From: Massilia sp. WG5
GTDB lineage: Bacteria > Pseudomonadota > Gammaproteobacteria > Burkholderiales > Burkholderiaceae_D
Assembly (NCBI RefSeq): GCF_001412595.2
Contig: NZ_CP012640.2
Coordinates: 5,949,802-6,013,801, forward strand
DNA length: 64,000 bases
Direction: 5' to 3'
Below the pieces are notes generated by a model. That model ran no database searches, was not told the DNA's origin, and saw only the letters and a list, made by a program, of their open reading frames with translations. Below are positions 1-64,000 of the stretch, one piece after another. The position numbers and the translations under genes are program-made. The stretch's first letter is position 1. Each line of letters starts with the position of its first letter.

Positions 1-593
1 GGGCCGCCGTAGGCATCCTTGCGCTGGTTGGTCTTGTCCTGCAGGAACTGGTCGAGCAGGTAGCCATTCGCGCCATGGACTTCGACGCCGTCGAAGCCGG
101 CTTTCTTCGCGTTCTCGGCGCCCTTGCGGTAGGCGGCGACGATGCCCGGGATCTCTTCCAGGTCCAGCGCGCGCGGGGTCTCGTATTCCTTGATCGGACG
201 GACCAGGCTGACGTGGCCGGCCGGCTTGATGCTCGAGGGCGCCACCGGCTTGTCGCCGTTCAGGAAGAGCGGATCCGAGATGCGGCCGACGTGCCACAGC
301 TGCAGGAAGATGCGGCCGCCGGCCTTGTGCACGGCATCGGTCACCAGCTTCCAGCCTGCGACCTGCTCGTCGGACCAGATGCCCGGGGTGTCGGCATAGC
401 CCACGCCCATCGGCGTCACCGAGGTGGCTTCCGACAGGATCAGGCCGGCCGAGGCGCGCTGCGCGTAGTACTCGGCCATCATGGCGTTCGGCACGCGGGC
501 TTCGCCGGCGCGCGAGCGGGTCAGCGGCGCCATCACGATGCGGTTCGGCAGCTCCAGCGCGCCAACTTTCAGAGGGGAAAACAATGTGGTCAT
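1..593 (-). CDS. Old yellow enzyme family alkene reductase (NemA-like), C-terminus cut by window edge
   Basis: The reading frame starts at 593 and runs off the left edge, giving about 197 residues of an FMN-dependent ene-reductase that normally has about 360. Visible family features are the start MTTLFSPLKVGALELPNRIV, then MAPLTRSRA, the LQLWHVGR strand with its flavin-site histidine, and the GFDGVEVHGANGYLLDQF segment with the substrate-binding His and Asn. Such enzymes use NADPH to reduce activated C=C bonds (N-ethylmaleimide, nitro esters, enones) in the cytosol. It is transcribed away from the SMR exporter at 762. The missing C-terminus prevents closer assignment within the family. Confidence 0.9.
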   Translation of the reverse strand, partial: MTTLFSPLKVGALELPNRIVMAPLTRSRAGEARVPNAMMAEYYAQRASAGLILSEATSVTPMGVGYADTPGIWSDEQVAGWKLVTDAVHKAGGRIFLQLWHVGRISDPLFLNGDKPVAPSSIKPAGHVSLVRPIKEYETPRALDLEEIPGIVAAYRKGAENAKKAGFDGVEVHGANGYLLDQFLQDKTNQRKDAYGG

Positions 594-717
594 CAGTACT
601 CCTGTTCTTGTTGACTCGGAATTCAGTAAGGCGGCCGCCATCTTACGACAGCCGCGGAATTCCTGCCGGGGCCGTCCCGCTTTTGCCTGCGGGTCACAAA
701 TCGGGCGCAGCGGGGAG

Positions 718-726
718 TGCTATACT
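718..726 (+). promoter_or_regulatory. Candidate extended -10 promoter for the SMR exporter
   Basis: TGCTATACT matches the extended -10 pattern TGnTATAAT with one mismatch and lies 35 bases before the start codon of the SMR gene. There is no good -35 hexamer at 16-18 bp, as is usual for extended -10 promoters. No ACGR-loop hairpin pair typical of the guanidine-II riboswitch was seen between it and the gene. Confidence 0.45.
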
Positions 727-761
727 TGCGGCCCTTTGTGCATGGATGAGCGGAGAAGCCG

Positions 762-1082
762 ATGAGTTGGGCGTATCTGGTGATTGCCGGATTGCTGGAA
801 GTGGCCTGGGCCGTGGGGCTGAAATACACGGCCGGGTTCAGCCGCCTGTGGCCATCCGTGTTCACGCTGGCGACCATGGCCGGCAGCGTCGGCATGCTCG
901 GCCTGGCGCTGCGCACGCTGCCGCTCGGCACCGCCTACGCCGTGTGGACCGGGATCGGCACCGTCGGCACCGCCGTGTTCGGCATGCTGATGCTGGGCGA
1001 GCCGGCCGGCGCCCTGCGCCTGCTGTCGATCGGGCTGATCGTGGCCGGCATCGTCGGCCTGAAGCTGCTCGCGCCGGCCTGA
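762..1082 (+). CDS. sugE: SMR family exporter, SugE/Gdx type
   Basis: A 106-residue inner-membrane protein with four predicted helices and the small multidrug resistance fold, which works as an antiparallel dimer driven by protons. The membrane glutamate sits in [14 protein letters not shown] (about residue 13). The sequence agrees with the SugE/Gdx subgroup ([34 protein letters not shown]) rather than EmrE. Gdx proteins export guanidinium, and some SugE proteins export quaternary ammonium compounds. A GGAG ribosome site precedes the ATG. It is monocistronic. The subgroup call is firm; the true substrate is not shown by the sequence. Confidence 0.9.
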
Positions 1083-1100
1083 AGCGTCCTGCCGCGCCGC

Positions 1101-1877
1101 TCAGCGCGTGGCAAGCCAGCGCGTGCGGATGCGCTCCAGTTCGCCGTTCGCACTGAGCTTGTCGATGGCGGCGCCGAGCAGGCCCGCGAGGGCGGGATCG
1201 GCCTTGCGGCTGACCCAGAAATAGGACGGCTCGGCAGCCAGCACCGCCGGCAGCACCCGCAAGCGCGATCCGAGGCGCTCGCTGCGGATGTAATGCTGCA
1301 GCGCCATTTCGTTCACGTAAGCGAAACGCCCGTGGCCGGCCAGGATCTTGTTCAGGTTCACGCGGTTGTCGTCGGTGGCGTCGTCGACCTTGACGCCGGC
1401 CGCCTTCAGATGGTCGGTGAACGCCGAACCGCGCTGGCTGGTGACCAGCGCGCCCAGGCGCACCAGGTCCTGCAGGTCGCGCACCATGGCAGGGTCGCCG
1501 GCGCGCGCCGCCAGCAGGTGGCGGATCATGTACACCGGCTTACCGGTCGGCACCGCGATGGCGCGGCGCCGTTGCGTCGGGATCAGCCCGCAGGCGGCGT
1601 CCAGGCTGCCCGATTCCAGCCCCGCTTCGATGCCAGGCAGCGAGCGGCTGCGGCGGTAGCCGGTGAAATGCAGGCGCGGTTCGATGCGCTCGATCGCGGC
1701 CATGACGTCCGGGCAGATGCCGGTGACGCGTTCGGGTTGCGCCACCCATTTCGGCGCGATGGTTTCCTGCGCGGCGACGCGCACGTCCATCCCCCATGCG
1801 CCGGCGCAGGCCGCCAGCCCGGTGGCGAGCGCCAGCAGGCGCAGGGCGCGCCGCGCCCTCGTTGCTTCAGTCTTCAT
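1101..1877 (-). CDS. Periplasmic solute-binding protein (type 3, amino-acid-like), orphan
   Basis: A 258-residue protein starting MKTEATRARRALRLLALAT, with a positively charged n-region and a hydrophobic core ending near the AWG-MD junction, consistent with a Sec signal peptide. The mature part has the SBP_bac_3 layout: an N-terminal lobe with ICPDVMAAIERIEPRLHF and a C-terminal helix GAAIDKLSANGELERIRTRW that closes the fold. No ABC permease or ATPase lies nearby, so it may serve a distant transporter or act as a sensor or other binding protein, as is common for such orphans. The longer frame extending to 2333 is not used because the signal peptide begins at 1877. Confidence 0.75.
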   Translation of the reverse strand: MKTEATRARRALRLLALATGLAACAGAWGMDVRVAAQETIAPKWVAQPERVTGICPDVMAAIERIEPRLHFTGYRRSRSLPGIEAGLESGSLDAACGLIPTQRRRAIAVPTGKPVYMIRHLLAARAGDPAMVRDLQDLVRLGALVTSQRGSAFTDHLKAAGVKVDDATDDNRVNLNKILAGHGRFAYVNEMALQHYIRSERLGSRLRVLPAVLAAEPSYFWVSRKADPALAGLLGAAIDKLSANGELERIRTRWLATR

Positions 1878-2082
1878 TGTAATCGTTGTCGTTCCTGGAC
1901 AGGCATCGCCATTTTCGCACGAAGCGCCCCCCTGCCGCGCGCCGATCAATTGACCTGAAAACTTTGCTCCTGAAGGGGAGGTGACGCACGTTTGATCCGT
2001 TCGGCATGGCGCCCGTGCCGGCTGCCTAAACTCGGTGGCGAACCGGGGCCGGAGCGCCCCATCCGCATACCAGGGGACATCG

Positions 2083-3105
2083 ATGATCTTGTTGACGGGA
2101 GTGGCCGGCTTCATCGGCATGCACATGGCGCGGCGCCTGCTCGCCGAAGGGCATGAAGTGGTCGGCATCGACCATCTCGGACCCGGCTTCCCGCCGGTTG
2201 CCGCATCCGGGCTGAAGGAGCGGCGCCTGGCCGAGATCGGCGACGCGCCGGGCTTCCGCTTCCACCGCGTCGACGTCACCGATGGCGGCGCCCTGGAGGG
2301 CCTGTTCCGCGCCCACCGTTTCGAGACGGTCATTCACCTGGCCGCCCGGACCGGGGTCCGGCAATCCTCTGCGCAGCCGATCGAATGCGTGACCAGCAAT
2401 GTGGTGGGCCTGGCCAACGTGCTCGAGTGCAGCCGCCGCCACGGCGCCGGACACGTCCTCTACGCCAGCAGTTCCAGTACCTACGGCGCGAGCCGGCGCC
2501 TGCCCTTCGACGAGCACGACCCGGCCGGCCACCCGGTCAGCGTGTACGCCGCCACCAAGCGCAGCGGCGAGCTGCTGGCGCACAGCTACAGCCACCTGTA
2601 CGGCCTGCCGACCACCGGCCTGCGCTTCTTCACCGTCTACGGACCCTGGGGCCGCCCCGACATGGCGCCGATGCTGTTCGCGAACGCGATCGCCGCCGGC
2701 CTGCCCATCGAGGTCTACAACGGCGGCCGCATGCTGCGCGACTTCACCTATGTCGACGATGTGGTCGAATCGGTGCTGCGGCTGGCGGCGCGCCCGGCCG
2801 AGCCCGACCCCGGCTTCGATCCGGCGCATCCGGACCCGGCCGCCAGCCATGCGCCGTTCCGGATCTATAACGTCGGCAACCAGCAGCCGGTGGAACTGTC
2901 GGCCTTCATCGACGCTCTCGAGGATGCGCTCGGGCGCAGCGCCGAACGGCTGGCGCGGCCGATGCCGCAGGCCGACATGGCGGCCACCTGCGCCGACACC
3001 CGCGCCCTGCGCCAGGCGATCGGCTGGACCCCGGCCACGCCGCTGCGCACCGGCATCGGACGCTTCGTCGAGTGGTTCCAGCGCCATGGGGACTGCCATG
3101 CATAG
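2083..3105 (+). CDS. NAD-dependent sugar-nucleotide epimerase, UDP-glucuronate 4-epimerase-like
   Basis: A 340-residue extended short-chain dehydrogenase. The N-terminal TGVAGFIG Rossmann motif binds NAD, and VYAATKRSGE carries the catalytic Tyr-x3-Lys, with the SSSSTYG serine loop before it. The segment RFFTVYGPWGRPDMAPMLF is typical of UDP-glucuronate 4-epimerases, which make UDP-galacturonate. The ATG at 2083 is preferred over the GTG at 2035 because AGGGGA lies just upstream and the Rossmann strand begins at once. It is the first gene of a five-gene operon and overlaps the next gene by 8 bases. The substrate is inferred from motif similarity; UDP-glucose or UDP-GlcNAc cannot be excluded. 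Confidence 0.85.
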   Translation: MILLTGVAGFIGMHMARRLLAEGHEVVGIDHLGPGFPPVAASGLKERRLAEIGDAPGFRFHRVDVTDGGALEGLFRAHRFETVIHLAARTGVRQSSAQPIECVTSNVVGLANVLECSRRHGAGHVLYASSSSTYGASRRLPFDEHDPAGHPVSVYAATKRSGELLAHSYSHLYGLPTTGLRFFTVYGPWGRPDMAPMLFANAIAAGLPIEVYNGGRMLRDFTYVDDVVESVLRLAARPAEPDPGFDPAHPDPAASHAPFRIYNVGNQQPVELSAFIDALEDALGRSAERLARPMPQADMAATCADTRALRQAIGWTPATPLRTGIGRFVEWFQRHGDCHA

Positions 3106-4129
3106 CCTGTCCCTGGTCGTGCCGATGCACGACGAGGAAGAAAATGTGCTGCCGCTGGCGACCCAGGTGCAGGCGGCGATGGCGGCCTGTCCCTGGCCCT
3201 GGCAACTGATCCTGGTGGACGACGGCAGCCGGGACCGCACCGCCGATCGGATCCGCGAAGCCGTGGCCGCCAGCCCCGGGCACCTGGCGGCCGTGATCCT
3301 GCGCCGCAACTTCGGCCAGACTGCCGCCATGCAGGCCGGCATCGACGCTGCCCGCGGCAGCGTGATCGCGACCATGGACGGCGACCTGCAGAACAACCCG
3401 CACGACATCGTGCGCATGGTGCGCCGCCTGCTCGACGAAGATCTCGACCTGCTGGTCGGCTGGCGCCGCGAGCGCAAGGACAGCTTCTGGCTGCGCAAGC
3501 TGCCCTCGAGGCTGGCGAACCGCCTGATCGTCGCCGTCACCGGCGTGCGCCTGCACGATTACGGCTGTTCGCTGAAGGTCTACCGCAGCTCGGTGCTGCG
3601 CGAAGTCAGGCTGTACGGCGAGATGCACCGTTTCATCCCGACCTGGATGGCGACCGTGACCTCGCCCGAGCGCATCCGCGAAGAGGAGGTCAGCCACTTC
3701 CCGCGCATCCACGGGCGCTCCAAGTACGGGCTGTCGCGCACCTTCAAGGTCCTGCTCGACCTGCTCTCGATGTATTTCTTCGTGCGCTTCCGCGCCAGCC
3801 CCGGTCATTTCTTCGGACGCATCGGCCTGGCCTGCGCCTTCGCCGGAATGGCGGCGCTGGCCTGGCTGGCCTGGCTGAAGCTGGTGGAAGGCGAGCCCAT
3901 CGCGAGCCGCCCCTTGCTGCTGCTGGCGGTGCTGCTGGTGGTGATCGGCGTGCAGTTCGTCTGCACCGGCATCGTCACCGAAGTGCTGGCGCGAACCTAC
4001 TTCGAGGTCGGCGCCGCCCGTACTTACCTGGTGCGCGAAACCTTCGGCGACCCGGGCGGCTTCGGCGCGGACGGCAGCGATGCCCGCAGCGGCGAGGGCC
4101 CGCGCGCAGGCGCGGCACGGCAGCCATGA
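3098..4129 (+). CDS. Family 2 glycosyltransferase, polyprenyl-phosphate sugar synthase (ArnC/GtrB/DPM1 type)
   Basis: A 343-residue membrane-bound GT-A enzyme. The catalytic half has LVVPMHDEEENV, LVDDGSRDRT and TMDGDLQNNP, whose Asp residues bind the metal and sugar nucleotide. Two C-terminal transmembrane helices follow (IGLACAFAGMAALAWLAW and LLLLAVLLVVIGVQFVC), as in ArnC and GtrB, which load a sugar onto undecaprenyl phosphate on the cytoplasmic face. The start at 3098 follows a GGGGA site; an in-frame ATG at 3086 is an alternative. It overlaps the epimerase before it, and its TGA overlaps the next ATG, so translation is probably coupled. It likely uses the product of the epimerase. Confidence 0.9.
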   Translation: MHSLSLVVPMHDEEENVLPLATQVQAAMAACPWPWQLILVDDGSRDRTADRIREAVAASPGHLAAVILRRNFGQTAAMQAGIDAARGSVIATMDGDLQNNPHDIVRMVRRLLDEDLDLLVGWRRERKDSFWLRKLPSRLANRLIVAVTGVRLHDYGCSLKVYRSSVLREVRLYGEMHRFIPTWMATVTSPERIREEEVSHFPRIHGRSKYGLSRTFKVLLDLLSMYFFVRFRASPGHFFGRIGLACAFAGMAALAWLAWLKLVEGEPIASRPLLLLAVLLVVIGVQFVCTGIVTEVLARTYFEVGAARTYLVRETFGDPGGFGADGSDARSGEGPRAGAARQP

Positions 4130-5763
4130 AGGGCGGTCCGGCCAGGCAGGGTGCTTCGTTCCCGCCGCCCCGGCTGCCGGCCCCGGCAGACACGCAGGCG
4201 GCGCCGCTTGTGCGTTTGCGTCCGCGTTTGCGTCCGCTCATGGCGCCGCTGGCGCTGCTCGGCGCGCTGTTCGTCGGCCTGTTCTTCCGGCTCGGCGGCA
4301 TTCCCCTGTTCGACGTCGACGAGGGCGCCTTCGGCGAAGCCACGCGCGAGATGCTCGAACGCGGCGACTATGTCTCGACCTGGCTGAACGGCCAGCCGCG
4401 CTACGACAAGCCGATCCTGATCTACTGGCTGCAGGCGGCTTCGGTCCAGCTGCTGGGTCTGGACGAGTTCGCGCTGCGCTTGCCGTCGGCGCTGGCCGCA
4501 ACGGCCTGGATCGCGGCCATCCTCGCCTTCGCACGCCGCTTCCTCGGCCGCGACACCGGCCATGCCGCGGCCTTCATCGCCGCCAGCACCGCGGGCCTGA
4601 CGGTCATCGGGCGCGGCGCGATCGCCGATGCGCTGCTCAACCTGTTCCTGGCGCTGAGCATGTTCGACATCTACCGCTACGCCGTCGAGCCGCGCCCGGC
4701 CTTGCGGCGGCGCGCCTTCCTGTGGATCGGGCTCGGCCTGCTGACCAAGGGGCCGGTGGCGCTGCTGGTGCCCGGCGCAGCCAGCCTGCTCTTCTTTGCG
4801 CTGCGGGGCAGGGCGGCGGACTGGTGGCGCGCGCTGCGCGATCCTGTCGGCTGGGCGATCCTGCTGGCGGTGTCCATGCCCTGGTATCTGCTGGAATACG
4901 GGCGCCGCGGCGACGCCTTCCTGGCCGGCTTCTTCCTGCGCCACAATGTCGAGCGCTTCCTGTCGCCGCTGCAGGGGCATGGCGGCAGCCTGCTGTACTA
5001 CCTGCCGGCCATGCTGCTCCTGCTGCTGCCGTATACCGGCCTGTTCCTGCGCACGCTGCCCGGCCTGCGTCGCATGAAGGCCACGCCGCTCGACAGCTTC
5101 CTCTGGTGCTGGTTCCTGTTCGTTCTCGTGTTCTTTTCGCTGGCCGGCACCAAGCTGCCGCACTACCTGCTGTACGGGGCGACGCCGCTGTTCGTCCTGA
5201 TGGCGCGGCGGCGCCGCGAACTGCGCTCGACGCTGCTGGCCTTCGCGCCGCCGCTGCTCTTCCTCGCGCTGGTGGCGGCCCTGCCCCGGCTGCTGGAGCG
5301 GTTCGCACCGGGCATCCGCAATCCCTATATGCGCGAGGCCCTGGGCCGGACCGAGGCGTTCGGCACCGCCTGGCAGCTCGGCGTGCTGGCGCTGCTGGCG
5401 GCTGCGCTCGGATTGGCGCTGTGGCGTGGCGCAGCGCTGTGGCGGCGCCTGGCCGCCGTCGGACTGCTGTGTTCGCTGGCACTGACCGGCCTGCTGCTGC
5501 CGGCGCTGGCCGAGCTGCAGCAGGGGCCGGTCAAGGAGGCGGCGCTGCTGGCGCGCCGGGGCGGCTGGCAGGTGCACGGCTGGCGCATCAACATGCCCAG
5601 CTTCTCGGTCTACCGCGGCGCCGTCACGCCGGCCACGGCGTCGCCACGGCCGGGCCAGGTGATCCTGACCCGCAGCGACGCGCTGGATGCACTCGCTGCC
5701 CAGGGGCCGTTCCAGCTGCTGTACCGCAAGGGCGGCATCGTGCTGGCCCGCCTGCCGGAGTGA
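4126..5763 (+). CDS. GT39-family glycosyltransferase, ArnT/RgtA-like, integral membrane
   Basis: A 545-residue polytopic protein with about a dozen hydrophobic helices. The acidic motif FDVDEGAFGEATREML in the first periplasmic loop matches the catalytic DE of ArnT and protein mannosyltransferases, and PRYDKPILIYWLQAASVQLL follows as usual. Such enzymes move a sugar from a polyprenyl phosphate donor to lipid A, core or protein in the periplasm. It overlaps the preceding GT2 gene by ATGA. The first 38 residues are Pro/Arg-rich and an internal Met (MAPLALLG) could be the true start. The acceptor is inferred only from the neighbouring PAP2 and LAB_N genes. Confidence 0.85.
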   Translation: MKGGPARQGASFPPPRLPAPADTQAAPLVRLRPRLRPLMAPLALLGALFVGLFFRLGGIPLFDVDEGAFGEATREMLERGDYVSTWLNGQPRYDKPILIYWLQAASVQLLGLDEFALRLPSALAATAWIAAILAFARRFLGRDTGHAAAFIAASTAGLTVIGRGAIADALLNLFLALSMFDIYRYAVEPRPALRRRAFLWIGLGLLTKGPVALLVPGAASLLFFALRGRAADWWRALRDPVGWAILLAVSMPWYLLEYGRRGDAFLAGFFLRHNVERFLSPLQGHGGSLLYYLPAMLLLLLPYTGLFLRTLPGLRRMKATPLDSFLWCWFLFVLVFFSLAGTKLPHYLLYGATPLFVLMARRRRELRSTLLAFAPPLLFLALVAALPRLLERFAPGIRNPYMREALGRTEAFGTAWQLGVLALLAAALGLALWRGAALWRRLAAVGLLCSLALTGLLLPALAELQQGPVKEAALLARRGGWQVHGWRINMPSFSVYRGAVTPATASPRPGQVILTRSDALDALAAQGPFQLLYRKGGIVLARLPE

Positions 5764-5767
5764 GGCG

Positions 5768-6622
5768 ATGCCGGCGCCGCTGCGCTCCCCCTGGGTCTGG
5801 CTGCCGCCCGCCGCCGGGCTGGCGCTGCTGGCGCTGGTCCTCGCGACGGGCGCCAACCGCCCCGTCTTCCTGGCGCTGAACCATGCGGGTCATCCGCTCG
5901 GCCAGTTGTTCTGGCTGCACCTCACCATGCTGGGCGATGGCGCGGTGGCGCTGGCCCTGGTGCTGCCATGCATCCGGCGCCTGCCGCATTGCTTCTGGGC
6001 GGCGCTGGCCGCCGCCGTCTTCGCCGGGCTCTGGACCCAGGTGACCAAGCAGTTCATCGACATGCCGCGCCCGCTCGCAGTGCTGGCGCCCGGCCAGTTT
6101 TTCCAGGCCGGCCCGGCATTCCGCCACGTGTCCTTCCCCTCCGGCCACGCGGCGGCGGCCTTCGCGCTGGCCGGGATCTGGGTCATGGGCGTGGCTGGCG
6201 GGTTGTTGCTGCGCACGACGATCCTGCTGCTCGCCACGCTGGTGGGCCTGTCGCGCATCATGGTGGGCGTGCACTGGCCGGTCGACATCTTGTGGGGCAT
6301 GCTCGGCGGCTGGCTGGGCGCCTGGCTCGGTTTGACGATGCAGGCGCGTTGGGGATGGCGCACTTCGGGACCGGGCGGCTTCCTGGCAGGCCTGCTGCTG
6401 GCCGGCGTCGCGGCGGCGCTGCTGGTGAGCACGCATATCCGCATCCCGGCCGTGCTGCCGGCGCAGCGCCTGATCGGCTGCGTCAGCCTCGTATGGGGCG
6501 TGTGGGAAATGGCGCTGATGCTGCCGCGGCTGCGCGGGCTGCTGCGCTGGCGGGCCTGGCGGCGCCTGCGATGGCGGCGCACGCCGTCGCGCCAGCAGAT
6601 CAAGGAGAGGATCGATGGGTGA
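5768..6622 (+). CDS. PAP2-family membrane phosphatase (possible LpxE-like)
   Basis: A 284-residue membrane protein with the three PAP2 signatures: KQFIDMPRP (motif 1), FPSGHAAAAF (motif 2) and SRIMVGVHWPVD (motif 3, with the nucleophilic His). The family removes phosphate from lipid phosphates such as undecaprenyl pyrophosphate, phosphatidylglycerol phosphate, or the lipid A 1- or 4'-phosphate (LpxE/LpxF). The start at 5768 lies 4 bases after the previous stop. Two extra C-terminal helices and a basic tail (LRWRAWRRLRWRR) extend beyond the core. Its position between an ArnT-like transferase and a LAB_N protein favours an envelope-lipid substrate. Confidence 0.85.
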   Translation: MPAPLRSPWVWLPPAAGLALLALVLATGANRPVFLALNHAGHPLGQLFWLHLTMLGDGAVALALVLPCIRRLPHCFWAALAAAVFAGLWTQVTKQFIDMPRPLAVLAPGQFFQAGPAFRHVSFPSGHAAAAFALAGIWVMGVAGGLLLRTTILLLATLVGLSRIMVGVHWPVDILWGMLGGWLGAWLGLTMQARWGWRTSGPGGFLAGLLLAGVAAALLVSTHIRIPAVLPAQRLIGCVSLVWGVWEMALMLPRLRGLLRWRAWRRLRWRRTPSRQQIKERIDG

Positions 6623-6893
6623 AGATGGCTGGTGGCTGCTGGTCGGTTTCGGCGGCCAGGTCCTGTTCATGGGCCGCTTCGTGATCCAGTGGCTAGTCAG
6701 CGAACGCCAGCGCCGCAGCGTGATCCCGGTCTCGTTCTGGTACCTGAGCATCCTGGGTGCGCTGGTGCTGCTCGCGTACGCGCTGCACCGGCGCGACCCG
6801 GTGTTCGTCGCCGGCCAGGGGCTGGGGGTGGCGATCTACCTGCGCAACCTGCGCCTGATTCGCATCGACCGGGCGCAGGCGAAGAGCGGCTAG
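6615..6893 (+). CDS. Lipid A biosynthesis N-terminal (LAB_N) domain small membrane protein
   Basis: A 92-residue protein with three hydrophobic helices. It matches the LAB_N family (QVLFMGRFVIQWLVSE, VIPVSFWYLSILGALVLL, DPVFVAGQGLGVAIYLRNL), a domain first seen at the N-terminus of some LpxB proteins and related to PQ-loop/SWEET folds. It stands alone here without the LpxB catalytic part. It overlaps the PAP2 gene by 8 bases and has a strong AAGGAGAGG site inside that gene's end. Stand-alone LAB_N genes commonly sit beside ArnT-like and PAP2 genes. A role in moving or presenting the lipid-linked sugar is a guess. Confidence 0.85.
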   Translation: MGEDGWWLLVGFGGQVLFMGRFVIQWLVSERQRRSVIPVSFWYLSILGALVLLAYALHRRDPVFVAGQGLGVAIYLRNLRLIRIDRAQAKSG

Positions 6894-6895
6894 CC

Positions 6896-7873
6896 TTATT
6901 CGCGGCCGAACTGCGGGTTGGGACGGGTCAGGTAGTACCACTCATGGTTGGGGCTTGCGTTCACGTCCGGGAACAGGATGCGGCCCGAGAATTCGGCGGT
7001 CACCGGGCTGCCGTCGGCGCGGACGCCGATCTGCTCGCCTTCCTGCACCGGGTCGAAGCTGGCCCAGGTGCGGGTGAAGCTGTCGCCGGCGTCGAGCTTG
7101 TCGTGCACCACCACCATCTGCAGCGCCTCCATCTCTTCGAAGGGAATCGGCTGCGGTTCGGGTGCGTCGATCAGCTTCAGGTGGGCCAGGGTGTTCATGA
7201 TCGCGCGGTAGGCCACTTCCGGCGCCTGCGGGTCGAGGTGCTGGCCGCATTCCAGGGTCAGCGCATAGCCGCCGGTGCTGCGCATGTATTCGGTGGTGCC
7301 CATGCCGTAGCGCAGCACGGTTTCCAGCTCGGCCGCGTTGCCGCGGGAGCGGCGCTGCACGCCGCCGCCGTAGGCCGCCATCCAGCCGGTCACGAAGCGG
7401 CGTACGCCCAGGCGGCGCGCCAGCGCGCGTTCGGCGCGCATGTGACGGAAGGGTTCCAGGCTGCCTTCGTTGTCCAGCGGGCCGACCATCACGAAGGGCT
7501 CGCCGTGGGCGGCATTGAAGGAGTGCAGGTCGAGCAGCACGTCGTGCTGGGCCAGCAGCGGGCACAGCCAGTTGGCGACGCGGTCTTCGAAGTCTTGCGG
7601 GTTTTCCTTCGGCGACAGGTCGCGGTTCAGGTTACGGTCGCCCGAGCGGGTGTTCTTGGCGTAGGCCAGCGGATTCACGATCGGCACGAAGGTCACGCTG
7701 CCATTGACGATGCGGAGCTGTCCGGCGTCGAGTTCCGCCATCACGCGGGTAATGGCCTGGGTGCCGCAGATCTCGTTGCCGTGGGTCGCGCCCATGATGA
7801 TGACGCGCGGGCCTGGTCCCTGGCCGGTGTAGTTAACGGATTTGAAGTGCAGCTGGCTTGGGTTGGCGCTCAT
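6896..7873 (-). CDS. Succinylglutamate desuccinylase/aspartoacylase family metallohydrolase (M14-like)
   Basis: A 325-residue cytosolic zinc hydrolase of the AstE/AspA group. GATHGNEICG supplies the His and Glu of the zinc site (HxxE), LDLHSF the second histidine, and NPLAYAKNTRSGDRNLNRD the Arg-rich carboxylate-binding loop. The family hydrolyses N-acyl amino acids or small amidated acids. There are no arginine-catabolism (ast) genes nearby, so N-succinylglutamate is not indicated. The start at 7873 (MSANPSQLHF) replaces a longer upstream frame with no conserved sequence. It is convergent with the LAB_N gene, leaving only 2 bases between stops. Confidence 0.8.
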   Translation of the reverse strand: MSANPSQLHFKSVNYTGQGPGPRVIIMGATHGNEICGTQAITRVMAELDAGQLRIVNGSVTFVPIVNPLAYAKNTRSGDRNLNRDLSPKENPQDFEDRVANWLCPLLAQHDVLLDLHSFNAAHGEPFVMVGPLDNEGSLEPFRHMRAERALARRLGVRRFVTGWMAAYGGGVQRRSRGNAAELETVLRYGMGTTEYMRSTGGYALTLECGQHLDPQAPEVAYRAIMNTLAHLKLIDAPEPQPIPFEEMEALQMVVVHDKLDAGDSFTRTWASFDPVQEGEQIGVRADGSPVTAEFSGRILFPDVNASPNHEWYYLTRPNPQFGRE

Positions 7874-7976
7874 GCGTAGTGTTCCAAGGAAATATCGGTG
7901 CGGGCATTTTATCGGAAACCTTGGCACGAGGGAGACCACGTGGCATCATCCGGCGTTTTCGTCGACGATCTCCCAC

Positions 7977-9149
7977 ATGAGCAGCGCATCCGTCCGCGCA
8001 TCACCGCGCGCATCAACACGTGTTCATGGTCTCGATACCCTGCGCGCGCTGGCCGTGACGCTGGTGGTCTTGCACAATTACGTGCTGTTCGTCAGCGGCA
8101 CGGACAGCTTCGGCTGGGTCGGCGAGATCGGCTGGGCCGGCGTCGACCTGTTTTTCGCCTTGTCCGGCTACCTGATCGGCAACCAGATCTTCCAGGCGCT
8201 GCGCCGGCCCCAAGGCCTATCGCTGGGCCGCTTCTACGCGCGTCGCCTGCTGCGCACGTTGCCGAATTTCTATGTCGTTCTGGCCCTGTATGCGCTGTGG
8301 CCGGCATTCCGCGGCAGCACGCCCATGCTGCCGCTGTGGCAGTACCTGAGCTTCACCCAGAATATCGGCCTCGAGCCGGGCACTGCCTTTTCCCATGCCT
8401 GGTCGCTGTGCATCGAGGAGCAGTTCTATATGCTGCTGCCGGCCTGCGCGCTGCTTGCGGTGGCGCTGGGCAGGCGCGGCGTCAGACGCCGCTGGGCCTG
8501 GGCCGTGTTCGCGCTGGCCTTCTCGACGGGGATGGCGATCCGCGCCGGACTATGGCTGCATGGCCAGGAAGAGACGAACTGGCTGCACTTCTATTACAAA
8601 TACATTTATTACTCCAGCTTCTGCCGCTTCGACGAACTGTTGGCCGGGGTGGCGCTGGCGCTGCTGAAGCAAACCCATGGCGGCGCCTGGGCGCGCCTGA
8701 TGGGGCAGGGCAGGCTGCTGCTGGCGGCGGGTCTCGCGGCCGGTGCGCTGGCGCTGCGCTGCTTCCTGGTCGACCACTACGGCTTCTCGACCACCGTGTT
8801 CGGCTATCCGCTGCTGGCGCTGGCCTGTGCGCTGCTGATCCTGGCGGCGCTGGCGCCCGACTCGCCGCTGCACCGCATCCGGGTGCCGGGCGCGTCCAGG
8901 CTGGCGCAATGGTCCTACGCGATCTACCTGCTGCACAAGCAGGTCGGGATCCTGGTCGCACGGCCACTGGCCGCAGCGGGCTACGGACCGGAACATCCGC
9001 TGACGATCGCGGCGGCGCTGGCGGCCTCGGTGCTGGCCGGCTGGTTCCTGTACCGCCTGGTCGAGACGCCCTTCATGCGGCTGCGCGAGCGCTATGTGCC
9101 GGGCAATGGCGCGGCTTCGGGCGGCGTCAGGGCCGCCGGGATTCGATGA
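7977..9149 (+). CDS. Acyltransferase-3 (OafA/YrhL) family membrane protein
   Basis: A 390-residue protein with about ten membrane helices. It shows the family start RVHGLDTLRALAVTLVVLHN with the catalytic His of the R/K-x10-H motif, WAGVDLFFALSGYLIGN, and FSHAWSLCIEEQFYMLLP. Acyltransferase-3 proteins move acetyl or other acyl groups from the cytosol onto lipopolysaccharide, exopolysaccharide, peptidoglycan or antibiotics. No SGNH domain is attached. The start at 7977 is chosen because the longer frame upstream lies in the divergent promoter region. Its 3' end overlaps the opposing gene by 23 bases. Confidence 0.88.
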   Translation: MSSASVRASPRASTRVHGLDTLRALAVTLVVLHNYVLFVSGTDSFGWVGEIGWAGVDLFFALSGYLIGNQIFQALRRPQGLSLGRFYARRLLRTLPNFYVVLALYALWPAFRGSTPMLPLWQYLSFTQNIGLEPGTAFSHAWSLCIEEQFYMLLPACALLAVALGRRGVRRRWAWAVFALAFSTGMAIRAGLWLHGQEETNWLHFYYKYIYYSSFCRFDELLAGVALALLKQTHGGAWARLMGQGRLLLAAGLAAGALALRCFLVDHYGFSTTVFGYPLLALACALLILAALAPDSPLHRIRVPGASRLAQWSYAIYLLHKQVGILVARPLAAAGYGPEHPLTIAAALAASVLAGWFLYRLVETPFMRLRERYVPGNGAASGGVRAAGIR

Positions 9150-9621
9150 TGTCGGCGGCGTCGATGACGTCGAAGGCGGCCGGCATGTCGGCCAGCCAGG
9201 CCGCCAGGTGGGCCACCCGCATCGACGGATCGTAGCCTTCGGTCGAGGCGATCGCCGCGCGCAGGCCGGGCAGGGCCTCGGGCGTGCGCGGGCCGGCGTA
9301 GGCGTCGACCAGCATCGCGAGGAGCTCGTTCGGCGGCGTGCCGCCGCGGCGCAGGCGTGCGTGGATCACGGCCAGCAGGGCGCGCTGCATGCGCGGGGTC
9401 GGATGCGCGATATACGCGAAGACGCTGGGCGTGTTCGTGATGGCGTCGGCCATGGCCTGCTCGATCCGCTCCGGCTTGTAGTCGGAGGGGATGTCGAAAT
9501 AGGCCTTGTCCCAGCGGGTGTCCGCGTAGCGGTGGCCCGGCGGGAAGGCATCGATGGTTTCCAGCCCGAGCGCGCGGCTGGCGCGCCCGAGCAGGGAAGT
9601 AATTACAGGTATCAGCGGCAT
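9127..9621 (-). CDS. Conserved hypothetical protein
   Basis: A 164-residue, probably cytosolic, mostly helical protein without signal peptide or membrane segment. I do not recognise the family. The N-terminus is MPLIPVITSLLGRASRALGL; a middle part WDKAYFDIPSDYKPERIEQA is followed by helices with no metal or nucleotide motif. Its 3' end overlaps the acyltransferase gene on the other strand by 23 bases. Codon use matches neighbouring real genes, and the frame is closed by normal start and stop codons. Confidence 0.6.
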   Translation of the reverse strand: MPLIPVITSLLGRASRALGLETIDAFPPGHRYADTRWDKAYFDIPSDYKPERIEQAMADAITNTPSVFAYIAHPTPRMQRALLAVIHARLRRGGTPPNELLAMLVDAYAGPRTPEALPGLRAAIASTEGYDPSMRVAHLAAWLADMPAAFDVIDAADIIESRRP

Positions 9622-9645
9622 ACCGCTAGTGTAGCGGAAGAGCGC

Positions 9646-10515
9646 TCAAGCGAACCGGCCCGCCCGAAAATCCTCGACCGCCTGGAAGACCTCGGCATTC
9701 GTGTTCATCACGAAGGGGCCGTACTGGGCGATCGGCTCGTTCAGCGGGCGGCCGGCGAGCAGGATCAGGCGGCTGTCCACGCTGGCCTTGATGCGCACGC
9801 CGTCGGCTTCCTTCGCATTGTCGAGGATCGCCATGCGCGCCTGCGGCACCGCCTTGCCGTCGACCACGACCTCGCCGCGGTAGACGTAGAAGAAGGCATT
9901 ATGTCCGGCCGGCAGCGCCTGCTCGAAGGTCTCGCCCGCGGGCAGGTCGATGTCCAGGTACAGCGGCTGCGTCGCCTCGCGCTGCACGGCGCCGTCCACG
10001 CCGTGCGAACTGCCGGCGATCACCTGCACTGCGGCGCCGGAAGGCAGCGCAAAGCGCGGCACTTCCTCGTTCGGGATGTCGCGATACCAGGGTGCGCTCA
10101 TCTTGTCGCCGGCGGGCAGGTTCAGCCACAGCTGGAAGCCTTCCATCAGGCCCTCGTTCTGCTCGGGCATCTCGGAGTGGATCACGCCGCGGCCCGCCGT
10201 CATCCACTGCACGCCGCCATCGCTCACCAGGCCTTCGTTGCCGGCGCTGTCGCGGTGGCGCATGCGTCCGGCCAGCATGTAGGTGACGGTCTCGAAGCCG
10301 CGGTGCGGGTGCTCCGGAAAGCCGGCGATGTAGTCGCCGGCCTTGTCGCTGCCGAAGGCGTCCAGCATCAGGAAGGGATCGAGACGGCGCTGCAGCGGCT
10401 GGGTCAGGACGCGGTTGATCTTGACGCCGGCGCCATCCATCACGAACTGGCCGCCGATGAGGCGTTCGATGTGGCGGCTCCGTTCAACACGTTCTACTGC
10501 CAATTGCTGTTCCAT
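9646..10515 (-). CDS. Pirin family cupin protein
   Basis: A 289-residue bicupin. The N-terminal cupin has FPEHPHRGFETVTYML, with the His pair that binds iron, and GVIHSEMPEQNEGLMEGFQLWLNLP, the standard pirin signature; the C-terminal pirin_C cupin follows (HNAFFYVYRGEVVVDGK). Bacterial pirins act as quercetinases or as redox-responsive regulators. The start at 10515 is preceded by AAGGAGATCGAC. It lies downstream of azoR on the same strand with a 76-base gap, which suggests a shared electrophile or quinone stress context, possibly as a two-gene unit. Confidence 0.92.
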   Translation of the reverse strand: MEQQLAVERVERSRHIERLIGGQFVMDGAGVKINRVLTQPLQRRLDPFLMLDAFGSDKAGDYIAGFPEHPHRGFETVTYMLAGRMRHRDSAGNEGLVSDGGVQWMTAGRGVIHSEMPEQNEGLMEGFQLWLNLPAGDKMSAPWYRDIPNEEVPRFALPSGAAVQVIAGSSHGVDGAVQREATQPLYLDIDLPAGETFEQALPAGHNAFFYVYRGEVVVDGKAVPQARMAILDNAKEADGVRIKASVDSRLILLAGRPLNEPIAQYGPFVMNTNAEVFQAVEDFRAGRFA

Positions 10516-10591
10516 GTCGATCTCCTTGTAAAGTAACACCGCGGCCCTGGGCCGCGGCGAATGCATGGCGCTACTGCGTCGGGCCGGCGCT

Positions 10592-11185
10592 TCAGGCGAT
10601 GGCGGCGACGACCGCGTCGGCCTCGGCCTGGCCCTTGCCCGCTGCTTCCGGACCCATCGCCTGCGCGTTCGAGTAGACGAAGGTGGATTCGGTCATGCCC
10701 AGGAAGTTCAGCAGCATGCGGATGTGCGGCACTTGCGGATCCGCGTCTTCCGGATAGATGCCGCCGCGCGAAGTGGCCACGAACACCTTCTTGCCCTTCA
10801 GCAGGCCTTCCGGACCGGATTCCGTATAGCGGAAGGTGACGCCGGCGCGGGCGATCGCGTCGAACCAGGCTTTCAGCTGGATCGGCATGCCGAAGTTGTA
10901 CATCGGGGCGCCGATCACGACCACGTCGGCGGCCTGCACTTCGGCGATCAGGGCGTCGTCCAGGGCCACGCGGGCAGCCTGCTCGGGCGTGCGCTGGTCG
11001 GCCGGGGTGAACAGGGCGCCCAGGGCGGCTTCGTCCAGGATCGGATGGGCCTTGGCGCCGAGGTCGCGCACGGTGACGCTGGCGCCCGGGTTGGCGGCGC
11101 TCAGCCTGGCGACGATGTTGCCGGCCACGCGGTTCGATTCGGAATTGGCGCCGCGGACGCTGGAATTGATCTGCAGGATGTTCAT
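10592..11185 (-). CDS. azoR: FMN-dependent NADH:quinone/azo reductase AzoR
   Basis: A 197-residue flavodoxin-fold enzyme. [20 protein letters not shown] is the phosphate-binding start, [19 protein letters not shown] the flavin-contacting segment, and [20 protein letters not shown] the classical AzoR motif. AzoR reduces quinones and azo dyes by two-electron transfer and protects against thiol-reactive quinones. It is divergent from the LysR regulator at 11313, a common arrangement that suggests control by that protein from the 127-bp shared intergenic region. The start at 11185 follows AAGGAG. Confidence 0.95.
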
Positions 11186-11312
11186 GGTGGCTCCTTGGTG
11201 TTTGTCGTGTCGGTTGGTATTTCGATGTAGACACTTTAATGGTTCCATCTATCGTGCGGAAGGCGTTAGAATGGATAACATTATTCAACCAGTGGAACAA
11301 TCAGGAGCGACC

Positions 11313-12224
11313 ATGGATATCGAAGCCAACGACATGCTGCTGTTCGCCCGCATCGTCGAGTCGGGCAGCTTCAGCATGGCCGCGCAACGCCTGAACCTGC
11401 CGAAATCGACCGTCTCGCGCCGCATCGCGCTGCTCGAAGCCAGCCTCGGCGAACGGCTCCTGCAGCGCACCACGCGCCGGCTGGTGCTGACCGAATTCGG
11501 CGAGAGCCTGCTCGAACATGCGCGCAAGGTGGCCGAGGAGGTGGAGGCGGCCGGCGCGCTGGCCCAGCACCGCCAGGCCAAGCCGAGCGGGAAATTGCGG
11601 ATCTCGATGCCGGGCGACTTCGCGAACCTGTACCTGACCGACCTGATCGCCCGCTTTACCGCGCGCTATCCGGCGGTGACGCTGGAACTCGACCTGTCGC
11701 CGCGCCGGGTCGACCTGGTGGCCGAGGGTTTCGACATCGCGATCCGCATGGGCGACCTGCCGGACGATTCGAGCCTCAACGCGCGCCGGGTCTCGCTGGA
11801 ACGCTTCGGGCTGTACGCCGCGCCTTCCTATATCGGGCAGCATGGCCTGCCCGAACATCCGGACGACCTGTCGGCGCACGATCTGCTGTGCCTCCTGAGC
11901 CGCAACGGCGGCCCCACCCCCTGGGTGCTGGAGCGCGGCAAGACGCGCTGGGAACGTGCGGTGCGGGCGCGCCTGACGGCGAACTCGCCTGAGCTGCTGG
12001 CGCGCATTGCCGCCGGCGGCGCCGGCATCGCCGCCAGTTCGACGCTGTTCGTCCAGCCTTATGTGCAGAAGGGGGAACTGGTGCGCGTGCTGCCGGAGTG
12101 GGAATTCCCGTCGGCGCACGGCTGGGCCGTTTTTCCCGGCCGGCGACTCATGCCGGCCAAGACGCGGGCCTTCCTGGACATGCTGGAAGAGGCGTGCTGC
12201 GCGCGGGCGGGGCAGCAGGCTTGA
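11313..12224 (+). CDS. LysR family transcriptional regulator, likely controls azoR
   Basis: A 303-residue regulator. The N-terminal winged helix-turn-helix covers about residues 5-62 (SFSMAAQRLNLPKSTVSRRI), followed by the linker helix and a LysR substrate-binding domain (LRISMPGDFANLYLTDLIARF onward). It is of the CrgA/DhcR-like type that recognises small aromatics or electrophiles. The ATG at 11313 has CAGGAG upstream; an in-frame ATG at 11271 would add 14 residues of poor conservation. It is divergent from azoR. TTCCAT and ATGGAT half-sites flank the middle of the intergenic region, but I would not call an operator on that alone. Confidence 0.9.
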   Translation: MDIEANDMLLFARIVESGSFSMAAQRLNLPKSTVSRRIALLEASLGERLLQRTTRRLVLTEFGESLLEHARKVAEEVEAAGALAQHRQAKPSGKLRISMPGDFANLYLTDLIARFTARYPAVTLELDLSPRRVDLVAEGFDIAIRMGDLPDDSSLNARRVSLERFGLYAAPSYIGQHGLPEHPDDLSAHDLLCLLSRNGGPTPWVLERGKTRWERAVRARLTANSPELLARIAAGGAGIAASSTLFVQPYVQKGELVRVLPEWEFPSAHGWAVFPGRRLMPAKTRAFLDMLEEACCARAGQQA

Positions 12225-12226
12225 CC

Positions 12227-12252
12227 GCCGTCCCCGCCGTCGCCGGGACGGC
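12227..12252. terminator. GC-rich hairpin between convergent lysR and psd genes
   Basis: GCCGTCCC at 12227-12234 pairs perfectly with GGGACGGC at 12245-12252 around a 10-base loop. It sits in the 30-base gap between convergent stop codons, where a bidirectional terminator is expected. There is no U-run on either strand, so termination is plausible rather than shown. Confidence 0.35.
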
Positions 12253-12254
12253 GT

Positions 12255-13109
12255 TCAGCCGCCGGTAAAATCGCCCATCTTTTCGCCGAGGCGCACCGAA
12301 CGCTCGGGCGCCCAGTCCTGGTTGAACTCGATCGTCTTCGCCTTGAACAGCATCACGATGGTCGAGCCGAGCAGGAAGCGTCCCATCTCTTCGCCCTTCT
12401 TCAGCACGATCTTCTGGTCGTCGTAGCGCCACTCGCTGATCTTCTGCGGGCGCTTCGGGTTGACCACGCCGTGCCACACGGTGGCCATGCTGCCGACGAT
12501 GGTGGCGCCGACCAGCACCATCACGAAGGGGCCGTACTGCTCGGATTCGAACACGCAGACCACGCGCTCGTTGCGGGCGAACAGGTTGGGCACGCCGCGC
12601 GCCGTGGTCGGGTTCACGGAGAACAGGGCGCCCGGCACGTAGATCATGCGGGTCAGCCTGCCGTCGCAGGGCATGTGCAGGCGGTGGTAATCCTTCGGCG
12701 ACAGATACAGATTGGCGAAGCTGCCGTGCTGGAACTGCTTTGCCAGTTCGGCGTCGCCGCCCACCAGTTCGGTGGTGGTGAAGCGGTGGCCCTTGGCCTG
12801 CAGGATATGGTGGTCGTCGATCGCGCCGAACTGGCTGATCGCGCCATCCACCGGGCAGACGAAGGCGGCATCCGCCAGCGGCCGCACGCCGGCCTTCAGC
12901 GGACGGGTGAAGAAGTCGTTGAAGCTGGTGTAGCTGGCGATGTCCGCATTCTCGGCTTCGGCCATGTTGACGCCGTACTTGCCGACGAACCAGCGGATCA
13001 GGCGGGTCGTGATCGTGCCGCCCTTGGCCCCGGCGACGCGGCCGGCGAAGGTCGTCAGGCGCTGCTTGGGCAGCAGGTATTGCGGCAGGACTTTAAGGCG
13101 ATCGGACAC
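12255..13109 (-). CDS. psd: Phosphatidylserine decarboxylase proenzyme
   Basis: A 284-residue membrane-associated enzyme that converts phosphatidylserine to phosphatidylethanolamine. The C-terminal LGST motif (in GRFLLGSTIVML) is the self-cleavage site: the Ser becomes the pyruvoyl group of the small alpha chain. Other family blocks are YTSFNDFFTRPLKAGVRP, CPVDGAISQFG with the Asp, and the catalytic His in LYLSPKDYHRLHMPCDG. A GTG start at 13109 (VSDRLKVLPQYLLP) is used; upstream codons are not conserved. Length agrees with the short proteobacterial Psd type. Confidence 0.95.
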   Translation of the reverse strand: MSDRLKVLPQYLLPKQRLTTFAGRVAGAKGGTITTRLIRWFVGKYGVNMAEAENADIASYTSFNDFFTRPLKAGVRPLADAAFVCPVDGAISQFGAIDDHHILQAKGHRFTTTELVGGDAELAKQFQHGSFANLYLSPKDYHRLHMPCDGRLTRMIYVPGALFSVNPTTARGVPNLFARNERVVCVFESEQYGPFVMVLVGATIVGSMATVWHGVVNPKRPQKISEWRYDDQKIVLKKGEEMGRFLLGSTIVMLFKAKTIEFNQDWAPERSVRLGEKMGDFTGG

Positions 13110-13192
13110 GGTGAAACCTCGAATAAAAGATGTCCGATTATAACGGCCAGCCCGGACAAGTGGGCGAGAGTTGCATTTTGACATCGATTTTT

Positions 13193-13225
13193 ATATGCAT
13201 GCATATTCTGTTGGTACATGCATAT
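13193..13225 (+). promoter_or_regulatory. AT-rich palindrome and repeated half-site upstream of the TonB receptor
   Basis: A perfect 14-bp palindrome ATATGCATGCATAT (13193-13206) is followed 11 bases later by ATGCATAT (13218-13225), a repeat of its right half. The region is strikingly AT-rich compared with its surroundings and lies 80-110 bases before the receptor gene, as expected for an operator and promoter. It has no Fur-box match that I can recognise. Confidence 0.4.
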
Positions 13226-13305
13226 CAAAAATATTACCGCGCTAGCAACAAAATGAGCTGCTTCTGATGGAGAATGGCCGTCCATTTCAACATGAACAGA
13301 TTGAC

Positions 13306-15474
13306 ATGCCAGCCGCCACGCATCCATTCCGCCTGACCCTCGCCGCTGCCGCCGTCGCGGCCGCCACCGCCAATCCGGCCCATGCCCAGCAGGGGCCCGA
13401 CAGCAAGATCCAGCAGGTCGAGGTGAAGGGCGCCGCCGAGGCCTACGATCCGCGCCGCGACGACACCGCCAGCAAGATCGTCGTCAACAACGCCGAGATC
13501 GTCAAATACGGCGACACCAATGTGCTGGACGTGCTCAAGCGCGTGCCCGGCGTGACCATCAGCAGCAACGGCCGCGGCGGCGAGATCCGCATGCGCGGCC
13601 TGGGCAGCGGCTATACGCAGGTCCTGATCAACGGCGAGCGCGCGCCGCAGGGTTTCGACATCAGCTCGCTGTCGCCGGACGTCATCGAGCGGATCGAGGT
13701 GCTGCGCGCCGCCAGCGCCGAGTTCTCGACCCAGTCGATCGCCGGCACCGTCAACATCGTGCTGAAGAAGGCCGTGAAGGCCGCCCAGCGCGAGCTGAAG
13801 CTGGGCTATGGCCACGGCGCCGCCATGAACAGCCCGACCGCCAGCCTGCAGCTGTCCGACAAGCTCGGCAAGCTGTCCTATTCCTTCGCCGCGAACGGCT
13901 TCCAGAACCGCTTCACCAACGATCCCGAGACGATCGAAAGCTTCGTCGATCCCCAGGGCCTCATGACCGGCCTGCGCCGCAGCGAAACGCCGCAGGACGC
14001 CAGGATCAGCGCCGTGAACATGACGCCGCGCCTGAACTACAGCTTCGACAACGGCGATACCCTGACCTCGCAGACCTTCGCCAACTGGGCCAATTTCAGC
14101 CAGTCCGAAGCGGGCAATGTCGAGACCCTGCTCGGACCGCTGCCGGCCTATCCGCGGCTCGACCAGGACATGACCAACCATAACCACGTGTTCCGCGAAG
14201 AGCTGAACTGGGTGCACAAGTTCGAATCGGGCGGCAAGCTGGACGCCAAGCTGAGCGGCCTGTACGTCGGCGCCGGCAACGTGACCTATCGCTTCGGCAG
14301 CGGCAATCCGGCGGCCGGCCCGCTGCGCGCCTTCATCAAGTCCGATGCCGCCGTGCGCGGCCTGACGTCGACCGGCAAGTACACGAGCGGCCGCTTCGAC
14401 GGCCATGCGCTGGCCTTCGGCTGGGACGGCGGCTACCAGACCGGCGACGATGCGCGTCTGGAGCGCGACGCCGCGGCCCCCGATGTTTCGCTGCCGGGCG
14501 GCGACGAGTTCTACGAATCGACGGTCTCGCGCCTGGCCGTGTATGCCCAGGACGAGTGGAACGTGACCCCGGCCTGGTCGGTGTACCTGGGCGCGCGCTG
14601 GGAAGGCATCCGCACCTCGACCGCCGGCAATACCTACGCCGAGGTGAAGAACAGCTCCTCGGTCCTGAGCCCGGTGGCGCAGACCCTGTACAAGCTGCCG
14701 GGCACCAAGGGCGACCAGCTGCGCCTGGCCGTGACCCGCACCTACAAGGCGCCGGGCCAGCAGCAGATCATCCCGCACCGCTTCACCTCGGTCAACAACA
14801 GCCAGACCGAACCGGATTCGATCGGCAACCCGCACCTCAAGCCCGAGCTGGCGCTGGGCATCGACGCCTCCTACGAGCACTACTGGGCCGAGGGCGCGCT
14901 GCTGTCCGCCAGCGTGTCGAGCCGCCGCATCACCGACTACACGCGCAACCTGATCGTGTTCGACGGCGCGCGCTGGGTCTCGACCCCGACCAACAACGGC
15001 AACGCCCGCACCTACGGCCTCGAACTGGAAGCCAAGTTCCCGCTGAAGGCCGTGATGGCGACCACCACCAAGCTCGACCTGCGCGCCAGCCTGTCGCGCA
15101 ACTGGTCGACGGTGGACTCGGTGCCGGGCCCGGACAACCGCCTGGACGGCCAGACTCCCTTGTCGGCCACTTTGGGCGCCGACTACCGGACCGGTCCGCT
15201 GACGCTCGGCGGCAGCTATGTCTTCAAGAACGGCGGCTTCGTACGCATCTCGGACAGGCAGATCAGCTACCAGTCGGTGCGGCGCGACCTGGACCTGTAC
15301 GCGCTGTGGAAATTCAATCCGAAGCTGCAGCTGCGCGTGGCGACCGCCAACCTGCTGGCCCAGGACACGCTCAGCCAGAGCAGCTACACGACCCCGGGCG
15401 TGGGCACCCAGACCAGCCGCACGCTGAATCCGGTGTACCGCAGCGTGCGGGCGACGCTGGAGATGAAGTTCTAA
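13306..15474 (+). CDS. TonB-dependent outer-membrane receptor
   Basis: About 722 residues. A signal peptide (hydrophobic core LTLAAAAVAAATA, cleavage near NPAHA-QQ) is followed by the plug domain (about residues 45-170; VLDVLKRVPGVTISSNGRGG, IRMRGLGSGYTQVLINGERA, VIERIEVLRAAS) and a 22-strand barrel that ends in ATLEMKF with the terminal Phe needed for outer-membrane insertion. It imports a large ligand such as a siderophore, carbohydrate or vitamin using TonB energy; the ligand is not evident. An in-frame ATG at 13267 would add 13 residues; neither start has a strong ribosome site. The stop codon overlaps that of the convergent NTF2-like gene. Confidence 0.92.
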   Translation: MPAATHPFRLTLAAAAVAAATANPAHAQQGPDSKIQQVEVKGAAEAYDPRRDDTASKIVVNNAEIVKYGDTNVLDVLKRVPGVTISSNGRGGEIRMRGLGSGYTQVLINGERAPQGFDISSLSPDVIERIEVLRAASAEFSTQSIAGTVNIVLKKAVKAAQRELKLGYGHGAAMNSPTASLQLSDKLGKLSYSFAANGFQNRFTNDPETIESFVDPQGLMTGLRRSETPQDARISAVNMTPRLNYSFDNGDTLTSQTFANWANFSQSEAGNVETLLGPLPAYPRLDQDMTNHNHVFREELNWVHKFESGGKLDAKLSGLYVGAGNVTYRFGSGNPAAGPLRAFIKSDAAVRGLTSTGKYTSGRFDGHALAFGWDGGYQTGDDARLERDAAAPDVSLPGGDEFYESTVSRLAVYAQDEWNVTPAWSVYLGARWEGIRTSTAGNTYAEVKNSSSVLSPVAQTLYKLPGTKGDQLRLAVTRTYKAPGQQQIIPHRFTSVNNSQTEPDSIGNPHLKPELALGIDASYEHYWAEGALLSASVSSRRITDYTRNLIVFDGARWVSTPTNNGNARTYGLELEAKFPLKAVMATTTKLDLRASLSRNWSTVDSVPGPDNRLDGQTPLSATLGADYRTGPLTLGGSYVFKNGGFVRISDRQISYQSVRRDLDLYALWKFNPKLQLRVATANLLAQDTLSQSSYTTPGVGTQTSRTLNPVYRSVRATLEMKF

Positions 15475-15854
15475 GCCTGGGCTGTGTTGAACATGTCGCG
15501 GTGCAGGCGCCAGCTGCCGTCGACCTTGCGCCAGACGACCAGGTAGCGTCCCTCGCCGGCGAGCACGGGTTCGCCGTCCGGCGCCCCCGCATACAGCGCG
15601 TAGCTGCCGACTTCGCTCGCCCGGGCGTCGTCGCCGTCGACGTCGTCGGTGCTGAAGCGCGCGCCGGCGATGCCGTTGGCGAAGGCGCCCGCGAAGAAGG
15701 CGGCGATCGCGTCGGGGCCGATGCAGGCGGGCGCCCCCTGCGGGATCAGGCGTGCGTCGTCGGTGTAGAGGGAGGCCGCGCGGCGGGCGTCGCGCGCGGA
15801 GATTGCTTCGGCGAGGCGGTCCTGCGCCGCCTGGATTTCATCTTTCAGGGCCAT
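15471..15854 (-). CDS. NTF2/SnoaL-like fold protein (DUF4440 type)
   Basis: A 127-residue cytosolic cone-shaped alpha+beta barrel protein. The helix MALKDEIQAAQDRLAEAISA, then DARRAASLYTDDARLIPQGA, and the C-terminal strand WRKVDGSWRLHRDMFN follow the SnoaL-like/DUF4440 pattern. Relatives are ketosteroid-isomerase-like or binding proteins without a fixed reaction. It is convergent with the TonB receptor, with stop codons overlapping by 4 bases, and divergent from the 2-aminobenzoate operon at 16011, so it may share that intergenic control region. Function unknown. Confidence 0.7.
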   Translation of the reverse strand: MALKDEIQAAQDRLAEAISARDARRAASLYTDDARLIPQGAPACIGPDAIAAFFAGAFANGIAGARFSTDDVDGDDARASEVGSYALYAGAPDGEPVLAGEGRYLVVWRKVDGSWRLHRDMFNTAQA

Positions 15855-15948
15855 CGGCTGTCCTTTCGGTTCGCGGTAATGAGCTATGAAACACGATTGA
15901 TCATACGCGGATTCCTTTTCTAAAAAAACAATTTTGCTTGTCCCATAA

Positions 15949-15968
15949 ATGCTTTAGGTTTAAAGTAT
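15949..15968 (+). promoter_or_regulatory. Inverted repeat, candidate MarR operator of the 2-aminobenzoate operon
   Basis: ATGCTTTA (15949-15956) and TAAAGTAT (15961-15968) form an imperfect inverted repeat (7 of 8 pairs) around GGTT, 43 bases before the ligase start. The size and AT-rich symmetry suit a MarR-family dimer, and a MarR gene is the fourth gene of the operon. TTGCTT at 15934-15939 is a possible -35 element just upstream. Confidence 0.45.
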
Positions 15969-16010
15969 CTTCCGGCATCCGCCGAACCGTTCTTTTCTCC
16001 GGAGCGTTTC

Positions 16011-17660
16011 ATGACAAGCTCATTGGCAAGCTCGGTCGCTGCAGAGTTAAGCCCTTCGGCCTACGTCGACAGCTTCGCGCGGGACCATCTCCCGCCGGCC
16101 GGCGAATGGCCCGATTTCCTCTTCGATCTCCCTGAACTGCAGTACCCGGCGCGCCTGAACTGCGTGGCCGAGCTGCTCGACCGCCATGTGGCCGAGGGCC
16201 GCGGCGCGCGCCGCGCCGTGCTGGGCGCGCACCTGGACTGGAGCTATGCCGAGCTGCAGCGCCAGGTCGACCGCATCGCCCACGTGCTGCGCACGGAGAT
16301 GGGCCTGGCGCCGGGCAATCGCGTGCTGCTGCGCGGCGCGAATTGCCCGATGATGGCGGCCGCCATCCTGGCCGTGCTGAAGGCCGGCCTGATCGCGGTG
16401 CCGACCATGCCGCTGCTGCGCGCGCGCGAGCTGGGCGTGATCCTCGACAAGGCGAAGGTGGACGCGGTGCTGTGCGCACGGGCGCTGGCGGCGGAACTGG
16501 ATACCGCGCTGGCGCAGTCGGCCGGCCATGCGCCGGCGGTGTATTTCGACGACCCCGGCGATCCGGATAGCCTGGAAGCGCGCATGGCGCGGCACGACGC
16601 GCCCTTCGCGGCGCTGGAAACGGCGGCCGACGACATCTGCCTGATCAGCTTCACCTCGGGCACCACCGGTGTCCCGAAAGGCACCATGCACTTCCATCGC
16701 GACGTGCTGGCGATCTGCGACTGCTTCCCGAAGCACACGCTGGGCGCGCGCGCGAATGATGTCTTCATCGGCACGCCGCCGCTGGCCTTCACCTTCGGCC
16801 TCGGCGGCCTGCTGCTGTTCCCGCTGCGCGTGGGCGCGGCCGCGGTGCTGCTGGAGAAGCTGACGCCCGAGGGCCTGCTGGCGGCCATCGAAGGCTTCCG
16901 CGCCACCGTGTGCTTCACCGCGCCGACCTTCTACCGCCAGATGACGCCGCTGGTCCCCGGGCACGATATCGCGTCGCTGCACGCCTGCGTGTCGGCCGGC
17001 GAAGCGCTGCCGCTGGCCACCCGCGACGCCTGGCGCGCCGCCACCGGCATCGAGATGATCGACGGGATCGGCGCCACCGAGCTCCTGCACATCTTCATCT
17101 CCGCCAGCGGCGCGGACGTGCGGCCCGGCGCGACCGGCAAGCCGGTGCCGGGCTATGCGGCCTGCATCCTCGATGCGAAGGGCGAGCCGGTCGGCCCCGG
17201 CGTGATCGGACGGCTGGCGGTCAAGGGACCGACCGGCTGCCGCTACCTGGCCGACGAGCGCCAGCGCCAGTACGTGCTGAACGGCTGGAACCTGACCGGC
17301 GACGCCTACGAGATGGACGCCGACGGTTACTTCCATTACCGCGCGAGGACGGATGACATGATCATCTCGGCCGGCTACAACATCGCCGGCGCCGAGGTCG
17401 AGGAGGTGCTGCTGAGCCATCCGGCGGTGCTCGAGTGCGGCGTGGTGGGACGCGCCGACGAGGAGCGCGGCCAGATCGTCGAAGCCCATATCGTGCTCGA
17501 GCCCGGCGTCGAGGCATCGCCGGAACTGGTGCGCACGCTGCAGGACTTCGTCAAGGAGCGCATCGCGCCCTATAAATACCCGCGCGCCGTGCGTTTTACC
17601 GACAAGCTGCCGCGCACCGAAACGGGCAAGCTGCAGCGCTTCAAACTTCGCGAATCGTGA
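16011..17660 (+). CDS. abmG: Benzoate-CoA ligase family protein, probable 2-aminobenzoate-CoA ligase
   Basis: A 549-residue cytosolic adenylate-forming enzyme. The P-loop-like motif [19 protein letters not shown], the A5 motif [15 protein letters not shown] and the A8 hinge [20 protein letters not shown] are intact, with the catalytic Lys near the end in [13 protein letters not shown]. It makes an aryl-CoA from ATP, CoA and an aromatic acid. The choice of 2-aminobenzoate (anthranilate) rests on context: the next gene is the fused monooxygenase/reductase that acts on 2-aminobenzoyl-CoA in the pathway described for Azoarcus evansii. Benzoate or salicylate are alternatives. It is first in a seven-gene operon behind an inverted repeat. 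Confidence 0.85.
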
Positions 17661-17667
17661 ACATCGT

Positions 17668-20042
<2,375 letters not shown>

Positions 20043-20043
<1 letters not shown>

Positions 20044-20798
20044 TGGATACCCTGAGCGGAAAACACGCCGTGGTGACGGGCGCCAGCCGGGGCATCGGGC
20101 TGGCGATCGCGCGCAGCCTGGCGGAGCAGGGCGCGCGCGTCACGCTGATGGCGCGCGACGCGGCGGCGCTGGAAGCGGCCGCTGGCCAACTCGGCGCCGC
20201 TGCGGCATGGCAGCTGGCGGACGTGGCCGACCAGGCCAGCGTGGCCGCGGCTTTCGAACGCGCCGGCACGGTCGACATCCTGGTCAACAACGCCGGCCAG
20301 GCCAGCTCGAGCCCCTTCCTGCGGACCGACGAAGCCCTGTGGCAGGGCATGCTGGAGGTGAACCTCACGGGCGCCTATCGCTGCATCCAGGCGGCGCTGC
20401 CGTCGATGCTTGAGGCGCGCTGGGGGCGCATCGTCAACGTCGCCTCCACGGCCGGGCTGACGGGCTACCGCTACGTGGCCGCCTATTGCGCCGCCAAGCA
20501 CGGCCTGGTCGGCCTCACGCGCGCGCTGGCGCTGGAGCTGGCCACCAAAGGCATCACCGTGAACGCGGTCTGTCCGGGCTACACCGAGACCGATATCGTG
20601 CGCGAGGCCATCGCCAACATCGTGCGCAAGACCGGCCGCACGGAAGCGCAGGCGCGCGCCGAGCTGGCGGCCGCCAATCCGCAGGGACGGCTGGTGCAGC
20701 CGGAGGAAGTCGCGCACGCGGTGACGATGCTGTGCATGCCGGCGGCGGCGGCCATGAACGGCCAGGCCATCGCGGTGGCCGGCGGGGAAGTGCTGTGA
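20043..20798 (+). CDS. Short-chain dehydrogenase/reductase of the 2-aminobenzoate operon
   Basis: A 251-residue classical [23 protein letters not shown] binds the cofactor, [10 protein letters not shown] is the NNAG motif, and [20 protein letters not shown] contains the Ser-Tyr-Lys triad (Y-x3-K in YCAAK). It presumably oxidises or reduces a 3-hydroxyacyl-CoA-like or cyclic ketone intermediate after the dearomatising step. The start overlaps the abmA stop and its stop overlaps the marR GTG (GTGA), so it is embedded in a translationally coupled chain. The exact substrate is inferred from context only. Confidence 0.85.
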
Positions 20799-21244
20799 AG
20801 GCGCGCGAGCAGCACCAGGCGCTCAAGCTCTGGCTGCGCATGCTGGGCTGCACCACGCGGGTCGAGAACGCGGTCCGCAGCCGCCTGCGTACCGCCTTCG
20901 GCATCACGCTGCCGCGCTTCGACCTGATGGCCCAGCTGGAGCGCCAGCCGGCGGGGCTGCGGATGGGCGAGCTGTCGAAACGGATGATGGTCACCGGCGG
21001 CAACGTCACCGGCATCGCCGGCCAGCTTGAACGCGAAGGGCTGGTGGCGCGCGCGCCCGACCCGCAGGACGGGCGCGCCTTCGTGCTGAAGCTCACGCCG
21101 CAGGGCCAGGCCGCCTTTGCCGAGATGGCCGCCGTCCACGAAGACTGGGTGGCGGAGCTGTTCAGCGAGGTGCCCGTCGAGGACATCGCGACCATGATTT
21201 CGCTGCTCGACACCATGAAGCAGCGCCTGAAGGACCAAGAGTAG
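20795..21244 (+). CDS. MarR family transcriptional regulator
   Basis: A 149-residue winged-helix repressor starting at a GTG that overlaps the SDR stop. The recognition region is MGELSKRMMVTGGNVTGIAGQ and the wing is PDPQDGRAFVLKLTPQG, both typical of MarR. MarR proteins of aromatic-acid CoA pathways are usually released from DNA by an aryl-CoA. Being inside the operon, it probably autoregulates the whole cluster, and the inverted repeat at 15949-15968 is its likely operator. The ligand is not visible in the sequence. Confidence 0.9.
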   Translation: MKAREQHQALKLWLRMLGCTTRVENAVRSRLRTAFGITLPRFDLMAQLERQPAGLRMGELSKRMMVTGGNVTGIAGQLEREGLVARAPDPQDGRAFVLKLTPQGQAAFAEMAAVHEDWVAELFSEVPVEDIATMISLLDTMKQRLKDQE

Positions 21245-21269
21245 GCAAATACAGGATTAGGAGAACACC

Positions 21270-22124
21270 ATGCGTTACCTGCAGGGCGAGCCGCATTCGC
21301 TGCCGCGCAACCGCGCGCAGCTCTCGAGCTACCACGCCGAACATTTCCGCTACGAGGCCGCGAACGGCGTCGCCACCATCACCCTCGACCGCCCGGAGCG
21401 CAAGAACCCGCTGACCTTCGACTCTTATGCCGAGCTGCGCGACCTGTTCCGCGCGCTGGCGTATGCGGACGACGTCAAGGCGGTGGTGATCGCCGGCAGC
21501 GGCGGGAATTTCTGCTCCGGCGGCGACGTCCACGAGATCATCGGCCCGCTGACCAAGCTCGACATGCCCGGCCTGCTGGCCTTCACCCGCATGACCGGCG
21601 ACGCCGTCAAGGCGATGCGCGCCTGCCCGCAGCCGATCGTGGCGGCGGTCGACGGCGTCTGCGCGGGCGCCGGTGCGATCCTGGCGATGGCTTCCGACCT
21701 GCGTTTCGCGACACCGCGCACCAGGACCGCCTTCCTGTTCACGCGCGTCGGCCTGGCCGGCTGCGACATGGGCGCCTGCTCGATCCTGCCGCGCCTGATC
21801 GGCCAGGGGCGGGCGGCGGAGCTGCTGTACACCGGACGCGCGATGTCGGCCGAGGAGGGCGAGCGCTGGGGCTTCTATAACCGCCTGTGCGAGCCGGATG
21901 CGGTGCTGGCCGAGGCGCAGCTTCTCGCCCGCAGCCTGGCCGACGGGCCGGTTTTCGCGCACGGCATGACCAAGAAGATGCTGCAGCAGGAGTGGAGCAT
22001 GGGGATCGACGAGGCCATCGAGGCCGAGGCCCAGGCCCAGGCGATCTGCATGGCGACCAACGATTTCCATCGCGCCTACCACGCCTTCGTGGCGAAGCAG
22101 AAACCGGTCTTCGAGGGAGACTGA
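21270..22124 (+). CDS. Enoyl-CoA hydratase/isomerase family protein
   Basis: A 284-residue crotonase-fold enzyme. The CoA-binding and oxyanion motifs are [20 protein letters not shown] and [13 protein letters not shown], and the second oxyanion helix is [20 protein letters not shown]. The usual glutamate region reads [17 protein letters not shown], so the acid/base set differs from standard crotonase and the reaction could be hydration, isomerisation or hydrolytic ring cleavage. It has a 30-residue N-terminal extension. It follows marR after 25 bases, with its own AGGAG site, and lies in a beta-oxidation-like set that would process the dearomatised ring. Confidence 0.85.
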
Positions 22125-22125
22125 G

Positions 22126-23283
22126 ATGGCGGACAAACGCTACCTGGAGTGGCCCTTCTTCGACGGCCGCCACCTCGACCTCGAAAGCGCGCTGGACGAA
22201 TGGGCTGCACAGAACGTGCGCGGCCTGCACGGCGCCGACGTCGATGCGGATTGCCGCCGGCTGGTGCGCCTGCTGGGCGAGGGCGGCTGGCTGCGCCATG
22301 CGATCGCCGCCGACGCGCACGGAGTCGATACACGCGCGATCTGCCTGATCCGCGAGACCCTGGCGCGGCATAACGGCCTCGCCGACTTCGCCTTCGCCAT
22401 GCAGGGACTCGGCTCGGGCGCGATCAGCCTGTTCGGCGCCGAAGGCCTGCGCGAGCATTACCTGCCGCGGGTCGCGCGCGGCGAGGCGATCGCCGCCTTC
22501 GCACTGTCCGAACCGGGCGCCGGCTCGGATGTGGCGGCGATGCAGTGCGCGGCACGGCTGGATGGCGACGCCTACGTGCTGGATGGCGAGAAGACCTGGA
22601 TCTCGAACGGCGGCATCGCCGACTTCTACGTGGTGTTCGCACGCACCGGCGAGGCGCCCGGCGCGCGCGGCATCAGCGCCTTCGTGGTCGACGCCGGCAC
22701 GCCCGGCTTCGCGATCGCCGAGCGCATCGAGGTGATCGCGCCGCATCCGCTGGCGCGCCTGCGCTTCGAGGGCTGCAGGATTCCGGCCAGCCGGCGCATC
22801 GGCGAAGCGGGGCAGGGCTTCAAGGTGGCGATGGCGACCCTGGACGTGTTCCGCACCTCGGTGGCGGCCGCCGCGCTGGGCTTCGCGCGGCGCGCCTTCG
22901 ACGAGGCGCTGGCGCTTGCCACCTCGCGCCGGATGTTCGGCCAGCTTCTTTCGGACTTCCAGCTGACCCAGGCGAAGCTGGCGGAGATGGCGACCAGGAT
23001 CGACGCCAGCGCGCTGCTGACCTACCGCGCCGCCTGGCAGCGCGACCGCGGCGGGAAGGTGACCAAGGAAGCGGCGATGGCCAAGATGACGGCGACCGAA
23101 TCGGCCCAGCAGGTGATCGACGCGGCGGTGCAGATGTTCGGCGGCCTGGGCGTGACCAGCGGCCATCCGGCCGAGCAGCTCTACCGGGAGATCCGCGCGC
23201 TGCGCATCTACGAGGGCGCGACCGAGGTGCAGCAGCTGATCATCGCGCGCGAACTGCTGAAGGAAGCGAAGGAAGCGCCATGA
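22126..23283 (+). CDS. Acyl-CoA dehydrogenase
   Basis: A 385-residue FAD enzyme with the three-part fold. [20 protein letters not shown] is the flavin-contacting signature 1, [17 protein letters not shown] follows, and the C-terminal [18 protein letters not shown] is signature 2. It introduces a double bond alpha-beta to a CoA thioester and passes electrons to ETF. It starts 1 base after the hydratase stop with GAGGGAGA as ribosome site, and its TGA overlaps the Rid gene. In this cluster it probably acts on a ring-derived dicarboxylyl- or cyclohexane-CoA intermediate, by analogy with the beta-oxidation enzymes of the Azoarcus pathway. Confidence 0.92.
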
Positions 23284-23678
23284 TGGATATTCTGCAGCCA
23301 CCGGGCTGGCCGCGTCCGCGCGGCTATTCGAACGGCGTCGCCGCCAGCGGGCGCCAGATTTTCGTGAGCGGGATGATCGGCTGGAACGCCGGCGGCCATT
23401 TCGAGAGCGACGATTTCGCCGCGCAGGCGCGCCAGGCGCTGCTGAACGTGGTCGAGGTGCTGCGCGAAGCGGGCGCCGGACCGCAGCACATCGTGCGCAT
23501 GACCTGGTACGTGCTCGACAAGCGCGAGTACCTGGCGGCGTCCGGCGCGCTGGGCGCGGCCTACCGGGAAATCATCGGCAAGCATTACCCGGCGATGACC
23601 GCGGTCGAAGTCCGCGCCCTGATCGAGGATCGGGCGCGGGTCGAGATCGAGGTGACGGCGGTGCTGCCGGAAACCTGA
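23280..23678 (+). CDS. RidA/YjgF family protein lacking the catalytic arginine
   Basis: A 132-residue member of the Rid (YER057c/UK114) family, a trimeric barrel: [59 protein letters not shown]. In deaminating RidA proteins the active-site loop reads PARSxxEV with an Arg that binds the substrate carboxylate. Here it reads PAMTAVEV, so the Arg is replaced by Met. It is therefore unlikely to be a classic 2-aminoacrylate deaminase and belongs to an uncharacterised Rid branch. ATGATG allows a start at 23280 or 23283; the former overlaps the dehydrogenase stop. Last gene of the operon. Confidence 0.85.
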
Positions 23679-23684
23679 GCCGCG

Positions 23685-24116
23685 TCAGGCTGCGCCGTCC
23701 GGGAGGGCGGCGATGATGCGCGCCGCGATCTCCTTCAGGTGCGCCATGTCCGCGGTATCGCGGGCGTGCGGCCGCAGGGCCGCCGCTTCGTGCCGCGGGA
23801 CGATATGGAAGTGCACGTGCGGCACGGTCTGGCCGGCCGCGCTGCCGTTGAACTGGGCGACCATGATGCCGGGCGCCTTCATGGCCGCCTTGACCGCGGT
23901 CGCCAGGCGCCTGGTGGTGCGGATGCAGGCCGCGGCGCTCTCGTCGGACAGTTCGAACAGCTCGACCGCCGCTTCCTTCGGGATCACGAGGACATGGCCG
24001 TCGGCCTGCGGCATGATGTCCATGATCGCGATGGTGGCCTCGTCTTCGTACAGCCGGATCGAGGGGAGTTCGCCGCGCAGGATGCGGGCGAAAGGGTTTT
24101 GTTGATCGTAGCTCAT
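23685..24116 (-). CDS. HIT family protein
   Basis: A 143-residue protein with the histidine triad VPHVHFHIVPRH (HxHxH) that forms a nucleotidyl-His intermediate, and the start NPFARILRGELPSIRLYED typical of Hint-like HIT proteins. Such enzymes hydrolyse AMP-lysine, dinucleoside polyphosphates or other nucleotide phosphoramidates. The start at 24116 (MSYDQQNPF) is chosen; an upstream TTG would add three residues. It runs convergently to the 2-aminobenzoate operon and lies 12 bases downstream of the cyanophycinase-like gene, possibly co-transcribed with it. Confidence 0.92.
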   Translation of the reverse strand: MSYDQQNPFARILRGELPSIRLYEDEATIAIMDIMPQADGHVLVIPKEAAVELFELSDESAAACIRTTRRLATAVKAAMKAPGIMVAQFNGSAAGQTVPHVHFHIVPRHEAAALRPHARDTADMAHLKEIAARIIAALPDGAA

Positions 24117-24128
24117 GCGTGGCAAGAC

Positions 24129-25400
24129 TCAGCGCACCGCATTGCCCAGCACCGCGCCGCCCGCCGTGCCGTAGTAATACGGGCCGTTCAGCGAGGAGCC
24201 GTCGTTGTAGGTCTGCACGGTTTGCGAGTTCCAGTTGGAGGTGTTGAACGAAGCGCTCGCCTTGAAGCTGTACTGCGGCGCCGACGGGTAGGGAGAGGAC
24301 TTGGCCGGCTGCGCGCTCAGGCGGTAGACCTGGATGCCGCTGTTGTCGACCAGCGGCTTGCCGGCCACGCACTGCGCCGGCGCACCGGTGTACTTCACGA
24401 AGTAGGCGGAATTCTGCGCGGTGTAGAGCGGGTTCGTGTTCTCGGCGTTGTACGGGTTCGCCGCCAGTTCCGCCCTGGCGCTGCCCGGCGCGCCCGAGAT
24501 CAGCAGCGCGGTTTCCTCGTCGATGCCGATGCCGGCGACCTCGCCGTAGTTGACCACGCCGCCGCTGCAGCCATTGCCGACCCGGGCCACGAAGGAGAAC
24601 AGGCGGCCGAGGCGGTCGCGCGTGTTGAAATGCGTGTCGGTGACGGTCCTGGCCAGCGCTGCGATGTCCACGAAGCTGCCGGTCTGGACGAACTTCTTCG
24701 ACGAGGTGTTCAGCGGGTCGAGCGTGACGTATTTGTTGAACGGATCGCCCAGCGCCGCCGGCGATTCGACGGCGCCGTTCAGGGCCGCGAAGGCGTACTG
24801 GCCCAGCATCGCGGTGCCGGCGCTGGTGCCGCCGACCGGGATCCCGGCCGCAATCGCTTTCTGGATCAGGGTGTTCAGGGAGGTGCTCTGCCAGTAGTTG
24901 TAGTAATCGGCCTGGTCGCCGCCGGCGATGAAGATGGCGCTGGCGCGCCCGACGACCTTCAGCACGAAGGGGTCCTCGGCCGCCGCGCGGCTCGGGATGA
25001 CCAGGGTTTCGACCGACGTCAGCCCCAGGTCGGCGCCGCCGACCGTTTCATAGCCCCTGGGGCTGGTGCTGTCGACCTGCCCGAGGCGGCTGTAGATGTA
25101 GGGGTTGTAGGCATCGGTGCCGGTGGCGCGGATGATCACGAAGCGCCCGCCGGTGGTTTTCGAGACGCCGGCGCGGGCGATCATCCAGCGGAAGGCTTCG
25201 CCGACGTCATAGCCGCCGCCGACCAGGGCGACCGAGGGACTGCAGGCGCCCTGCACGCAGGAGACCGGCCTGGCCGAGACGGCGCTCGACTCCGGATTCC
25301 CGAGATAGGAATAGGTATAGCCTTTCCCCGCCGTCGCGGCATTCGAGGCCGACACGAGGACGAACAGTGCGGCGCACAGGGTCTGCTGACGGAACTTCAT
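24129..25400 (-). CDS. Exported cyanophycinase-like serine peptidase (S51 family)
   Basis: A 423-residue protein with a signal peptide (MKFRQQTLCAALFVLVSASN, cleavage near NAATA-GK) and an S51-type core: SVALVGGGYDVGEAFRWMI, FIAGGDQADYYNYW, and GIPVGGTSAGTAMLGQYA with the nucleophile Ser in GTSAG. Cyanophycinases split the Asp-Arg polymer cyanophycin into dipeptides; exported forms occur in non-cyanobacteria that feed on the released polymer. No cyanophycin synthetase or isoaspartyl dipeptidase is in the window. A C-terminal extension of about 100 residues (from about AQPAKSSPYPSAPQYSF) is rich in Ser, Asn and Tyr. The start is at 25400, with GGAG upstream. Confidence 0.85.
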   Translation of the reverse strand: MKFRQQTLCAALFVLVSASNAATAGKGYTYSYLGNPESSAVSARPVSCVQGACSPSVALVGGGYDVGEAFRWMIARAGVSKTTGGRFVIIRATGTDAYNPYIYSRLGQVDSTSPRGYETVGGADLGLTSVETLVIPSRAAAEDPFVLKVVGRASAIFIAGGDQADYYNYWQSTSLNTLIQKAIAAGIPVGGTSAGTAMLGQYAFAALNGAVESPAALGDPFNKYVTLDPLNTSSKKFVQTGSFVDIAALARTVTDTHFNTRDRLGRLFSFVARVGNGCSGGVVNYGEVAGIGIDEETALLISGAPGSARAELAANPYNAENTNPLYTAQNSAYFVKYTGAPAQCVAGKPLVDNSGIQVYRLSAQPAKSSPYPSAPQYSFKASASFNTSNWNSQTVQTYNDGSSLNGPYYYGTAGGAVLGNAVR

Positions 25401-25531
25401 GAAACCTCCGCGGAAAAGTGATCGGTGAGCCTGCCGGGCTCGCCTCGAAACCTTAGCAGATTTATCGAAATATAAATACGCCGATTGTCGCGAATGCAAC
25501 GCTGTCGCTGACGCGGCAGGCTTGCAGCTCG

Positions 25532-25580
25532 GTATATGATGTGTATATACTCCGTATATGGAACATATTTGGAGCATATG
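25532..25580 (+). promoter_or_regulatory. Helically phased AT-rich repeats, candidate operator of the ParD-like/map pair
   Basis: GTATAT begins at 25532, 25543 and 25554, that is every 11 bp, and CATAT begins at 25564 and 25575, also 11 bp apart. One copy is the palindrome GTATATAC (25543-25550). The series ends at the start codon of the ParD-like gene, which has a predicted ribbon-helix-helix-type fold, so cooperative autorepression is a natural reading. The local AT content is far above the flanks. Confidence 0.55.
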
Positions 25581-25793
25581 ATGGGTATCGTGAATATCGA
25601 CGACGAACTGCACGACCAGATCCGCAAGGCGAGCGGGGTGTCCTGCCGCTCGATCAACGCGCAGGCCGCCTTCTGGATCAAGATCGGCATGCTGTGCGAG
25701 ATGCACCCGACCCAGAGTTTCAATGAGATCGTCGTGCGCGAGCTGAGGGAGGCCGGGGTCGAGGCGCTGGCGCCGAAAGCGGCCGCCTCATGA
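25581..25793 (+). CDS. ParD-like family DNA-binding protein (putative antitoxin/regulator)
   Basis: A 70-residue protein resembling the ParD-like antitoxin family: MGIVNIDDELHDQIRKASG, then SCRSINAQAAFWIKIGMLCE, and SFNEIVVRELREAG. The first strand and helices match a ribbon-helix-helix-like DNA binder. No ParE-type toxin is adjacent; instead the gene overlaps the methionine aminopeptidase gene by ATGA. GGAG at 25571-25574 fits the ATG at 25581 better than the ATG at 25578. It most probably represses its own promoter through the phased repeats just upstream. Whether the pair is a toxin-antitoxin system is unknown. Confidence 0.75.
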   Translation: MGIVNIDDELHDQIRKASGVSCRSINAQAAFWIKIGMLCEMHPTQSFNEIVVRELREAGVEALAPKAAAS

Positions 25794-26548
25794 TCAAGCG
25801 TCCGGAAGAAATCAATCTGATGGCGGAATCGGGCAGGCTGCTGGCGGCGGTGTTCGGCCACCTGGACAAGCTGGACCTGATCGGCATGTCGACCATGCAG
25901 GTAAACGACCTGGCCGAGCGCCTGATCGTCGACGAGTTCAAGGCGCGCCCGGCCAGCAAGGGGCAGTACGGCTACGCCTACACCTTGAATTCCTCGCGCA
26001 ACCATGTGGTGTGCCATGGCGTGCCTTCCGCGACCGAGATCCTGAAAAGCGGGGATATCGTGAACTTCGATATCACGCTCGAGAAAAATGGCTACATCGC
26101 GGACTCCAGCAAGACCTATCTGGTCGGCGAGGTCCAGGCGCCGGCCCGGCGGCTGGTGCAGGTGACCTACGAGGCGATGTGGAAGGGCATCCGGGCGGTG
26201 CGTCCAGGCGCCAGGCTGGGCGACGTCGGCCATGCGATCGAGCGCCACGCGCGCCGCCACGGCTATTCGGTGGTGCGGGAATACTGCGGCCATGGCATCG
26301 GGCGCGAGATGCACGAGGAGCCGCAGGTTCTGCACTGGGGCCGGCCCGAGACCGGCCTGGTGCTGCGCGAGGGCATGGCGTTCACCATCGAGCCGATGCT
26401 GAACCAGGGCCGCGACGCGGTGCTGACCGAAGCCGATGGCTGGACGGTGGTGACGCGCGACGGCAAGCTGTCGGCGCAGTTCGAACATACCGTGGCCGTG
26501 ACCCGGCATGGGGTGCGGGTCCTGACCCTGCGGTCCGACGAGATTTGA
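25790..26548 (+). CDS. map: Type I methionine aminopeptidase (likely accessory paralogue)
   Basis: A 252-residue cytosolic pita-bread-fold metalloprotease that removes initiator Met. The five metal ligands are visible: two Asp in VNFDITLEKNGYIADSSKTY, His in EYCGHGIGREMHEEP, Glu in AFTIEPMLNQG and Glu in LSAQFEHTVAVT. The substrate-pocket motif NSSRNHVVCHGVPS is also present. The gene is translationally coupled to the ParD-like gene. The housekeeping map of proteobacteria normally lies near rpsB or elsewhere as a single gene, so this is probably a second, separately regulated copy; that is inference because the rest of the genome is not seen. Confidence 0.93.
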   Translation: MIKRPEEINLMAESGRLLAAVFGHLDKLDLIGMSTMQVNDLAERLIVDEFKARPASKGQYGYAYTLNSSRNHVVCHGVPSATEILKSGDIVNFDITLEKNGYIADSSKTYLVGEVQAPARRLVQVTYEAMWKGIRAVRPGARLGDVGHAIERHARRHGYSVVREYCGHGIGREMHEEPQVLHWGRPETGLVLREGMAFTIEPMLNQGRDAVLTEADGWTVVTRDGKLSAQFEHTVAVTRHGVRVLTLRSDEI

Positions 26549-26605
26549 CAAAAAGTCCAGGATTGGACAAGATATCTCCTTCATCGACACACTGAAGGAC
26601 CCGCG

Positions 26606-27160
26606 ATGCCTGTTCCCGCAAATCTCCAGGCCTACCTCGACGCCACGCCGCAGCTCGCCGAACGGGTGTACATCCATCCGTCGGCCCAGGTCATCGGCAA
26701 TGTGCGCCTGGGCGCCGATTCCTCGGTCTGGTGCAACGCCGTGCTGCGTGGCGACGTCAACGACATCGTGATCGGGACCTGCTCCAACATCCAGGACCTC
26801 ACGATGGGACACGTGTCCCACAGGACGCCGCACAAGCCGCAGGGTTCGCCCCTCGTCATCGGCGATTACGTCACCGTGGGGCACTCGGTGGTCCTGCACG
26901 GCTGCCGGATCGGCAACGAGGTCCTGGTCGGCATGGGCAGCATCGTGATGGACGACGTCGTGATTCCCGACCGCGTCATGCTCGGCGCCGGCAGCCTGGT
27001 TGCGCCCGGCAAGACGCTGGAAAGCGGTTTCCTGTATACGGGCCGCCCGGCCGTGAGAGTCCGGCCCCTCACCGAGGCGGAAGTCGGCTGGCTGCGCTAC
27101 TCGGCCGAGCACTACGTGCGGGTCAAGGACAACTACCTGAACGCGGCGGACCGCGCCTGA
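26606..27160 (+). CDS. Gamma-class carbonic anhydrase family hexapeptide-repeat protein
   Basis: A 184-residue left-handed beta-helix protein with repeated hexapeptides (SVWCNAVLRGDVNDIVIGTC, IQDLTMGHVSHRTPHKP, GHSVVLHGCRIGNEVLVGMG). The metal-binding histidines occur in GHVSH and VTVGHSVVLHG. Relatives such as YrdA and CaiE-like proteins bind zinc, but many show little carbonic anhydrase activity. A TPHKPQG insertion in the first His loop is typical of this branch. It lies directly before the DauR-like regulator with no gap (stop 27160, start 27161), so the two are co-transcribed. Confidence 0.88.
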   Translation: MPVPANLQAYLDATPQLAERVYIHPSAQVIGNVRLGADSSVWCNAVLRGDVNDIVIGTCSNIQDLTMGHVSHRTPHKPQGSPLVIGDYVTVGHSVVLHGCRIGNEVLVGMGSIVMDDVVIPDRVMLGAGSLVAPGKTLESGFLYTGRPAVRVRPLTEAEVGWLRYSAEHYVRVKDNYLNAADRA

Positions 27161-27802
27161 ATGGCCAGGACGCCACGCGACCGGCTGCAGGCGCAGCAGG
27201 CCTCCCTGATCGAGCAGGTCGAGCAGATCGCGCAGGGACTGGCGCGGACCTTCGCGCCCTTCTGCGAAGTGGTGGTGCACGACCTGCGCGATCCGGAGCA
27301 CGCGGTGCTCGCCATCCACAACAACCTGTCCGGCCGCGCACCCAGCGATCCGGCGACGGAGATCGGCCTGGCGCGCATCGCCGACAAGGACTATCCGCAG
27401 ATCGTCGCCAACTACGGCAACCAGTTCGCCGACGGCCGCCCGGCCAAGAGCACCTCGATCGGCATCCGGGACGCCGAGGGGCGCTATGTGGCGGCGCTGT
27501 GCCTGAACGTGGACCTGACGCTGTTCCGCTCGATGCAGAACGCGCTCGAACAATTCAACGCCACCGATGCATCCCCGGTCGCGGAATCGCTCGACCCGGT
27601 CAACGCCGACGCGATCCGCCGGCGCATCGACCTGGTTGCCGCGAGCCTGGCTTCGTCGCCGCAACTGCTAAAGGCCGGCGAACGCCGCGCGCTGATGCGG
27701 GAACTGAAGGCCGGCGGCTTCCTCGAAGTCCGGCGCGCCATCGAGATCGCCGCCGCCCACCTCGGCGTCTCGCGCGCCACCGCCTACAACGACATCAAGT
27801 AA
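27161..27802 (+). CDS. YheO/DauR-like PAS and helix-turn-helix transcriptional regulator
   Basis: A 213-residue protein. The N-terminal YheO-like PAS domain (about residues 20-125: FAPFCEVVVHDLRDPEHAVL, KSTSIGIRDAEGRYVAALCL) is followed by a C-terminal DauR-type helix-turn-helix (RRAIEIAAAHLGVSRATAYN). DauR represses D-arginine catabolism in Pseudomonas. Here the gene follows the hexapeptide protein without a gap and immediately precedes a PLP-dependent ammonia-lyase, so it probably controls that enzyme in response to an amino acid such as a hydroxyaspartate. The ligand is inferred. Confidence 0.88.
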   Translation: MARTPRDRLQAQQASLIEQVEQIAQGLARTFAPFCEVVVHDLRDPEHAVLAIHNNLSGRAPSDPATEIGLARIADKDYPQIVANYGNQFADGRPAKSTSIGIRDAEGRYVAALCLNVDLTLFRSMQNALEQFNATDASPVAESLDPVNADAIRRRIDLVAASLASSPQLLKAGERRALMRELKAGGFLEVRRAIEIAAAHLGVSRATAYNDIK

Positions 27803-27817
27803 ATGGAGAACATGCAG

Positions 27818-28786
27818 ATGACTACCCCTGTTTTGCCGACCTATGAAGACGTGGTCCAGGCGGCCGGCCGCATTGCCGGCGCCGCCAACCAGACCCCGGT
27901 CCTGACCTCGCGCACCGTCAACCAAGAATTCGGCGCCGAGGTGTTCTTCAAATGCGAGAACATGCAGCGCATGGGGGCCTTCAAGTTCCGCGGCGCCTAC
28001 AACGCGCTGTCGAAGTTCACGCCCGAACAGCGCCGCGCCGGCGTGGTCGCTTTCTCGTCGGGTAACCATGCCCAGGCCATCGCGCTGGCGGCCAGGCTGC
28101 TCGGCATGCCGGCCACGATCGTGATGCCGCACGATGCGCCCGCCGCGAAGGTCGCCGCCACCAAGGGCTACGGCGGCCAGGTCGTGATCTACGACCGCTA
28201 CAAGGAGGACCGCGAGCAGATCGGCCGCGAGCTCGCGCAAAAGCATGGCCTGACCCTGATCCCGCCCTACGACCACGCGGACGTGATCGCGGGCCAGGGC
28301 ACCGCCGCCCGCGAGCTGTTCAGCGAAGCCGGCGCACTGGACGCCTTCTTCGTCCCGCTGGGCGGCGGCGGCCTGCTCGCCGGTTCGGCGCTCGCGACCC
28401 GGGCGCTGGCGCCGCAGTGCCGGCTGTACGGCGTCGAGCCGGAGGCCGGCAACGACGGCCAGCAGTCTTTCCGTTCCGGCGCCATCGTCCACATCGACAC
28501 GCCCAAGACGATCGCCGACGGCGCCCAGACCCAGCATCTCGGCAACATCACCTTCCCGATCATCCGCGACCAGGTCGACGACATCCTGACCGCCTCGGAC
28601 GAGGAACTGCTGGACTGCATGCGTTTCTTCGCCGAGCGCATGAAGATCGTGGTCGAGCCGACCGGCTGCCTCGGCTTCGCGGCGGCGCGCCGCATGAAGG
28701 ATGGCTTGCGCGGCAAGCGGATCGGCATCCTGGTCAGCGGCGGCAATATCGACCTGGCGCGCCTGGGCGGCTTCCTGGCCGGCTAA
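27818..28786 (+). CDS. PLP-dependent threo-3-hydroxyaspartate ammonia-lyase / threonine dehydratase-like enzyme
   Basis: A 322-residue fold-type II PLP enzyme. The Schiff-base lysine is in MGAFKFRGAYNALS, the substrate loop is SSGNHAQAIA, and the phosphate-binding glycine loop is PLGGGGLLAGSAL; a late SGGNID segment closes the fold. It lacks the regulatory ACT domain of biosynthetic threonine deaminase. This group contains threo-3-hydroxyaspartate dehydratases and serine racemases; ammonia release from a beta-hydroxy amino acid is the common reaction. GGAG at 27805-27808 favours the ATG at 27818; ATGs at 27803 and 27812 are in frame. It is coupled with the DauR-like gene. Confidence 0.88.
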   Translation: MTTPVLPTYEDVVQAAGRIAGAANQTPVLTSRTVNQEFGAEVFFKCENMQRMGAFKFRGAYNALSKFTPEQRRAGVVAFSSGNHAQAIALAARLLGMPATIVMPHDAPAAKVAATKGYGGQVVIYDRYKEDREQIGRELAQKHGLTLIPPYDHADVIAGQGTAARELFSEAGALDAFFVPLGGGGLLAGSALATRALAPQCRLYGVEPEAGNDGQQSFRSGAIVHIDTPKTIADGAQTQHLGNITFPIIRDQVDDILTASDEELLDCMRFFAERMKIVVEPTGCLGFAAARRMKDGLRGKRIGILVSGGNIDLARLGGFLAG

Positions 28787-28797
28787 AGAACCGGCTA

Positions 28798-28900
28798 AGA
28801 GCCCCTAACAAAACCTTCAGGGCAAGGCGCAGCGCCGAAGACAGTACGAGCGTACGGCGAGGCGCTGCAACGCAGCTATGGAGGTTTTGTTAGGGGCTCT
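28798..28900. repeat. 103-bp palindromic repeat element with 19-bp perfect terminal inverted repeats
   Basis: AGAGCCCCTAACAAAACCT at 28798-28816 is matched exactly by its reverse complement at 28882-28900. Inside lie further complementary parts (CAGCGCC and GGCGCTG, and a self-complementary GTAC pair), so the whole can fold as a long cruciform or RNA hairpin. It fills the gap between the convergent ammonia-lyase and EamA genes, and the EamA stop codon begins inside its right end. Size and structure fit a REP/MITE-like non-coding mobile repeat; it could also act as a bidirectional terminator. Only one copy is in the window. Confidence 0.75.
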
Positions 28901-29807
28901 AAGCCAGCCGCATCGCCACCGCCCCGCAGGCGATCAGGCAGGCCGCCAGCAGCCGCCACCGTCCGACGCGCTCGCGCAGGACCAGCGCGGCGATCGCGGT
29001 GGCGAACAGGATCGAGGTTTCGCGCAGCGCGGCGATGGCCGCCACCGGCGCCAGCGTCATCGCCCACAGTGCGATGCCGTAGGAGCCGAGGGTGCTGACG
29101 CCGCCCACCGGCAGCAGCAGCGGCCGCGCGCCGGCCAGGCGCAGCATCTCCGCGCCGCGCGAGCGTGCCGCCCACGCCGCCAGCGCCGTTCCGGTCAGCA
29201 GGAAGATCCACATCGTGTAGGCGGCCGGCGCGCCCGAGCGGCGCACGCCGGCGCCGTCGATCATGGTGTAGACCGCGATCACGCAGGCGGTCGCCAGCGC
29301 GAACAGGGTCGAGCGGCGCTGGCGCCCGCGCGCCTGCGATGCCTGCAATCCCCGCAATGCCTGCGGCGTGCGCGCGGCCAGCATCATCGCCAGCACCCCG
29401 CCGCAGATCAGGCAGACCGCCAGCCACTGCCCGCCGTTCAGCCGTTCGCCGGTCAGCAGGCCATTCGCCAGCGCCACCAGCAGCGGCGCGCTGCCGCGCA
29501 TCAGCGGGTAGGCGTGGCTCATGTCGCCGTGCCTGTAGGCCTGGATCAGCAGCAGGTAGTACGCCACCTGGGTCAGGCTCGACGCGCCGATGAAGGGCCA
29601 GCTGGCGGACGCCGGCGCCTGCATGAAGGGCAGCAGCAGGGCGCTCGCCAGGGCGCCGCCGAACACCACCAGCACGGTCGAGGGCAGCGGATCGCCCTGC
29701 AGCCCACCCTGCCGGCTGCGGCCCTTGACCAGGGCATTCCAGGTCGCGTGCAGCAGCGCGGCGCCCAGCACCGCCGCGATCACGAAGGGAGGAATCGCCG
29801 CCGTCAC
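28899..29807 (-). CDS. EamA/DMT family transporter
   Basis: A 302-residue inner-membrane protein with ten helices in two EamA repeats: the first begins VIAAVLGAALLHATWNALVK and the second around RRSTLFALATACVIAVYTMI. The ends of each repeat carry the usual motifs AYPLMRGSAPLLVALANGLL and SILFATAIAALVLRERVG. Members export amino acids, metabolites or nucleotide sugars; the substrate cannot be told. It starts at a GTG at 29807 overlapping the stop of the MFS gene (GTGA), so the two transporters are translationally coupled. Its TAG stop reaches into the palindromic element at 28798-28900. Confidence 0.88.
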   Translation of the reverse strand: MTAAIPPFVIAAVLGAALLHATWNALVKGRSRQGGLQGDPLPSTVLVVFGGALASALLLPFMQAPASASWPFIGASSLTQVAYYLLLIQAYRHGDMSHAYPLMRGSAPLLVALANGLLTGERLNGGQWLAVCLICGGVLAMMLAARTPQALRGLQASQARGRQRRSTLFALATACVIAVYTMIDGAGVRRSGAPAAYTMWIFLLTGTALAAWAARSRGAEMLRLAGARPLLLPVGGVSTLGSYGIALWAMTLAPVAAIAALRETSILFATAIAALVLRERVGRWRLLAACLIACGAVAMRLA

Positions 29808-31036
29808 GCCTGCTTGTGCGAGCGGAAGTAGCGCTGCGCCACCACGATCGCCAGCGCCTGCATTGCCGCGCACACGAAGAAGGGGCCGCCAACGCGCCAG
29901 TCCTGCGGCGGCAGGTGGCTGGCCGCGCCCAGCAGGAAGCTGCCGAGCAGCGGCATCAGGATCACGCCCAGGCTGCCCACCGATTGCAGGGAGCCCATCA
30001 GCTCTCCCTGTTCGCCGGGGCCGGCGGTCTTCGAGATGATGCCCTGCAGGGCCGGTCCGGCGGCGAAGGCCAGCAGGTTGCACAGGATGAAGACGTACAT
30101 CATCCAGCCCTGGGTGGCGAGGCCGTACAGCGCATAGGTGATGGCCCCCGAGGCCAGGCCGAGCAGCGACAGGCGCACCTCGCCGAAGCGCCGGATCAGC
30201 GCCGCCAGCAGGCCGGCCTGCACCACGATGTTGGCCGCGCCCACGCAGAACATCGCGATGCCGTTGTCGCGCGGGGTCCAGCCGAAGCGGAAGCTGGTGT
30301 ACAGCACCCAGGTCGACTGCAGCATCATCTGGGCGAAGGTCACCAGCACCACGACCAGCACCAGGCCGCGGATCTGGCGGCGTCGCGCCAGCCGCGCCAG
30401 GCCGCCGAAGGGGTGGATATCCCGCAGCTTGAAGGGTTTGCGGTTCCCGGGCGGCAGCGATTCCGGCACCGCCAGGAAGCCGTACACGAAGTTGGCGGCC
30501 GAGAGTCCGGCGGCGACGTAGAAGGGCAGGTGCAGCGAGATATTTCCGAGCAGGCCGCCCAGCATCGGGCCGCAGACGAAGCCGAAGCCGAAGGCGGCGC
30601 CGATCTTGCCGAAGCTCCTGGCGCGCTCGTCGGGGCCGGTGACGTCCGAGGCATAGGCCATCGCCACCGACATGCTGGCCGAGGACGCGCCGCCGATCAC
30701 CCGGCCGATGAACAGGCAGGCCAGGTTCGGGGCCCAGGCCGTGGTCAGGAAGTTGATGCCCATGCCGGCCATCGAATACAGCAGGACCGGGCGGCGCCCG
30801 AGGCGGTCGCTGACGGCGCCGACCATCGGCATGAACAGGAACTGCATCAGCCCGAAGGTGGCCGACAGGATCCCGTACCACATGGCCTGCTGCTCGCGGC
30901 CGTGGACGAACTCGCCGACCAGGGCCGGCAGCACCGGCACGATCAGGCCGATCCCCAGCATGTCGATGAACACGCAGATCAAGACGAAGTTCAGCTTGCC
31001 GGCCGAAGGCCTGGCGAGGGTCGCGGTGCTGGTCAT
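29804..31036 (-). CDS. MFS transporter, TCR/Tet-like drug exporter family
   Basis: A 410-residue transporter with 12 helices. Loop 2-3 carries the MFS motif A, GAVSDRLGRRPVLLYS, and the N-terminal helix reads FIDMLGIGLIVPVLPALV, as in TetA-like drug:proton antiporters; motif C occurs around FGFGFVCGPMLGGLLG. Relatives export tetracyclines or other drugs, but housekeeping members are common and no tetR-type regulator is adjacent. The start at 31036 (MTSTATLARP) is preferred to an upstream frame start at 31093. It is the first gene of a two-gene unit with the EamA transporter. Confidence 0.88.
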   Translation of the reverse strand: MTSTATLARPSAGKLNFVLICVFIDMLGIGLIVPVLPALVGEFVHGREQQAMWYGILSATFGLMQFLFMPMVGAVSDRLGRRPVLLYSMAGMGINFLTTAWAPNLACLFIGRVIGGASSASMSVAMAYASDVTGPDERARSFGKIGAAFGFGFVCGPMLGGLLGNISLHLPFYVAAGLSAANFVYGFLAVPESLPPGNRKPFKLRDIHPFGGLARLARRRQIRGLVLVVVLVTFAQMMLQSTWVLYTSFRFGWTPRDNGIAMFCVGAANIVVQAGLLAALIRRFGEVRLSLLGLASGAITYALYGLATQGWMMYVFILCNLLAFAAGPALQGIISKTAGPGEQGELMGSLQSVGSLGVILMPLLGSFLLGAASHLPPQDWRVGGPFFVCAAMQALAIVVAQRYFRSHKQA

Positions 31037-31102
31037 GGGATCGCCGTCACGGATACGGAAACCCTTATGGTAGCACTGTTGCCTGACCGTCAAGAAAGGC
31101 TT

Positions 31103-31765
31103 TTAAGCGCCGCTCCACTCCGCCGCAAAGGCCTGGCGGAACGCCATCAGCATGCGCAGGCGCTCTTCGCCCAGCCGGCGTCCGGCCGCGGTCTGCATCA
31201 TGCCGGGCAGGCGCGCCAGCTTGACCGGGATGTGGTCGAGCGACCAGGCCTGGTCGTCGAGCGGCCGCCCGGTCGCCAGCGGGTCGCTGCCGTGGGCCAG
31301 GCTGCTGCCCATCCGGCCGGCGATGTAGAACATGCGCGCCAGCCCGACCGCACCCAGGCCGTCGAGGCGGTCGGCGTCCTGCACGATGCGCGCCTCCAGC
31401 GTGCGCGGGGCGATCCCGGCCGAGAAGCTGTGGGCCTCGATCGCATGCGCGGTCGCATCCAGCTTCTGCGACGGGAAGCCGAGGTCCCCCAGCCGTTCGC
31501 GCGCCAGCATGGCCGAGCGGCGCGAGGCTTGGGCGCGGGCCGGGTCGTTCTTCGGCAGGTTGACCAGGTCGTGCAGGTAGCAGGCCGCCAGCACCACCAG
31601 CACGTCGGCTTCCGGATAGTCGCACAGGATGGCCTGCGCATTGCGCCAGACCCGGTCGAGGTGGCTGGCGTCGTGCGCGCCGTCGAGGTCGCCGGCGGTG
31701 CATTCCATGGCGAGGGCGGCCAGGCGGGTGCGCCAGGCTGCGAGTTCTTCTTTATTCAGTTGCAT
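31103..31765 (-). CDS. HD-domain phosphohydrolase
   Basis: A 220-residue helical protein with metal-binding residues of the HD superfamily: the first His in DGAHDASHLDRVWRN, the HD pair in ACYLHDLVNLP, and a late Asp in IVQDADRLDGLGAVGLAR. It resembles YedJ-type phosphohydrolases, which act on nucleotides or related phosphates. It overlaps the upstream RNase H-like gene by 14 bases and is surely co-transcribed with it. No signal peptide. Confidence 0.9.
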   Translation of the reverse strand: MQLNKEELAAWRTRLAALAMECTAGDLDGAHDASHLDRVWRNAQAILCDYPEADVLVVLAACYLHDLVNLPKNDPARAQASRRSAMLARERLGDLGFPSQKLDATAHAIEAHSFSAGIAPRTLEARIVQDADRLDGLGAVGLARMFYIAGRMGSSLAHGSDPLATGRPLDDQAWSLDHIPVKLARLPGMMQTAAGRRLGEERLRMLMAFRQAFAAEWSGA

Positions 31766-32432
31766 CGGTTCCGGAATCGGTCGTGTGGTCGAAGGCGCGC
31801 TGCGACAGCGCGTCGGCCTGGGCATTCTTGTGGCGCGGCACCCAGCGCAGCGCCAGCCCGTCGATGCGGGCCATCAGGGCGCGCGCCGCATCGCGGTATT
31901 CGCGCAGGGCGGGCGCCGCGTCGATGTCGGGACCGCTCACGTCGCCGATCACGACCTGGCTGTCGCCATATACCGTGATGCCGGACACGCCGCGCGCGAC
32001 GGCCGCTTCCAGCAGGGCGATCAGGGCGCGGTACTCGGCCTCGCTGCTGTTGCCGTAGCCGGCCGCCCGGGAGATCTCGACGGCGCCGTCCGGGCCCTCG
32101 AGGCGGGCGCCGATCCCGCAGCGGCCCGGATTCGGCCGTGCCGAGCCGTCGAACCAGGCGCGCCAGGCGGTCGGCAGGCCATCGTGGCGCCGGGCATGGC
32201 GGGCGCGCGCGTCGGCGCGGATGGCTTCGCGCGCGGCGCTGCGGCCGGCTTGCGCCAGCTGCTCGGCGCTGCGGGCATCGACCAGCGCCGCCAGCCCGGC
32301 CTTGCCGGCTTTCAGTTCGAGGGTGCGGCGCAGGGCTTGCTCGTCGGACATGCCGGCAGAGGCGGCCAGGCGCCGGCTGGCCGCGCGTTCGCCCTTGTAG
32401 GCGATTTGTTGAAGACGGAAAAGCTCAATCAT
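31752..32432 (-). CDS. RNase HI-fold protein with N-terminal helical extension
   Basis: A 226-residue protein. The C-terminal RNase H domain (about residues 88-215) has the acidic set D95 in AWFDGSARPNPG, E133 in SEAEYRAL, D157 in VYGDSQVV and D207 in NAQADALS, as in bacterial YpdQ-like or plant-like RNase HI proteins. The first 80 residues are helical, basic and Ala-rich, with no recognised domain; canonical RNase HI lacks this part. It probably cleaves RNA in RNA-DNA hybrids, but several members of this branch are inactive on them. It overlaps the HD gene downstream. Confidence 0.85.
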   Translation of the reverse strand: MIELFRLQQIAYKGERAASRRLAASAGMSDEQALRRTLELKAGKAGLAALVDARSAEQLAQAGRSAAREAIRADARARHARRHDGLPTAWRAWFDGSARPNPGRCGIGARLEGPDGAVEISRAAGYGNSSEAEYRALIALLEAAVARGVSGITVYGDSQVVIGDVSGPDIDAAPALREYRDAARALMARIDGLALRWVPRHKNAQADALSQRAFDHTTDSGTDATE

Positions 32433-32454
32433 GCCGCGAGGATACCCGAAAACG

Positions 32455-32484
32455 GCAAAAGCGCCGGCAATGCGGCGCTTTTGC
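32455..32484 (-). terminator. Strong intrinsic terminator for the WXXGXW-repeat gene
   Basis: GCAAAAGCGCCG (32455-32466) pairs perfectly over 12 bp with CGGCGCTTTTGC (32473-32484) around a 6-base loop. On the minus strand the stem is followed by CGTTTTC. It lies 17 bases after the stop of the gene at 32502-33062 and before the start of the RNase H-like gene, so it isolates the two. Confidence 0.75.
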
Positions 32485-32501
32485 GATCAAACTGAGGCAG
32501 A

Positions 32502-33062
32502 TCAACGGCGGTAGGGATTGTCCGGACGGCGGTCGTAGCGGTTCGGGACGCCATCGCCGTCGCGGTCGCGGTCATAGCGGTTCGGCACGCCGTCGCGGTC
32601 TTCGTCCCAGCGGCCGCCGCCATGGTGCTCGTAACGGTCGGGGATGCCGTCGCGGTCGCGGTCCCAGCCGCGTCGATATTCGTAGCGGTCCGGAATGCCG
32701 TCGCGGTCGCGGTCGCGGCCATAGGCACGCTCATAGCCGCGGTCGTAGCCGCCGTAGGCTGACCAGCGCGCAGGTCGCATGGCCCAGCCGCCATTGTCCT
32801 GGTACCACACCGGTGCATTGTAGACATAGCCCGGACGTTCGACGACCCAGTAGCCCGGCGCCCAGACGTGGCGGTGGCCGTTCCAGTTCCAGTAGCCCGG
32901 CGCCCACACATAGCCGGGGCGGGCTGCCGGTACGCGTTCATACACCGGGGCCGGCGGCGCGGTGCCGATGAACAGGCTGACATTGCTCGCGGCAAGCGAG
33001 GGCAGCGGGGCCGCGGCGGCGCCGGCAAGGATCAGTGCGGCAAGGGCGAGGGTACGTTTCAT
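32502..33062 (-). CDS. Exported protein with WXXGXW-type repeats and tandem DxDxDG calcium-binding-like repeats
   Basis: A 186-residue protein. Residues 1-25 form a signal peptide (LALAALILAGAAAAPLPSLA). Residues about 48-75 hold two aromatic repeats, PGYVWAPGYW and HVWAPGYW, the YXWGXW pattern of beta/gammaproteobacterial envelope proteins. Residues about 116-180 hold four repeats of the type DRDRDGIPDRYE / DRDGDGVPNRYD, like thrombospondin type 3 or EF-hand loops that bind calcium. The mature protein is very rich in Tyr, Arg, Asp and Gly. Probably periplasmic or surface-linked and Ca-responsive; that part is inference. A strong terminator follows it. Confidence 0.8.
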   Translation of the reverse strand: MKRTLALAALILAGAAAAPLPSLAASNVSLFIGTAPPAPVYERVPAARPGYVWAPGYWNWNGHRHVWAPGYWVVERPGYVYNAPVWYQDNGGWAMRPARWSAYGGYDRGYERAYGRDRDRDGIPDRYEYRRGWDRDRDGIPDRYEHHGGGRWDEDRDGVPNRYDRDRDGDGVPNRYDRRPDNPYRR

Positions 33063-33343
33063 GGTAGGTCTCCAGTCCGGTGCGGATCAAGATGCGTTTT
33101 CGACGAGTCCACTATAGCTCGCTGCGAACCGGCTGTACGTGCCTGAAAAAGTTGCTTACACATGAAACAGATTTCAGCCGTTTCGTGACGCCTGGGCGCG
33201 ACATCGGCGGGATCGACGAGGGAAAACCTGGAGGGGATTGCAGCGGGGGTAAAGCGGAGGAAGGAAGCGGAAGTAGGAAGCGGCTCAGCGGGCCGCGGGC
33301 CGGTTCCGGCGGGGATGCCGGGGCCGCCCGCGGTCGCCGGCGC

Positions 33344-33571
33344 TCAAGTACGGCTCCCGGCGCGCTCAGCCTGCAGCGACTGGCGTTTCTCGGCGTCGCT
33401 CATGCGTTTCGCAACCACGTGCACGACCGGCAGGCTCGGATCGACGGCGGCCGCGGTGCGGACCGCGATGCTGGCCTGGGCCGGCGGAATCGCATCGACC
33501 GCCACGCTCGCCACGCCGGCGACGCTGAGCGACAGGATGAAGGCGGCTTCCATGTGTTTGAGGACGTTCAT
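33344..33571 (-). CDS. Small exported protein of unknown function
   Basis: A 75-residue protein. MNVLKHMEAAFILSLSVAGV is a signal-like segment; the mature part has IAVRTAAAVDPSLPVVHVV followed by AKRMSDAEKRQSLQAER, a basic helical tail. Many Burkholderiales encode similar short proteins with a VVxVxAKRMSxxEK-like core, but I know of no function. AGGAGA precedes the start. The 281 bases between it and the WXXGXW-repeat gene contain no other gene that I can support. Confidence 0.65.
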   Translation of the reverse strand: MNVLKHMEAAFILSLSVAGVASVAVDAIPPAQASIAVRTAAAVDPSLPVVHVVAKRMSDAEKRQSLQAERAGSRT

Positions 33572-33769
33572 GATGTTTCTCCTTTGATGTCGGGTTGATG
33601 AATCGTGCTTCGATGTGTGCACTGTATCCGTGCCCGCAGCGGGTCTCCAGCGGCTTGCGACAGGCCGCAAAAAACGCGGGATGAAGTGCGAAAAACCGTC
33701 GCCGAAGGCGCCGGCTTTTCTGTCGCCCCCGGCTAGGTGCGCTCGACAGGAACAAGCGGGAGAACAGGC

Positions 33770-36700
33770 ATGATCGGCGTATTCGGTGCACTGGCGGCGG
33801 GGCAGGCGCGCTGGCGGCGCGCGCGCAACCTGCGGGCGGGACAGGCGCGTACGCGGCCGCAGGGGCGGGCGCAGGGGCGCACGCGGCAGGCGGCATCGAG
33901 CCCGGCGGCGCGCCCGGCCGCGCTGCGCTGGCTGGGCCTGGCCTGCTGCCTGCTGGCCCTGGCCGGCGCCGTCACGATCGGCGTGCATGCGCGCTGGGTG
34001 GCGGCCTCGGGCGAAGCGGCGGCCAGCGGGCCGGCCGGACCGGTGGCGCTGCAGCCGGTGCTGCCGGGCGCCGCCTTCACGGTGCCGCCCGGCCCGGCGC
34101 TCGTGCTCGAGCCGCATGGCGGCGCGGCGCTGCTGATCCTGTCCGGCCTGCGCGCCGAGCCGGCCAGGCACATCGACCTGTGCAGCCAGATGCTCGACCC
34201 GGCCCGCGGCCGCCTGCTGCCGCTGCGGATCGGCGTACGCTTCGACGAGGTCGCGGCCCTGGCCGCAGGCAAGTCCGGGGCAAGCGCCCCGGTCCCGCTT
34301 CGCAACGTGGTCCTGGCGGAAGAGGCCATGCCGCGCGTCCAGCTGGGCGGCAGCGCCGCCGCGCCCGAGCTGCGCTGGGAAGGCCATGCGGCGCGCTGGG
34401 TCGGCGACCAGGGAACGGTCTACCAGGCGGCGACCACTGGGCAGGCGCGGCTCGGCCGCCAGGGCTGGCTGCTGTGGGAGCAGGAAGCCCTGCGCTTCCT
34501 GCGCCGTCCCGCCGGCGCCTGCGCGGCGGGCGAGCTGGTGCTGCAGCTGTACCGGCCGGCGGTGCCGTCGCCGTCGCAGCCGGGCCGCGCGCTGGCGCTG
34601 GCCTTCCCGGCGGCCGGCGCCCCGGTCGAGACCTGGCTGGCGCCGGGCGATTACCGGGTGCCGGCGGCCGCCTCGCCGGCGCTCGAAGACCAGCGCCTGT
34701 TCGACAGCCTGCTGGCGCGCGGCCTGCTGCGCATGAAAGCCGACGGCCTGGCCGAGCTGGCGCCGCCTGACCTGGCCGCCTGGCGCGCGCAGGGCCGCGC
34801 CGGCGGAAGCGCCGGCTGGGACGGGGTCGCCATCGACGGCGACACCCAGCGCCTGCTCGAGCGCCTCTACCGCCATGCCGACGGCGACTTCGTGCGCGAG
34901 CAGGTCCGCATCTTCAACAGCGAGCGCCGGCTGCTGGCCTGGCGCCTGCGTCCCTCCGGCGACGCCGGCCGCTGGCGCATCGAGGCGGGCGGGGCGCCGG
35001 CGCCGCTGGCGCGCGACCTGCCGGCCGCCGCGACCCGGCTGTTCGCCCGCATGCCGGAGGGCTGGGGCGGCTGGCAGCGGGTGGCCGCCTGGCCGCTCGG
35101 CGGCGCGCGCGCGCGGCTGCGCCTGCAGCTCGCCGCTCCGGCGCCGGCGAACGCCAGGGTCCAGCTGATGCTGGTCGGGCGCCTGCTCGGCGTCAGCGGC
35201 GCGCGGCTGGCATCGAGCGCACCGGCTTGCGGCGGCCGTGCCTGCACGCGGCCGGACGAGGTGCAGGTGCTCGATCTGGCGCCCGAACCCGGCGCGCAGG
35301 AACTGGTGCTGGACGCCGCGCCGCTCGGCATGGAGGCGCTGGCCGCCCCCGGCGACGCGCGCTACCGCCACATCGTGCTGCGGGAGGGCGCGCTTGCGTG
35401 GCAGGCGTTGCCGGCCGGGCAGGGACATCGTGCGGCGGCGCCGGCCGCGGTGGCGCTGCTGGACCGCCGCGGCCGCAGCCTGTGGAGCGACGGCGCGCCG
35501 AGCGAGGCCGCGCGCCAGGCCGGGCTGGCGCCGCTGCTGGGCGTGCGGGCCGGGCATGCCAACAGCGTGGCGGGCATGCTGGCGCGCCTGCCGGGCGGCG
35601 CCGGCCACCGCGCCAGCCTGACGCTCGACCTCGACCTGCAGGCGGCAAGCCAGGCCGCGCTCGATTGCATCGCGATGCGGCGCGGCGCCTGGGATGGCCG
35701 CCATTGCAGCGGCGGGAGCGCGCCGCCGGCCGGGCGCCAGGCCGGCATGGTGCTGCTGGATGCCGACAGCGGCGCGGTGCTGGCCGCGGCCGGCGCCGGC
35801 GCCGGCCAGGTCGATGCCGCCAACTGGCTTGAAGCGCGCGACTTCGACCGCATCGACCCGGCCTCCAGCCCGCTGCGCCTGCCTGCCTTCCAGCACGACG
35901 GTGGCGCCGAGCGCAGTCCCGGCTCGACCTTCAAGATCGTCAGCGCCCTCGGGCTGGAACTGGCGGCGCGCCAGGACGCCCGGCTCGACGCGCTGCTGGC
36001 CGGCGAGCCGCTGGCCGCCATCAACGCCACCGCCGCCGCGCGCGGTTTCGCCTTCCGCACCGATGCGCCCACGTATCCGGTCGACGCGCGCGCCCGCATC
36101 ACCAATTTCCGCGACCAGGGGCTGGACCGGCGCGCCCAGGATGGCCGTCTCGGCCTGCAGCAGGCGCTGACCTACAGCCTGAACACCTGGTTCGCCTGGA
36201 CCAGCGAGCTGTCCGACCGCAGCCTGCTCGGCCGTCCCGAGGGCGGCGCGCCCGACCTGCAGCCCCTGACGCCGGGCGCGCTGGACCAGGTCCGCCCGAT
36301 CGTCGCGATGGCGCGCCGGCTCGGCTTCGGCCAGGCGCTGCGCCTGGACGGCGGCCTGCTGCCGGCCGATTACCCCTGGTCGGCCTGGGATGCGCTGCAG
36401 GCCAGCCCCAGCGGCATCGATCCGGTGCATACCCGCCACGAGCTGCGCCAGATGGCGATCGGGCTGCGCATGCAGGCCACGCCGCTGCAGATGGCGCTGG
36501 TGGCGGCGGCGGTCGGCGAGGGCCATGTGGTCCATCCACGCCTGCTGGCGGACCTGGACGGGCGCAAGGCCGACGAGCGGCCGGGTCCGGCGCTGGAGGT
36601 GCGCCTGGACCGCATCCGCGCCGGCATGAAGGGTGTGATCGACAGCGGCACCGCCTCCGGCGCCTTCCGCGCGCCCGAGCTGGCGGCGCTGCGCCGCGGC

Positions 36701-36916
36701 CTGTACGGCAAGACCGGCACCGCGCCGGTCGGCGACGGCGAGCTGGCCACGGTCTGGTTCACCGGCTGGCTGGAACCCCGCAGCCTGCCGGGGCAGGCGC
36801 ACCGGCTGGCCTTCGCCGTGTTCGTCAGCCGCTCGGGCGAGACCGGCGGCGGCCATGCGGCGCCGGTCGCGGCCGCCGTCCTGCGTTACTTGCAAGAAAA
36901 TAAATGGACGCCATAG
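33770..36916 (+). CDS. Penicillin-binding transpeptidase-domain protein with very large N-terminal region
   Basis: A 1048-residue bitopic membrane protein: basic cytoplasmic tail, one membrane helix (WLGLACCLLALAGAVTIGV, about residues 50-75), then a long periplasmic part. The C-terminal transpeptidase has all motifs: S719 in SPGSTFKIV, S803-L-N805 and K981 in YGKTGTAPVG. It should cross-link peptidoglycan and bind beta-lactams. The 600-residue middle region is beta-rich and unlike the dimerisation module of PBP2 or FtsI; I do not recognise it. It is the first gene of the left block of the kinase/phosphatase locus and the natural partner of the SEDS protein at 50893-53289. Start chosen by GGGAG at 33758-33762. 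Confidence 0.9.
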   Translation: MIGVFGALAAGQARWRRARNLRAGQARTRPQGRAQGRTRQAASSPAARPAALRWLGLACCLLALAGAVTIGVHARWVAASGEAAASGPAGPVALQPVLPGAAFTVPPGPALVLEPHGGAALLILSGLRAEPARHIDLCSQMLDPARGRLLPLRIGVRFDEVAALAAGKSGASAPVPLRNVVLAEEAMPRVQLGGSAAAPELRWEGHAARWVGDQGTVYQAATTGQARLGRQGWLLWEQEALRFLRRPAGACAAGELVLQLYRPAVPSPSQPGRALALAFPAAGAPVETWLAPGDYRVPAAASPALEDQRLFDSLLARGLLRMKADGLAELAPPDLAAWRAQGRAGGSAGWDGVAIDGDTQRLLERLYRHADGDFVREQVRIFNSERRLLAWRLRPSGDAGRWRIEAGGAPAPLARDLPAAATRLFARMPEGWGGWQRVAAWPLGGARARLRLQLAAPAPANARVQLMLVGRLLGVSGARLASSAPACGGRACTRPDEVQVLDLAPEPGAQELVLDAAPLGMEALAAPGDARYRHIVLREGALAWQALPAGQGHRAAAPAAVALLDRRGRSLWSDGAPSEAARQAGLAPLLGVRAGHANSVAGMLARLPGGAGHRASLTLDLDLQAASQAALDCIAMRRGAWDGRHCSGGSAPPAGRQAGMVLLDADSGAVLAAAGAGAGQVDAANWLEARDFDRIDPASSPLRLPAFQHDGGAERSPGSTFKIVSALGLELAARQDARLDALLAGEPLAAINATAAARGFAFRTDAPTYPVDARARITNFRDQGLDRRAQDGRLGLQQALTYSLNTWFAWTSELSDRSLLGRPEGGAPDLQPLTPGALDQVRPIVAMARRLGFGQALRLDGGLLPADYPWSAWDALQASPSGIDPVHTRHELRQMAIGLRMQATPLQMALVAAAVGEGHVVHPRLLADLDGRKADERPGPALEVRLDRIRAGMKGVIDSGTASGAFRAPELAALRRGLYGKTGTAPVGDGELATVWFTGWLEPRSLPGQAHRLAFAVFVSRSGETGGGHAAPVAAAVLRYLQENKWTP

Positions 36917-37007
36917 CCGGAATTAAGGGGTGATTTCCGCCCATCAGCGCGCCTCTATCGTGTGTTTGTATGGCATTATTTATTCGAGACACAAGAAAGA
37001 GGATGGT

Positions 37008-38303
37008 ATGCGTTTGCCGGGAACCCGGTACCAGGAGCCGGGCTGGGAGGAAGTGCGCAAGCTGCTGGGGCAATGCTCGCTGGCGGCGCTGCGCGCCTGC
37101 GGCTGTACGCGCCTGCTGGACCCGGCCGCGGCCGACGAGACCCTGCCTGACTACGTCGAGCTGACCGGCGAACGCCTGCGCCAGGCGCGCCATACGCCGC
37201 GCGCCCGGGCCGCCGGCAACGCCTATGGCGACACGGTGCTCGAACTGGCCCTGGCCCTGCTGTACGAACTGCAGGCCCGGCCCGGCGACTGGCATGCCTT
37301 CGTGGCCGCGCTGAGGGCCGAGGCCGCGCGCATCGATGCTTTCCGGGTCGATGCCGGCGGCGAAGCCCTGCTGCGCAAGAAGGTGAACGATATGTACGCG
37401 GTCCTGCGCGACAAGGTCGACGCCGACAACTACCAGGCGGCTTGCGGCCGTCCCTGCAGCCCGAACCGCATGTACGCCTACCGCATGCTGGACACGGCCT
37501 ACGGCGAGATCGCGCGCCTGTTCGCCGGCTGGGAGCAGCACCGCGCCCAGGTCGGCGCCATCCTCGGGCGCGAGCTGCACGGCAGCCCCATCGAAGTGCG
37601 CCAGCTGCGTTCGATTGCCGACTGCCGCGCCGACTGGGTGCTGCGCTGGAGCGAGAGCCTGGAAGCTTTTGCCGGCAGCGTGGGACCGCTGCACACCCGC
37701 TCGAAGCGCTTCGCCAGCCTGAAGGGGTCGCCGGACAAGATCGCCGCCATGCTGGCCGAGATCGGCGATTACGAAGCGCTGTCCTCGAACCGCGACCGCG
37801 ACTGGCTGCAGGACCGCGACGACGCCGCGCTGTGGGTGGAAGACTACTGGCGCATACTGCAGGCGTCGGAGGATGCGGCCACGCCGGGCCCCGACCTGAT
37901 CCTGGAAGCGCGCGAAGATGCGCTGGATGCGGAGCTTGCCGCCGAAGCCGAGCCGGAGCCCGGGCCGCTTCCCGCCCACGACCCGCAACTGGAAGTGCTG
38001 GCGGCGGCGGTTTCACTGCCCCCCGGCTATCTGCAGGCAGCGGGCGAGGGGGAGGACCGGTCCGGCTGGCTGGCGCGCGAGCTGGCCGCGGACGGCCTGG
38101 TGCTGCGCCTTGCCGTGTACGCGAAGCTGCTGGGACCTGGCGACGACAGTTATCCGGACGCCTGGCGCGACCCGGCCACCGGCGAGCTGCCGACCATGCA
38201 GCAGCTGGCCGGCCTGGCCCAGGTATCGCTGCCGACCCTGCGCAAGCGCCGGGATGCGGCGATCGCCCGCCTGCAGGCGGCTACCATGAGGAGAAGGGGA
38301 TGA
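37008..38303 (+). CDS. Unknown protein with C-terminal sigma-region-4-like helix-turn-helix
   Basis: A 431-residue cytosolic, mainly helical protein of no family I recognise. The last 30 residues, LPTMQQLAGLAQVSLPTLRK then RRDAAIARLQAA, look like a helix-turn-helix of the sigma-70 region 4 / RNA-polymerase sigma type. The start at 37008 has GAGG 8 bases upstream. The middle is rich in Trp, Arg and acidic residues (RDRDWLQDRDDAALWVEDYW). It overlaps the following gene by ATGA. A role as a dedicated regulator of the locus is possible but unproven; the HTH could also be a protein-binding module. Confidence 0.6.
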   Translation: MRLPGTRYQEPGWEEVRKLLGQCSLAALRACGCTRLLDPAAADETLPDYVELTGERLRQARHTPRARAAGNAYGDTVLELALALLYELQARPGDWHAFVAALRAEAARIDAFRVDAGGEALLRKKVNDMYAVLRDKVDADNYQAACGRPCSPNRMYAYRMLDTAYGEIARLFAGWEQHRAQVGAILGRELHGSPIEVRQLRSIADCRADWVLRWSESLEAFAGSVGPLHTRSKRFASLKGSPDKIAAMLAEIGDYEALSSNRDRDWLQDRDDAALWVEDYWRILQASEDAATPGPDLILEAREDALDAELAAEAEPEPGPLPAHDPQLEVLAAAVSLPPGYLQAAGEGEDRSGWLARELAADGLVLRLAVYAKLLGPGDDSYPDAWRDPATGELPTMQQLAGLAQVSLPTLRKRRDAAIARLQAATMRRRG

Positions 38304-38881
38304 ACACGAAGACCACGGCAGCGACTATTCTCGAGCGCCGCCTGCAGGAAGGCCTGCTGCTGGGCCGGCGCGTCGAGGGCGACCGCCTGGTGCTGCATGA
38401 TGCGACCCTGCGCGCCGCGCTGGACGGCAGCCGGCCGCTGACGGCGGGCGAACGCGCCGCCCTGCAGGCTTCGCCGCTGACCCTGCGCCGCCTGCGCCAG
38501 CTGGCCAACGAAGGACGCGCCGCGCAGGCTGCCGAGGCCGGGCCGCCGGCCTGGCGGGGCAGCCGCGGACGCCTGCGCGCGGCCAGCGGCGGGGAGCTGG
38601 AATCCCTGCGCACCGACGACGGCTGGTTTACCCTGCACCTGGTGGCCGACCGCGCCGGCTGGCGGACGATCCTGCAGATGGCGGCCGATGCGCCGTTCGC
38701 GCCGGCCCTGCTGGCGGCGCGCGCGCCGCTGCGGGTGCTGGACGGCGCCGGCCGCACCATCCTGGAAGGGCGGCTGGACGCCGACGGCGAATGCGAAGCC
38801 GCCTGGCCGTTCGGCGATCCGCCCGCCAGCCACCTGCAGGCGGCCGGCGCCGCCTTCAGCGTCGAAGCACTACCGGGATGA
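38300..38881 (+). CDS. Unknown protein coupled to the HTH protein
   Basis: A 193-residue protein without signal peptide or membrane helix. The N-terminal half is helical and Arg-rich (ASPLTLRRLRQLANEGRAAQ), and the C-terminal half is beta-rich (GWFTLHLVADRAGWRTILQM, LRVLDGAGRTILEGRLDADG), like a small immunoglobulin-type sandwich. It overlaps the HTH-protein gene by ATGA, a pairing reminiscent of sigma/anti-sigma gene pairs, though no ZAS zinc motif is present. It has a GAGAAGGGG site. Function unknown; only known by position in the locus. Confidence 0.6.
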   Translation: MNTKTTAATILERRLQEGLLLGRRVEGDRLVLHDATLRAALDGSRPLTAGERAALQASPLTLRRLRQLANEGRAAQAAEAGPPAWRGSRGRLRAASGGELESLRTDDGWFTLHLVADRAGWRTILQMAADAPFAPALLAARAPLRVLDGAGRTILEGRLDADGECEAAWPFGDPPASHLQAAGAAFSVEALPG

Positions 38882-38888
38882 GGACGTG

Positions 38889-39956
38889 ATGCTCGGATTC
38901 TTCAAGCGCGCCGCGGCGCCCGACGCGGCTTGCGAACTGGGCCGCACCGTGGTCGCGCTCGCGATCCCGGCCGGGGCCGCACCGCCCGCCGCCTGCCAGG
39001 CCGTGGTGGTCGGCACCGACGGCCGCACACGCCGACTGCAGGCCGCGCGCCGTATCGAAGCGCGGCCGGGCGAGACGGCGTACGCCTTCCATCCGGGGCC
39101 CTACAGCGCCGACCTGCAGCCTTTCGAATCGGCGCCGGAGATCGGGCTGCGCACCAGTTTCGCCGTCGACGCGCCCGACCCCCAGGCGTCGCAGCAGCGC
39201 TTCGACCTCTACCTGGCCTCCGAGGTGGAGGGAAGCCTGGACCTGGCGGCGCTGAGCGCCGCGATCGAAGCCGCGCTGCGCCACGAACTGGCGACCGGCG
39301 GCCTGGAGCTGCCGCCCTGCACCACGCTGGACGAGTGGAACGCCTTCCGCCAGGGCCTGAACCAGCTGCTCTACATGCGCTTCGGTGTGACGGTGGACGA
39401 TTGCGTGCCGGTCGACCTCGGCGACTCGCGCGACTATGCGCGCGAACTGGCGGCGCGGCTGCAGGCGCGGGCCGAACCCGAGGCCGGGGTGCCGGCGTCG
39501 CCCGCGCCTGCGCCCGAGACGGCGACGGCCGCCGCCGGGCGTTTCGATCCGGCCGTCGAAGACAAGAAGGCGCTGCGCCGCCTGTTCCTGGAACTGCCCT
39601 GCCTGATGTGCGGGCTGCGGCTGGCGGCGATGCCGGCCGCCCAGGAGCAGTTCCAGCGCCAGCAGGCCCTGCTGCAGCGCCTGGACCTGGTGTCGGTGGG
39701 CGTCAACGCGATGCCGGCGCTGGAGCTGGCGGCGCCGGGGCAGGTGCTGGCGCTGGACAGCCGGCTGCGCCGCGCGCGCCACAGCCGGCGCGCCTGCGTC
39801 TCGCTGGACGAGGCCTGGGCCCTGCTGGCGCGGCTGCGCCAGGCCGGCGAGGCCGCGCTGCCGCAGCTGTATGGCGAGGCCGAGCGCATCGTCGCCAACC
39901 TGGAGGCGGATTGCGCCGCACGGCGCAGCACGCATGAGGAAGGGGAGCAGCCATGA
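38889..39956 (+). CDS. Unknown protein, possibly a divergent SPFH-like fold
   Basis: A 355-residue cytosolic protein. I do not recognise a family by motif. Residues about 60-195 (GETAYAFHPGPYSADLQPFE, RFDLYLASEVEGSLDLAAL, AIEAALRHELATGGLEL, LLYMRFGVTVDDCVPVDLGD) follow the order of strands and helices of the SPFH domain in the protein encoded at 41107-43182, which would make it a degenerate relative. A Pro/Ala linker (about 210-230) leads to a helical C-terminal half with CLMCGL. It has a weak AGGA site and its stop overlaps the next gene by ATGA. Confidence 0.55.
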   Translation: MLGFFKRAAAPDAACELGRTVVALAIPAGAAPPAACQAVVVGTDGRTRRLQAARRIEARPGETAYAFHPGPYSADLQPFESAPEIGLRTSFAVDAPDPQASQQRFDLYLASEVEGSLDLAALSAAIEAALRHELATGGLELPPCTTLDEWNAFRQGLNQLLYMRFGVTVDDCVPVDLGDSRDYARELAARLQARAEPEAGVPASPAPAPETATAAAGRFDPAVEDKKALRRLFLELPCLMCGLRLAAMPAAQEQFQRQQALLQRLDLVSVGVNAMPALELAAPGQVLALDSRLRRARHSRRACVSLDEAWALLARLRQAGEAALPQLYGEAERIVANLEADCAARRSTHEEGEQP

Positions 39957-40978
39957 ACCAGGCGCCCGACACCTTCCAGTGCCGCTGCCCGCTGGCCGAC
40001 GGCTCGCTGCTGACGCTGACGGCCACGCGCCGCCCGCGCGCCGGCCGTGCCGAGCTCAAATGCGCGGTCCCGGACGACCCGCGCCTGGCCGCGCAGATGC
40101 AGCAGCTGGTGCGCCTGGCGCGCCTGACCGAGCCGTCCTTCGACAGCCGCGACCAGGTCGTGCTCAGCCTCGACCGCCGCCCCCCGGATGGGGACCGTGG
40201 CTGGGAACTGGCGGCGGTGCTGGCCGACCGCATGGTGCGCGGCCTGTTGCGGCCCCGTTCCGCGCTGCTGGCGAACGGCTGGTCCGACGCCTGGGAGTGC
40301 GGGCGCGTGGACGGGAATACCCTCGAGGCTGCGGCGCGCGCCCTGCCTGCAGACGCGGTGCTGGGCGGCCCCGGCGGCTTGCCGCACCTGGGGCTGCTGA
40401 GCGGACATGCCGATCCGGCCGCCGCGGTGTCCAGCGCGCGCGCCTGGTTCCCGCTGCACAGCGGCGAAGAGGGCGGCCTGGGCTGGGTCGAGGTCAGCGT
40501 GCATCCGCTCGCCCGGCACGCGGGGCAGGCGGCGCCGGACGAAGAACAGGCCATCGCCGCGCCGGGGCAGGATGCGGCGCGCCAGCTTGCGGTGCGCCAG
40601 GTCCTGGCGGGCGCGCGCCACTTCGACGGGCGCGCGCTGGGCCGCTGGCGCACGGTGGTGCGCTTCGGCCCGGAAGCCTTCGCCGGCAATTCCTGGGAAC
40701 TGGCGCTGGTGATGGCGGACCGCCTGGCGCGCGGTCGCGAGTTCGTGCCGCGCGGGCGCCTGATCGCCAGCGGCTGTTCCAGCGCCTGGCATGCCGGCCG
40801 GGTCGATACGGTCGCCGGCGTCGAGCCGAAGTGCGCGCTGCTGCTGCGCGAGGCCGGACCGGGCGACCGCATCCTGCTGCCGCGCGCCTGGCACGAGCAG
40901 CTGCCGGCGGGCTTCATGGAACAGCTGCGCGCGCAGGGGGCGAGCGCCGCCTGCGTGGAGCGGATCGGGATCATTTGA
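39953..40978 (+). CDS. Unknown protein with duplicated domain resembling the Lon protease catalytic fold
   Basis: A 341-residue cytosolic protein made of two related units. Unit 1 has GWELAAVLADRMVRGLLRPR (from about residue 83); unit 2 has SWELALVMADRLARGREFVP (from S247). In unit 2 the layout follows the Lon S16 domain: Ser247 at the position of the nucleophile in GPSAG, then GRVDTVAGVEPK with Lys293 where Lon has its catalytic Lys in GGLKEK, then GDRILLPRAW like Lon TVLIPxEN. The Ser-Lys spacing is 46 residues against 43 in E. coli Lon. Unit 1 lacks both. No AAA domain is present. It could be a stand-alone protease or a binding relic; the homology is inferred by eye. Confidence 0.55.
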   Translation: MNQAPDTFQCRCPLADGSLLTLTATRRPRAGRAELKCAVPDDPRLAAQMQQLVRLARLTEPSFDSRDQVVLSLDRRPPDGDRGWELAAVLADRMVRGLLRPRSALLANGWSDAWECGRVDGNTLEAAARALPADAVLGGPGGLPHLGLLSGHADPAAAVSSARAWFPLHSGEEGGLGWVEVSVHPLARHAGQAAPDEEQAIAAPGQDAARQLAVRQVLAGARHFDGRALGRWRTVVRFGPEAFAGNSWELALVMADRLARGREFVPRGRLIASGCSSAWHAGRVDTVAGVEPKCALLLREAGPGDRILLPRAWHEQLPAGFMEQLRAQGASAACVERIGII

Positions 40979-41036
40979 CGTATCCGGTCCGGTGCGGCGC
41001 ACGATTGCCGTGCGTACAACAGGCCGGACCGGCGGC

Positions 41037-41045
41037 TGCTAGAAT
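41037..41045 (+). promoter_or_regulatory. Candidate extended -10 promoter for the SPFH/kinase unit
   Basis: TGCTAGAAT matches TGnTATAAT with one mismatch. It lies 62 bases before the SPFH gene and directly upstream of three 11-bp tandem repeats that would fall in the 5' leader. No good -35 hexamer is at the right distance. Confidence 0.5.
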
Positions 41046-41053
41046 CGGTTGGC

Positions 41054-41086
41054 AACTGAGCGGTAACTGAGCGGTAACTGAGCGGT
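41054..41086 (+). repeat. Three perfect 11-bp tandem repeats in the leader of the SPFH gene
   Basis: AACTGAGCGGT occurs three times head to tail at 41054-41064, 41065-41075 and 41076-41086, between the -10 element and the AAAAAGGAG ribosome site. The unit is one helical turn long. Either phased binding sites or a slippage-prone array is possible. Confidence 0.85.
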
Positions 41087-41106
41087 ATGAAAAAGGAGTA
41101 GGGGTC

Positions 41107-43182
41107 ATGTTGAAGATGTTCGGAATCGGCGGCAACGCCTGTCCCCGCTGCGAGCAGGCCAACAAGGGGGAGGCGTCGTACTGCGCCTCCTGCGGCCTGC
41201 TGCTGGGCGCGCCGCGCCACCGTCCGGTGCTGGTCGAGAACCGCTGGGCGCCGGGGCCGGACGAACTGGCCGTGTTCTTCGGCGTGCGCGCTCTGTCCGG
41301 ACTCTTCAGCAAGACCCTGCACGTGCCGGCCACCGCCCGCGCCTACATCCTGCAGGGAGAGCAGGCCACCGAGGTACCGCAGGGCGAATACGAGATCGAA
41401 GGCTTCTTCACGCGCCTGAACAACCTGCTGCGCGACCAGCACGCCGAGATCCTCGTCACCCGCAGCGGCGCGCTGCCGGTCGCGTTTTCGCTCGAGGCGC
41501 TCGGCACCTGCGAACACCTGCAGGTCGACGCCACGCTCACGCTGTCCGTGCAGATCGAGAACGTGCCGGCCTTCGCGCGCCACTTCATGACCATGCCGGG
41601 CACGATCAAGGACGTGCAGCTGCGCGAGCTCCTGAATGCCCCGGTTCGCCAGCTGGCCCAGGAATTCGTCGCCGCGCGCTCGCTGCGCGACATGGCCGGC
41701 AGGCGCGAGCTGCGCCTGGAGCTCGACCAGCACCTGCAGGGCGGCCTGGCGCTGCTGCTGTCCGGCTACGGCCTGGCGGTGACGCGGGTCGACACGATTG
41801 CGCTGCGCCACGACAAATTCGACGCCAACCGGGCGCGCATCGGCACCCTATGGCTGGCTGCGGACGAGCAGCGCGTGCGCCTCGAACATGCGAAGCAGCT
41901 CGACGAACTGTATGGCGAGGAAGAATGGAACCGCATCCGCCGCGAGGAACAGGACAGCCGACTGCGCCACCGCCGCGCCGAGCTGCGCCAGGACGAGAGC
42001 CTGGAGCAGGCCGGCCTCTCGCTCAGGAATGCCGAGCGGGCGCAGGCGATCCGCGCGCGCCAGATCGAACTCTACGGCCGCATCGTCGAGTCGCGCACGC
42101 GCAAGCAGGCGATCGAGCGCGGCGCCGTCGACGCGGTGGCCGCGCTCGAACACGCGCTGGCCGGGAAGCGCGGCGCGCGCCAGGACGAGGCCGCGCAATG
42201 GCAGCAGCTTCGCGAGCTGGCGGCGATCCGCATGCGCACCGAGCTCGAGGTGGCGCAGCAGGATGCGGCGCAGGCGCGCGCCGTGGCCAGGCAGCGCTTC
42301 GACCACCAGCTCCTGCAGCAGCAGATCCGCAACAAGATCGAGCAGGCGCGCGGCATCGAGGATGCCGGCCGCCAGCGCGCCGAACTGGCCCGGCTGCACG
42401 AGGCCGAGCAGGCCGCCGCGGCGCGCGCGAGAGAGATCGACGACGAGGAACATGCGGCCCGCCTGAAGCTGCTGCAGCTCGAGAACGAGGCCCACCGCCG
42501 CGAAGCCGCGCGGGTGCTGGAGTGGCAGGATGCGCAGGCCGCCGGCCGCCTTGCGCTGGACGCCGAGCAGCTGCGCCGGCAGGTGGAAAGCCTGCGCCGC
42601 GAGGGCGCCCGCGAAGACGCCCTGGCCCAGCACGAGAAGCTGCTGCGCACCATCGAGGCCGATGCGATTTCCATGCGCACCCAGCGCGAAGGCGAGGTGC
42701 AGGCCGCGGCCGCGCAGCGCGCGCACGAACTCGAACTGGCCAGGCTCGAGATCGCGCGCGCCGAATCGCTGGGCGCGCTCGACGACGGCGCCAAGGTCGC
42801 GCTGGCGGCGCCCGCCAACGCGGCCCTGCTGGCCGATGTCATGAAGACGCAGGTGCATGCGGGCATGAGCGCCGAGCAGCTCGCGGCCCTGGCCGGGGTG
42901 GTCGGCGCCGCGAATACCGATGCCTGGCGCCTCGCACAGGAACAGGTGGAACGCGAGCGCGTCCGCCGCGACGCCGAGGAAGAGAGCGCGCGCCGCCACC
43001 AGTTCGCGCTGCTCGGCCTGCAGAACGACGTGAACAAGACGGCGCTGGCGACCCAGGCCCAGCTCGGCGCCGGGCTTGCCGGTGCGTTCGCGGGAGCGGC
43101 GGCGGCCTGCGCCCACGCGGCCGCGCACCACGGCGACCGTTACTGCGCGTCCTGCGGCGCCGCGCTCCCGGCGCGGGGATGA
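41107..43182 (+). CDS. SPFH/band-7 domain protein with zinc ribbons and long coiled coil
   Basis: A 691-residue protein without signal peptide or clear membrane helix. N-terminal zinc ribbon: C12/C15 (CPRC) and C26/C29 (CASC). An SPFH domain spans about residues 45-240 (VPQGEYEIEGFFTRLNNLLR, TLSVQIENVPAFARHFM). Residues about 245-570 are Glu/Arg/Ala-rich coiled coil. The end has YCASCGAALPARG, half of a second ribbon. Such proteins oligomerise as scaffolds at membranes; Bacillus YdjI is a known SPFH/zinc-ribbon relative. It overlaps the kinase gene by ATGATG, so it is likely a scaffold or partner of the kinase. AAAAAGGAG sits upstream. Confidence 0.82.
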   Translation: MLKMFGIGGNACPRCEQANKGEASYCASCGLLLGAPRHRPVLVENRWAPGPDELAVFFGVRALSGLFSKTLHVPATARAYILQGEQATEVPQGEYEIEGFFTRLNNLLRDQHAEILVTRSGALPVAFSLEALGTCEHLQVDATLTLSVQIENVPAFARHFMTMPGTIKDVQLRELLNAPVRQLAQEFVAARSLRDMAGRRELRLELDQHLQGGLALLLSGYGLAVTRVDTIALRHDKFDANRARIGTLWLAADEQRVRLEHAKQLDELYGEEEWNRIRREEQDSRLRHRRAELRQDESLEQAGLSLRNAERAQAIRARQIELYGRIVESRTRKQAIERGAVDAVAALEHALAGKRGARQDEAAQWQQLRELAAIRMRTELEVAQQDAAQARAVARQRFDHQLLQQQIRNKIEQARGIEDAGRQRAELARLHEAEQAAAARAREIDDEEHAARLKLLQLENEAHRREAARVLEWQDAQAAGRLALDAEQLRRQVESLRREGAREDALAQHEKLLRTIEADAISMRTQREGEVQAAAAQRAHELELARLEIARAESLGALDDGAKVALAAPANAALLADVMKTQVHAGMSAEQLAALAGVVGAANTDAWRLAQEQVERERVRRDAEEESARRHQFALLGLQNDVNKTALATQAQLGAGLAGAFAGAAAACAHAAAHHGDRYCASCGAALPARG

Positions 43183-45476
43183 TGCAGACCGCGATCGACA
43201 AGCTGCGCGAACTGCGCGCCCTGCACGAAGACGGCCTGCTGAGCCGCCAGGAGTTCGACAGCCGCAAGAACGCCATCCTCGACGCCGCCTACGCGCCGCC
43301 GCCGGGCGATGCGGGGGCGCCGACGCAGCCCGCGGCGGGCGTGCTTGCCGGGGCCCTGCAACGCGGCACCGAGATCGGCCTGATGGCGGGCCAGGAGGTC
43401 GGCCCGTTCGAACGCCGCTACCGGCTCGAGCGCCTGATCGCCCACGGCGGCATGGGCCAGGTGTGGCAGGCCACCGACCTCGCCACCCATGCGGAACTGG
43501 GCCACAGCGCCCGGGTCGCGCTGAAGATCCTGCCGCCGCAGCTGACCCGCAACACGGCCCATGCGCGCCTGCTGATCGAAGAAGCGGCGCGCGCGCGCCA
43601 GCTCGCCCACGAACACATCGTGCGGGTCTACGACTGGGCCCAGGATCCGGCCACGGCGAGCTATTTCATCATCATGGAATGCCTGGAGGGCGAAGACCTC
43701 GAGAGCCTGCTGGACCGCGAGGGCAGTCTCGGCCTGGATCGCACGCTGCAGCTCCTGAAGCCGGTGGCGGCCGCGCTCGACCATGCCTGGGAGCGCCACC
43801 AGCTGGTGCACCGCGATATCAAGCCGGCCAATGTATTCCTGACCCGCGCCGGCGAGGTCAAGCTGCTCGATTTCGGCATCGCCGCGCGCGCCCGCGGCGC
43901 CGGCGACGCATCGGTGGAGGCGCCCGCCGCCTCGGGCACGGCCGGCTACCGGGCGCCGGAAGCGGGCAGCGGCGCGGAGGGACAGGCGCCGGCACGCAGC
44001 CTCGACGTCCATGCGGTGGCGGCCATGCTGTACCGGATGCTGAGCGGCAGCCTGCCCTTCGGCCTCGCGCAGGGCGGGCGCGGCGCGCCGGCGCGCCCCG
44101 AGGGCCTGAACGACGCCCAGTGGGAGGTGCTGCAGGCGGGCTTCGCCGCCAGCGCCGGCGCCCGTCCGGGCAGCGTGCGCGAGCTGCTCGAGCGCCTCGA
44201 GCAGGCGGCCGGCCCGGACGAGGCCGAACTGCGTGCCCGCGAAGCGGCCGAGCGGGACGCCGAACAGGCGGCGCAGGCCGAACGCGCGGCCGCGGAGGCC
44301 GCCTTGCTGCGCCGCGCCCAGGAGACGGCAGCGCAGCGGCGGATGGAAGCCGAGGCCAAGGCGGCGGCCCAGACCGTGCTGGAGCGCCAGCGCCGCGAAC
44401 AGGCGCGGCTGGCCCGCCTGGCGGCCGAGGAAGCGCGGCGCGTGCGCAAGGAAGAGCTGCGGCGCCAGCTGGCCGAGCGCCGCACGCTGGAGGCCGAAAA
44501 GGCGCGCCAGGAAACCGAACAGGCCCGGCACAAGCTGGCCCAGGCCAAGGCCGCCGCGGCCTACCTCGTCCAGCAGCAGCGCGCCCGCGCCGAGCAGGCG
44601 GCGCGCAAGCAGGCCGAGCTCGAGGCCATGATGCCGACCCCGGCCAGTCCGGTGGCCGACCTCGGGGGCGTGCTGCGCGACCGCTTCCTGGACGGTGAAG
44701 GCAGGGGCCCGGAGCTGGTGCTGCTGCCGACCGGACGCTTCCAGATGGGCTCGCCGGATCACGAGCGCCGGATCGCGATGGAGGCCGGCTCGCAGAAAGG
44801 CTGGCTGGCGCGCGAGCTGCCGCAGCACTGGGTCGGGATCGAGAAGCCGGTCGCCATGGGCCGCCATCCGGTGACGGTGGGCGAATGGCGGGCCTTCGTG
44901 CGCGCCACCGGCTGGCGCCAGAGCGGCGAAGTGAACTGGGAAGCGCCGGGCTTCCCGCAGACCGATGCGCATCCGGTGGTCGGCGTCAACTGGTATGACG
45001 CCCAGGACTACCTGCGCTGGCTGGGCGAGGCGACCGGACGCCGCTACCGTTTGCCGAGCGAGGCCGAGTGGGAATACGCCTGCCGCGCCGGCACCTGGAC
45101 CGCCTTCAGCTTCGGCGACACGATCTCGACCGAGCAGGCCAACTACGACGGCAGCTTCACCTACAACGGCGGCGCGCGCGGCGAGTACCGCCGCGGCACC
45201 ACCCCGGCCGGCATGTTCCCGCCGAATCCCTGGGGCCTGTTCGACATGCACGGCAATGTCTGGGAATGGGTGCAGGACGTGGTGCACGACAACTACGAGG
45301 GCGCGCCGCTGGACGGCAGCGCCTGGGAAGAGGGCGGCGACCAGGCCCGCCGCATCCTGCGCGGCGGTTCCTGGCTGTACAACCCGCGCTACCTGCGCTC
45401 GGCCCTGCGCAACGGCTTTTCGAGCGCGCTGTCGAACGACATCGTCGGCTTCCGGGTGGTGCGCGAGCTGCTGTAA
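43179..45476 (+). CDS. Ser/Thr protein kinase fused to coiled coil and C-terminal FGE/SUMF1-like domain
   Basis: A 765-residue cytosolic fusion. Residues 4-35 form a SHOCT-like helix pair (KLRELRALHEDGLLSRQEF). The Hanks-type kinase (about 80-340) is complete: glycine loop LIAHGGMGQVWQ, K116 in VALKIL, HRDIKPAN (D213), D231 of DFG. A long Glu/Ala/Arg coiled coil (about 345-485) links to an FGE-sulfatase/C-type-lectin-like domain (about 505-765: MGRHPVTVGEWRAFV, RLPSEAEWEYACRAG, MHGNVWEWVQDV, RILRGGSWLYNP). The two cysteines of true formylglycine-generating enzyme, normally just after GGSW, are absent, so this domain probably binds rather than oxidises. No membrane helix or PASTA repeats. Confidence 0.9.
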   Translation: MMQTAIDKLRELRALHEDGLLSRQEFDSRKNAILDAAYAPPPGDAGAPTQPAAGVLAGALQRGTEIGLMAGQEVGPFERRYRLERLIAHGGMGQVWQATDLATHAELGHSARVALKILPPQLTRNTAHARLLIEEAARARQLAHEHIVRVYDWAQDPATASYFIIMECLEGEDLESLLDREGSLGLDRTLQLLKPVAAALDHAWERHQLVHRDIKPANVFLTRAGEVKLLDFGIAARARGAGDASVEAPAASGTAGYRAPEAGSGAEGQAPARSLDVHAVAAMLYRMLSGSLPFGLAQGGRGAPARPEGLNDAQWEVLQAGFAASAGARPGSVRELLERLEQAAGPDEAELRAREAAERDAEQAAQAERAAAEAALLRRAQETAAQRRMEAEAKAAAQTVLERQRREQARLARLAAEEARRVRKEELRRQLAERRTLEAEKARQETEQARHKLAQAKAAAAYLVQQQRARAEQAARKQAELEAMMPTPASPVADLGGVLRDRFLDGEGRGPELVLLPTGRFQMGSPDHERRIAMEAGSQKGWLARELPQHWVGIEKPVAMGRHPVTVGEWRAFVRATGWRQSGEVNWEAPGFPQTDAHPVVGVNWYDAQDYLRWLGEATGRRYRLPSEAEWEYACRAGTWTAFSFGDTISTEQANYDGSFTYNGGARGEYRRGTTPAGMFPPNPWGLFDMHGNVWEWVQDVVHDNYEGAPLDGSAWEEGGDQARRILRGGSWLYNPRYLRSALRNGFSSALSNDIVGFRVVRELL

Positions 45477-45503
45477 GTTCCGCTATCTTCCGCCTTACCC
45501 GTA

Positions 45504-45512
45504 TGGGATAAT
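45504..45512 (+). promoter_or_regulatory. Candidate extended -10 for the 34-residue membrane peptide gene
   Basis: TGGGATAAT fits TGnTATAAT with one mismatch and lies 33 bases before the small gene at 45546, in the 69-base gap after the kinase gene. If real, the small gene can be expressed apart from the kinase operon. Confidence 0.4.
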
Positions 45513-45545
45513 CGGTCGCATCACCAAAGTGACTGGAGGTTCGCC

Positions 45546-45650
45546 ATGCGTATCCCAGACGACATTCGTATTCCCGTGATCGTGTTTTCGCTGCAGGCCG
45601 TCCTGCTGGCGGGCGCCGCGCTGATCTTCCTGGTCTTGCGGCCGGGCTGA
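45546..45650 (+). CDS. Small single-helix membrane protein (34 residues)
   Basis: MRIPDDIRIPVIVFSLQAVL followed by LAGAALIFLVLRPG: a charged start, one 20-residue hydrophobic helix and a short basic end. A near-perfect GGAGG ribosome site (45535-45539) lies 6 bases before the ATG, strong support that it is translated. It is the last gene of the left block, 14 bases before the stop of the convergent FHA gene. Small membrane proteins of this type often tune membrane enzymes or kinases; that role is only suggested by position. Confidence 0.65.
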   Translation: MRIPDDIRIPVIVFSLQAVLLAGAALIFLVLRPG

Positions 45651-45664
45651 TTCAGGCGTCCGAT

Positions 45665-47170
45665 TCAGGCGCCCGACAGCTGCGCAGGCGCGCGGCGGTC
45701 GGCGCCGCGGGCGGTCCGGCCTTCCGGATAGGGCTGCGCCGTAAAACGCACCCGGCCGTGGAAACCGGCCAGGCGGTCCAGCGCGCTCGCCGGGCCGAGG
45801 GCCGTGTCGAGCTCGGTGGCCGGATCGCGGTGCCAGAAACCGCCGTCGCGGTGGAACAGCAGCGGCAGGGCGGCGGCGCGCGGCAGCGCGGCAGGCGTGG
45901 CCCGACCCGGCATGACATCCGGCGCCACCAGCATGAAGCATTCGGCCGCGCCGCCGGCGTCGACGCGGTGCAGCACCACGGAATGCGGCAGCAGCGCCGT
46001 CACCACCAGCGCGGCCACGCCCTTGATGCTGGCGGTCAATTCGATGCGCATCCCCAGGCGCAGCGGCGCCGGGCTGTGCTTGCCGGGCCAGGCGCCGTCC
46101 AGCAGCAAGCCGTAGCGCGACACGTCCTCGATCTCGAAACCCTGTCTGCCCAGCCGGATCACGGCGTGGCGCGCCGAGATGCGCCGCGTCAGGCCTTCGT
46201 GCTCGGGGCCGTGCTCGCCGTAGTGGCACAGCAGGACGTCGGCCTCGGCATTCGTCTCCATGCGGCCCAGCACCCATTCGTCGGCCGCGAACAGGCGCAG
46301 GTGGCGCTGCATGCCCGCCTCCGGTTCCGCCTGCACCAGGCAGGCGCTCGACGCCGGGCAGGGATGGGCCCGGCGCGTGGCCGGCAGGTCGATCTCGATC
46401 AGGTCCTCGTCCCATGCGATGGTCGGCAGGGCCAGGTCGATCTTGCCGCGCGGGGCGCCGGACTGCGCGCCGAACTGGAGCTGGGCGATCGAGGCGTTGC
46501 GGGCGTCGATCGCGATGTCGAGCGGACCGGCGGCGTCCAGGCCGTGCAGGCGCGCGATCGAGCCGTCGTCGGCCTGGATGCGCACGTTCTTGTGCGCCGC
46601 CAGATAGGTCTGGTGGATCTCGGCCAGCGAGGCGTCGAGGCGCGGCACCAGCAGCACCAGGGTAGCGACCCAGGTGCGGGCACGGTCGGGCAGCCGCGCG
46701 TGCAGCTCGACGTCGACCCGGTACTGGCCGTGTTCGCGGCCGCGCGAGGAGAATTCGACCACCACCGGCCGCCAGCCGCCGCGCAGGCTGCGGCTGAAGG
46801 TCTGGCGTCCGCCGCCCTGGGGCAGCAGCGCCGACTGCAGCAGCATCGTGAGTTCGGCCGGCGCGTCGTCCGGCATGCCGCGCAGTTCCAGCTTGATGGC
46901 CTGGCGGCCGCCGGCGGCGCGCGGATCGAAGCCGCTGATGTGCAGCTGCGGCCCGGCCTGCTCGTGTGCGGCGCCGGGACGGATGGCATCGAGGGCATCG
47001 CGGCGGGCGCGGACCGCCTGCAGCATGTCGAAGCTGGAGCCGAGGGTGTCGGCGGCCGCCGTCGCAGCGGCGGATGCCGCGGGCTGCCCATGGCCGTGCG
47101 CGCACGCCTGCTCGCCGGGCATGACCCAGGCGGTGCAATGCGGATGATCGGGGCTGCTGCAGCGGTTCAT
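45665..47170 (-). CDS. FHA-domain protein
   Basis: A 501-residue protein. The first 30 residues have a Cys/His-rich segment (CSSPDHPHCTAWVMPGEQAC) like a small zinc-binding knuckle. Residues about 75-290 are beta-rich and unknown. The FHA domain covers about 291-385: WVLGRMETNAEADVLL with R303, ISARHAVIRL with S332 and H335, and EDVSRYGLLLDG. In canonical FHA domains the last motif holds Asn contacting the phosphothreonine backbone; here Tyr353 stands there, so binding may be altered. A further 115 residues follow. It probably reads phosphorylation by the two kinases of the locus. Confidence 0.85.
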   Translation of the reverse strand: MNRCSSPDHPHCTAWVMPGEQACAHGHGQPAASAAATAAADTLGSSFDMLQAVRARRDALDAIRPGAAHEQAGPQLHISGFDPRAAGGRQAIKLELRGMPDDAPAELTMLLQSALLPQGGGRQTFSRSLRGGWRPVVVEFSSRGREHGQYRVDVELHARLPDRARTWVATLVLLVPRLDASLAEIHQTYLAAHKNVRIQADDGSIARLHGLDAAGPLDIAIDARNASIAQLQFGAQSGAPRGKIDLALPTIAWDEDLIEIDLPATRRAHPCPASSACLVQAEPEAGMQRHLRLFAADEWVLGRMETNAEADVLLCHYGEHGPEHEGLTRRISARHAVIRLGRQGFEIEDVSRYGLLLDGAWPGKHSPAPLRLGMRIELTASIKGVAALVVTALLPHSVVLHRVDAGGAAECFMLVAPDVMPGRATPAALPRAAALPLLFHRDGGFWHRDPATELDTALGPASALDRLAGFHGRVRFTAQPYPEGRTARGADRRAPAQLSGA

Positions 47171-47291
47171 GGTCGGTGGCTTGGGCTTGCTGGGCTCGGG
47201 AGAAGCTTACGGGATTTTAGCGCGAGGCGGCGCGCCGCTCTTCCTTGAAAGGCAAGATTTTTTGCTAAAAAGCATTTTCACAAGGCTGGCG

Positions 47292-48269
47292 TCAGGCGAC
47301 CGGCAGCACGGTTTCGTCGCGCGCGTGATTGCCAGGCGTGCGCAGCAGGATGGCCGTCACGTTATCCGGGTGGAAGAAGGCGGGCGGGTGCGCCTCGTAG
47401 GCGCGCAGCAGGGTGGCCAGCATGCCGGCCGCATCCAGCCTGCCGCCGAGCAGCTGCGGCCACTGGCCTACCCAGCCATAGGGATCGGAGCAGGACCACA
47501 GGCCGTCGGTCGCCAGCAGGTAAGTCGCGTCCGCGCGCAGCGGCAGCGCGCGCCGGTCGGGCAGGGCGCACAGCCAGGACGGCAGGTTCAGCGGCGTCAG
47601 CTCGAACAGCGGGTCGCTCAGCTGCGCCGGATTGGCGAACGCATTCCCGAGGATGAAGGCTTGCGAGACCTGGGGCCGGTGCTCGCCATGCACCTGCTGC
47701 CACCATTCCCGTTCGCCGAGCAGCCCTGCCATGGCGAAGGCGGTGGCCGGCACGTGGTCGACGGTCAGCGGCGCCACGCGCTGGGGCGTGATTTCGTACA
47801 GGCGCGAGTCGCCGACGTGGTACAGCAGCGGATCGACGCCTTCCGGCAATTCCAGCAGGGTGAGGGTGGTGCCGGGGCGCGGCCCCGGGCCGGCCAGCGT
47901 GGCGAAGTGGCGCTGCAGCTCGGCGTGCAGGGCGTCCAGGCGGTGCGTCAGCTCGGCCGGCGAATCGCAGGGCGGCATGGCCAGCAGGCCGGCCGCCACC
48001 GCTTCCGCGGCTTCGCGGCCGTGGCCATGGCCGCCCATCCCGTCCAGCACGGCCAGGCGGGCATGGCCCTGGCGCCAGCGCGCGAGCTGGCGCCGCTGTG
48101 GCTGCTGGCCTTGCAGCCAGACGGCCTGGCCGCCGGCGTCGACCAGCAGCAGGTTGTCCTGGTTTTCTTCGCGCAGGCGCGGCCCCGCGCCCAGCCGCGA
48201 GGCGGCGGCCACGTCGAGCGCGCCAAAGCGCAGGGATGAAGCGAGGTTCAGGCCATCGGAATTCTGCAT
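47292..48269 (-). CDS. PP2C-family Ser/Thr protein phosphatase
   Basis: A 325-residue cytosolic phosphatase of the PstP/PppA/Stp1 kind. Metal-binding and catalytic motifs are in order: REENQDN (E35, D38), VLDGMGGHGHG (D76), YHVGDSRLYEI, LATDGLWS and FHPDNVTAIL. Several insertions (VWLQGQQPQRRQLARWRQG, then the 190-240 region) make it longer than the 240-residue minimal form. It should reverse kinase phosphorylation within the locus. It lies 121 bases upstream of the FHA gene on the same strand, with no clear terminator between them, and is divergent from the GNAT gene. Confidence 0.93.
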   Translation of the reverse strand: MQNSDGLNLASSLRFGALDVAAASRLGAGPRLREENQDNLLLVDAGGQAVWLQGQQPQRRQLARWRQGHARLAVLDGMGGHGHGREAAEAVAAGLLAMPPCDSPAELTHRLDALHAELQRHFATLAGPGPRPGTTLTLLELPEGVDPLLYHVGDSRLYEITPQRVAPLTVDHVPATAFAMAGLLGEREWWQQVHGEHRPQVSQAFILGNAFANPAQLSDPLFELTPLNLPSWLCALPDRRALPLRADATYLLATDGLWSCSDPYGWVGQWPQLLGGRLDAAGMLATLLRAYEAHPPAFFHPDNVTAILLRTPGNHARDETVLPVA

Positions 48270-48311
48270 CCGTTTACTCTAACAGAAGGTTTTTCCCTTA
48301 CACTGGATCTC

Positions 48312-48806
48312 ATGCTCATCCGTCGCCTCGTTCCGGACGATATTCCCGCTGCCGCCGCGCTGTTGCGCCGCGCGGCCCTGGAATACATCCTGCCCGAATC
48401 CACGCCCGAACAGGCGGCCACTTTCCTGGCCGAGCAGGGGGAAGAGGCGATGCGCGGCTTCCTCGCCAGGGGTTTCGTCTATCACGTGGCCGAAGCCGGG
48501 GGGACGCTGGCCGGCTTCATCGCTGTCCGCGAGCGCAGCCATGTCTACAGCCTCTACGTCGACAAGGCTTTTCACCGCCGCGGGATCGCGCGCAGGCTGT
48601 GGGAGACGGCCAGGCAGGCGGCGCTCGCTGCTGGCGACGGGCCCGGCCACCCGGGCGTCTTCACCGTGAACGCCTCGAACCACGCCTTGCCCTTCTACGC
48701 CGCGCTCGGCTTCGTGCCGACCAAGCCCATGCAGATGGGGATCGTGCGCTACAACCCGATGCACCTAGTCGTCCGCCCCGGGCGCACGCTCGTCGACCCG
48801 GCGTAG
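48312..48806 (+). CDS. GNAT family N-acetyltransferase
   Basis: A 164-residue acetyltransferase. The acetyl-CoA-binding motif is DKAFHRRGIARRLWETARQA, preceded by the strand GTLAGFIAVRERSHVYSLYV and followed by VNASNHALPFYAALGFVPTK, the usual N-x-x-A-x-x-F-Y motif. The substrate cannot be predicted. It is the only plus-strand gene inside the right block and its 3' end overlaps the SH3-like gene by 42 bases, which suggests later insertion or an unrelated local function. The start follows CACTGGATCTC; the ribosome site is weak. Confidence 0.88.
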   Translation: MLIRRLVPDDIPAAAALLRRAALEYILPESTPEQAATFLAEQGEEAMRGFLARGFVYHVAEAGGTLAGFIAVRERSHVYSLYVDKAFHRRGIARRLWETARQAALAAGDGPGHPGVFTVNASNHALPFYAALGFVPTKPMQMGIVRYNPMHLVVRPGRTLVDPA

Positions 48807-49253
48807 CCACAGGCTGCTGGTCCAGCCCTCGATTTCCTTCCCGTTCAGGCGGGCGCGCACGCGCAGCCAGTCGCCATCAAGGCTGCCGAGGGGCGTGACC
48901 AGGGTCCCGGCCGGCAGCACCGCCAGGCGCGGGGCGCCGGTCGCCTTGGCCGCGCGCAGGTTCAGGCTGTCGATCACGCGGTAGCGCGGCGCGGCGGCCG
49001 GCATCCGCCGAACGAGGGACAGAGGCGGCGTCAGCGGTTGTTCCTGGGGGCTGGCGACGGCCGGCGCGGCCGCCGGCAGCAGCGATGCCACAAGAAAGCC
49101 GAAGGCCAGGGTGCCGCCGCCGACCATCGCGAGGTTGCCGGCGGTCGGGCGGCGCCACCAGCGGCGCGGCGTCAGCAGGCCGGCCAGCGCCAGGGTCAGC
49201 AGCAGGCCGATGCCATAGGCGGCCACCGTCGCCCAGTGGATGGGGGCGCTCAT
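48765..49253 (-). CDS. Membrane protein with SH3-like domain
   Basis: A 162-residue protein. Two hydrophobic helices (VAAYGIGLLLTLALAGLL and AMVGGGTLAFGFLVASLL, residues about 9-60) are followed by a Pro-rich linker and a bacterial SH3-like domain (about 92-155: IDSLNLRAAKATGAPRLAVL, LGSLDGDWLRVRARLNGKEI, GWTSSLWLRR). Bacterial SH3 domains with the NLR..AS pattern often bind cell-wall peptides, which would fit a locus containing a SEDS polymerase and a PBP; the domain would then lie in the periplasm. It lies 12 bases downstream of the FHA-like gene and is co-transcribed with it. Confidence 0.8.
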   Translation of the reverse strand: MSAPIHWATVAAYGIGLLLTLALAGLLTPRRWWRRPTAGNLAMVGGGTLAFGFLVASLLPAAAPAVASPQEQPLTPPLSLVRRMPAAAPRYRVIDSLNLRAAKATGAPRLAVLPAGTLVTPLGSLDGDWLRVRARLNGKEIEGWTSSLWLRRVDERAPGADD

Positions 49254-49265
49254 CGTCGCGGTCCG

Positions 49266-50879
49266 TCAGGCATCGAAGCGCAGCACGTAATGGCCGGCGA
49301 CCAGGTGATGGCCGGGCGGCAGCCGGTAGGGCTGTTCCGGCGTCGCCTCGCCGATCGCCGCCACGAAGCGCAACTGTTCGTCGAGGTGGTACAGGGCCTG
49401 GGTCGCGCTGGCGCGCGCGATGCGGTAGCCGTCCGGGCCGGCCTCGAAGCTGAAGGCATTGCGCGACAGGCCGAGGCGGTCGGCGCTGGATGCCGGCGTG
49501 CCCGGGCCGGCGCGCAGGAAGCGCGGCGAATCCAGCACGCGCAGGCCCGCCAGCATCGGCGCGCCACGGCCGAACAGGAAGCGTGCGCCCGGCGCCACCG
49601 GCAGCGCCGGCGCCTGCGGCAGGCGCAGCAGGCCGAGGTAGCGGTCCGCCATCTCGGGCGCGGCCGCCAGCAGCTCGACCCTGGCGCCGTCGAAGGGGCT
49701 GAAGGCGGCCGGCGCCGACACCGGCTCGCGCCCGGCGGCCGTCACCGCATGCACGACGTCGGCGTCGTCCACCGCGAAGCCGAGCACCGTCTCGGCGCCG
49801 GGCGCGGAAGGCGCCAGCGCGCGGTTCAGGCCGATCTCCAGCGCCTGCGCGCCGGTCTCGCGGTAGCGCGAAAGGCGCGGCAGGGCCAGGGCCGCCAGCG
49901 CGACCCGCTGGCGCGCCACCGGCGCATAGGTGGCGTCGCTCTCGATGGCGGCCGGCGCCGGCCGGGCCAGCGGCACCGCCGTCATGTCGGCTTCGAGAGA
50001 CTGGCGCGGTTTCCACACCGCCGGCCGGCTCGATGGCGCCGGCGTCGATGCCGAGGGCGCGCGCAGCGGGGCCTGGACCGGCGCGGCCGCGCCGCGGGCC
50101 GGCGCCGAGGGCGAGGGCGACGGTGACGACATTGCGCGTGCGCCCGGCGCCGGGGTAATCCGCAGCAGCAGGCGCAGCGGCGCCCCGGACGCATCCACGC
50201 CGCCGCGGCGCGAGCGGATCGTGTAGTAGCCGCCGGCGGCGTCGAAGCTGCACTCGAAGGCGTCCTTGGGCCGTACCTGCACCTCGAGCGGGGCCTCGGG
50301 ACCGTCGTTGATCAGGAGGATCGCGCCTTCCGCGCCGAAGGGCCAGCCGGGCGCCGCGTGGGTGGTCTCGTGCTCGTCGTGGCCGATCAGGGTCAGGCGC
50401 TGGTTCGGATAGACCGGGCAGACCGTCTTCCAGACCGCGCTGTCGCGCGACACGCTCACCGTGTACTGCAGCTTCTCGTCCGGCGCCGGCAGGTAGACGG
50501 CGTGGCCGAAGCGCACCTCGACCTCGCCCGGCGCCAGGTCTTCGGCCCCGACCACGTGGTAGCGCACTTCGTCGCCGCCGAGCAGGTCGCCGAAATCCTT
50601 CTGGTGCAGCGCCGCCAGGCCCTGGGCCAGGTCGCGCACGCGGGCGCCGCGCGTGAGGTGGCGGTCGTCGTCGACTTCTTCCTGCGGCAGCGCCAGCGTT
50701 ACGTGCGAGAAGCAGCGCGTGGCGGCGCGGCCGCGCTGCTCGCGCGGCGCGCGCTCCAGCAGGTCGCGCAGCAGCGGACGGCGCGAAAACAGGGCCAGCC
50801 CGGGCGCCTGCCAGATCGCCTCGGGGCTGAACACGTCGTTGATCCGGGCTAGGGTTTCGTGCTGTACGTAGACGGGCAT
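49266..50879 (-). CDS. Large protein with C-terminal FHA-like region
   Basis: A 537-residue soluble protein. The first 240 residues (MPVYVQHETLARINDVFSPE, RFGHAVYLPAPDEKLQYTVS) contain beta-rich segments I do not recognise. A Pro/Ala/Ser linker (about 245-310) leads to a C-terminal part (about 310-537) that ends ARFLFGRGAPMLAG, LSRNAFSFEAGPDGYRIARA, VAGHYVLRFDA, which follows the FHA pattern of GR, SR and strand order with the usual Asn motif lost. It may be a phosphopeptide reader or scaffold in the kinase locus. The start at 50879 has GAGGAGA upstream. Confidence 0.6.
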   Translation of the reverse strand: MPVYVQHETLARINDVFSPEAIWQAPGLALFSRRPLLRDLLERAPREQRGRAATRCFSHVTLALPQEEVDDDRHLTRGARVRDLAQGLAALHQKDFGDLLGGDEVRYHVVGAEDLAPGEVEVRFGHAVYLPAPDEKLQYTVSVSRDSAVWKTVCPVYPNQRLTLIGHDEHETTHAAPGWPFGAEGAILLINDGPEAPLEVQVRPKDAFECSFDAAGGYYTIRSRRGGVDASGAPLRLLLRITPAPGARAMSSPSPSPSAPARGAAAPVQAPLRAPSASTPAPSSRPAVWKPRQSLEADMTAVPLARPAPAAIESDATYAPVARQRVALAALALPRLSRYRETGAQALEIGLNRALAPSAPGAETVLGFAVDDADVVHAVTAAGREPVSAPAAFSPFDGARVELLAAAPEMADRYLGLLRLPQAPALPVAPGARFLFGRGAPMLAGLRVLDSPRFLRAGPGTPASSADRLGLSRNAFSFEAGPDGYRIARASATQALYHLDEQLRFVAAIGEATPEQPYRLPPGHHLVAGHYVLRFDA

Positions 50880-50892
50880 GATTCGTTCTCCT

Positions 50893-53289
50893 CTATGGGT
50901 TGGCGCTTGCGGCACTCTGGCTGGCGACGCCGACAGCTAGCAGGGGGCAGATGAAAAACAGCAGGTGCGAGCCGCCCGCCGACAGGAAACTCATCGGCTG
51001 GCCCATCACCGGGAAGATCGCGAGGTTGGTGCCCCACGAGAGCAGGAAATGGCCGGCCACGAAAGCCGCGCCGCCGCACAGCAGGAAGCAGCGGAAACGG
51101 GCCAGCCAGGCGACGCGGAAGTCGCGTGCGCGGGCGCCGTCGAGCCAGCAGCGCACCGCCGTGTGCAGCAGCCCGGCCACGAACAGGGCCTGCAGGCACC
51201 ACAGCAGCAGGGCGGCGAGCAGGCCGTGGCGGTTCAGGAAGAAGGAGGGGGCGAAGTCGTCCTGCACCGCCGGGATGCGCAGCGCCGCGCCGGCATCCTG
51301 GCCCAGCGTGGCCAGGCCGAACACGTGATCCGCCCCGAACCAGCCGCCGCCGGCGATTGCCTGTGCGCCCAGCAGCAGCTGCTGGCCGGTGTGCGGGTGC
51401 GAGCCGGGATCGAGCCAGACCAGGAAGCGGTCGGCATAGAAGTTCCAGCGCGCGAACTCGGCCGGACCTGCGGCGCGCAGCAAAACCACGCCGGCGACGG
51501 CGGCCAGCGCGATGCCGACGCAGGCCAGCGCCAGCCAGTGCCGGCCGCCCGCCAGCGCGAAGGCCAGCGCCATCGCGCCGCCCCAGACGGTGAGCAGGAC
51601 CAGCGGCGAATAATCGTCGACCTGCACCAGCGCCACCGCCAGCAGCACCAGGAACAGCAGGGCCGGCGCGCCCAGGCGCAACACCCGCCGCAGGACCCCG
51701 CCCGGCGCCGGCTGCGCCCCGGAAGCCAGCGCGAGGGAATGGGCGCTGAGGGCGGCCAGGGTGAGCTTGGCGAATTCCACCGGCTGCAGGTCGAACACCC
51801 CGGTCTCGTCGCCGAATGCGACCTGCAGCAGCAGGAACAGCAGCGCCACGCCGCTGAGCAGCAGCAGCGCCAGCTCGACCCGCGCCTGCGCCAGCGGCCG
51901 CGCTGTGCGGAGCGGCCGTAGCGCGCACAGCAGGCCGCAGGCGCCGGCGCCGATCGCCAGTAGGGCGCCGGTCCTGCCGGCGTGACGCAGCCAGGACGAT
52001 TCCGGCGCGCCCAGCCCGAGCTCGAGCTGGGCCAGCAGGCCGGTGGCGAGCAGCAGCACGGCGGCGCCGGCGGCCAGCGAAGAACCGCCGACCAGCCACA
52101 CGCAGCCCAGCGCGGCCCAGGCCGCGACCATCACGATGCCGATGCCGGCCGGCGCGCCGCTCTTCTGCAGGTAGAGCAGCACCACGCCGGCGCCGGCCAG
52201 CAGCAGGGCGCCGGGCACGCCGAGGCTGCGCGCCCTTCCGAGGCGGCGCGCGGCGCCGGAAACGAACAGGCCTGCGCCGACCGCCAGCGCCAGTCCGCAT
52301 GCGACGGCCAGCGGGAGCATTGCCTGTTCCGGCAGTTGCCAGAGATCGCGCCGCGCCCAGGTCCAGGTCACGCCTTCGGGCAGGCGCTGGTGCGCTTCCT
52401 GGTGGAGGGCGACGTGGGACACCGGCTGCAGGTGCAGCAGGTCGCCGTTGCGCACCAGGAGCAGGCGGGTGCGGCCCAGCTGCAGGGCGCCGGCGCCGTT
52501 CAGGCTTTCCTCGCGCTCGGCCAGCAGCACGGCGTCGCCGGACGCGTCCGCCGGCTGGAGCAGCAGCGGAGCCTGCTGGGCATTCGCGCCGCCCGCCAGC
52601 AGCATGCCCTCCCCGGTCTGCTTGATGGTGGCGGCGGATGCGGGAACGCCGGCGATGGCGACGCGGTTGCCGCAATCGAGGTTGCCGCCGAAGACCAGCG
52701 GCCGGGCGATGCCCAGCAGCGAGGGCGTGAAGCGGTTCCAGGCGCCGATCATGCGCGAGGCCAGCCGGGTGTCCGGGCAGTCGGGCTGGGGCAGGCCGTC
52801 GCGCAGCAGCGTGGCGCCGTCGTAGCGCCAGCGGGTGTCGCCGCGCGTGAAGCGCACGCCGGCGTCGTCGACGGCGTCGATGTCGAAGCGGGAGGCGCCG
52901 AGCTGGAAGCCCTGGCCGCGGGCGAGCGGCGCGCTGCCGGCGCGGCGCCGGTGCTCGCCGCGCTGGACCAGCAACGGCGCCGGCGCGCCCGCGCTGGCGG
53001 CCCACCAGCCGCCCGCGGCGTCGCGGCGCAGGCGCAGGCGCACGCCGTCGCCCGGCGGCAGGCCGAGCGCGGTCCCGTCCAGCACGGTCCCGGCGCCGGC
53101 ATCCAGGGCGACGGCGACCCGGGCCGGCATCCAGGCGTCGGGCGCGCGCAGCAGGCAGGCCAGCTGCAGGGCGCACAGCAGCAGAAGCAGGGCGGCCACC
53201 AGCATGCGCCCACTGCGCAGGGCGGGACGCGCGGCCGCGGCGGCAAGCGCGCGCGCGGGCGCCGCGGCGGCGATGGCGGCGCCGTTCAT
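50893..53289 (-). CDS. SEDS-family peptidoglycan polymerase (RodA/FtsW/SpoVE) with large N-terminal extension
   Basis: A 798-residue membrane protein. After one helix (about 30-50) comes a non-membrane beta-rich region of about 270 residues, then about ten helices of the SEDS fold: QPVEFAKLTLAALSAH, VQVDDYSPLVLLTVWG, HPHTGQQLLLGAQAIAGGGW, QDDFAPSFFLNRHGLL (Asp677/Asp678 at the position of the RodA catalytic Asp) and FPVMGQPMSFLSAGGSHLLF near the end. It should polymerise lipid II with a class B PBP as partner, most likely the protein at 33770-36916. Canonical RodA is about 370 residues, so the extension is exceptional. It overlaps the kinase gene by ATGA. Confidence 0.9.
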   Translation of the reverse strand: MNGAAIAAAAPARALAAAAARPALRSGRMLVAALLLLLCALQLACLLRAPDAWMPARVAVALDAGAGTVLDGTALGLPPGDGVRLRLRRDAAGGWWAASAGAPAPLLVQRGEHRRRAGSAPLARGQGFQLGASRFDIDAVDDAGVRFTRGDTRWRYDGATLLRDGLPQPDCPDTRLASRMIGAWNRFTPSLLGIARPLVFGGNLDCGNRVAIAGVPASAATIKQTGEGMLLAGGANAQQAPLLLQPADASGDAVLLAEREESLNGAGALQLGRTRLLLVRNGDLLHLQPVSHVALHQEAHQRLPEGVTWTWARRDLWQLPEQAMLPLAVACGLALAVGAGLFVSGAARRLGRARSLGVPGALLLAGAGVVLLYLQKSGAPAGIGIVMVAAWAALGCVWLVGGSSLAAGAAVLLLATGLLAQLELGLGAPESSWLRHAGRTGALLAIGAGACGLLCALRPLRTARPLAQARVELALLLLSGVALLFLLLQVAFGDETGVFDLQPVEFAKLTLAALSAHSLALASGAQPAPGGVLRRVLRLGAPALLFLVLLAVALVQVDDYSPLVLLTVWGGAMALAFALAGGRHWLALACVGIALAAVAGVVLLRAAGPAEFARWNFYADRFLVWLDPGSHPHTGQQLLLGAQAIAGGGWFGADHVFGLATLGQDAGAALRIPAVQDDFAPSFFLNRHGLLAALLLWCLQALFVAGLLHTAVRCWLDGARARDFRVAWLARFRCFLLCGGAAFVAGHFLLSWGTNLAIFPVMGQPMSFLSAGGSHLLFFICPLLAVGVASQSAASANP

Positions 53290-54275
53290 GCGGCGCTCCG
53301 CAGGGAGGCGCCGGCGCCGGCCTCCGCGCAGGCGGCGCGGGCGCGCCCGATCAGCCGGCTGATCTCGAGGGCGTGGCGTGGGCGCTGTTCCGGGCGCGGC
53401 GCGAGCAGGGCGCGCAGCAGGCCGAGCGCCGCCTCGCCGGCTGCGGCGCTGGCGAGACCGGCATGGCGCAGGTAGAGCGCGGCTTCGTCCGGTGCGAGGA
53501 TGGCCGGCAGGCCGCCCTGGTGGCGCGCGCGCAGGACCGTGGCGCCCTCCATGCCGTGTTCGCGCCAGGCGCCGCCGCAGGCGCTGCAGAAGCGCAGCAT
53601 GGCGCCGGTGACCAGATGGTAGAGCAGGGCGCCGAGGGCGAAGTAATCGCTGCGGGCGTCGGTCCGGTAAGCGCCGTCGGGATCGGGGAAGAACTGCTCG
53701 GGCGCCTGCCAGTTGGCGGTGCCGGCGTAGGAATGGGGCGCGCGCTCGAGCAGGGGACGGTTGGTGCCGAAGTCGGCCAGCTTCAGCGCGCCATTGTGGT
53801 CGACCAGCAGGTTGGCCGGTTTCAGGTCGAGGTGGCGCCAGCCGTACTGGTGGACCTTGGCCAGCGCCTGGTTGGCCTGGGCGGTCCAGTCCAGCGCCTG
53901 GTCGAAGGAAGGGACGTCGCCGCGGCCGCGCATCCGGTCGAGGTGGTGCGCGAGATCGCCATCCAGCAGTTCGAGCGCCATCGCCGGCTGGCCGAGGTGT
54001 TCGCCGCTGTCGAGCAGGCGCACGATGTGACGCTGGTCCCAGGGACGAAGTGCGCGCAGGAAGGCGATCTCGGCGTCGAGGCAGGCGGTCCAGCGCAGGC
54101 GCTGCGGCGGCAGGGCCAGGCCCATCTGCTCGGTGTTGACCAGCTTCAGGGCCGCGGGCTGGCCGCCGCCGGCCGCTTCGGCGCGCCACAGCACGCCATA
54201 GCTGGAGCCGGCCAGGGGTTCGCGCAGGCGCCAGGCGCCGGCCGTCAGGGTAATGATGTCGCCCGCCTCGAGCAT
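53286..54275 (-). CDS. Hanks-type Ser/Thr protein kinase, soluble
   Basis: A 329-residue kinase with the motifs LAGSSYGVLW (atypical glycine loop), K44 in AALKLV, E70, HLDLKPAN (D150) and D168 of ADFGTN, plus APEQFF. The HRD arginine is replaced by Leu (HLD), as in kinases that need no activation-loop phosphorylation. A CxxC pair (C230, C233 in LRFCSACGGAW) sits in the C-lobe and could hold a metal or redox switch. No membrane helix or PASTA domains. It is the first gene of the right block, with a GGGAGG ribosome site, and overlaps the SEDS gene, so it probably controls that polymerase. Confidence 0.92.
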   Translation of the reverse strand: MLEAGDIITLTAGAWRLREPLAGSSYGVLWRAEAAGGGQPAALKLVNTEQMGLALPPQRLRWTACLDAEIAFLRALRPWDQRHIVRLLDSGEHLGQPAMALELLDGDLAHHLDRMRGRGDVPSFDQALDWTAQANQALAKVHQYGWRHLDLKPANLLVDHNGALKLADFGTNRPLLERAPHSYAGTANWQAPEQFFPDPDGAYRTDARSDYFALGALLYHLVTGAMLRFCSACGGAWREHGMEGATVLRARHQGGLPAILAPDEAALYLRHAGLASAAAGEAALGLLRALLAPRPEQRPRHALEISRLIGRARAACAEAGAGASLRSAA

Positions 54276-54357
54276 GTGTCCTCCCGTGTGCGGCGGCATC
54301 GGCGCCGCCGCAGCGGACTAGCGGGGGGAGGAGGAAAAGATGCGGGAAAAGCGGACG

Positions 54358-54383
54358 AAAAAAAACCGCGCCGGGGCGCGGTT
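54358..54383 (-). terminator. Intrinsic terminator after the glycine-zipper gene
   Basis: AACCGCGCC (54364-54372) and GGCGCGGTT (54375-54383) form a 9-bp stem. On the minus strand it is followed by a run of eight T (54365-54358 read in reverse). It lies 17 bases after the stop of the gene at 54401-54853 and before the kinase promoter region. Confidence 0.85.
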
Positions 54384-54400
54384 CCTGTCGGTGCGGGGGA

Positions 54401-54853
54401 TCAGCGGTGACGGTCCCAACCGCCGCGGTCGTGGCCGCGATCCCAGCCGCGGTCGTAGTGGCGGCCGCCGCGATCGTAGTAGCGGTCACGGTCGTAGTAG
54501 GGACGCGATTCGACATAGACCGGGCGCGGCTCGTAGTAATAGCGCGGGCGCGATTCCACGTACACGGCGGCCGGCGCCGGCTGGTAGTAGCCGCTCGAGT
54601 AGCCGCTCGGGTAGCTGTTGTACGAGTAGCCGCGGCTACGGTAATAATCGTCGTCGGTGCGCACCGAGTTGCCCACGGCCGCGCCGATTGCGGCGCCGAC
54701 CAGGGCGCTGTCGCGACCACCCACACTGCCGCCAATCGCTGCGCCGGCCAGCGCGCCGATCACCGTGTTTGCCCCCCGATCTTGAGCCATTGCCGTGGAG
54801 GATACGGCGGCCGCGGCCAAGAGCACCGCACCAAAGCATTTTTTGTTCAACAT
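54401..54853 (-). CDS. Exported glycine-zipper protein with Tyr/Arg/Asp-rich tail
   Basis: A 150-residue protein. A signal peptide (MLNKKCFGAVLLAAAAVSST, cleavage near AMA-QD) precedes a glycine-zipper membrane segment (GALAGAAIGGSVGG and VGAAIGAAVGNSV). The tail is low complexity: YVESRPRYYYEPRPVYVESR, then YDRDRYYDRGGRHYDRGWDR. Glycine-zipper proteins of this kind associate with the outer membrane or envelope; the function is unknown. The start at 54853 is preferred over an upstream frame start because the signal peptide begins here. A clear terminator follows. Confidence 0.8.
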   Translation of the reverse strand: MLNKKCFGAVLLAAAAVSSTAMAQDRGANTVIGALAGAAIGGSVGGRDSALVGAAIGAAVGNSVRTDDDYYRSRGYSYNSYPSGYSSGYYQPAPAAVYVESRPRYYYEPRPVYVESRPYYDRDRYYDRGGRHYDRGWDRGHDRGGWDRHR

Positions 54854-55059
54854 GGCTTTTCCTTCGGCCTCGACGGGGATCAGGATGATCGCAACAACGC
54901 AAGGCATGACGCTACTATAGTCCTTGCTTCCGAGGCTGCCACAGCTTAATACAGATTCTTACACCTGCATCAGGGTTCGAAACATTTCGGGTGTGCAGGG
55001 CTTGCACTCGCTTCCGTCTGCCCCATCTAGCAGGGGTTTTCATTTATTTATCCGAGTCC

Positions 55060-56196
55060 ATGGCGCGTCGACGTAGCGGTTTTTCCCTTCTGGCAATCCT
55101 GGTGCTGGTGCACCTGTACATCGGGTTTCGCTTGCTCCCTGGCATGAACGCAGGCTTTCTCGGGATGCTGGTCGGTATCGTGCTGCTGGCCTTATCGGCC
55201 GGGCTGGTGCGGATCGGCCTGGTGGCGCCGAGCCTGCGCCGCAGCCGCTGGTCCGGTCCGCTGGCCTGGACCGGCCTGCTGGCGATGGGCTTCTTTTCTT
55301 CGCTGCTGGTGCTGACCGTGGTCCGCGACGTGCTGCTGCTGGTCCTGACGCTGGCCGGCGCGGGCGGTCCGGCCATCGTCCACGACAGCGCCGTCGTGGT
55401 TCCGCTGCTGGCGCTGGCCGTCACCGTCGTCGGCTTCATCAATGCGCGCCGGCTCGCGCGCGTGGTGCGCGTCGACGTGCCGATTCCCGGCCTGCCGCGC
55501 GAACTGGACGGCTATGCGATCGCGCAGATTTCCGATATCCACGTCGGCCCGACGATCAAGCGCGCCTACCTGAACGCCATCGTCAACAAGGTCAATTCGC
55601 TCAAGCCCGACGCCATCGCCGTGACCGGCGACCTGGTCGACGGCAGCGTGCAGCGCCTGGCCCTGCACACCGAGCCGCTGGCGCGCCTGAGCGCCCCGGA
55701 CGGCGCTTTCTTTGTCACCGGCAACCACGAATACTATTCGGGCGCCGACCAGTGGATCGCCGAAGTACGGCGCCTGGGACTGCGCGTGCTGCTCAACGAG
55801 CACGTGATCCGCCGGCGCGGCCCGGCCACGCTGATGATCGCCGGCGTGACCGACTACACGGCCCAGCTTTTCAACCCGGCCCACAAGAGCGACCCGCACC
55901 AGGCCGCGGCCGGGGCGCCGGAAGGCGTCGCCGTGAAGGTGCTGCTGGCCCACCAGCCGCGCAGCGCGCCGGCGGCGGCCGATGCCGGCTTCGACCTGCA
56001 ACTGTCCGGCCATACCCACGGCGGCCAGTTCTTCCCCTGGAATTTGTTCGTGCCGCTGCAGCAGCCTTTCGTTGCCGGCCTGAACCGGGTGCGCTCGCTG
56101 TGGGTCTATACCAGCCGCGGCACCGGTTACTGGGGGCCGCCGAAGCGCTTCGGCGCGCCGTCCGAAATCACGCTGGTGCGCCTGGTGCCGGCCTGA
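55060..56196 (+). CDS. Membrane-anchored metallophosphoesterase
   Basis: A 378-residue protein with four N-terminal helices (residues about 8-130) and a cytosolic or periplasmic calcineurin-type phosphoesterase domain: QISDIHVGPTIK (DxH), VTGDLVDGSVQR (GDxxD), FVTGNHEYYSG (GNHE), VLLAHQPRSAP and QLSGHTHGGQF (GHxH). YaeI/YkuE-like proteins of this class act on lipid-linked phosphates such as UDP-diacylglucosamine-like molecules or on other phosphoesters. Start at 55060 (MARRRSGFSLLA); the ribosome site is weak. The gene is monocistronic; a 98-base gap precedes the peptidase gene. Confidence 0.9.
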   Translation: MARRRSGFSLLAILVLVHLYIGFRLLPGMNAGFLGMLVGIVLLALSAGLVRIGLVAPSLRRSRWSGPLAWTGLLAMGFFSSLLVLTVVRDVLLLVLTLAGAGGPAIVHDSAVVVPLLALAVTVVGFINARRLARVVRVDVPIPGLPRELDGYAIAQISDIHVGPTIKRAYLNAIVNKVNSLKPDAIAVTGDLVDGSVQRLALHTEPLARLSAPDGAFFVTGNHEYYSGADQWIAEVRRLGLRVLLNEHVIRRRGPATLMIAGVTDYTAQLFNPAHKSDPHQAAAGAPEGVAVKVLLAHQPRSAPAAADAGFDLQLSGHTHGGQFFPWNLFVPLQQPFVAGLNRVRSLWVYTSRGTGYWGPPKRFGAPSEITLVRLVPA

Positions 56197-56294
56197 CAAA
56201 CCAATAACCGTGTAATTACAGAAATATTTCTCCTAAAACGGCGGCGATTGCGTTATTGTTTCGTTCATTTCGACCCGAAGCAAAGGACAATCGC

Positions 56295-57752
56295 ATGAAC
56301 CGCCGCACCCGTCTTCCCGCCCTGACCCTCGTCGCCGCCAGCCTGCTGGGCGGTTCCGCGCAAGCCGCGAGCCCGGGCAGCGACCCGGCCGCGCTCGCCA
56401 AGGTGCGCGATACGGCGATGCAGAGCGACTATGCCTACCAGCGCCTCGAAGACCTGACCGACCTGGTCGGTCCGCGCCTGTCCGGCTCGGCCGGCGCCGC
56501 CGCCGCCGTGACCCAGGTCGCCGACGAGCTGCGCAAGCTGGGCGCCAGGGTGACCCTGCAGCCGGTCAAGGTGCCGCACTGGGTGCGCGGCGTCGAGACC
56601 GGCGAAGTGGTCGACTACAAGGGCCGCCCGGCGGGCATCACCCAGAAGCTCGTGCTGACCGCCCTGGGCGGCTCGGGCGCGACCCCGGCGGCCGGCATCA
56701 CGGCCGAGGTGATCGTGGTGCGCACCTTCGAGGAACTGAAGGCGCGCGCGGCCGAGGTGAAGGGCCGCATCGTGCTGTTCGACGTACCCTTCGACCAGGA
56801 CATGGCCGACCGCGGCCTGGCCGGCACCGCCTACGGGCAGGCGGTGGCCTTCCGCGGCGCGGGCCCGCGCATGGCGGCCGAGATGGGCGCGCAGGCAGCG
56901 CTGGTGCGCGCAGTCGGCGGCGCCGCCTTCCGCATCGTGCACACCGGCGCTACCAACTTGCCGGAGAACAAGCGTATCCCGGCGGCCGCCATCACCATCG
57001 AGGATTCGATGCTGATCTCGCGCCTGGCCAGGCGCGGCCCGGTGCGCCTGCACCTGACCCTGACCCCGCAGACCCTGCCGGACGCCGACAGCTACAACGT
57101 GATCGCCGACTGGCCGGGCACCGACAAGGCCGACGAGATCGTGCTGGTGTCGGGCCACCTCGATTCCTGGGACCTGGCGACCGGCGCCAACGACGATGCC
57201 TCCGGCGTGGTCAGCGCCATGGGCGTGATCGATACCCTGCGCAAGCTCGACTACCGTCCGCGCCGCACCATCCGCGTCGTTGCCTGGATGAACGAAGAAA
57301 ACGGCGGCCGCGGCGGCAAGGGCTACGACAACGCCTACAAGTCGACGGCCGAGAAGCACTTCGCCGCCTACGAGGACGACAACGGCTCGGGCCGCCCGTT
57401 CGGCGTGCGCGGCGGCATCGGCCTGCAATCGGCCAAGCTGATGGCGCCGCTGCAAGCCGCGCTGTATCCGATGGGCGCGGGTGCATTCCGCCGCGAGGAC
57501 GTGATCGGTTCGGGCGACCTGCACGACCTGGAAACCTCGGGCGTGCCGAGCTTCGAGCCCTGGATCGATTCGGCCAATTACTTCAACTACCACCACACCA
57601 CGGCCGATACCTTCGACAAGGTCGATCCCGAGAACCTGCGCCGTCACGTTGCCGTCATGGCGACGACGGCCTGGTTCCTGGCCAATATGGACCAGGCACT
57701 CGGCCGTTCGAACGTAGCGGAGCCGGCAGCCCGGACTGCGGCTGCCAAATAA
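56295..57752 (+). CDS. Exported M28-family metallopeptidase
   Basis: A 485-residue protein with a signal peptide (LPALTLVAASLLGGSAQA, then ASPGSD). An inserted protease-associated (PA) domain (about residues 120-240) precedes the catalytic domain with co-catalytic zinc ligands: SGHLDSWDLATGANDDASGV (His and Asp), WMNEENGGRGGKGYD (Glu-Glu), a further Asp in LHDLETSGVPSFE and the last His in YFNYHHTTADTFD. Family members are aminopeptidases or carboxypeptidases in the periplasm. AAAGGA precedes the ATG. Close in layout to bacterial plasma glutamate carboxypeptidase-like proteins. Confidence 0.92.
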   Translation: MNRRTRLPALTLVAASLLGGSAQAASPGSDPAALAKVRDTAMQSDYAYQRLEDLTDLVGPRLSGSAGAAAAVTQVADELRKLGARVTLQPVKVPHWVRGVETGEVVDYKGRPAGITQKLVLTALGGSGATPAAGITAEVIVVRTFEELKARAAEVKGRIVLFDVPFDQDMADRGLAGTAYGQAVAFRGAGPRMAAEMGAQAALVRAVGGAAFRIVHTGATNLPENKRIPAAAITIEDSMLISRLARRGPVRLHLTLTPQTLPDADSYNVIADWPGTDKADEIVLVSGHLDSWDLATGANDDASGVVSAMGVIDTLRKLDYRPRRTIRVVAWMNEENGGRGGKGYDNAYKSTAEKHFAAYEDDNGSGRPFGVRGGIGLQSAKLMAPLQAALYPMGAGAFRREDVIGSGDLHDLETSGVPSFEPWIDSANYFNYHHTTADTFDKVDPENLRRHVAVMATTAWFLANMDQALGRSNVAEPAARTAAAK

Positions 57753-57794
57753 GCGGACCGACCCCGCGCGCCCTGCAGCGGCACGGCGGACAGC

Positions 57795-58166
57795 TCAGCT
57801 GCTGCTGATCCGGCGCACCGCGCGCGCGTGGCCGCGGAAAGGGCGGCCATACACGGTCTGGATGCCGCTGGCGAAGTTCTGCCCCCATACCAGCTGCGGC
57901 CGCGTATCGTGCTGCTCGCTCGACCAGTACCAGACACGGTCGAAACGTTCGCGCAGATTGGCGAACAGCAGGGCCAGCTCGCGCCGCGTGGGCAGCTCGC
58001 CCTCCTGCGAGCCGGCCCATTCGCGAGCGGTCGGCCAGCTGACATCCGACGCATCGTCCGGCAGCAGCACCAGGTGGTAGTCCGACTCGCCATCCTTGCC
58101 CAGGATGAGGCCTGCATACGCCTCGCCTTCCTTGAGCATCTCTTGAATTCTCAGGTATTCACCCAT
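57795..58166 (-). CDS. DUF1566-like (Lcl C-terminal type) protein
   Basis: A 123-residue soluble protein. PTRRELALLFANLRERF, VWYWSSEQHDTRPQLVWGQN and a final GHARAVRRI follow the DUF1566/Lcl_C pattern, in which a WSS motif and a late strand with VRxVR occur. The domain is related to the C-type lectin-like and FGE folds found in adhesins and phage tail proteins. It has no signal peptide, which is unusual for surface uses. Function unknown. It is convergent with the M28 peptidase gene. Confidence 0.65.
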   Translation of the reverse strand: MGEYLRIQEMLKEGEAYAGLILGKDGESDYHLVLLPDDASDVSWPTAREWAGSQEGELPTRRELALLFANLRERFDRVWYWSSEQHDTRPQLVWGQNFASGIQTVYGRPFRGHARAVRRISSS

Positions 58167-58395
58167 CGCAATCCTCGCTTGTGTACTTCGGTCTGTGTAG
58201 TAAGACCGTGTTCACAGCGAGTCAGTTGCCGCGCGCAATACGACGTAGCTCATAACGACCTGCGCTTCTGCTGATCCGGATTGGCATTTGGTGAGCTTTT
58301 CCTTATTGCGGGAAATCTTTTTGCAAAAAAGTTGAACTCTGACTGTTTCTTCGCGTCAAAGGGGTACATTTGTTTTTGCCGCAAGGGACTTTTGG

Positions 58396-58911
58396 ATGAA
58401 AAAACTCGTTGCTTTCGTTTTGGATCTTCGTATCAATGCCGTGCTGTGCTGCGGCGCCACTGTCCTGCTGAGCGCCTGTAACGCCGGGGTGAGCGACCCC
58501 GTCAATGGCCAGCAATCGCAGACCGTCGCCGCGCTCGGCAGCAGCGCCGGCCAGTCGGCGGCCAGCCGCGCTCCCGCACCCTATGGCGCGGAGGCGGCCC
58601 TGCAGAGCGCCGATGCCGCAGCCGCAGCCGATGCGGGCGCAACGACAGCCGCCGCAACAACGACAGCATCACCTGCAAGGACTGCGACCACTGCAACGAC
58701 CGCAGCGAGCGCAACGCCGCCCGCGGGCGCCGCGAATATCGAGCCGGCCTACGACAGCAGCCGCCAGGCGGCGATGAATGCCGGCTTCTCGAACCAGACC
58801 GATGAGACCGAAGCCGCGGCAGCGGCCGCCGCGGCGAACGCACCGGCGGCCGACAACGCCCAGGCCAGCAATATCCCCGCCGCCTGCGACACGGGCGCCT
58901 GCCCGCACTGA
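58396..58911 (+). CDS. Ala/Thr-rich putative lipoprotein
   Basis: A 171-residue protein. The N-terminus ends in VLLSACNAG, a lipobox (LSAC) that places the lipid-modified Cys at about residue 28. The mature part is low complexity, mostly Ala, Thr and Pro (ATTAAATTTASPARTATTAT), until YDSSRQAAMNAGFSNQTDE. It ends CDTGACPH with a possible disulphide. I recognise no domain. A strong terminator follows. The preceding 229 bases hold a less GC-rich promoter region but no other gene. Confidence 0.7.
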   Translation: MKKLVAFVLDLRINAVLCCGATVLLSACNAGVSDPVNGQQSQTVAALGSSAGQSAASRAPAPYGAEAALQSADAAAAADAGATTAAATTTASPARTATTATTAASATPPAGAANIEPAYDSSRQAAMNAGFSNQTDETEAAAAAAAANAPAADNAQASNIPAACDTGACPH

Positions 58912-58955
58912 CCGGAAAGTTTTGCTCTCCCGGCCTCTTCTCTGGGGGTTGGTTC

Positions 58956-58990
58956 AAGCCCGCGCGCCGCAAGGCTTGCGGGCTTTTTTA
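58956..58990 (+). terminator. Intrinsic terminator after the lipoprotein gene
   Basis: AAGCCCGC (58956-58963) pairs with GCGGGCTT (58978-58985) and is followed by TTTTA on the plus strand. The lipoprotein stop is 45 bases upstream. The tail overlaps the last codons of the convergent SOS-associated peptidase gene. Confidence 0.8.
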
Positions 58991-59668
58991 TTCGTCCTCG
59001 TCGTCGACCGGTTGGGCGACCTGCGGGCCATCCGCGGTTGGACGGTTCACGGCTTTGCTGACCTGGTGCCATTCGAAGGCATCCGCCGGCACCGCCGCGT
59101 GGCGGGCCAGCTCGAGTGCCTGCTGCGGGCTCAGGGCGGGGGACAGCCACAGTGCGGCATCTTCGGCGCCGAGCACGACCGGGCGGCGGTCGTGGATGTC
59201 GAGCATGCCGCCCGAGGCGTCGTCGGTGACCAGCACGAAGCCGGCTTCGGCGCGGTTTTCCTCGAAGGGGCCGAAGTTGGCGAGCGCCAGCAGGAACAGG
59301 GGTTGGTGGTCCTTGCGATGGATGTGCCAGGGCTGCTTGTGGCCTTTTTCGCCGGTCCATTCATACCAGCCCTCGGCGGGCACGATGCCGCGCCCGTTCT
59401 TGAGCAGGCGCGACCAGTAGCTGCTGCCCAGCTTTTCGAGGCGCGCATTGATTGCAATCGGAATCTTGCCCTCGGCCCATTTCGGGCGGTAGCTCCAGAA
59501 TACGTCGTCGACGCGGTGCTCGCCGTCCTCGATATGCATCACCGGGCGGTAGGTGCCGGGCGCGGCATTCGTGGTCGGTCCCGACTCGCTGTCGTACACG
59601 GCGTCGCTCCAGCCAAATGCATTGGCGTAATGGCGCGCGGTCTGGCTCTGGTCAAATCGTCCACACAT
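58988..59668 (-). CDS. yedK: SOS response-associated peptidase YedK/HMCES family
   Basis: A 226-residue SRAP protein. Cys2 of MCGRFDQS forms the thiazolidine link with abasic sites in single-stranded DNA; INARLEKLG, IVPAEGWYEWTGEKG with the catalytic Glu, and MLDIHDRRPVVL with the His complete the active site. The family shields abasic sites and also self-cleaves its N-terminus. The start must be the Met before Cys2, which fixes it at 59668. The acidic tail (PVDDEDE) overlaps the neighbouring terminator. Confidence 0.95.
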   Translation of the reverse strand: MCGRFDQSQTARHYANAFGWSDAVYDSESGPTTNAAPGTYRPVMHIEDGEHRVDDVFWSYRPKWAEGKIPIAINARLEKLGSSYWSRLLKNGRGIVPAEGWYEWTGEKGHKQPWHIHRKDHQPLFLLALANFGPFEENRAEAGFVLVTDDASGGMLDIHDRRPVVLGAEDAALWLSPALSPQQALELARHAAVPADAFEWHQVSKAVNRPTADGPQVAQPVDDEDE

Positions 59669-59761
59669 GGCTCGATCCTACCGCAGTTGCCGGGAATCGG
59701 GCGTCCGTTAGCCGGGCAGCCGGTCGCCTCGGCCGATGCACGGGTGGCGCTCAGGCAGCGC

Positions 59762-60790
59762 TCAGGTGACCACCCGCCGCGCGACGGGGATCCGCGACAG
59801 GAGCCAGGTGAAGCCGAGCGAGCACAGGAATACAAGAAGCACAAAGCGCAATCCGCCGGCCGGCCCGGCGTCGATGCCGTCGACCGCGCCGAGGCCGTCC
59901 ACGAACAGGTAATGGGAGGCATACACGCCCAGCACCAGCGGCCCGAGCGCGGCCAGCGCCGGGATCCGCGCCGGGCGCGGGTCTGCCAGGGCGATCATGG
60001 CCATGCCCAGGCCGAAGGGCCAGGTACCGATCGTGAAGTCCTGCACCATGGCGGCGCCGAAGCGCTGATGCAGCCAGGCGACCTCGCCCAGTTGCAGCAG
60101 CAGTCCGCCGATGGCGAGCAGGGCGCCGGTGGCGGCCCAGGACGGCTGCGGACCGCGCCGCCGCAGGGCGTGGCCGGTGGCGAACATCAGCAGGCTGAAG
60201 AAGGGACCATTGCGCAGGTTGAAGGCGGTGTGCAGGCCGAAGGGCGTGGCGGCATAGGCCTTGCCCGCGAGCCCGACCGCATAGAGGGCGAGGGCCAGGA
60301 CGAACAGGGTGCGTTCCAGATGGCGCGAGAGCAGCGCGCCGCTCAGCAGCGCCGCGATCGCCAGCGCCGGCAGGAACCACAGGTGCACCTTGGCGCCCTG
60401 CAGCAGCATCGTCGCATATCCGCCGTGCAGCGCACCGAGCCGGGCGGTCCAGGCGGCGAGGGCGCCGGCCACGCCCAGCCGGCGGAGGGTATCGAACTCC
60501 GCCGCCAGGAAATACACGGCGCACCAGGCCAGGAACAGCAGCAGCACCCGCTTCGCCAGCGTCAGCGAGCAGCGCAGGTAATCGGCGTGCCCATGACATT
60601 TCGCCGACCAGAAATAGCCGGACAAGATAAAGAACAGGGGAACGGCAAAGCGTTCGACCTGGTTCATGAAGGTGGCGGCATCGAAGGCGTTCCCGACCGC
60701 ACCGGGACCCTCGTGCCGGGCCGTGTGCAGGGCGATGACGGCAAGGATGGCCAGCACGCGGAACACGTCGACAGCCTGGAAACGGGACAT
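59762..60790 (-). CDS. Acyltransferase-3 family membrane protein
   Basis: A 342-residue protein with about ten helices. MSRFQAVDVFRVLAILAVIA then LHTARHEG places the catalytic His region at the end of the first helix; VERFAVPLFFILSGYFWS and VHLWFLPALAIAALL follow. Compared with the OafA-like protein at 7977 it is shorter and closer to the WecH/OpgC-like group of O-acetyltransferases. No polysaccharide gene lies nearby to name the acceptor. The start has no strong ribosome site; MSRFQAVDVFRV is the earliest reasonable start. Confidence 0.85.
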   Translation of the reverse strand: MSRFQAVDVFRVLAILAVIALHTARHEGPGAVGNAFDAATFMNQVERFAVPLFFILSGYFWSAKCHGHADYLRCSLTLAKRVLLLFLAWCAVYFLAAEFDTLRRLGVAGALAAWTARLGALHGGYATMLLQGAKVHLWFLPALAIAALLSGALLSRHLERTLFVLALALYAVGLAGKAYAATPFGLHTAFNLRNGPFFSLLMFATGHALRRRGPQPSWAATGALLAIGGLLLQLGEVAWLHQRFGAAMVQDFTIGTWPFGLGMAMIALADPRPARIPALAALGPLVLGVYASHYLFVDGLGAVDGIDAGPAGGLRFVLLVFLCSLGFTWLLSRIPVARRVVT

Positions 60791-60942
60791 GGGGCGATCT
60801 TAAGCCCGTTCAGGAAAATATGCCGATGGAAACGTGCTCGGCAGGGCCGAACAGGTTGTGCGACTAGGCTGACGCGCGGACGGGCAGTCGGTAACCCCGA
60901 TTGCCCCTTGTGGCGGCCTGGAGCGTCCCAACTTCCTATCAT

Positions 60943-61039
60943 GTTTCGTGAAGTGGTTCTCCCTGCTTCTTTGTGTCTCCACCTCAGTGACAGCTGAGCA
61001 TTGGCCGCTGTTCGCGAAAGCGACAGCGGCATTTTTTTT
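60943..61039 (+). ncRNA. Putative small RNA ending at an orphan intrinsic terminator
   Basis: A plus-strand terminator (GCCGCTG at 61004-61010, CAGCGGC at 61024-61030, with an inner TCGC-GAAA-GCGA stem, then T8) follows a region with no plus-strand gene. A second small hairpin (CTCAG-TGACAG-CTGAG, 60984-60999) lies before it, and TATCAT at 60937-60942 resembles a -10 box. A transcript of about 90 nucleotides with two hairpins would result. No known RNA family was recognised. The start position is approximate. Confidence 0.35.
61004..61039 (+). terminator. Strong plus-strand intrinsic terminator with GAAA tetraloop
   Basis: The stem of 7 bp, one bulged T and a further 4 bp is capped by GAAA and followed by eight T (61032-61039). 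The stop codon of the minus-strand gene at 61038 overlaps the end of the T-run. The orientation is wrong for that gene, so it terminates something transcribed from the left. Confidence 0.8.
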
Positions 61040-61388
61040 ACGAATCGCGGTCGGCCTTGCCGGACACGCTGCAGGCCCGGGTGCAGCGCAGGTATTTGTC
61101 CTCGCAGACGCCGTAGCGTTCCGACTGGCGGCGCTGGAAGCCGGCCTTGCCGGCGGCGCGGGTCTGCTCGGACTGGCCCTGGACATGGCTGGCGGTATTC
61201 GCGAACGGATTCCTTTGCGTCGATGGCAGCTCGAGCAGCTCGTCGTTGCCGGTCGCATCGCGCGCGTCCGCCCTGCATTCCTGGCGCTCGCTGCCGCACA
61301 TCGATTTGCAGAAAGCCGCATTGTCGGCCGCCCAGGTCGAGGGAAGGGCGGCGGCGAGCAGCGCTGCCAGATAGAAGGTGCGAATCAT
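61038..61388 (-). CDS. Small exported Cys-rich protein
   Basis: A 116-residue protein with a signal peptide (MIRTFYLAALLAAALPSTWA, cleavage before ADN). The mature part has six Cys as CKSMC, EC, VC, RC and AC, that is FCKSMCGSERQEC near the start and GVCEDKYLRCTRACS near the end, which can form disulphides between two antiparallel helices. I recognise no family. A sigma-70-like promoter lies upstream at 61416-61443. Probably periplasmic; function unknown. Confidence 0.7.
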   Translation of the reverse strand: MIRTFYLAALLAAALPSTWAADNAAFCKSMCGSERQECRADARDATGNDELLELPSTQRNPFANTASHVQGQSEQTRAAGKAGFQRRQSERYGVCEDKYLRCTRACSVSGKADRDS

Positions 61389-61415
61389 GCCGGTCTCCTG
61401 TTATTGAACAGATAA

Positions 61416-61443
61416 AGTATAAACTTTCCTAAGCTTAGGGCAA
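61416..61443 (-). promoter_or_regulatory. Sigma-70-like promoter of the Cys-rich protein gene
   Basis: On the minus strand TTGCCC (61443-61438) and TATACT (61421-61416) are separated by 16 bp, 4 of 6 and 5 of 6 matches to consensus. It lies 28 bases before the start codon at 61388. Confidence 0.6.
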
Positions 61444-61542
61444 GATCCGTGTGGCATGTTCATTTGGCCACCTATGCATTTGCAGGCGGACCGGTCCAGG
61501 CGTATGCTGGCCTTACACAAGAGCCCATAAGCGGAGACAATC

Positions 61543-61725
61543 ATGAAACTTCGGCTGGCATCATCACATCTGGCTACCCGTTTCCACCGTCCTTTGCGCT
61601 TCGGCAGCCGCTGGCGCGGCCACGAGCTGCTGCTGCGGCTCTGCCAACTGGCCGTGCTGGCCTTGCTGGCGGTGGAAGGGGCCCGGCTGATCGGGCGCGC
61701 CATCGCGCGCCTGCTGGCTGGCTGA
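61543..61725 (+). CDS. Small membrane protein (60 residues)
   Basis: The N-terminal half is basic (HLATRFHRPLRFGSRWRGHE), and one hydrophobic helix follows (LLLRLCQLAVLALLAVEGA) before a short RAIARLL end. GCGGAGACAATC precedes the ATG, a fair ribosome site. No family is recognised. It lies alone between the Cys-rich gene and the convergent FUSC gene. Translation is likely from codon use and the ribosome site but not certain. Confidence 0.5.
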   Translation: MKLRLASSHLATRFHRPLRFGSRWRGHELLLRLCQLAVLALLAVEGARLIGRAIARLLAG

Positions 61726-61776
61726 GCCTGGCGTTGCCGCGCTCGAGGCGGATCGCTACGCCGCTCAGGCGCCGAG

Positions 61777-63900
61777 CTAGCGCGCGGCGAAGGCCTTGCC
61801 GATCGCCGTGCTGCTGAGCGCCACCTGGGCGGCGTCCTGCTCCAGCAGCATGAGCCGCCGCTGCAGCGGCGCCCAGCCGGGCCAGGCATCGATCCGGGAC
61901 CTGCGCTCCTCCGGCGCCAGGGTCTCGGGCGGGCTGGCTGCACCGAGGCTGCTTCTTACCCGCACCAACATGCGCTCGAGCGCGGCCTCGACCTCGGCGC
62001 GCGGCAGCTTGTCCGGATAGCGCTGCAGCAGCAGGCGCAGCGCGGCGACGTGGGCCACCAGCAGGTAATTCTGCACCGTGAAGCGGTTCAGCTCGGGCAC
62101 GGCGCGCTGCTTGGCCAGCGGTTCGTCCAGCATGCGGCCGAGCGCCGCGCTGAGGGTCGCCAGGCTGTCCATGAAGCCCTTGCGGCTGATCCGGTAGTGG
62201 AAATCGTCGGCCGTGCGGCCCAGCAGCAGGTCGGCGGTGGCGTCGATGTATTTGCGGTTGGCCTCCAGTACCGCGTCCACCAGCCGCGGCAGGCTCTGGT
62301 ACTCCCAGCTCGGCAGCACATAGCTGAAGAAGGTGGCGATCAGGGTGCCGACCAGCGTGTCCAGCAAGCGCTCGCTGATGGCGCCGGCGGCATGCGGCAC
62401 GGTCAGGCCGATCAGCAGCAGGGCCTGCATGCTGGCGGCGATCGCCGTGTAACGGTATTTCACGTACAGGAAGGTGGGGCCGGCCGCGGTGGCGATGAAC
62501 AGGAAGACGAACAGGATCGCCGGCGCGTGCACGAAGTGCAGCAGCACGGCGGTCAGCAGGCAGCCGATCAGGGTGCCGATCAGGCGGTCGGCGCGGCGCT
62601 GGCGGGTGATGCTGAAGCTCGGCTTCAGGACCACGGCGATGGTCAGCGCGGTCCAGTAGCCGTGGGTCTTGTAGGGCAGCCATGCGGCCGACATCAGGCC
62701 GACCGAGATCGCCATCGCCACCCGCAGCGCGTAGCGGAAGGTCGGCGAAGTCCAGCGCAGGTTCGACACCAGGATGCCGATGCTGTAGCGCTGCTGGGTG
62801 AGGAAGGGCGTCAGGTCGGCATTGGCCGCCGTCGGCAGCACGCCCCCGGGCGCCTGGCTGGCGGCGTGCAGGCGCCGGATCGCGTCGATCAGGTCGCGGA
62901 TCTTGTTCGAGGTCGCGCGCAGCACCGCATGGGCCTCGGCGGCTTCGCCCTCGCCCGGCGGCAGCCGGCGCAGCGCCTGGTCGAGCCGGCGCAGCTCGGC
63001 GCGGTAGTCGGTGTCGGCGCGCGAGGGCCGGTTGCGCGTCATCGCATAAGCCGCCGATTCGATGTCGCGCGCCGCCTTGCCGATCAGGTCGCCCAGCAGC
63101 GGCAGCACATCGCCGTCGGCGAAATAGCGGCGCAGCAGGGCGTAATCGGTGTGGGTCGACAGCACCAGTTCGTAGAGGTCGAACATCGCGTAATGCACCT
63201 GCACCAGGATGGTGTCGCCGCGTCCGGGCTTGCCGCGCAGGATCAGGTCGCGCGAGGCCTGCTGCCGTTCGGCGAGCGTGCTTTGCTGGCGCACCAGTTT
63301 TTCCATCTGCGCCGACAGCGGATTGGCGAGGTCGTAGCAGCCGGCCTTCATGCTGGTATAGGAGGCGAGCTCGTACAGCGCTTCGGCCAGCACCTGCTGC
63401 TTGAGGCGGCGCTGGAGCACCCACACGACCACCATCGCATACGTCATGTAGCCGGCGCCGCCCAGGAAGAACAGGGCGCCGTGCCGCAGCGCCTGCAGGG
63501 GCGTGGCCGCCGCCTCGCTCGACAGCATCATCACGAACAGCGCCACGAACTGCAGCGGCATGACCTTCCTGCCGTAGACCACCATCATGCTGGCCAGGAA
63601 GGACACCAGCACGATGACGGTGCGCAGCAGCCAGGGCAGCGGTGAACACAGGCTGACCAGGAGCGCCACCAGCGAACAGAGAAGGACGCCGGCCAGCATC
63701 TCGTTGAACTTGTGGCGCAAGGGCCCGGGCATGTCCATCAGGCTGGTGCACAGGGCGCCGATCGCGACCGCCATCGCGGTGGGCAGGTCGGCGATGCTGT
63801 AGGCGAGGTAGGTCAGGCCGACGATGCCGGTGGCGATCCGCAGGCCGGTATAGAAATAGTGACTGAAGAGGAAGGTGCGGGGAGCGAGGGCGTAGTGCAT
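61777..63900 (-). CDS. FUSC-family inner-membrane protein (YccS-like)
   Basis: A 707-residue protein with two blocks of about five to six helices: the first FUSC half (TYLAYSIADLPTAMAVAIGA, RTVIVLVSFLASMMVVYG) and the second after a long cytosolic helical part (YALRVAMAISVGLMSAAWLP, IGTLIGCLLTAVLLHFVHAP). This fits YccS/AaeB/fusaric-acid-resistance proteins, thought to export aromatic carboxylic acids with or without an RND-type adaptor. No periplasmic adaptor gene is adjacent. A strong consensus-like promoter lies upstream at 63925-63953. It could help export excess aromatic acids related to the pathway at 16-24 kb, which is speculation. Confidence 0.88.
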   Translation of the reverse strand: MHYALAPRTFLFSHYFYTGLRIATGIVGLTYLAYSIADLPTAMAVAIGALCTSLMDMPGPLRHKFNEMLAGVLLCSLVALLVSLCSPLPWLLRTVIVLVSFLASMMVVYGRKVMPLQFVALFVMMLSSEAAATPLQALRHGALFFLGGAGYMTYAMVVVWVLQRRLKQQVLAEALYELASYTSMKAGCYDLANPLSAQMEKLVRQQSTLAERQQASRDLILRGKPGRGDTILVQVHYAMFDLYELVLSTHTDYALLRRYFADGDVLPLLGDLIGKAARDIESAAYAMTRNRPSRADTDYRAELRRLDQALRRLPPGEGEAAEAHAVLRATSNKIRDLIDAIRRLHAASQAPGGVLPTAANADLTPFLTQQRYSIGILVSNLRWTSPTFRYALRVAMAISVGLMSAAWLPYKTHGYWTALTIAVVLKPSFSITRQRRADRLIGTLIGCLLTAVLLHFVHAPAILFVFLFIATAAGPTFLYVKYRYTAIAASMQALLLIGLTVPHAAGAISERLLDTLVGTLIATFFSYVLPSWEYQSLPRLVDAVLEANRKYIDATADLLLGRTADDFHYRISRKGFMDSLATLSAALGRMLDEPLAKQRAVPELNRFTVQNYLLVAHVAALRLLLQRYPDKLPRAEVEAALERMLVRVRSSLGAASPPETLAPEERRSRIDAWPGWAPLQRRLMLLEQDAAQVALSSTAIGKAFAAR

Positions 63901-63924
63901 GGGTTGGCCGGCAATGTTGAGCGC

Positions 63925-63953
63925 ATTATAGCGGTGCGATGCAGACCTGTCGG
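63925..63953 (-). promoter_or_regulatory. Sigma-70 promoter of the FUSC gene
   Basis: On the minus strand CCGACA (63953-63948) and a perfect TATAAT (63930-63925) are separated by exactly 17 bp. The start codon at 63900 is 25 bases downstream of the -10 box. The remaining 47 bases to the window end show nothing else. Confidence 0.7.
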
Positions 63954-64000
63954 CGCACTTGGCATTGAACGAATAACACGGAAATTGCTGTCCGTAGTAC

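Follow-up and report, generated by a model that had tools for sequence, protein, structure and literature searches.

Why does a bacterium with its own rodA and ftsW carry a further SEDS polymerase and a penicillin-binding protein (PBP) amid Ser/Thr kinases, a phosphatase, and FHA proteins? The question is raised by a block at 33.7 to 54.8 kb of the window, the 64,000-nucleotide stretch of DNA analyzed here, which comes from the 6.2-Mb genome (G000) of a Massilia-like soil member of the Oxalobacteraceae; most of the named sources of its nearest SEDS and SPFH relatives are Massilia strains. A sequence-only reading had likened the block to the actinobacterial cluster of kinase, phosphatase, FHA, SEDS, and PBP genes, and this observation is confirmed, with the same part list and an order conserved in relatives. 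The block looks like a counterpart of the actinobacterial kinase-controlled wall machine that evolved independently. None of the titles and opening lines of abstracts listed from the open-access literature, a scope that leaves most subscription papers outside, describes the locus, which weakly suggests that it has not been described before.

Composition of the block

The block encodes a SEDS protein, a class-B-like PBP, two Hanks kinases, a PP2C phosphatase, two FHA proteins, an SPFH/zinc-ribbon protein, an SH3 membrane protein, and proteins p, q, r, and s (Table 1). These genes form two convergent halves, the plus-strand half running PBP, p, q, r, s, SPFH/zinc ribbon, and kinase-FGE (KinFGE) and the minus-strand half running Kin2, SEDS, FHA2, and SH3, then PP2C and FHA1. 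The multiple ATGA overlaps first reported come to four real ones, at 38300, 39953, 43179, and 53286-53289. The GNAT-like gene occurs in 13 of the 21 loci with gene calls and in 28 of the 68 of the Oxalobacteraceae type; since only part of the loci have it, it is treated as cargo. MFS- and pirin-like genes (labeled by eye) are inserted in the locus of other species and are treated likewise.

Table 1 Features of the block, with positions in the window
Feature	Position	Strand	Remarks
Class-B-like PBP, 1048 aa	33770..36916	+	TM, ~600 residues without Pfam match, C-terminal transpeptidase with SxxK/SxN/KTG
Protein p	37008..38303	+	HTH-like C-terminus by eye only
Protein q	38300..38881	+	Homologues in Chitinilyticum and a Marinobacterium MAG
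Protein r	38886..39956	+	
Protein s	39953..40978	+	Gene formerly labeled Lon-like
SPFH scaffold	41107..43182	+	Zinc ribbon, SPFH-like, coiled coil, zinc ribbon
KinFGE	43179..45476	+	SHOCT-like, active Hanks kinase, coiled coil, FGE-fold domain; FGE motif stretch without Cys
FHA1	45665..47170	-	FHA protein, GR...SxRH motif
PP2C phosphatase	47292..48269	-	Motif Asp/Asn kept in 20/20
GNAT-like gene	48312-48806	+	Label by eye; between SH3 and PP2C
SH3 protein	48765..49253	-	TM and bacterial SH3
FHA2	49266..50879	-	N-terminal domain and elaborated C-terminal FHA domain; homologue in 80/80 loci
Third SEDS polymerase, 798 aa	50893..53289	-	4 extra TMs, predicted extracytoplasmic beta domain, 10-TM core, D678
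Kin2	53286..54299	-	Active Hanks kinase, kinase motifs intact
Small Gly-rich protein	54401..54763	-	Conserved neighbor, membership uncertain

Among the extra parts once listed as Lon-like, FGE, and zinc ribbon, the FGE fold and the zinc ribbon are borne out. The Lon-like label of protein s, for which a Ser/Lys pattern had been taken, was dropped: the profile of the s family ranks the genome's Lon S16 not above shuffled controls among the matches listed, none of five family members has a Pfam match, and no PDB sequence is matched significantly by protein s. No significant PDB match was obtained for protein p either, and a p-like gene adjoins the PBP gene in a Marinobacterium MAG with a weak match (E 4.7e-4). 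A second SPFH domain in protein r was rejected at an hhalign probability of 0.2%.

Both kinases appear active by their motifs. In Kin2 the Lys is present in 29 of 30 sequences (the other has a gap) and the HxD Asp and DFG in all 30, and the kinase residues checked in KinFGE are kept in 17 of 17; a Pfam search found no PASTA domain in either. The FGE domain lacks the Cys pair that we take to be catalytic in FGE enzymes, with no Cys in the RGGSW/RGGGW+16 stretch of any of the 21 proteins having the pattern, a count that omits 3 of the 17 KinFGE proteins for want of a pattern match. Where Oxalobacteraceae-type loci leave room for it, Kin2 lies within 4 kb upstream of SEDS (65 of 65), and among the other loci it is near SEDS in 8 of 12 and missing in 4; locus counts for KinFGE are inflated by cross-matches to Kin2 and were left unused. 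Two of 20 family stretches (G300 and G413) yielded no PP2C; it is also missing in 8 of 68 Oxalobacteraceae-type loci, some of them cut short by the end of a contig, as well as in 11 of the 12 others.

The FHA proteins differ in the state of their motif. FHA1 has the GR and the Ser/His in 21 of 21 sequences. The G, R, S, and R of FHA2 are each present in 73 of 75, the exceptions being two marine loci (L115 and L119), and its motif His is replaced by Ala in 66 of 75. The FHA2 homologue lies upstream of the PBP, not downstream of SEDS, in L152 and L162. A strict-distance count disagrees with its presence in every locus, giving 61 of 68 Oxalobacteraceae-type loci and 10 of 11 others; in all seven Oxalobacteraceae-type misses, the FHA2 frame directly follows SEDS.

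A third SEDS polymerase and its PBP

The SEDS protein belongs to its superfamily by a PF01098 score above the cut-off and by the SEDS fold. Is it simply the only RodA of the genome, next to unrelated kinases, as the sequence-only reading had allowed? The genome has three PF01098 matches, and the window SEDS is the third. One canonical SEDS is RodA, whose neighbors are an RlpA-like protein and a transpeptidase resembling PBP2; the other is FtsW, between MurD- and MurG-like proteins (neighbor labels by eye in both cases). Hence, the SEDS and PBP of the block are not the housekeeping set. The window SEDS scores 61.1 bits against the FtsW NCBIfam equivalog (cut-off 337.5) and 54.6 bits against that of RodA (cut-off 336.7), well below both. 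In the phylogeny that the earlier reading had called for, a 100/100 branch splits the long SEDS group from RodA, FtsW, and the RodA of the Actinomyces oris operon in a tree with long branches; a Rhodococcus FtsW-like protein and the A. oris RodA, the latter on a long branch, fall with the canonical SEDS. Two long rows (div_L186 and can_Odyss_L196) were left out of this tree and of the residue counts.

The catalytic core is retained and the loops are changed. The catalytic Asp of ECL4, D678 in the window SEDS and D297 in E. coli FtsW (as given in excerpts of PMC8765783), is kept in 22 of 22 and 47 of 47 long SEDS, and the QPxExxK motif is retained. The ECL2 pair R137-W138 is absent in 22 of 22 long SEDS, whereas it is present in 17 of 17 canonical ones; G199, the Gly of the PDLG motif, is Ser in all 22 and Gly in all 17, and Y379 is Ala in 15 of the 22. 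The loss of the ECL2 Arg-Trp suggests that the substrate of the long SEDS may differ from that of canonical SEDS, so the product cannot simply be taken to be peptidoglycan. The extension holds a predicted 270-residue extracytoplasmic domain, modeled as beta and weakly FHA-like. Compared with RodA-PBP2 and FtsW-FtsI, the block shares the SEDS fold, the catalytic Asp, QPxExxK, and a PBP partner, but its SEDS adds four TMs and the extracytoplasmic domain and lacks the Arg-Trp, and its PBP has the long N-terminal part that is without a Pfam match.

The transpeptidase domain of the PBP scores 59.7 bits against 22.1, as a class B PBP transpeptidase, and the protein reaches 64.9 bits against the PBP2 equivalog (cut-off 455); outside this domain, where a class B PBP would carry its pedestal/dimerization domain, the Pfam search gave no match. 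SxxK, SxN, and KTG are intact in 11 of 12 sequences, some of them cut by stretch ends, and lost in the PBP of L166. In G457 the PBP is broken into two distant pieces. In five Competibacteraceae-type loci, the PBP beside SEDS is shortened to about 170 to 335 aa, and the genomes concerned, possibly incomplete, yielded no full-length PBP. With the PBP shortened in these loci and its motifs lost in L166, crosslinking is not always part of the system.

Distribution and co-inheritance

Within the family, the long-SEDS profile matches 65 of 294 genomes, in 5 of 44 genera, one of which has it in 26 of its 27 listed genomes; among 398 genomes of the phylum it matches 2, both of the window's genus and one of them the window's own. 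The PBP profile matches 67 of the same 294 family genomes. Both occur in 64 and one alone in 4: SEDS without PBP in G302 (82% complete), and PBP without SEDS in G285 (610 contigs), G416 (91% complete), and G425 (81%). The sole listed genome of the window's genus without SEDS and PBP is G376. This co-occurrence is confounded by shared ancestry. In a partner check of 20 SEDS genomes picked from the 5 genera, PBP and SPFH were each present in 20 of 20; SEDS and PBP are both still present where the halves lie ~0.85 Mb apart (G406) or on different contigs (G239). Nor is it the case, as had been thought conceivable, that no relative keeps the gene order: in the stretches fetched from the 20 genomes, several of which ended short of the PBP, it is conserved except for insertions.

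How far does the system reach beyond the family? A search of 399 genomes of the order with the SPFH profile gave 7 matches, one of them outside the family, in Chitinilyticum aquatile (L091). Its locus of ~42 kb has another order, with PP2C, FHA2-SEDS-Kin2, a divergent PBP, SPFH-SH3, and s-r-q-p; it adds a lytic transglycosylase (SLT and LysM) after FHA2, two caspase-FGE proteins confirmed by Pfam, and an AAA+ ATPase, along with genes read by eye as an FtsK-like ATPase and an integrase, the latter adjoined by a tRNA-Leu. A scan of genome contigs yielded 242 relatives, of which 80 were examined: 68 are of the Oxalobacteraceae type by gene content, with the PBP falling outside the 10-kb flank, and the other 12 include records labeled Competibacteraceae/Contendobacter, Neptuniibacter, Marinobacterium, and alphaproteobacteria. 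A core of SEDS and FHA2, usually with Kin2 and PBP, extends to Chitinilyticum and to Competibacteraceae, marine gammaproteobacterial, and alphaproteobacterial MAGs, and a whole or shortened PBP is present in 11 of the 12. Each of the 12 long-SEDS genomes outside the Oxalobacteraceae has one or more canonical SEDS scoring over 330 bits. One Contendobacter genome carries several copies of the locus, and one of these, very divergent (L186), again has FGE, PP2C, a Pfam-level FHA, a PBP-like protein without a Pfam match, and SEDS. The taxonomic labels of MAGs are not secure. The canonical SEDS of L166, labeled Phycisphaerales, groups with Contendobacter, so its contigs are probably misbinned, and it was not counted as planctomycete evidence. 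No SEDS relatives were found in plasmids or in viral contigs.

Origin and likely function

The part list matches that of the actinobacterial fhaA-fha-pstP-rodA-pbp-pknA-pknB operon, in which two kinases, PP2C, two FHA proteins, SEDS, and PBP share one locus. In A. oris (L206) the operon has DUF3662-FHA, FHA, PP2C, RodA, PBP, and two kinases, and C. glutamicum has one of the same kind (excerpts of PMC2784874). The pedigree is another matter. The block kinases lack PASTA, which the actinobacterial PknB bears; FHA2 gives no DUF3662 match in any of 52 members at E<=5, and its homology with FhaA has no support in the sequence (BLASTP E 0.10); the block adds SPFH, SH3, FGE, p, q, r, and s; and the window genome has canonical SEDS besides. 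The kinases share 28.7 to 32.7% identity with those of A. oris, as kinases do in general. The PBPs match in the transpeptidase only (26.9% over 201 residues, 7.9e-8), and the PP2C match is weak (BLASTP 0.004; profile 6.6e-10 in a seven-protein set). Window SEDS and A. oris RodA gave no BLASTP match among the matches listed (to E 1.4), and the FHA proteins none of significance to the operon. Since the SEDS stands apart from the A. oris RodA and neither SEDS nor FHA proteins match significantly, convergent assembly appears the best reading of the sequences. The earlier reading had left independent assembly and transfer side by side; the former is favored, and neither transfer from actinobacteria nor descent of the SEDS from actinobacterial RodA is supported, with one operon and its RodA tested and long branches.

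What would such a machine do? Most likely, judging from the families of its parts, the block serves as a conditional, phospho-switched envelope-polymer synthase; we consider the chances evenly balanced that it is a third, deeply divergent glycan synthase of the SEDS-bPBP type for an envelope polymer, switched by Ser/Thr phosphorylation. Outside the membrane, SEDS would join lipid-linked precursors into a polymer for the PBP to crosslink, their large extracytoplasmic domains probably replacing the usual contact between PBP pedestal and SEDS. KinFGE, with a SHOCT-like oligomerization part and an FGE-fold ligand domain, may dock on the SPFH scaffold, and both kinases would phosphorylate synthase, scaffold, or FHA partners in the cytoplasm; FHA1 and FHA2 would bind the phospho-sites and either retain the synthase or let it go, and PP2C would reset the switch. 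The SPFH and SH3 proteins might place the complex at membrane and wall, and FGE or caspase-FGE domains might sense the trigger. Because canonical SEDS are present too, and the block is sparse beside complete housekeeping sets, its use may be conditional, in stress, damage, or development. Accessory SEDS of Listeria and Enterococcus, as described in excerpts of PMC6686043 and PMC12724132, are likewise extra to the housekeeping SEDS. More tentatively, the SEDS may form a third class, neither RodA nor FtsW, that has a lipid-substrate site of its own and, on the outer side of the membrane, an FHA-like fold, making a special wall or a non-peptidoglycan polymer under the command of a kinase-FGE/caspase-FGE sensing network, sparse in Proteobacteria.

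If the preferred reading of a phospho-switched synthase is true, kinase-FHA control of SEDS-PBP synthesis arose more than once, and in Gram-negatives already equipped with RodA and FtsW, and the SEDS groups gain a third, in which the set of loops is altered. The long SEDS would show, as a natural experiment, which residues such enzymes require and which polymers they can make; since strains of Massilia and Duganella can be cultured, this is open to direct testing.

It is unlikely that the product is a polymer other than ordinary peptidoglycan, whether a different lipid-linked glycan or an altered strand, the PBP then serving as a scaffold or a modified transferase: the altered ECL2 leaves room for it, but the transpeptidase motif is intact in 11 of 12 PBP sequences, the lytic transglycosylase of Chitinilyticum points to peptidoglycan, and the likeness to WaaL is one of general fold only. 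Also improbable is a role in conflict or damage response, in which the wall would be fortified or remodeled once FGE, caspase, or kinase proteins sense an intruder or damage to the wall. The caspase-FGE proteins and AAA+ ATPase of Chitinilyticum beside an integrase and tRNA-Leu fit it, as do FGE genes with a caspase-like N-terminus (by eye) near Contendobacter copies, a vWA-PP2C-kinase triad near the Marinobacterium PBP, and the kinases, PP2C, FHA, and caspase shared as part types with the conflict systems in excerpts of PMC7159879. The word "FtsW" has 0 occurrences in the main text of that paper. PADLOC, run on 10 of 13 core window proteins (all but r, s, and SH3), matched strongly only the two kinases and weakly PP2C (0.0018), with no marker beyond a generic kinase among the 10; an occurrence in nearly every listed genome of one genus (26 of 27) is unlike most defense loci, and no SEDS relative turned up in plasmids or viral contigs.

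A chance neighborhood, with a spare SEDS/PBP pair beside unrelated kinases, is very improbable and largely refuted: PP2C is missing in some relatives, and the GNAT-, MFS-, and pirin-like insertions mean that not every neighbor is a partner, but the core is kept in 80 loci, also in rearranged order, and SEDS and PBP are retained together when the halves split.

Reduced PBPs beside the SEDS polymerase

The PBP adjacent to the SEDS polymerase is shortened to ~170 to 335 aa and lacks the transpeptidase in the Competibacteraceae-type loci L131, L140, L158, L165, and L167, all of which retain the catalytic Asp of SEDS, suggesting from sequence that the polymerase may function without its PBP crosslinker.

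Genes flanking the Kin2 end

The gene for a small Gly-rich protein lies upstream of the Hanks kinase Kin2 in all gene-called loci (21/21). Metallophosphoesterase and M28 peptidase genes border the block in divergent orientation in many relatives, the former present in 30 and the latter in 60 of the 68 Oxalobacteraceae-type loci.

Coordinates of flanking genes and divergent loci
Feature	Location	Strand	Remark
Small Gly-rich protein	window 54401-54763	-	Tyr/Arg-rich tail; upstream of Kin2
Metallophosphoesterase, M28 peptidase	window 54991-57752	+	divergent to block
Marinobacterium MAG genes	L187:6803-19940		Kin2, PBP, q-like, weak p-like; close to vWA-PP2C-kinase triad
Contendobacter module copy	L186:52-10781		FGE protein (weak kinase match), PP2C, FHA, PBP-like protein, SEDS (weak Pfam score)

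Dispersed and divergent versions

In the Marinobacterium MAG, SEDS lies on another contig. The module of Chitinilyticum aquatile (L085 to L090) is dispersed across ~42 kb, with caspase-FGE proteins, and adjoins an integrase (assigned by eye) and tRNA-Leu(gag), indicating that it is perhaps a mobile version. The Contendobacter copy is highly divergent, and its SEDS possibly represents an additional subgroup. A contig labelled Phycisphaerales (L166) is probably misbinned, since the same genome bin holds Contendobacter-like canonical (RodA/FtsW-type) SEDS.
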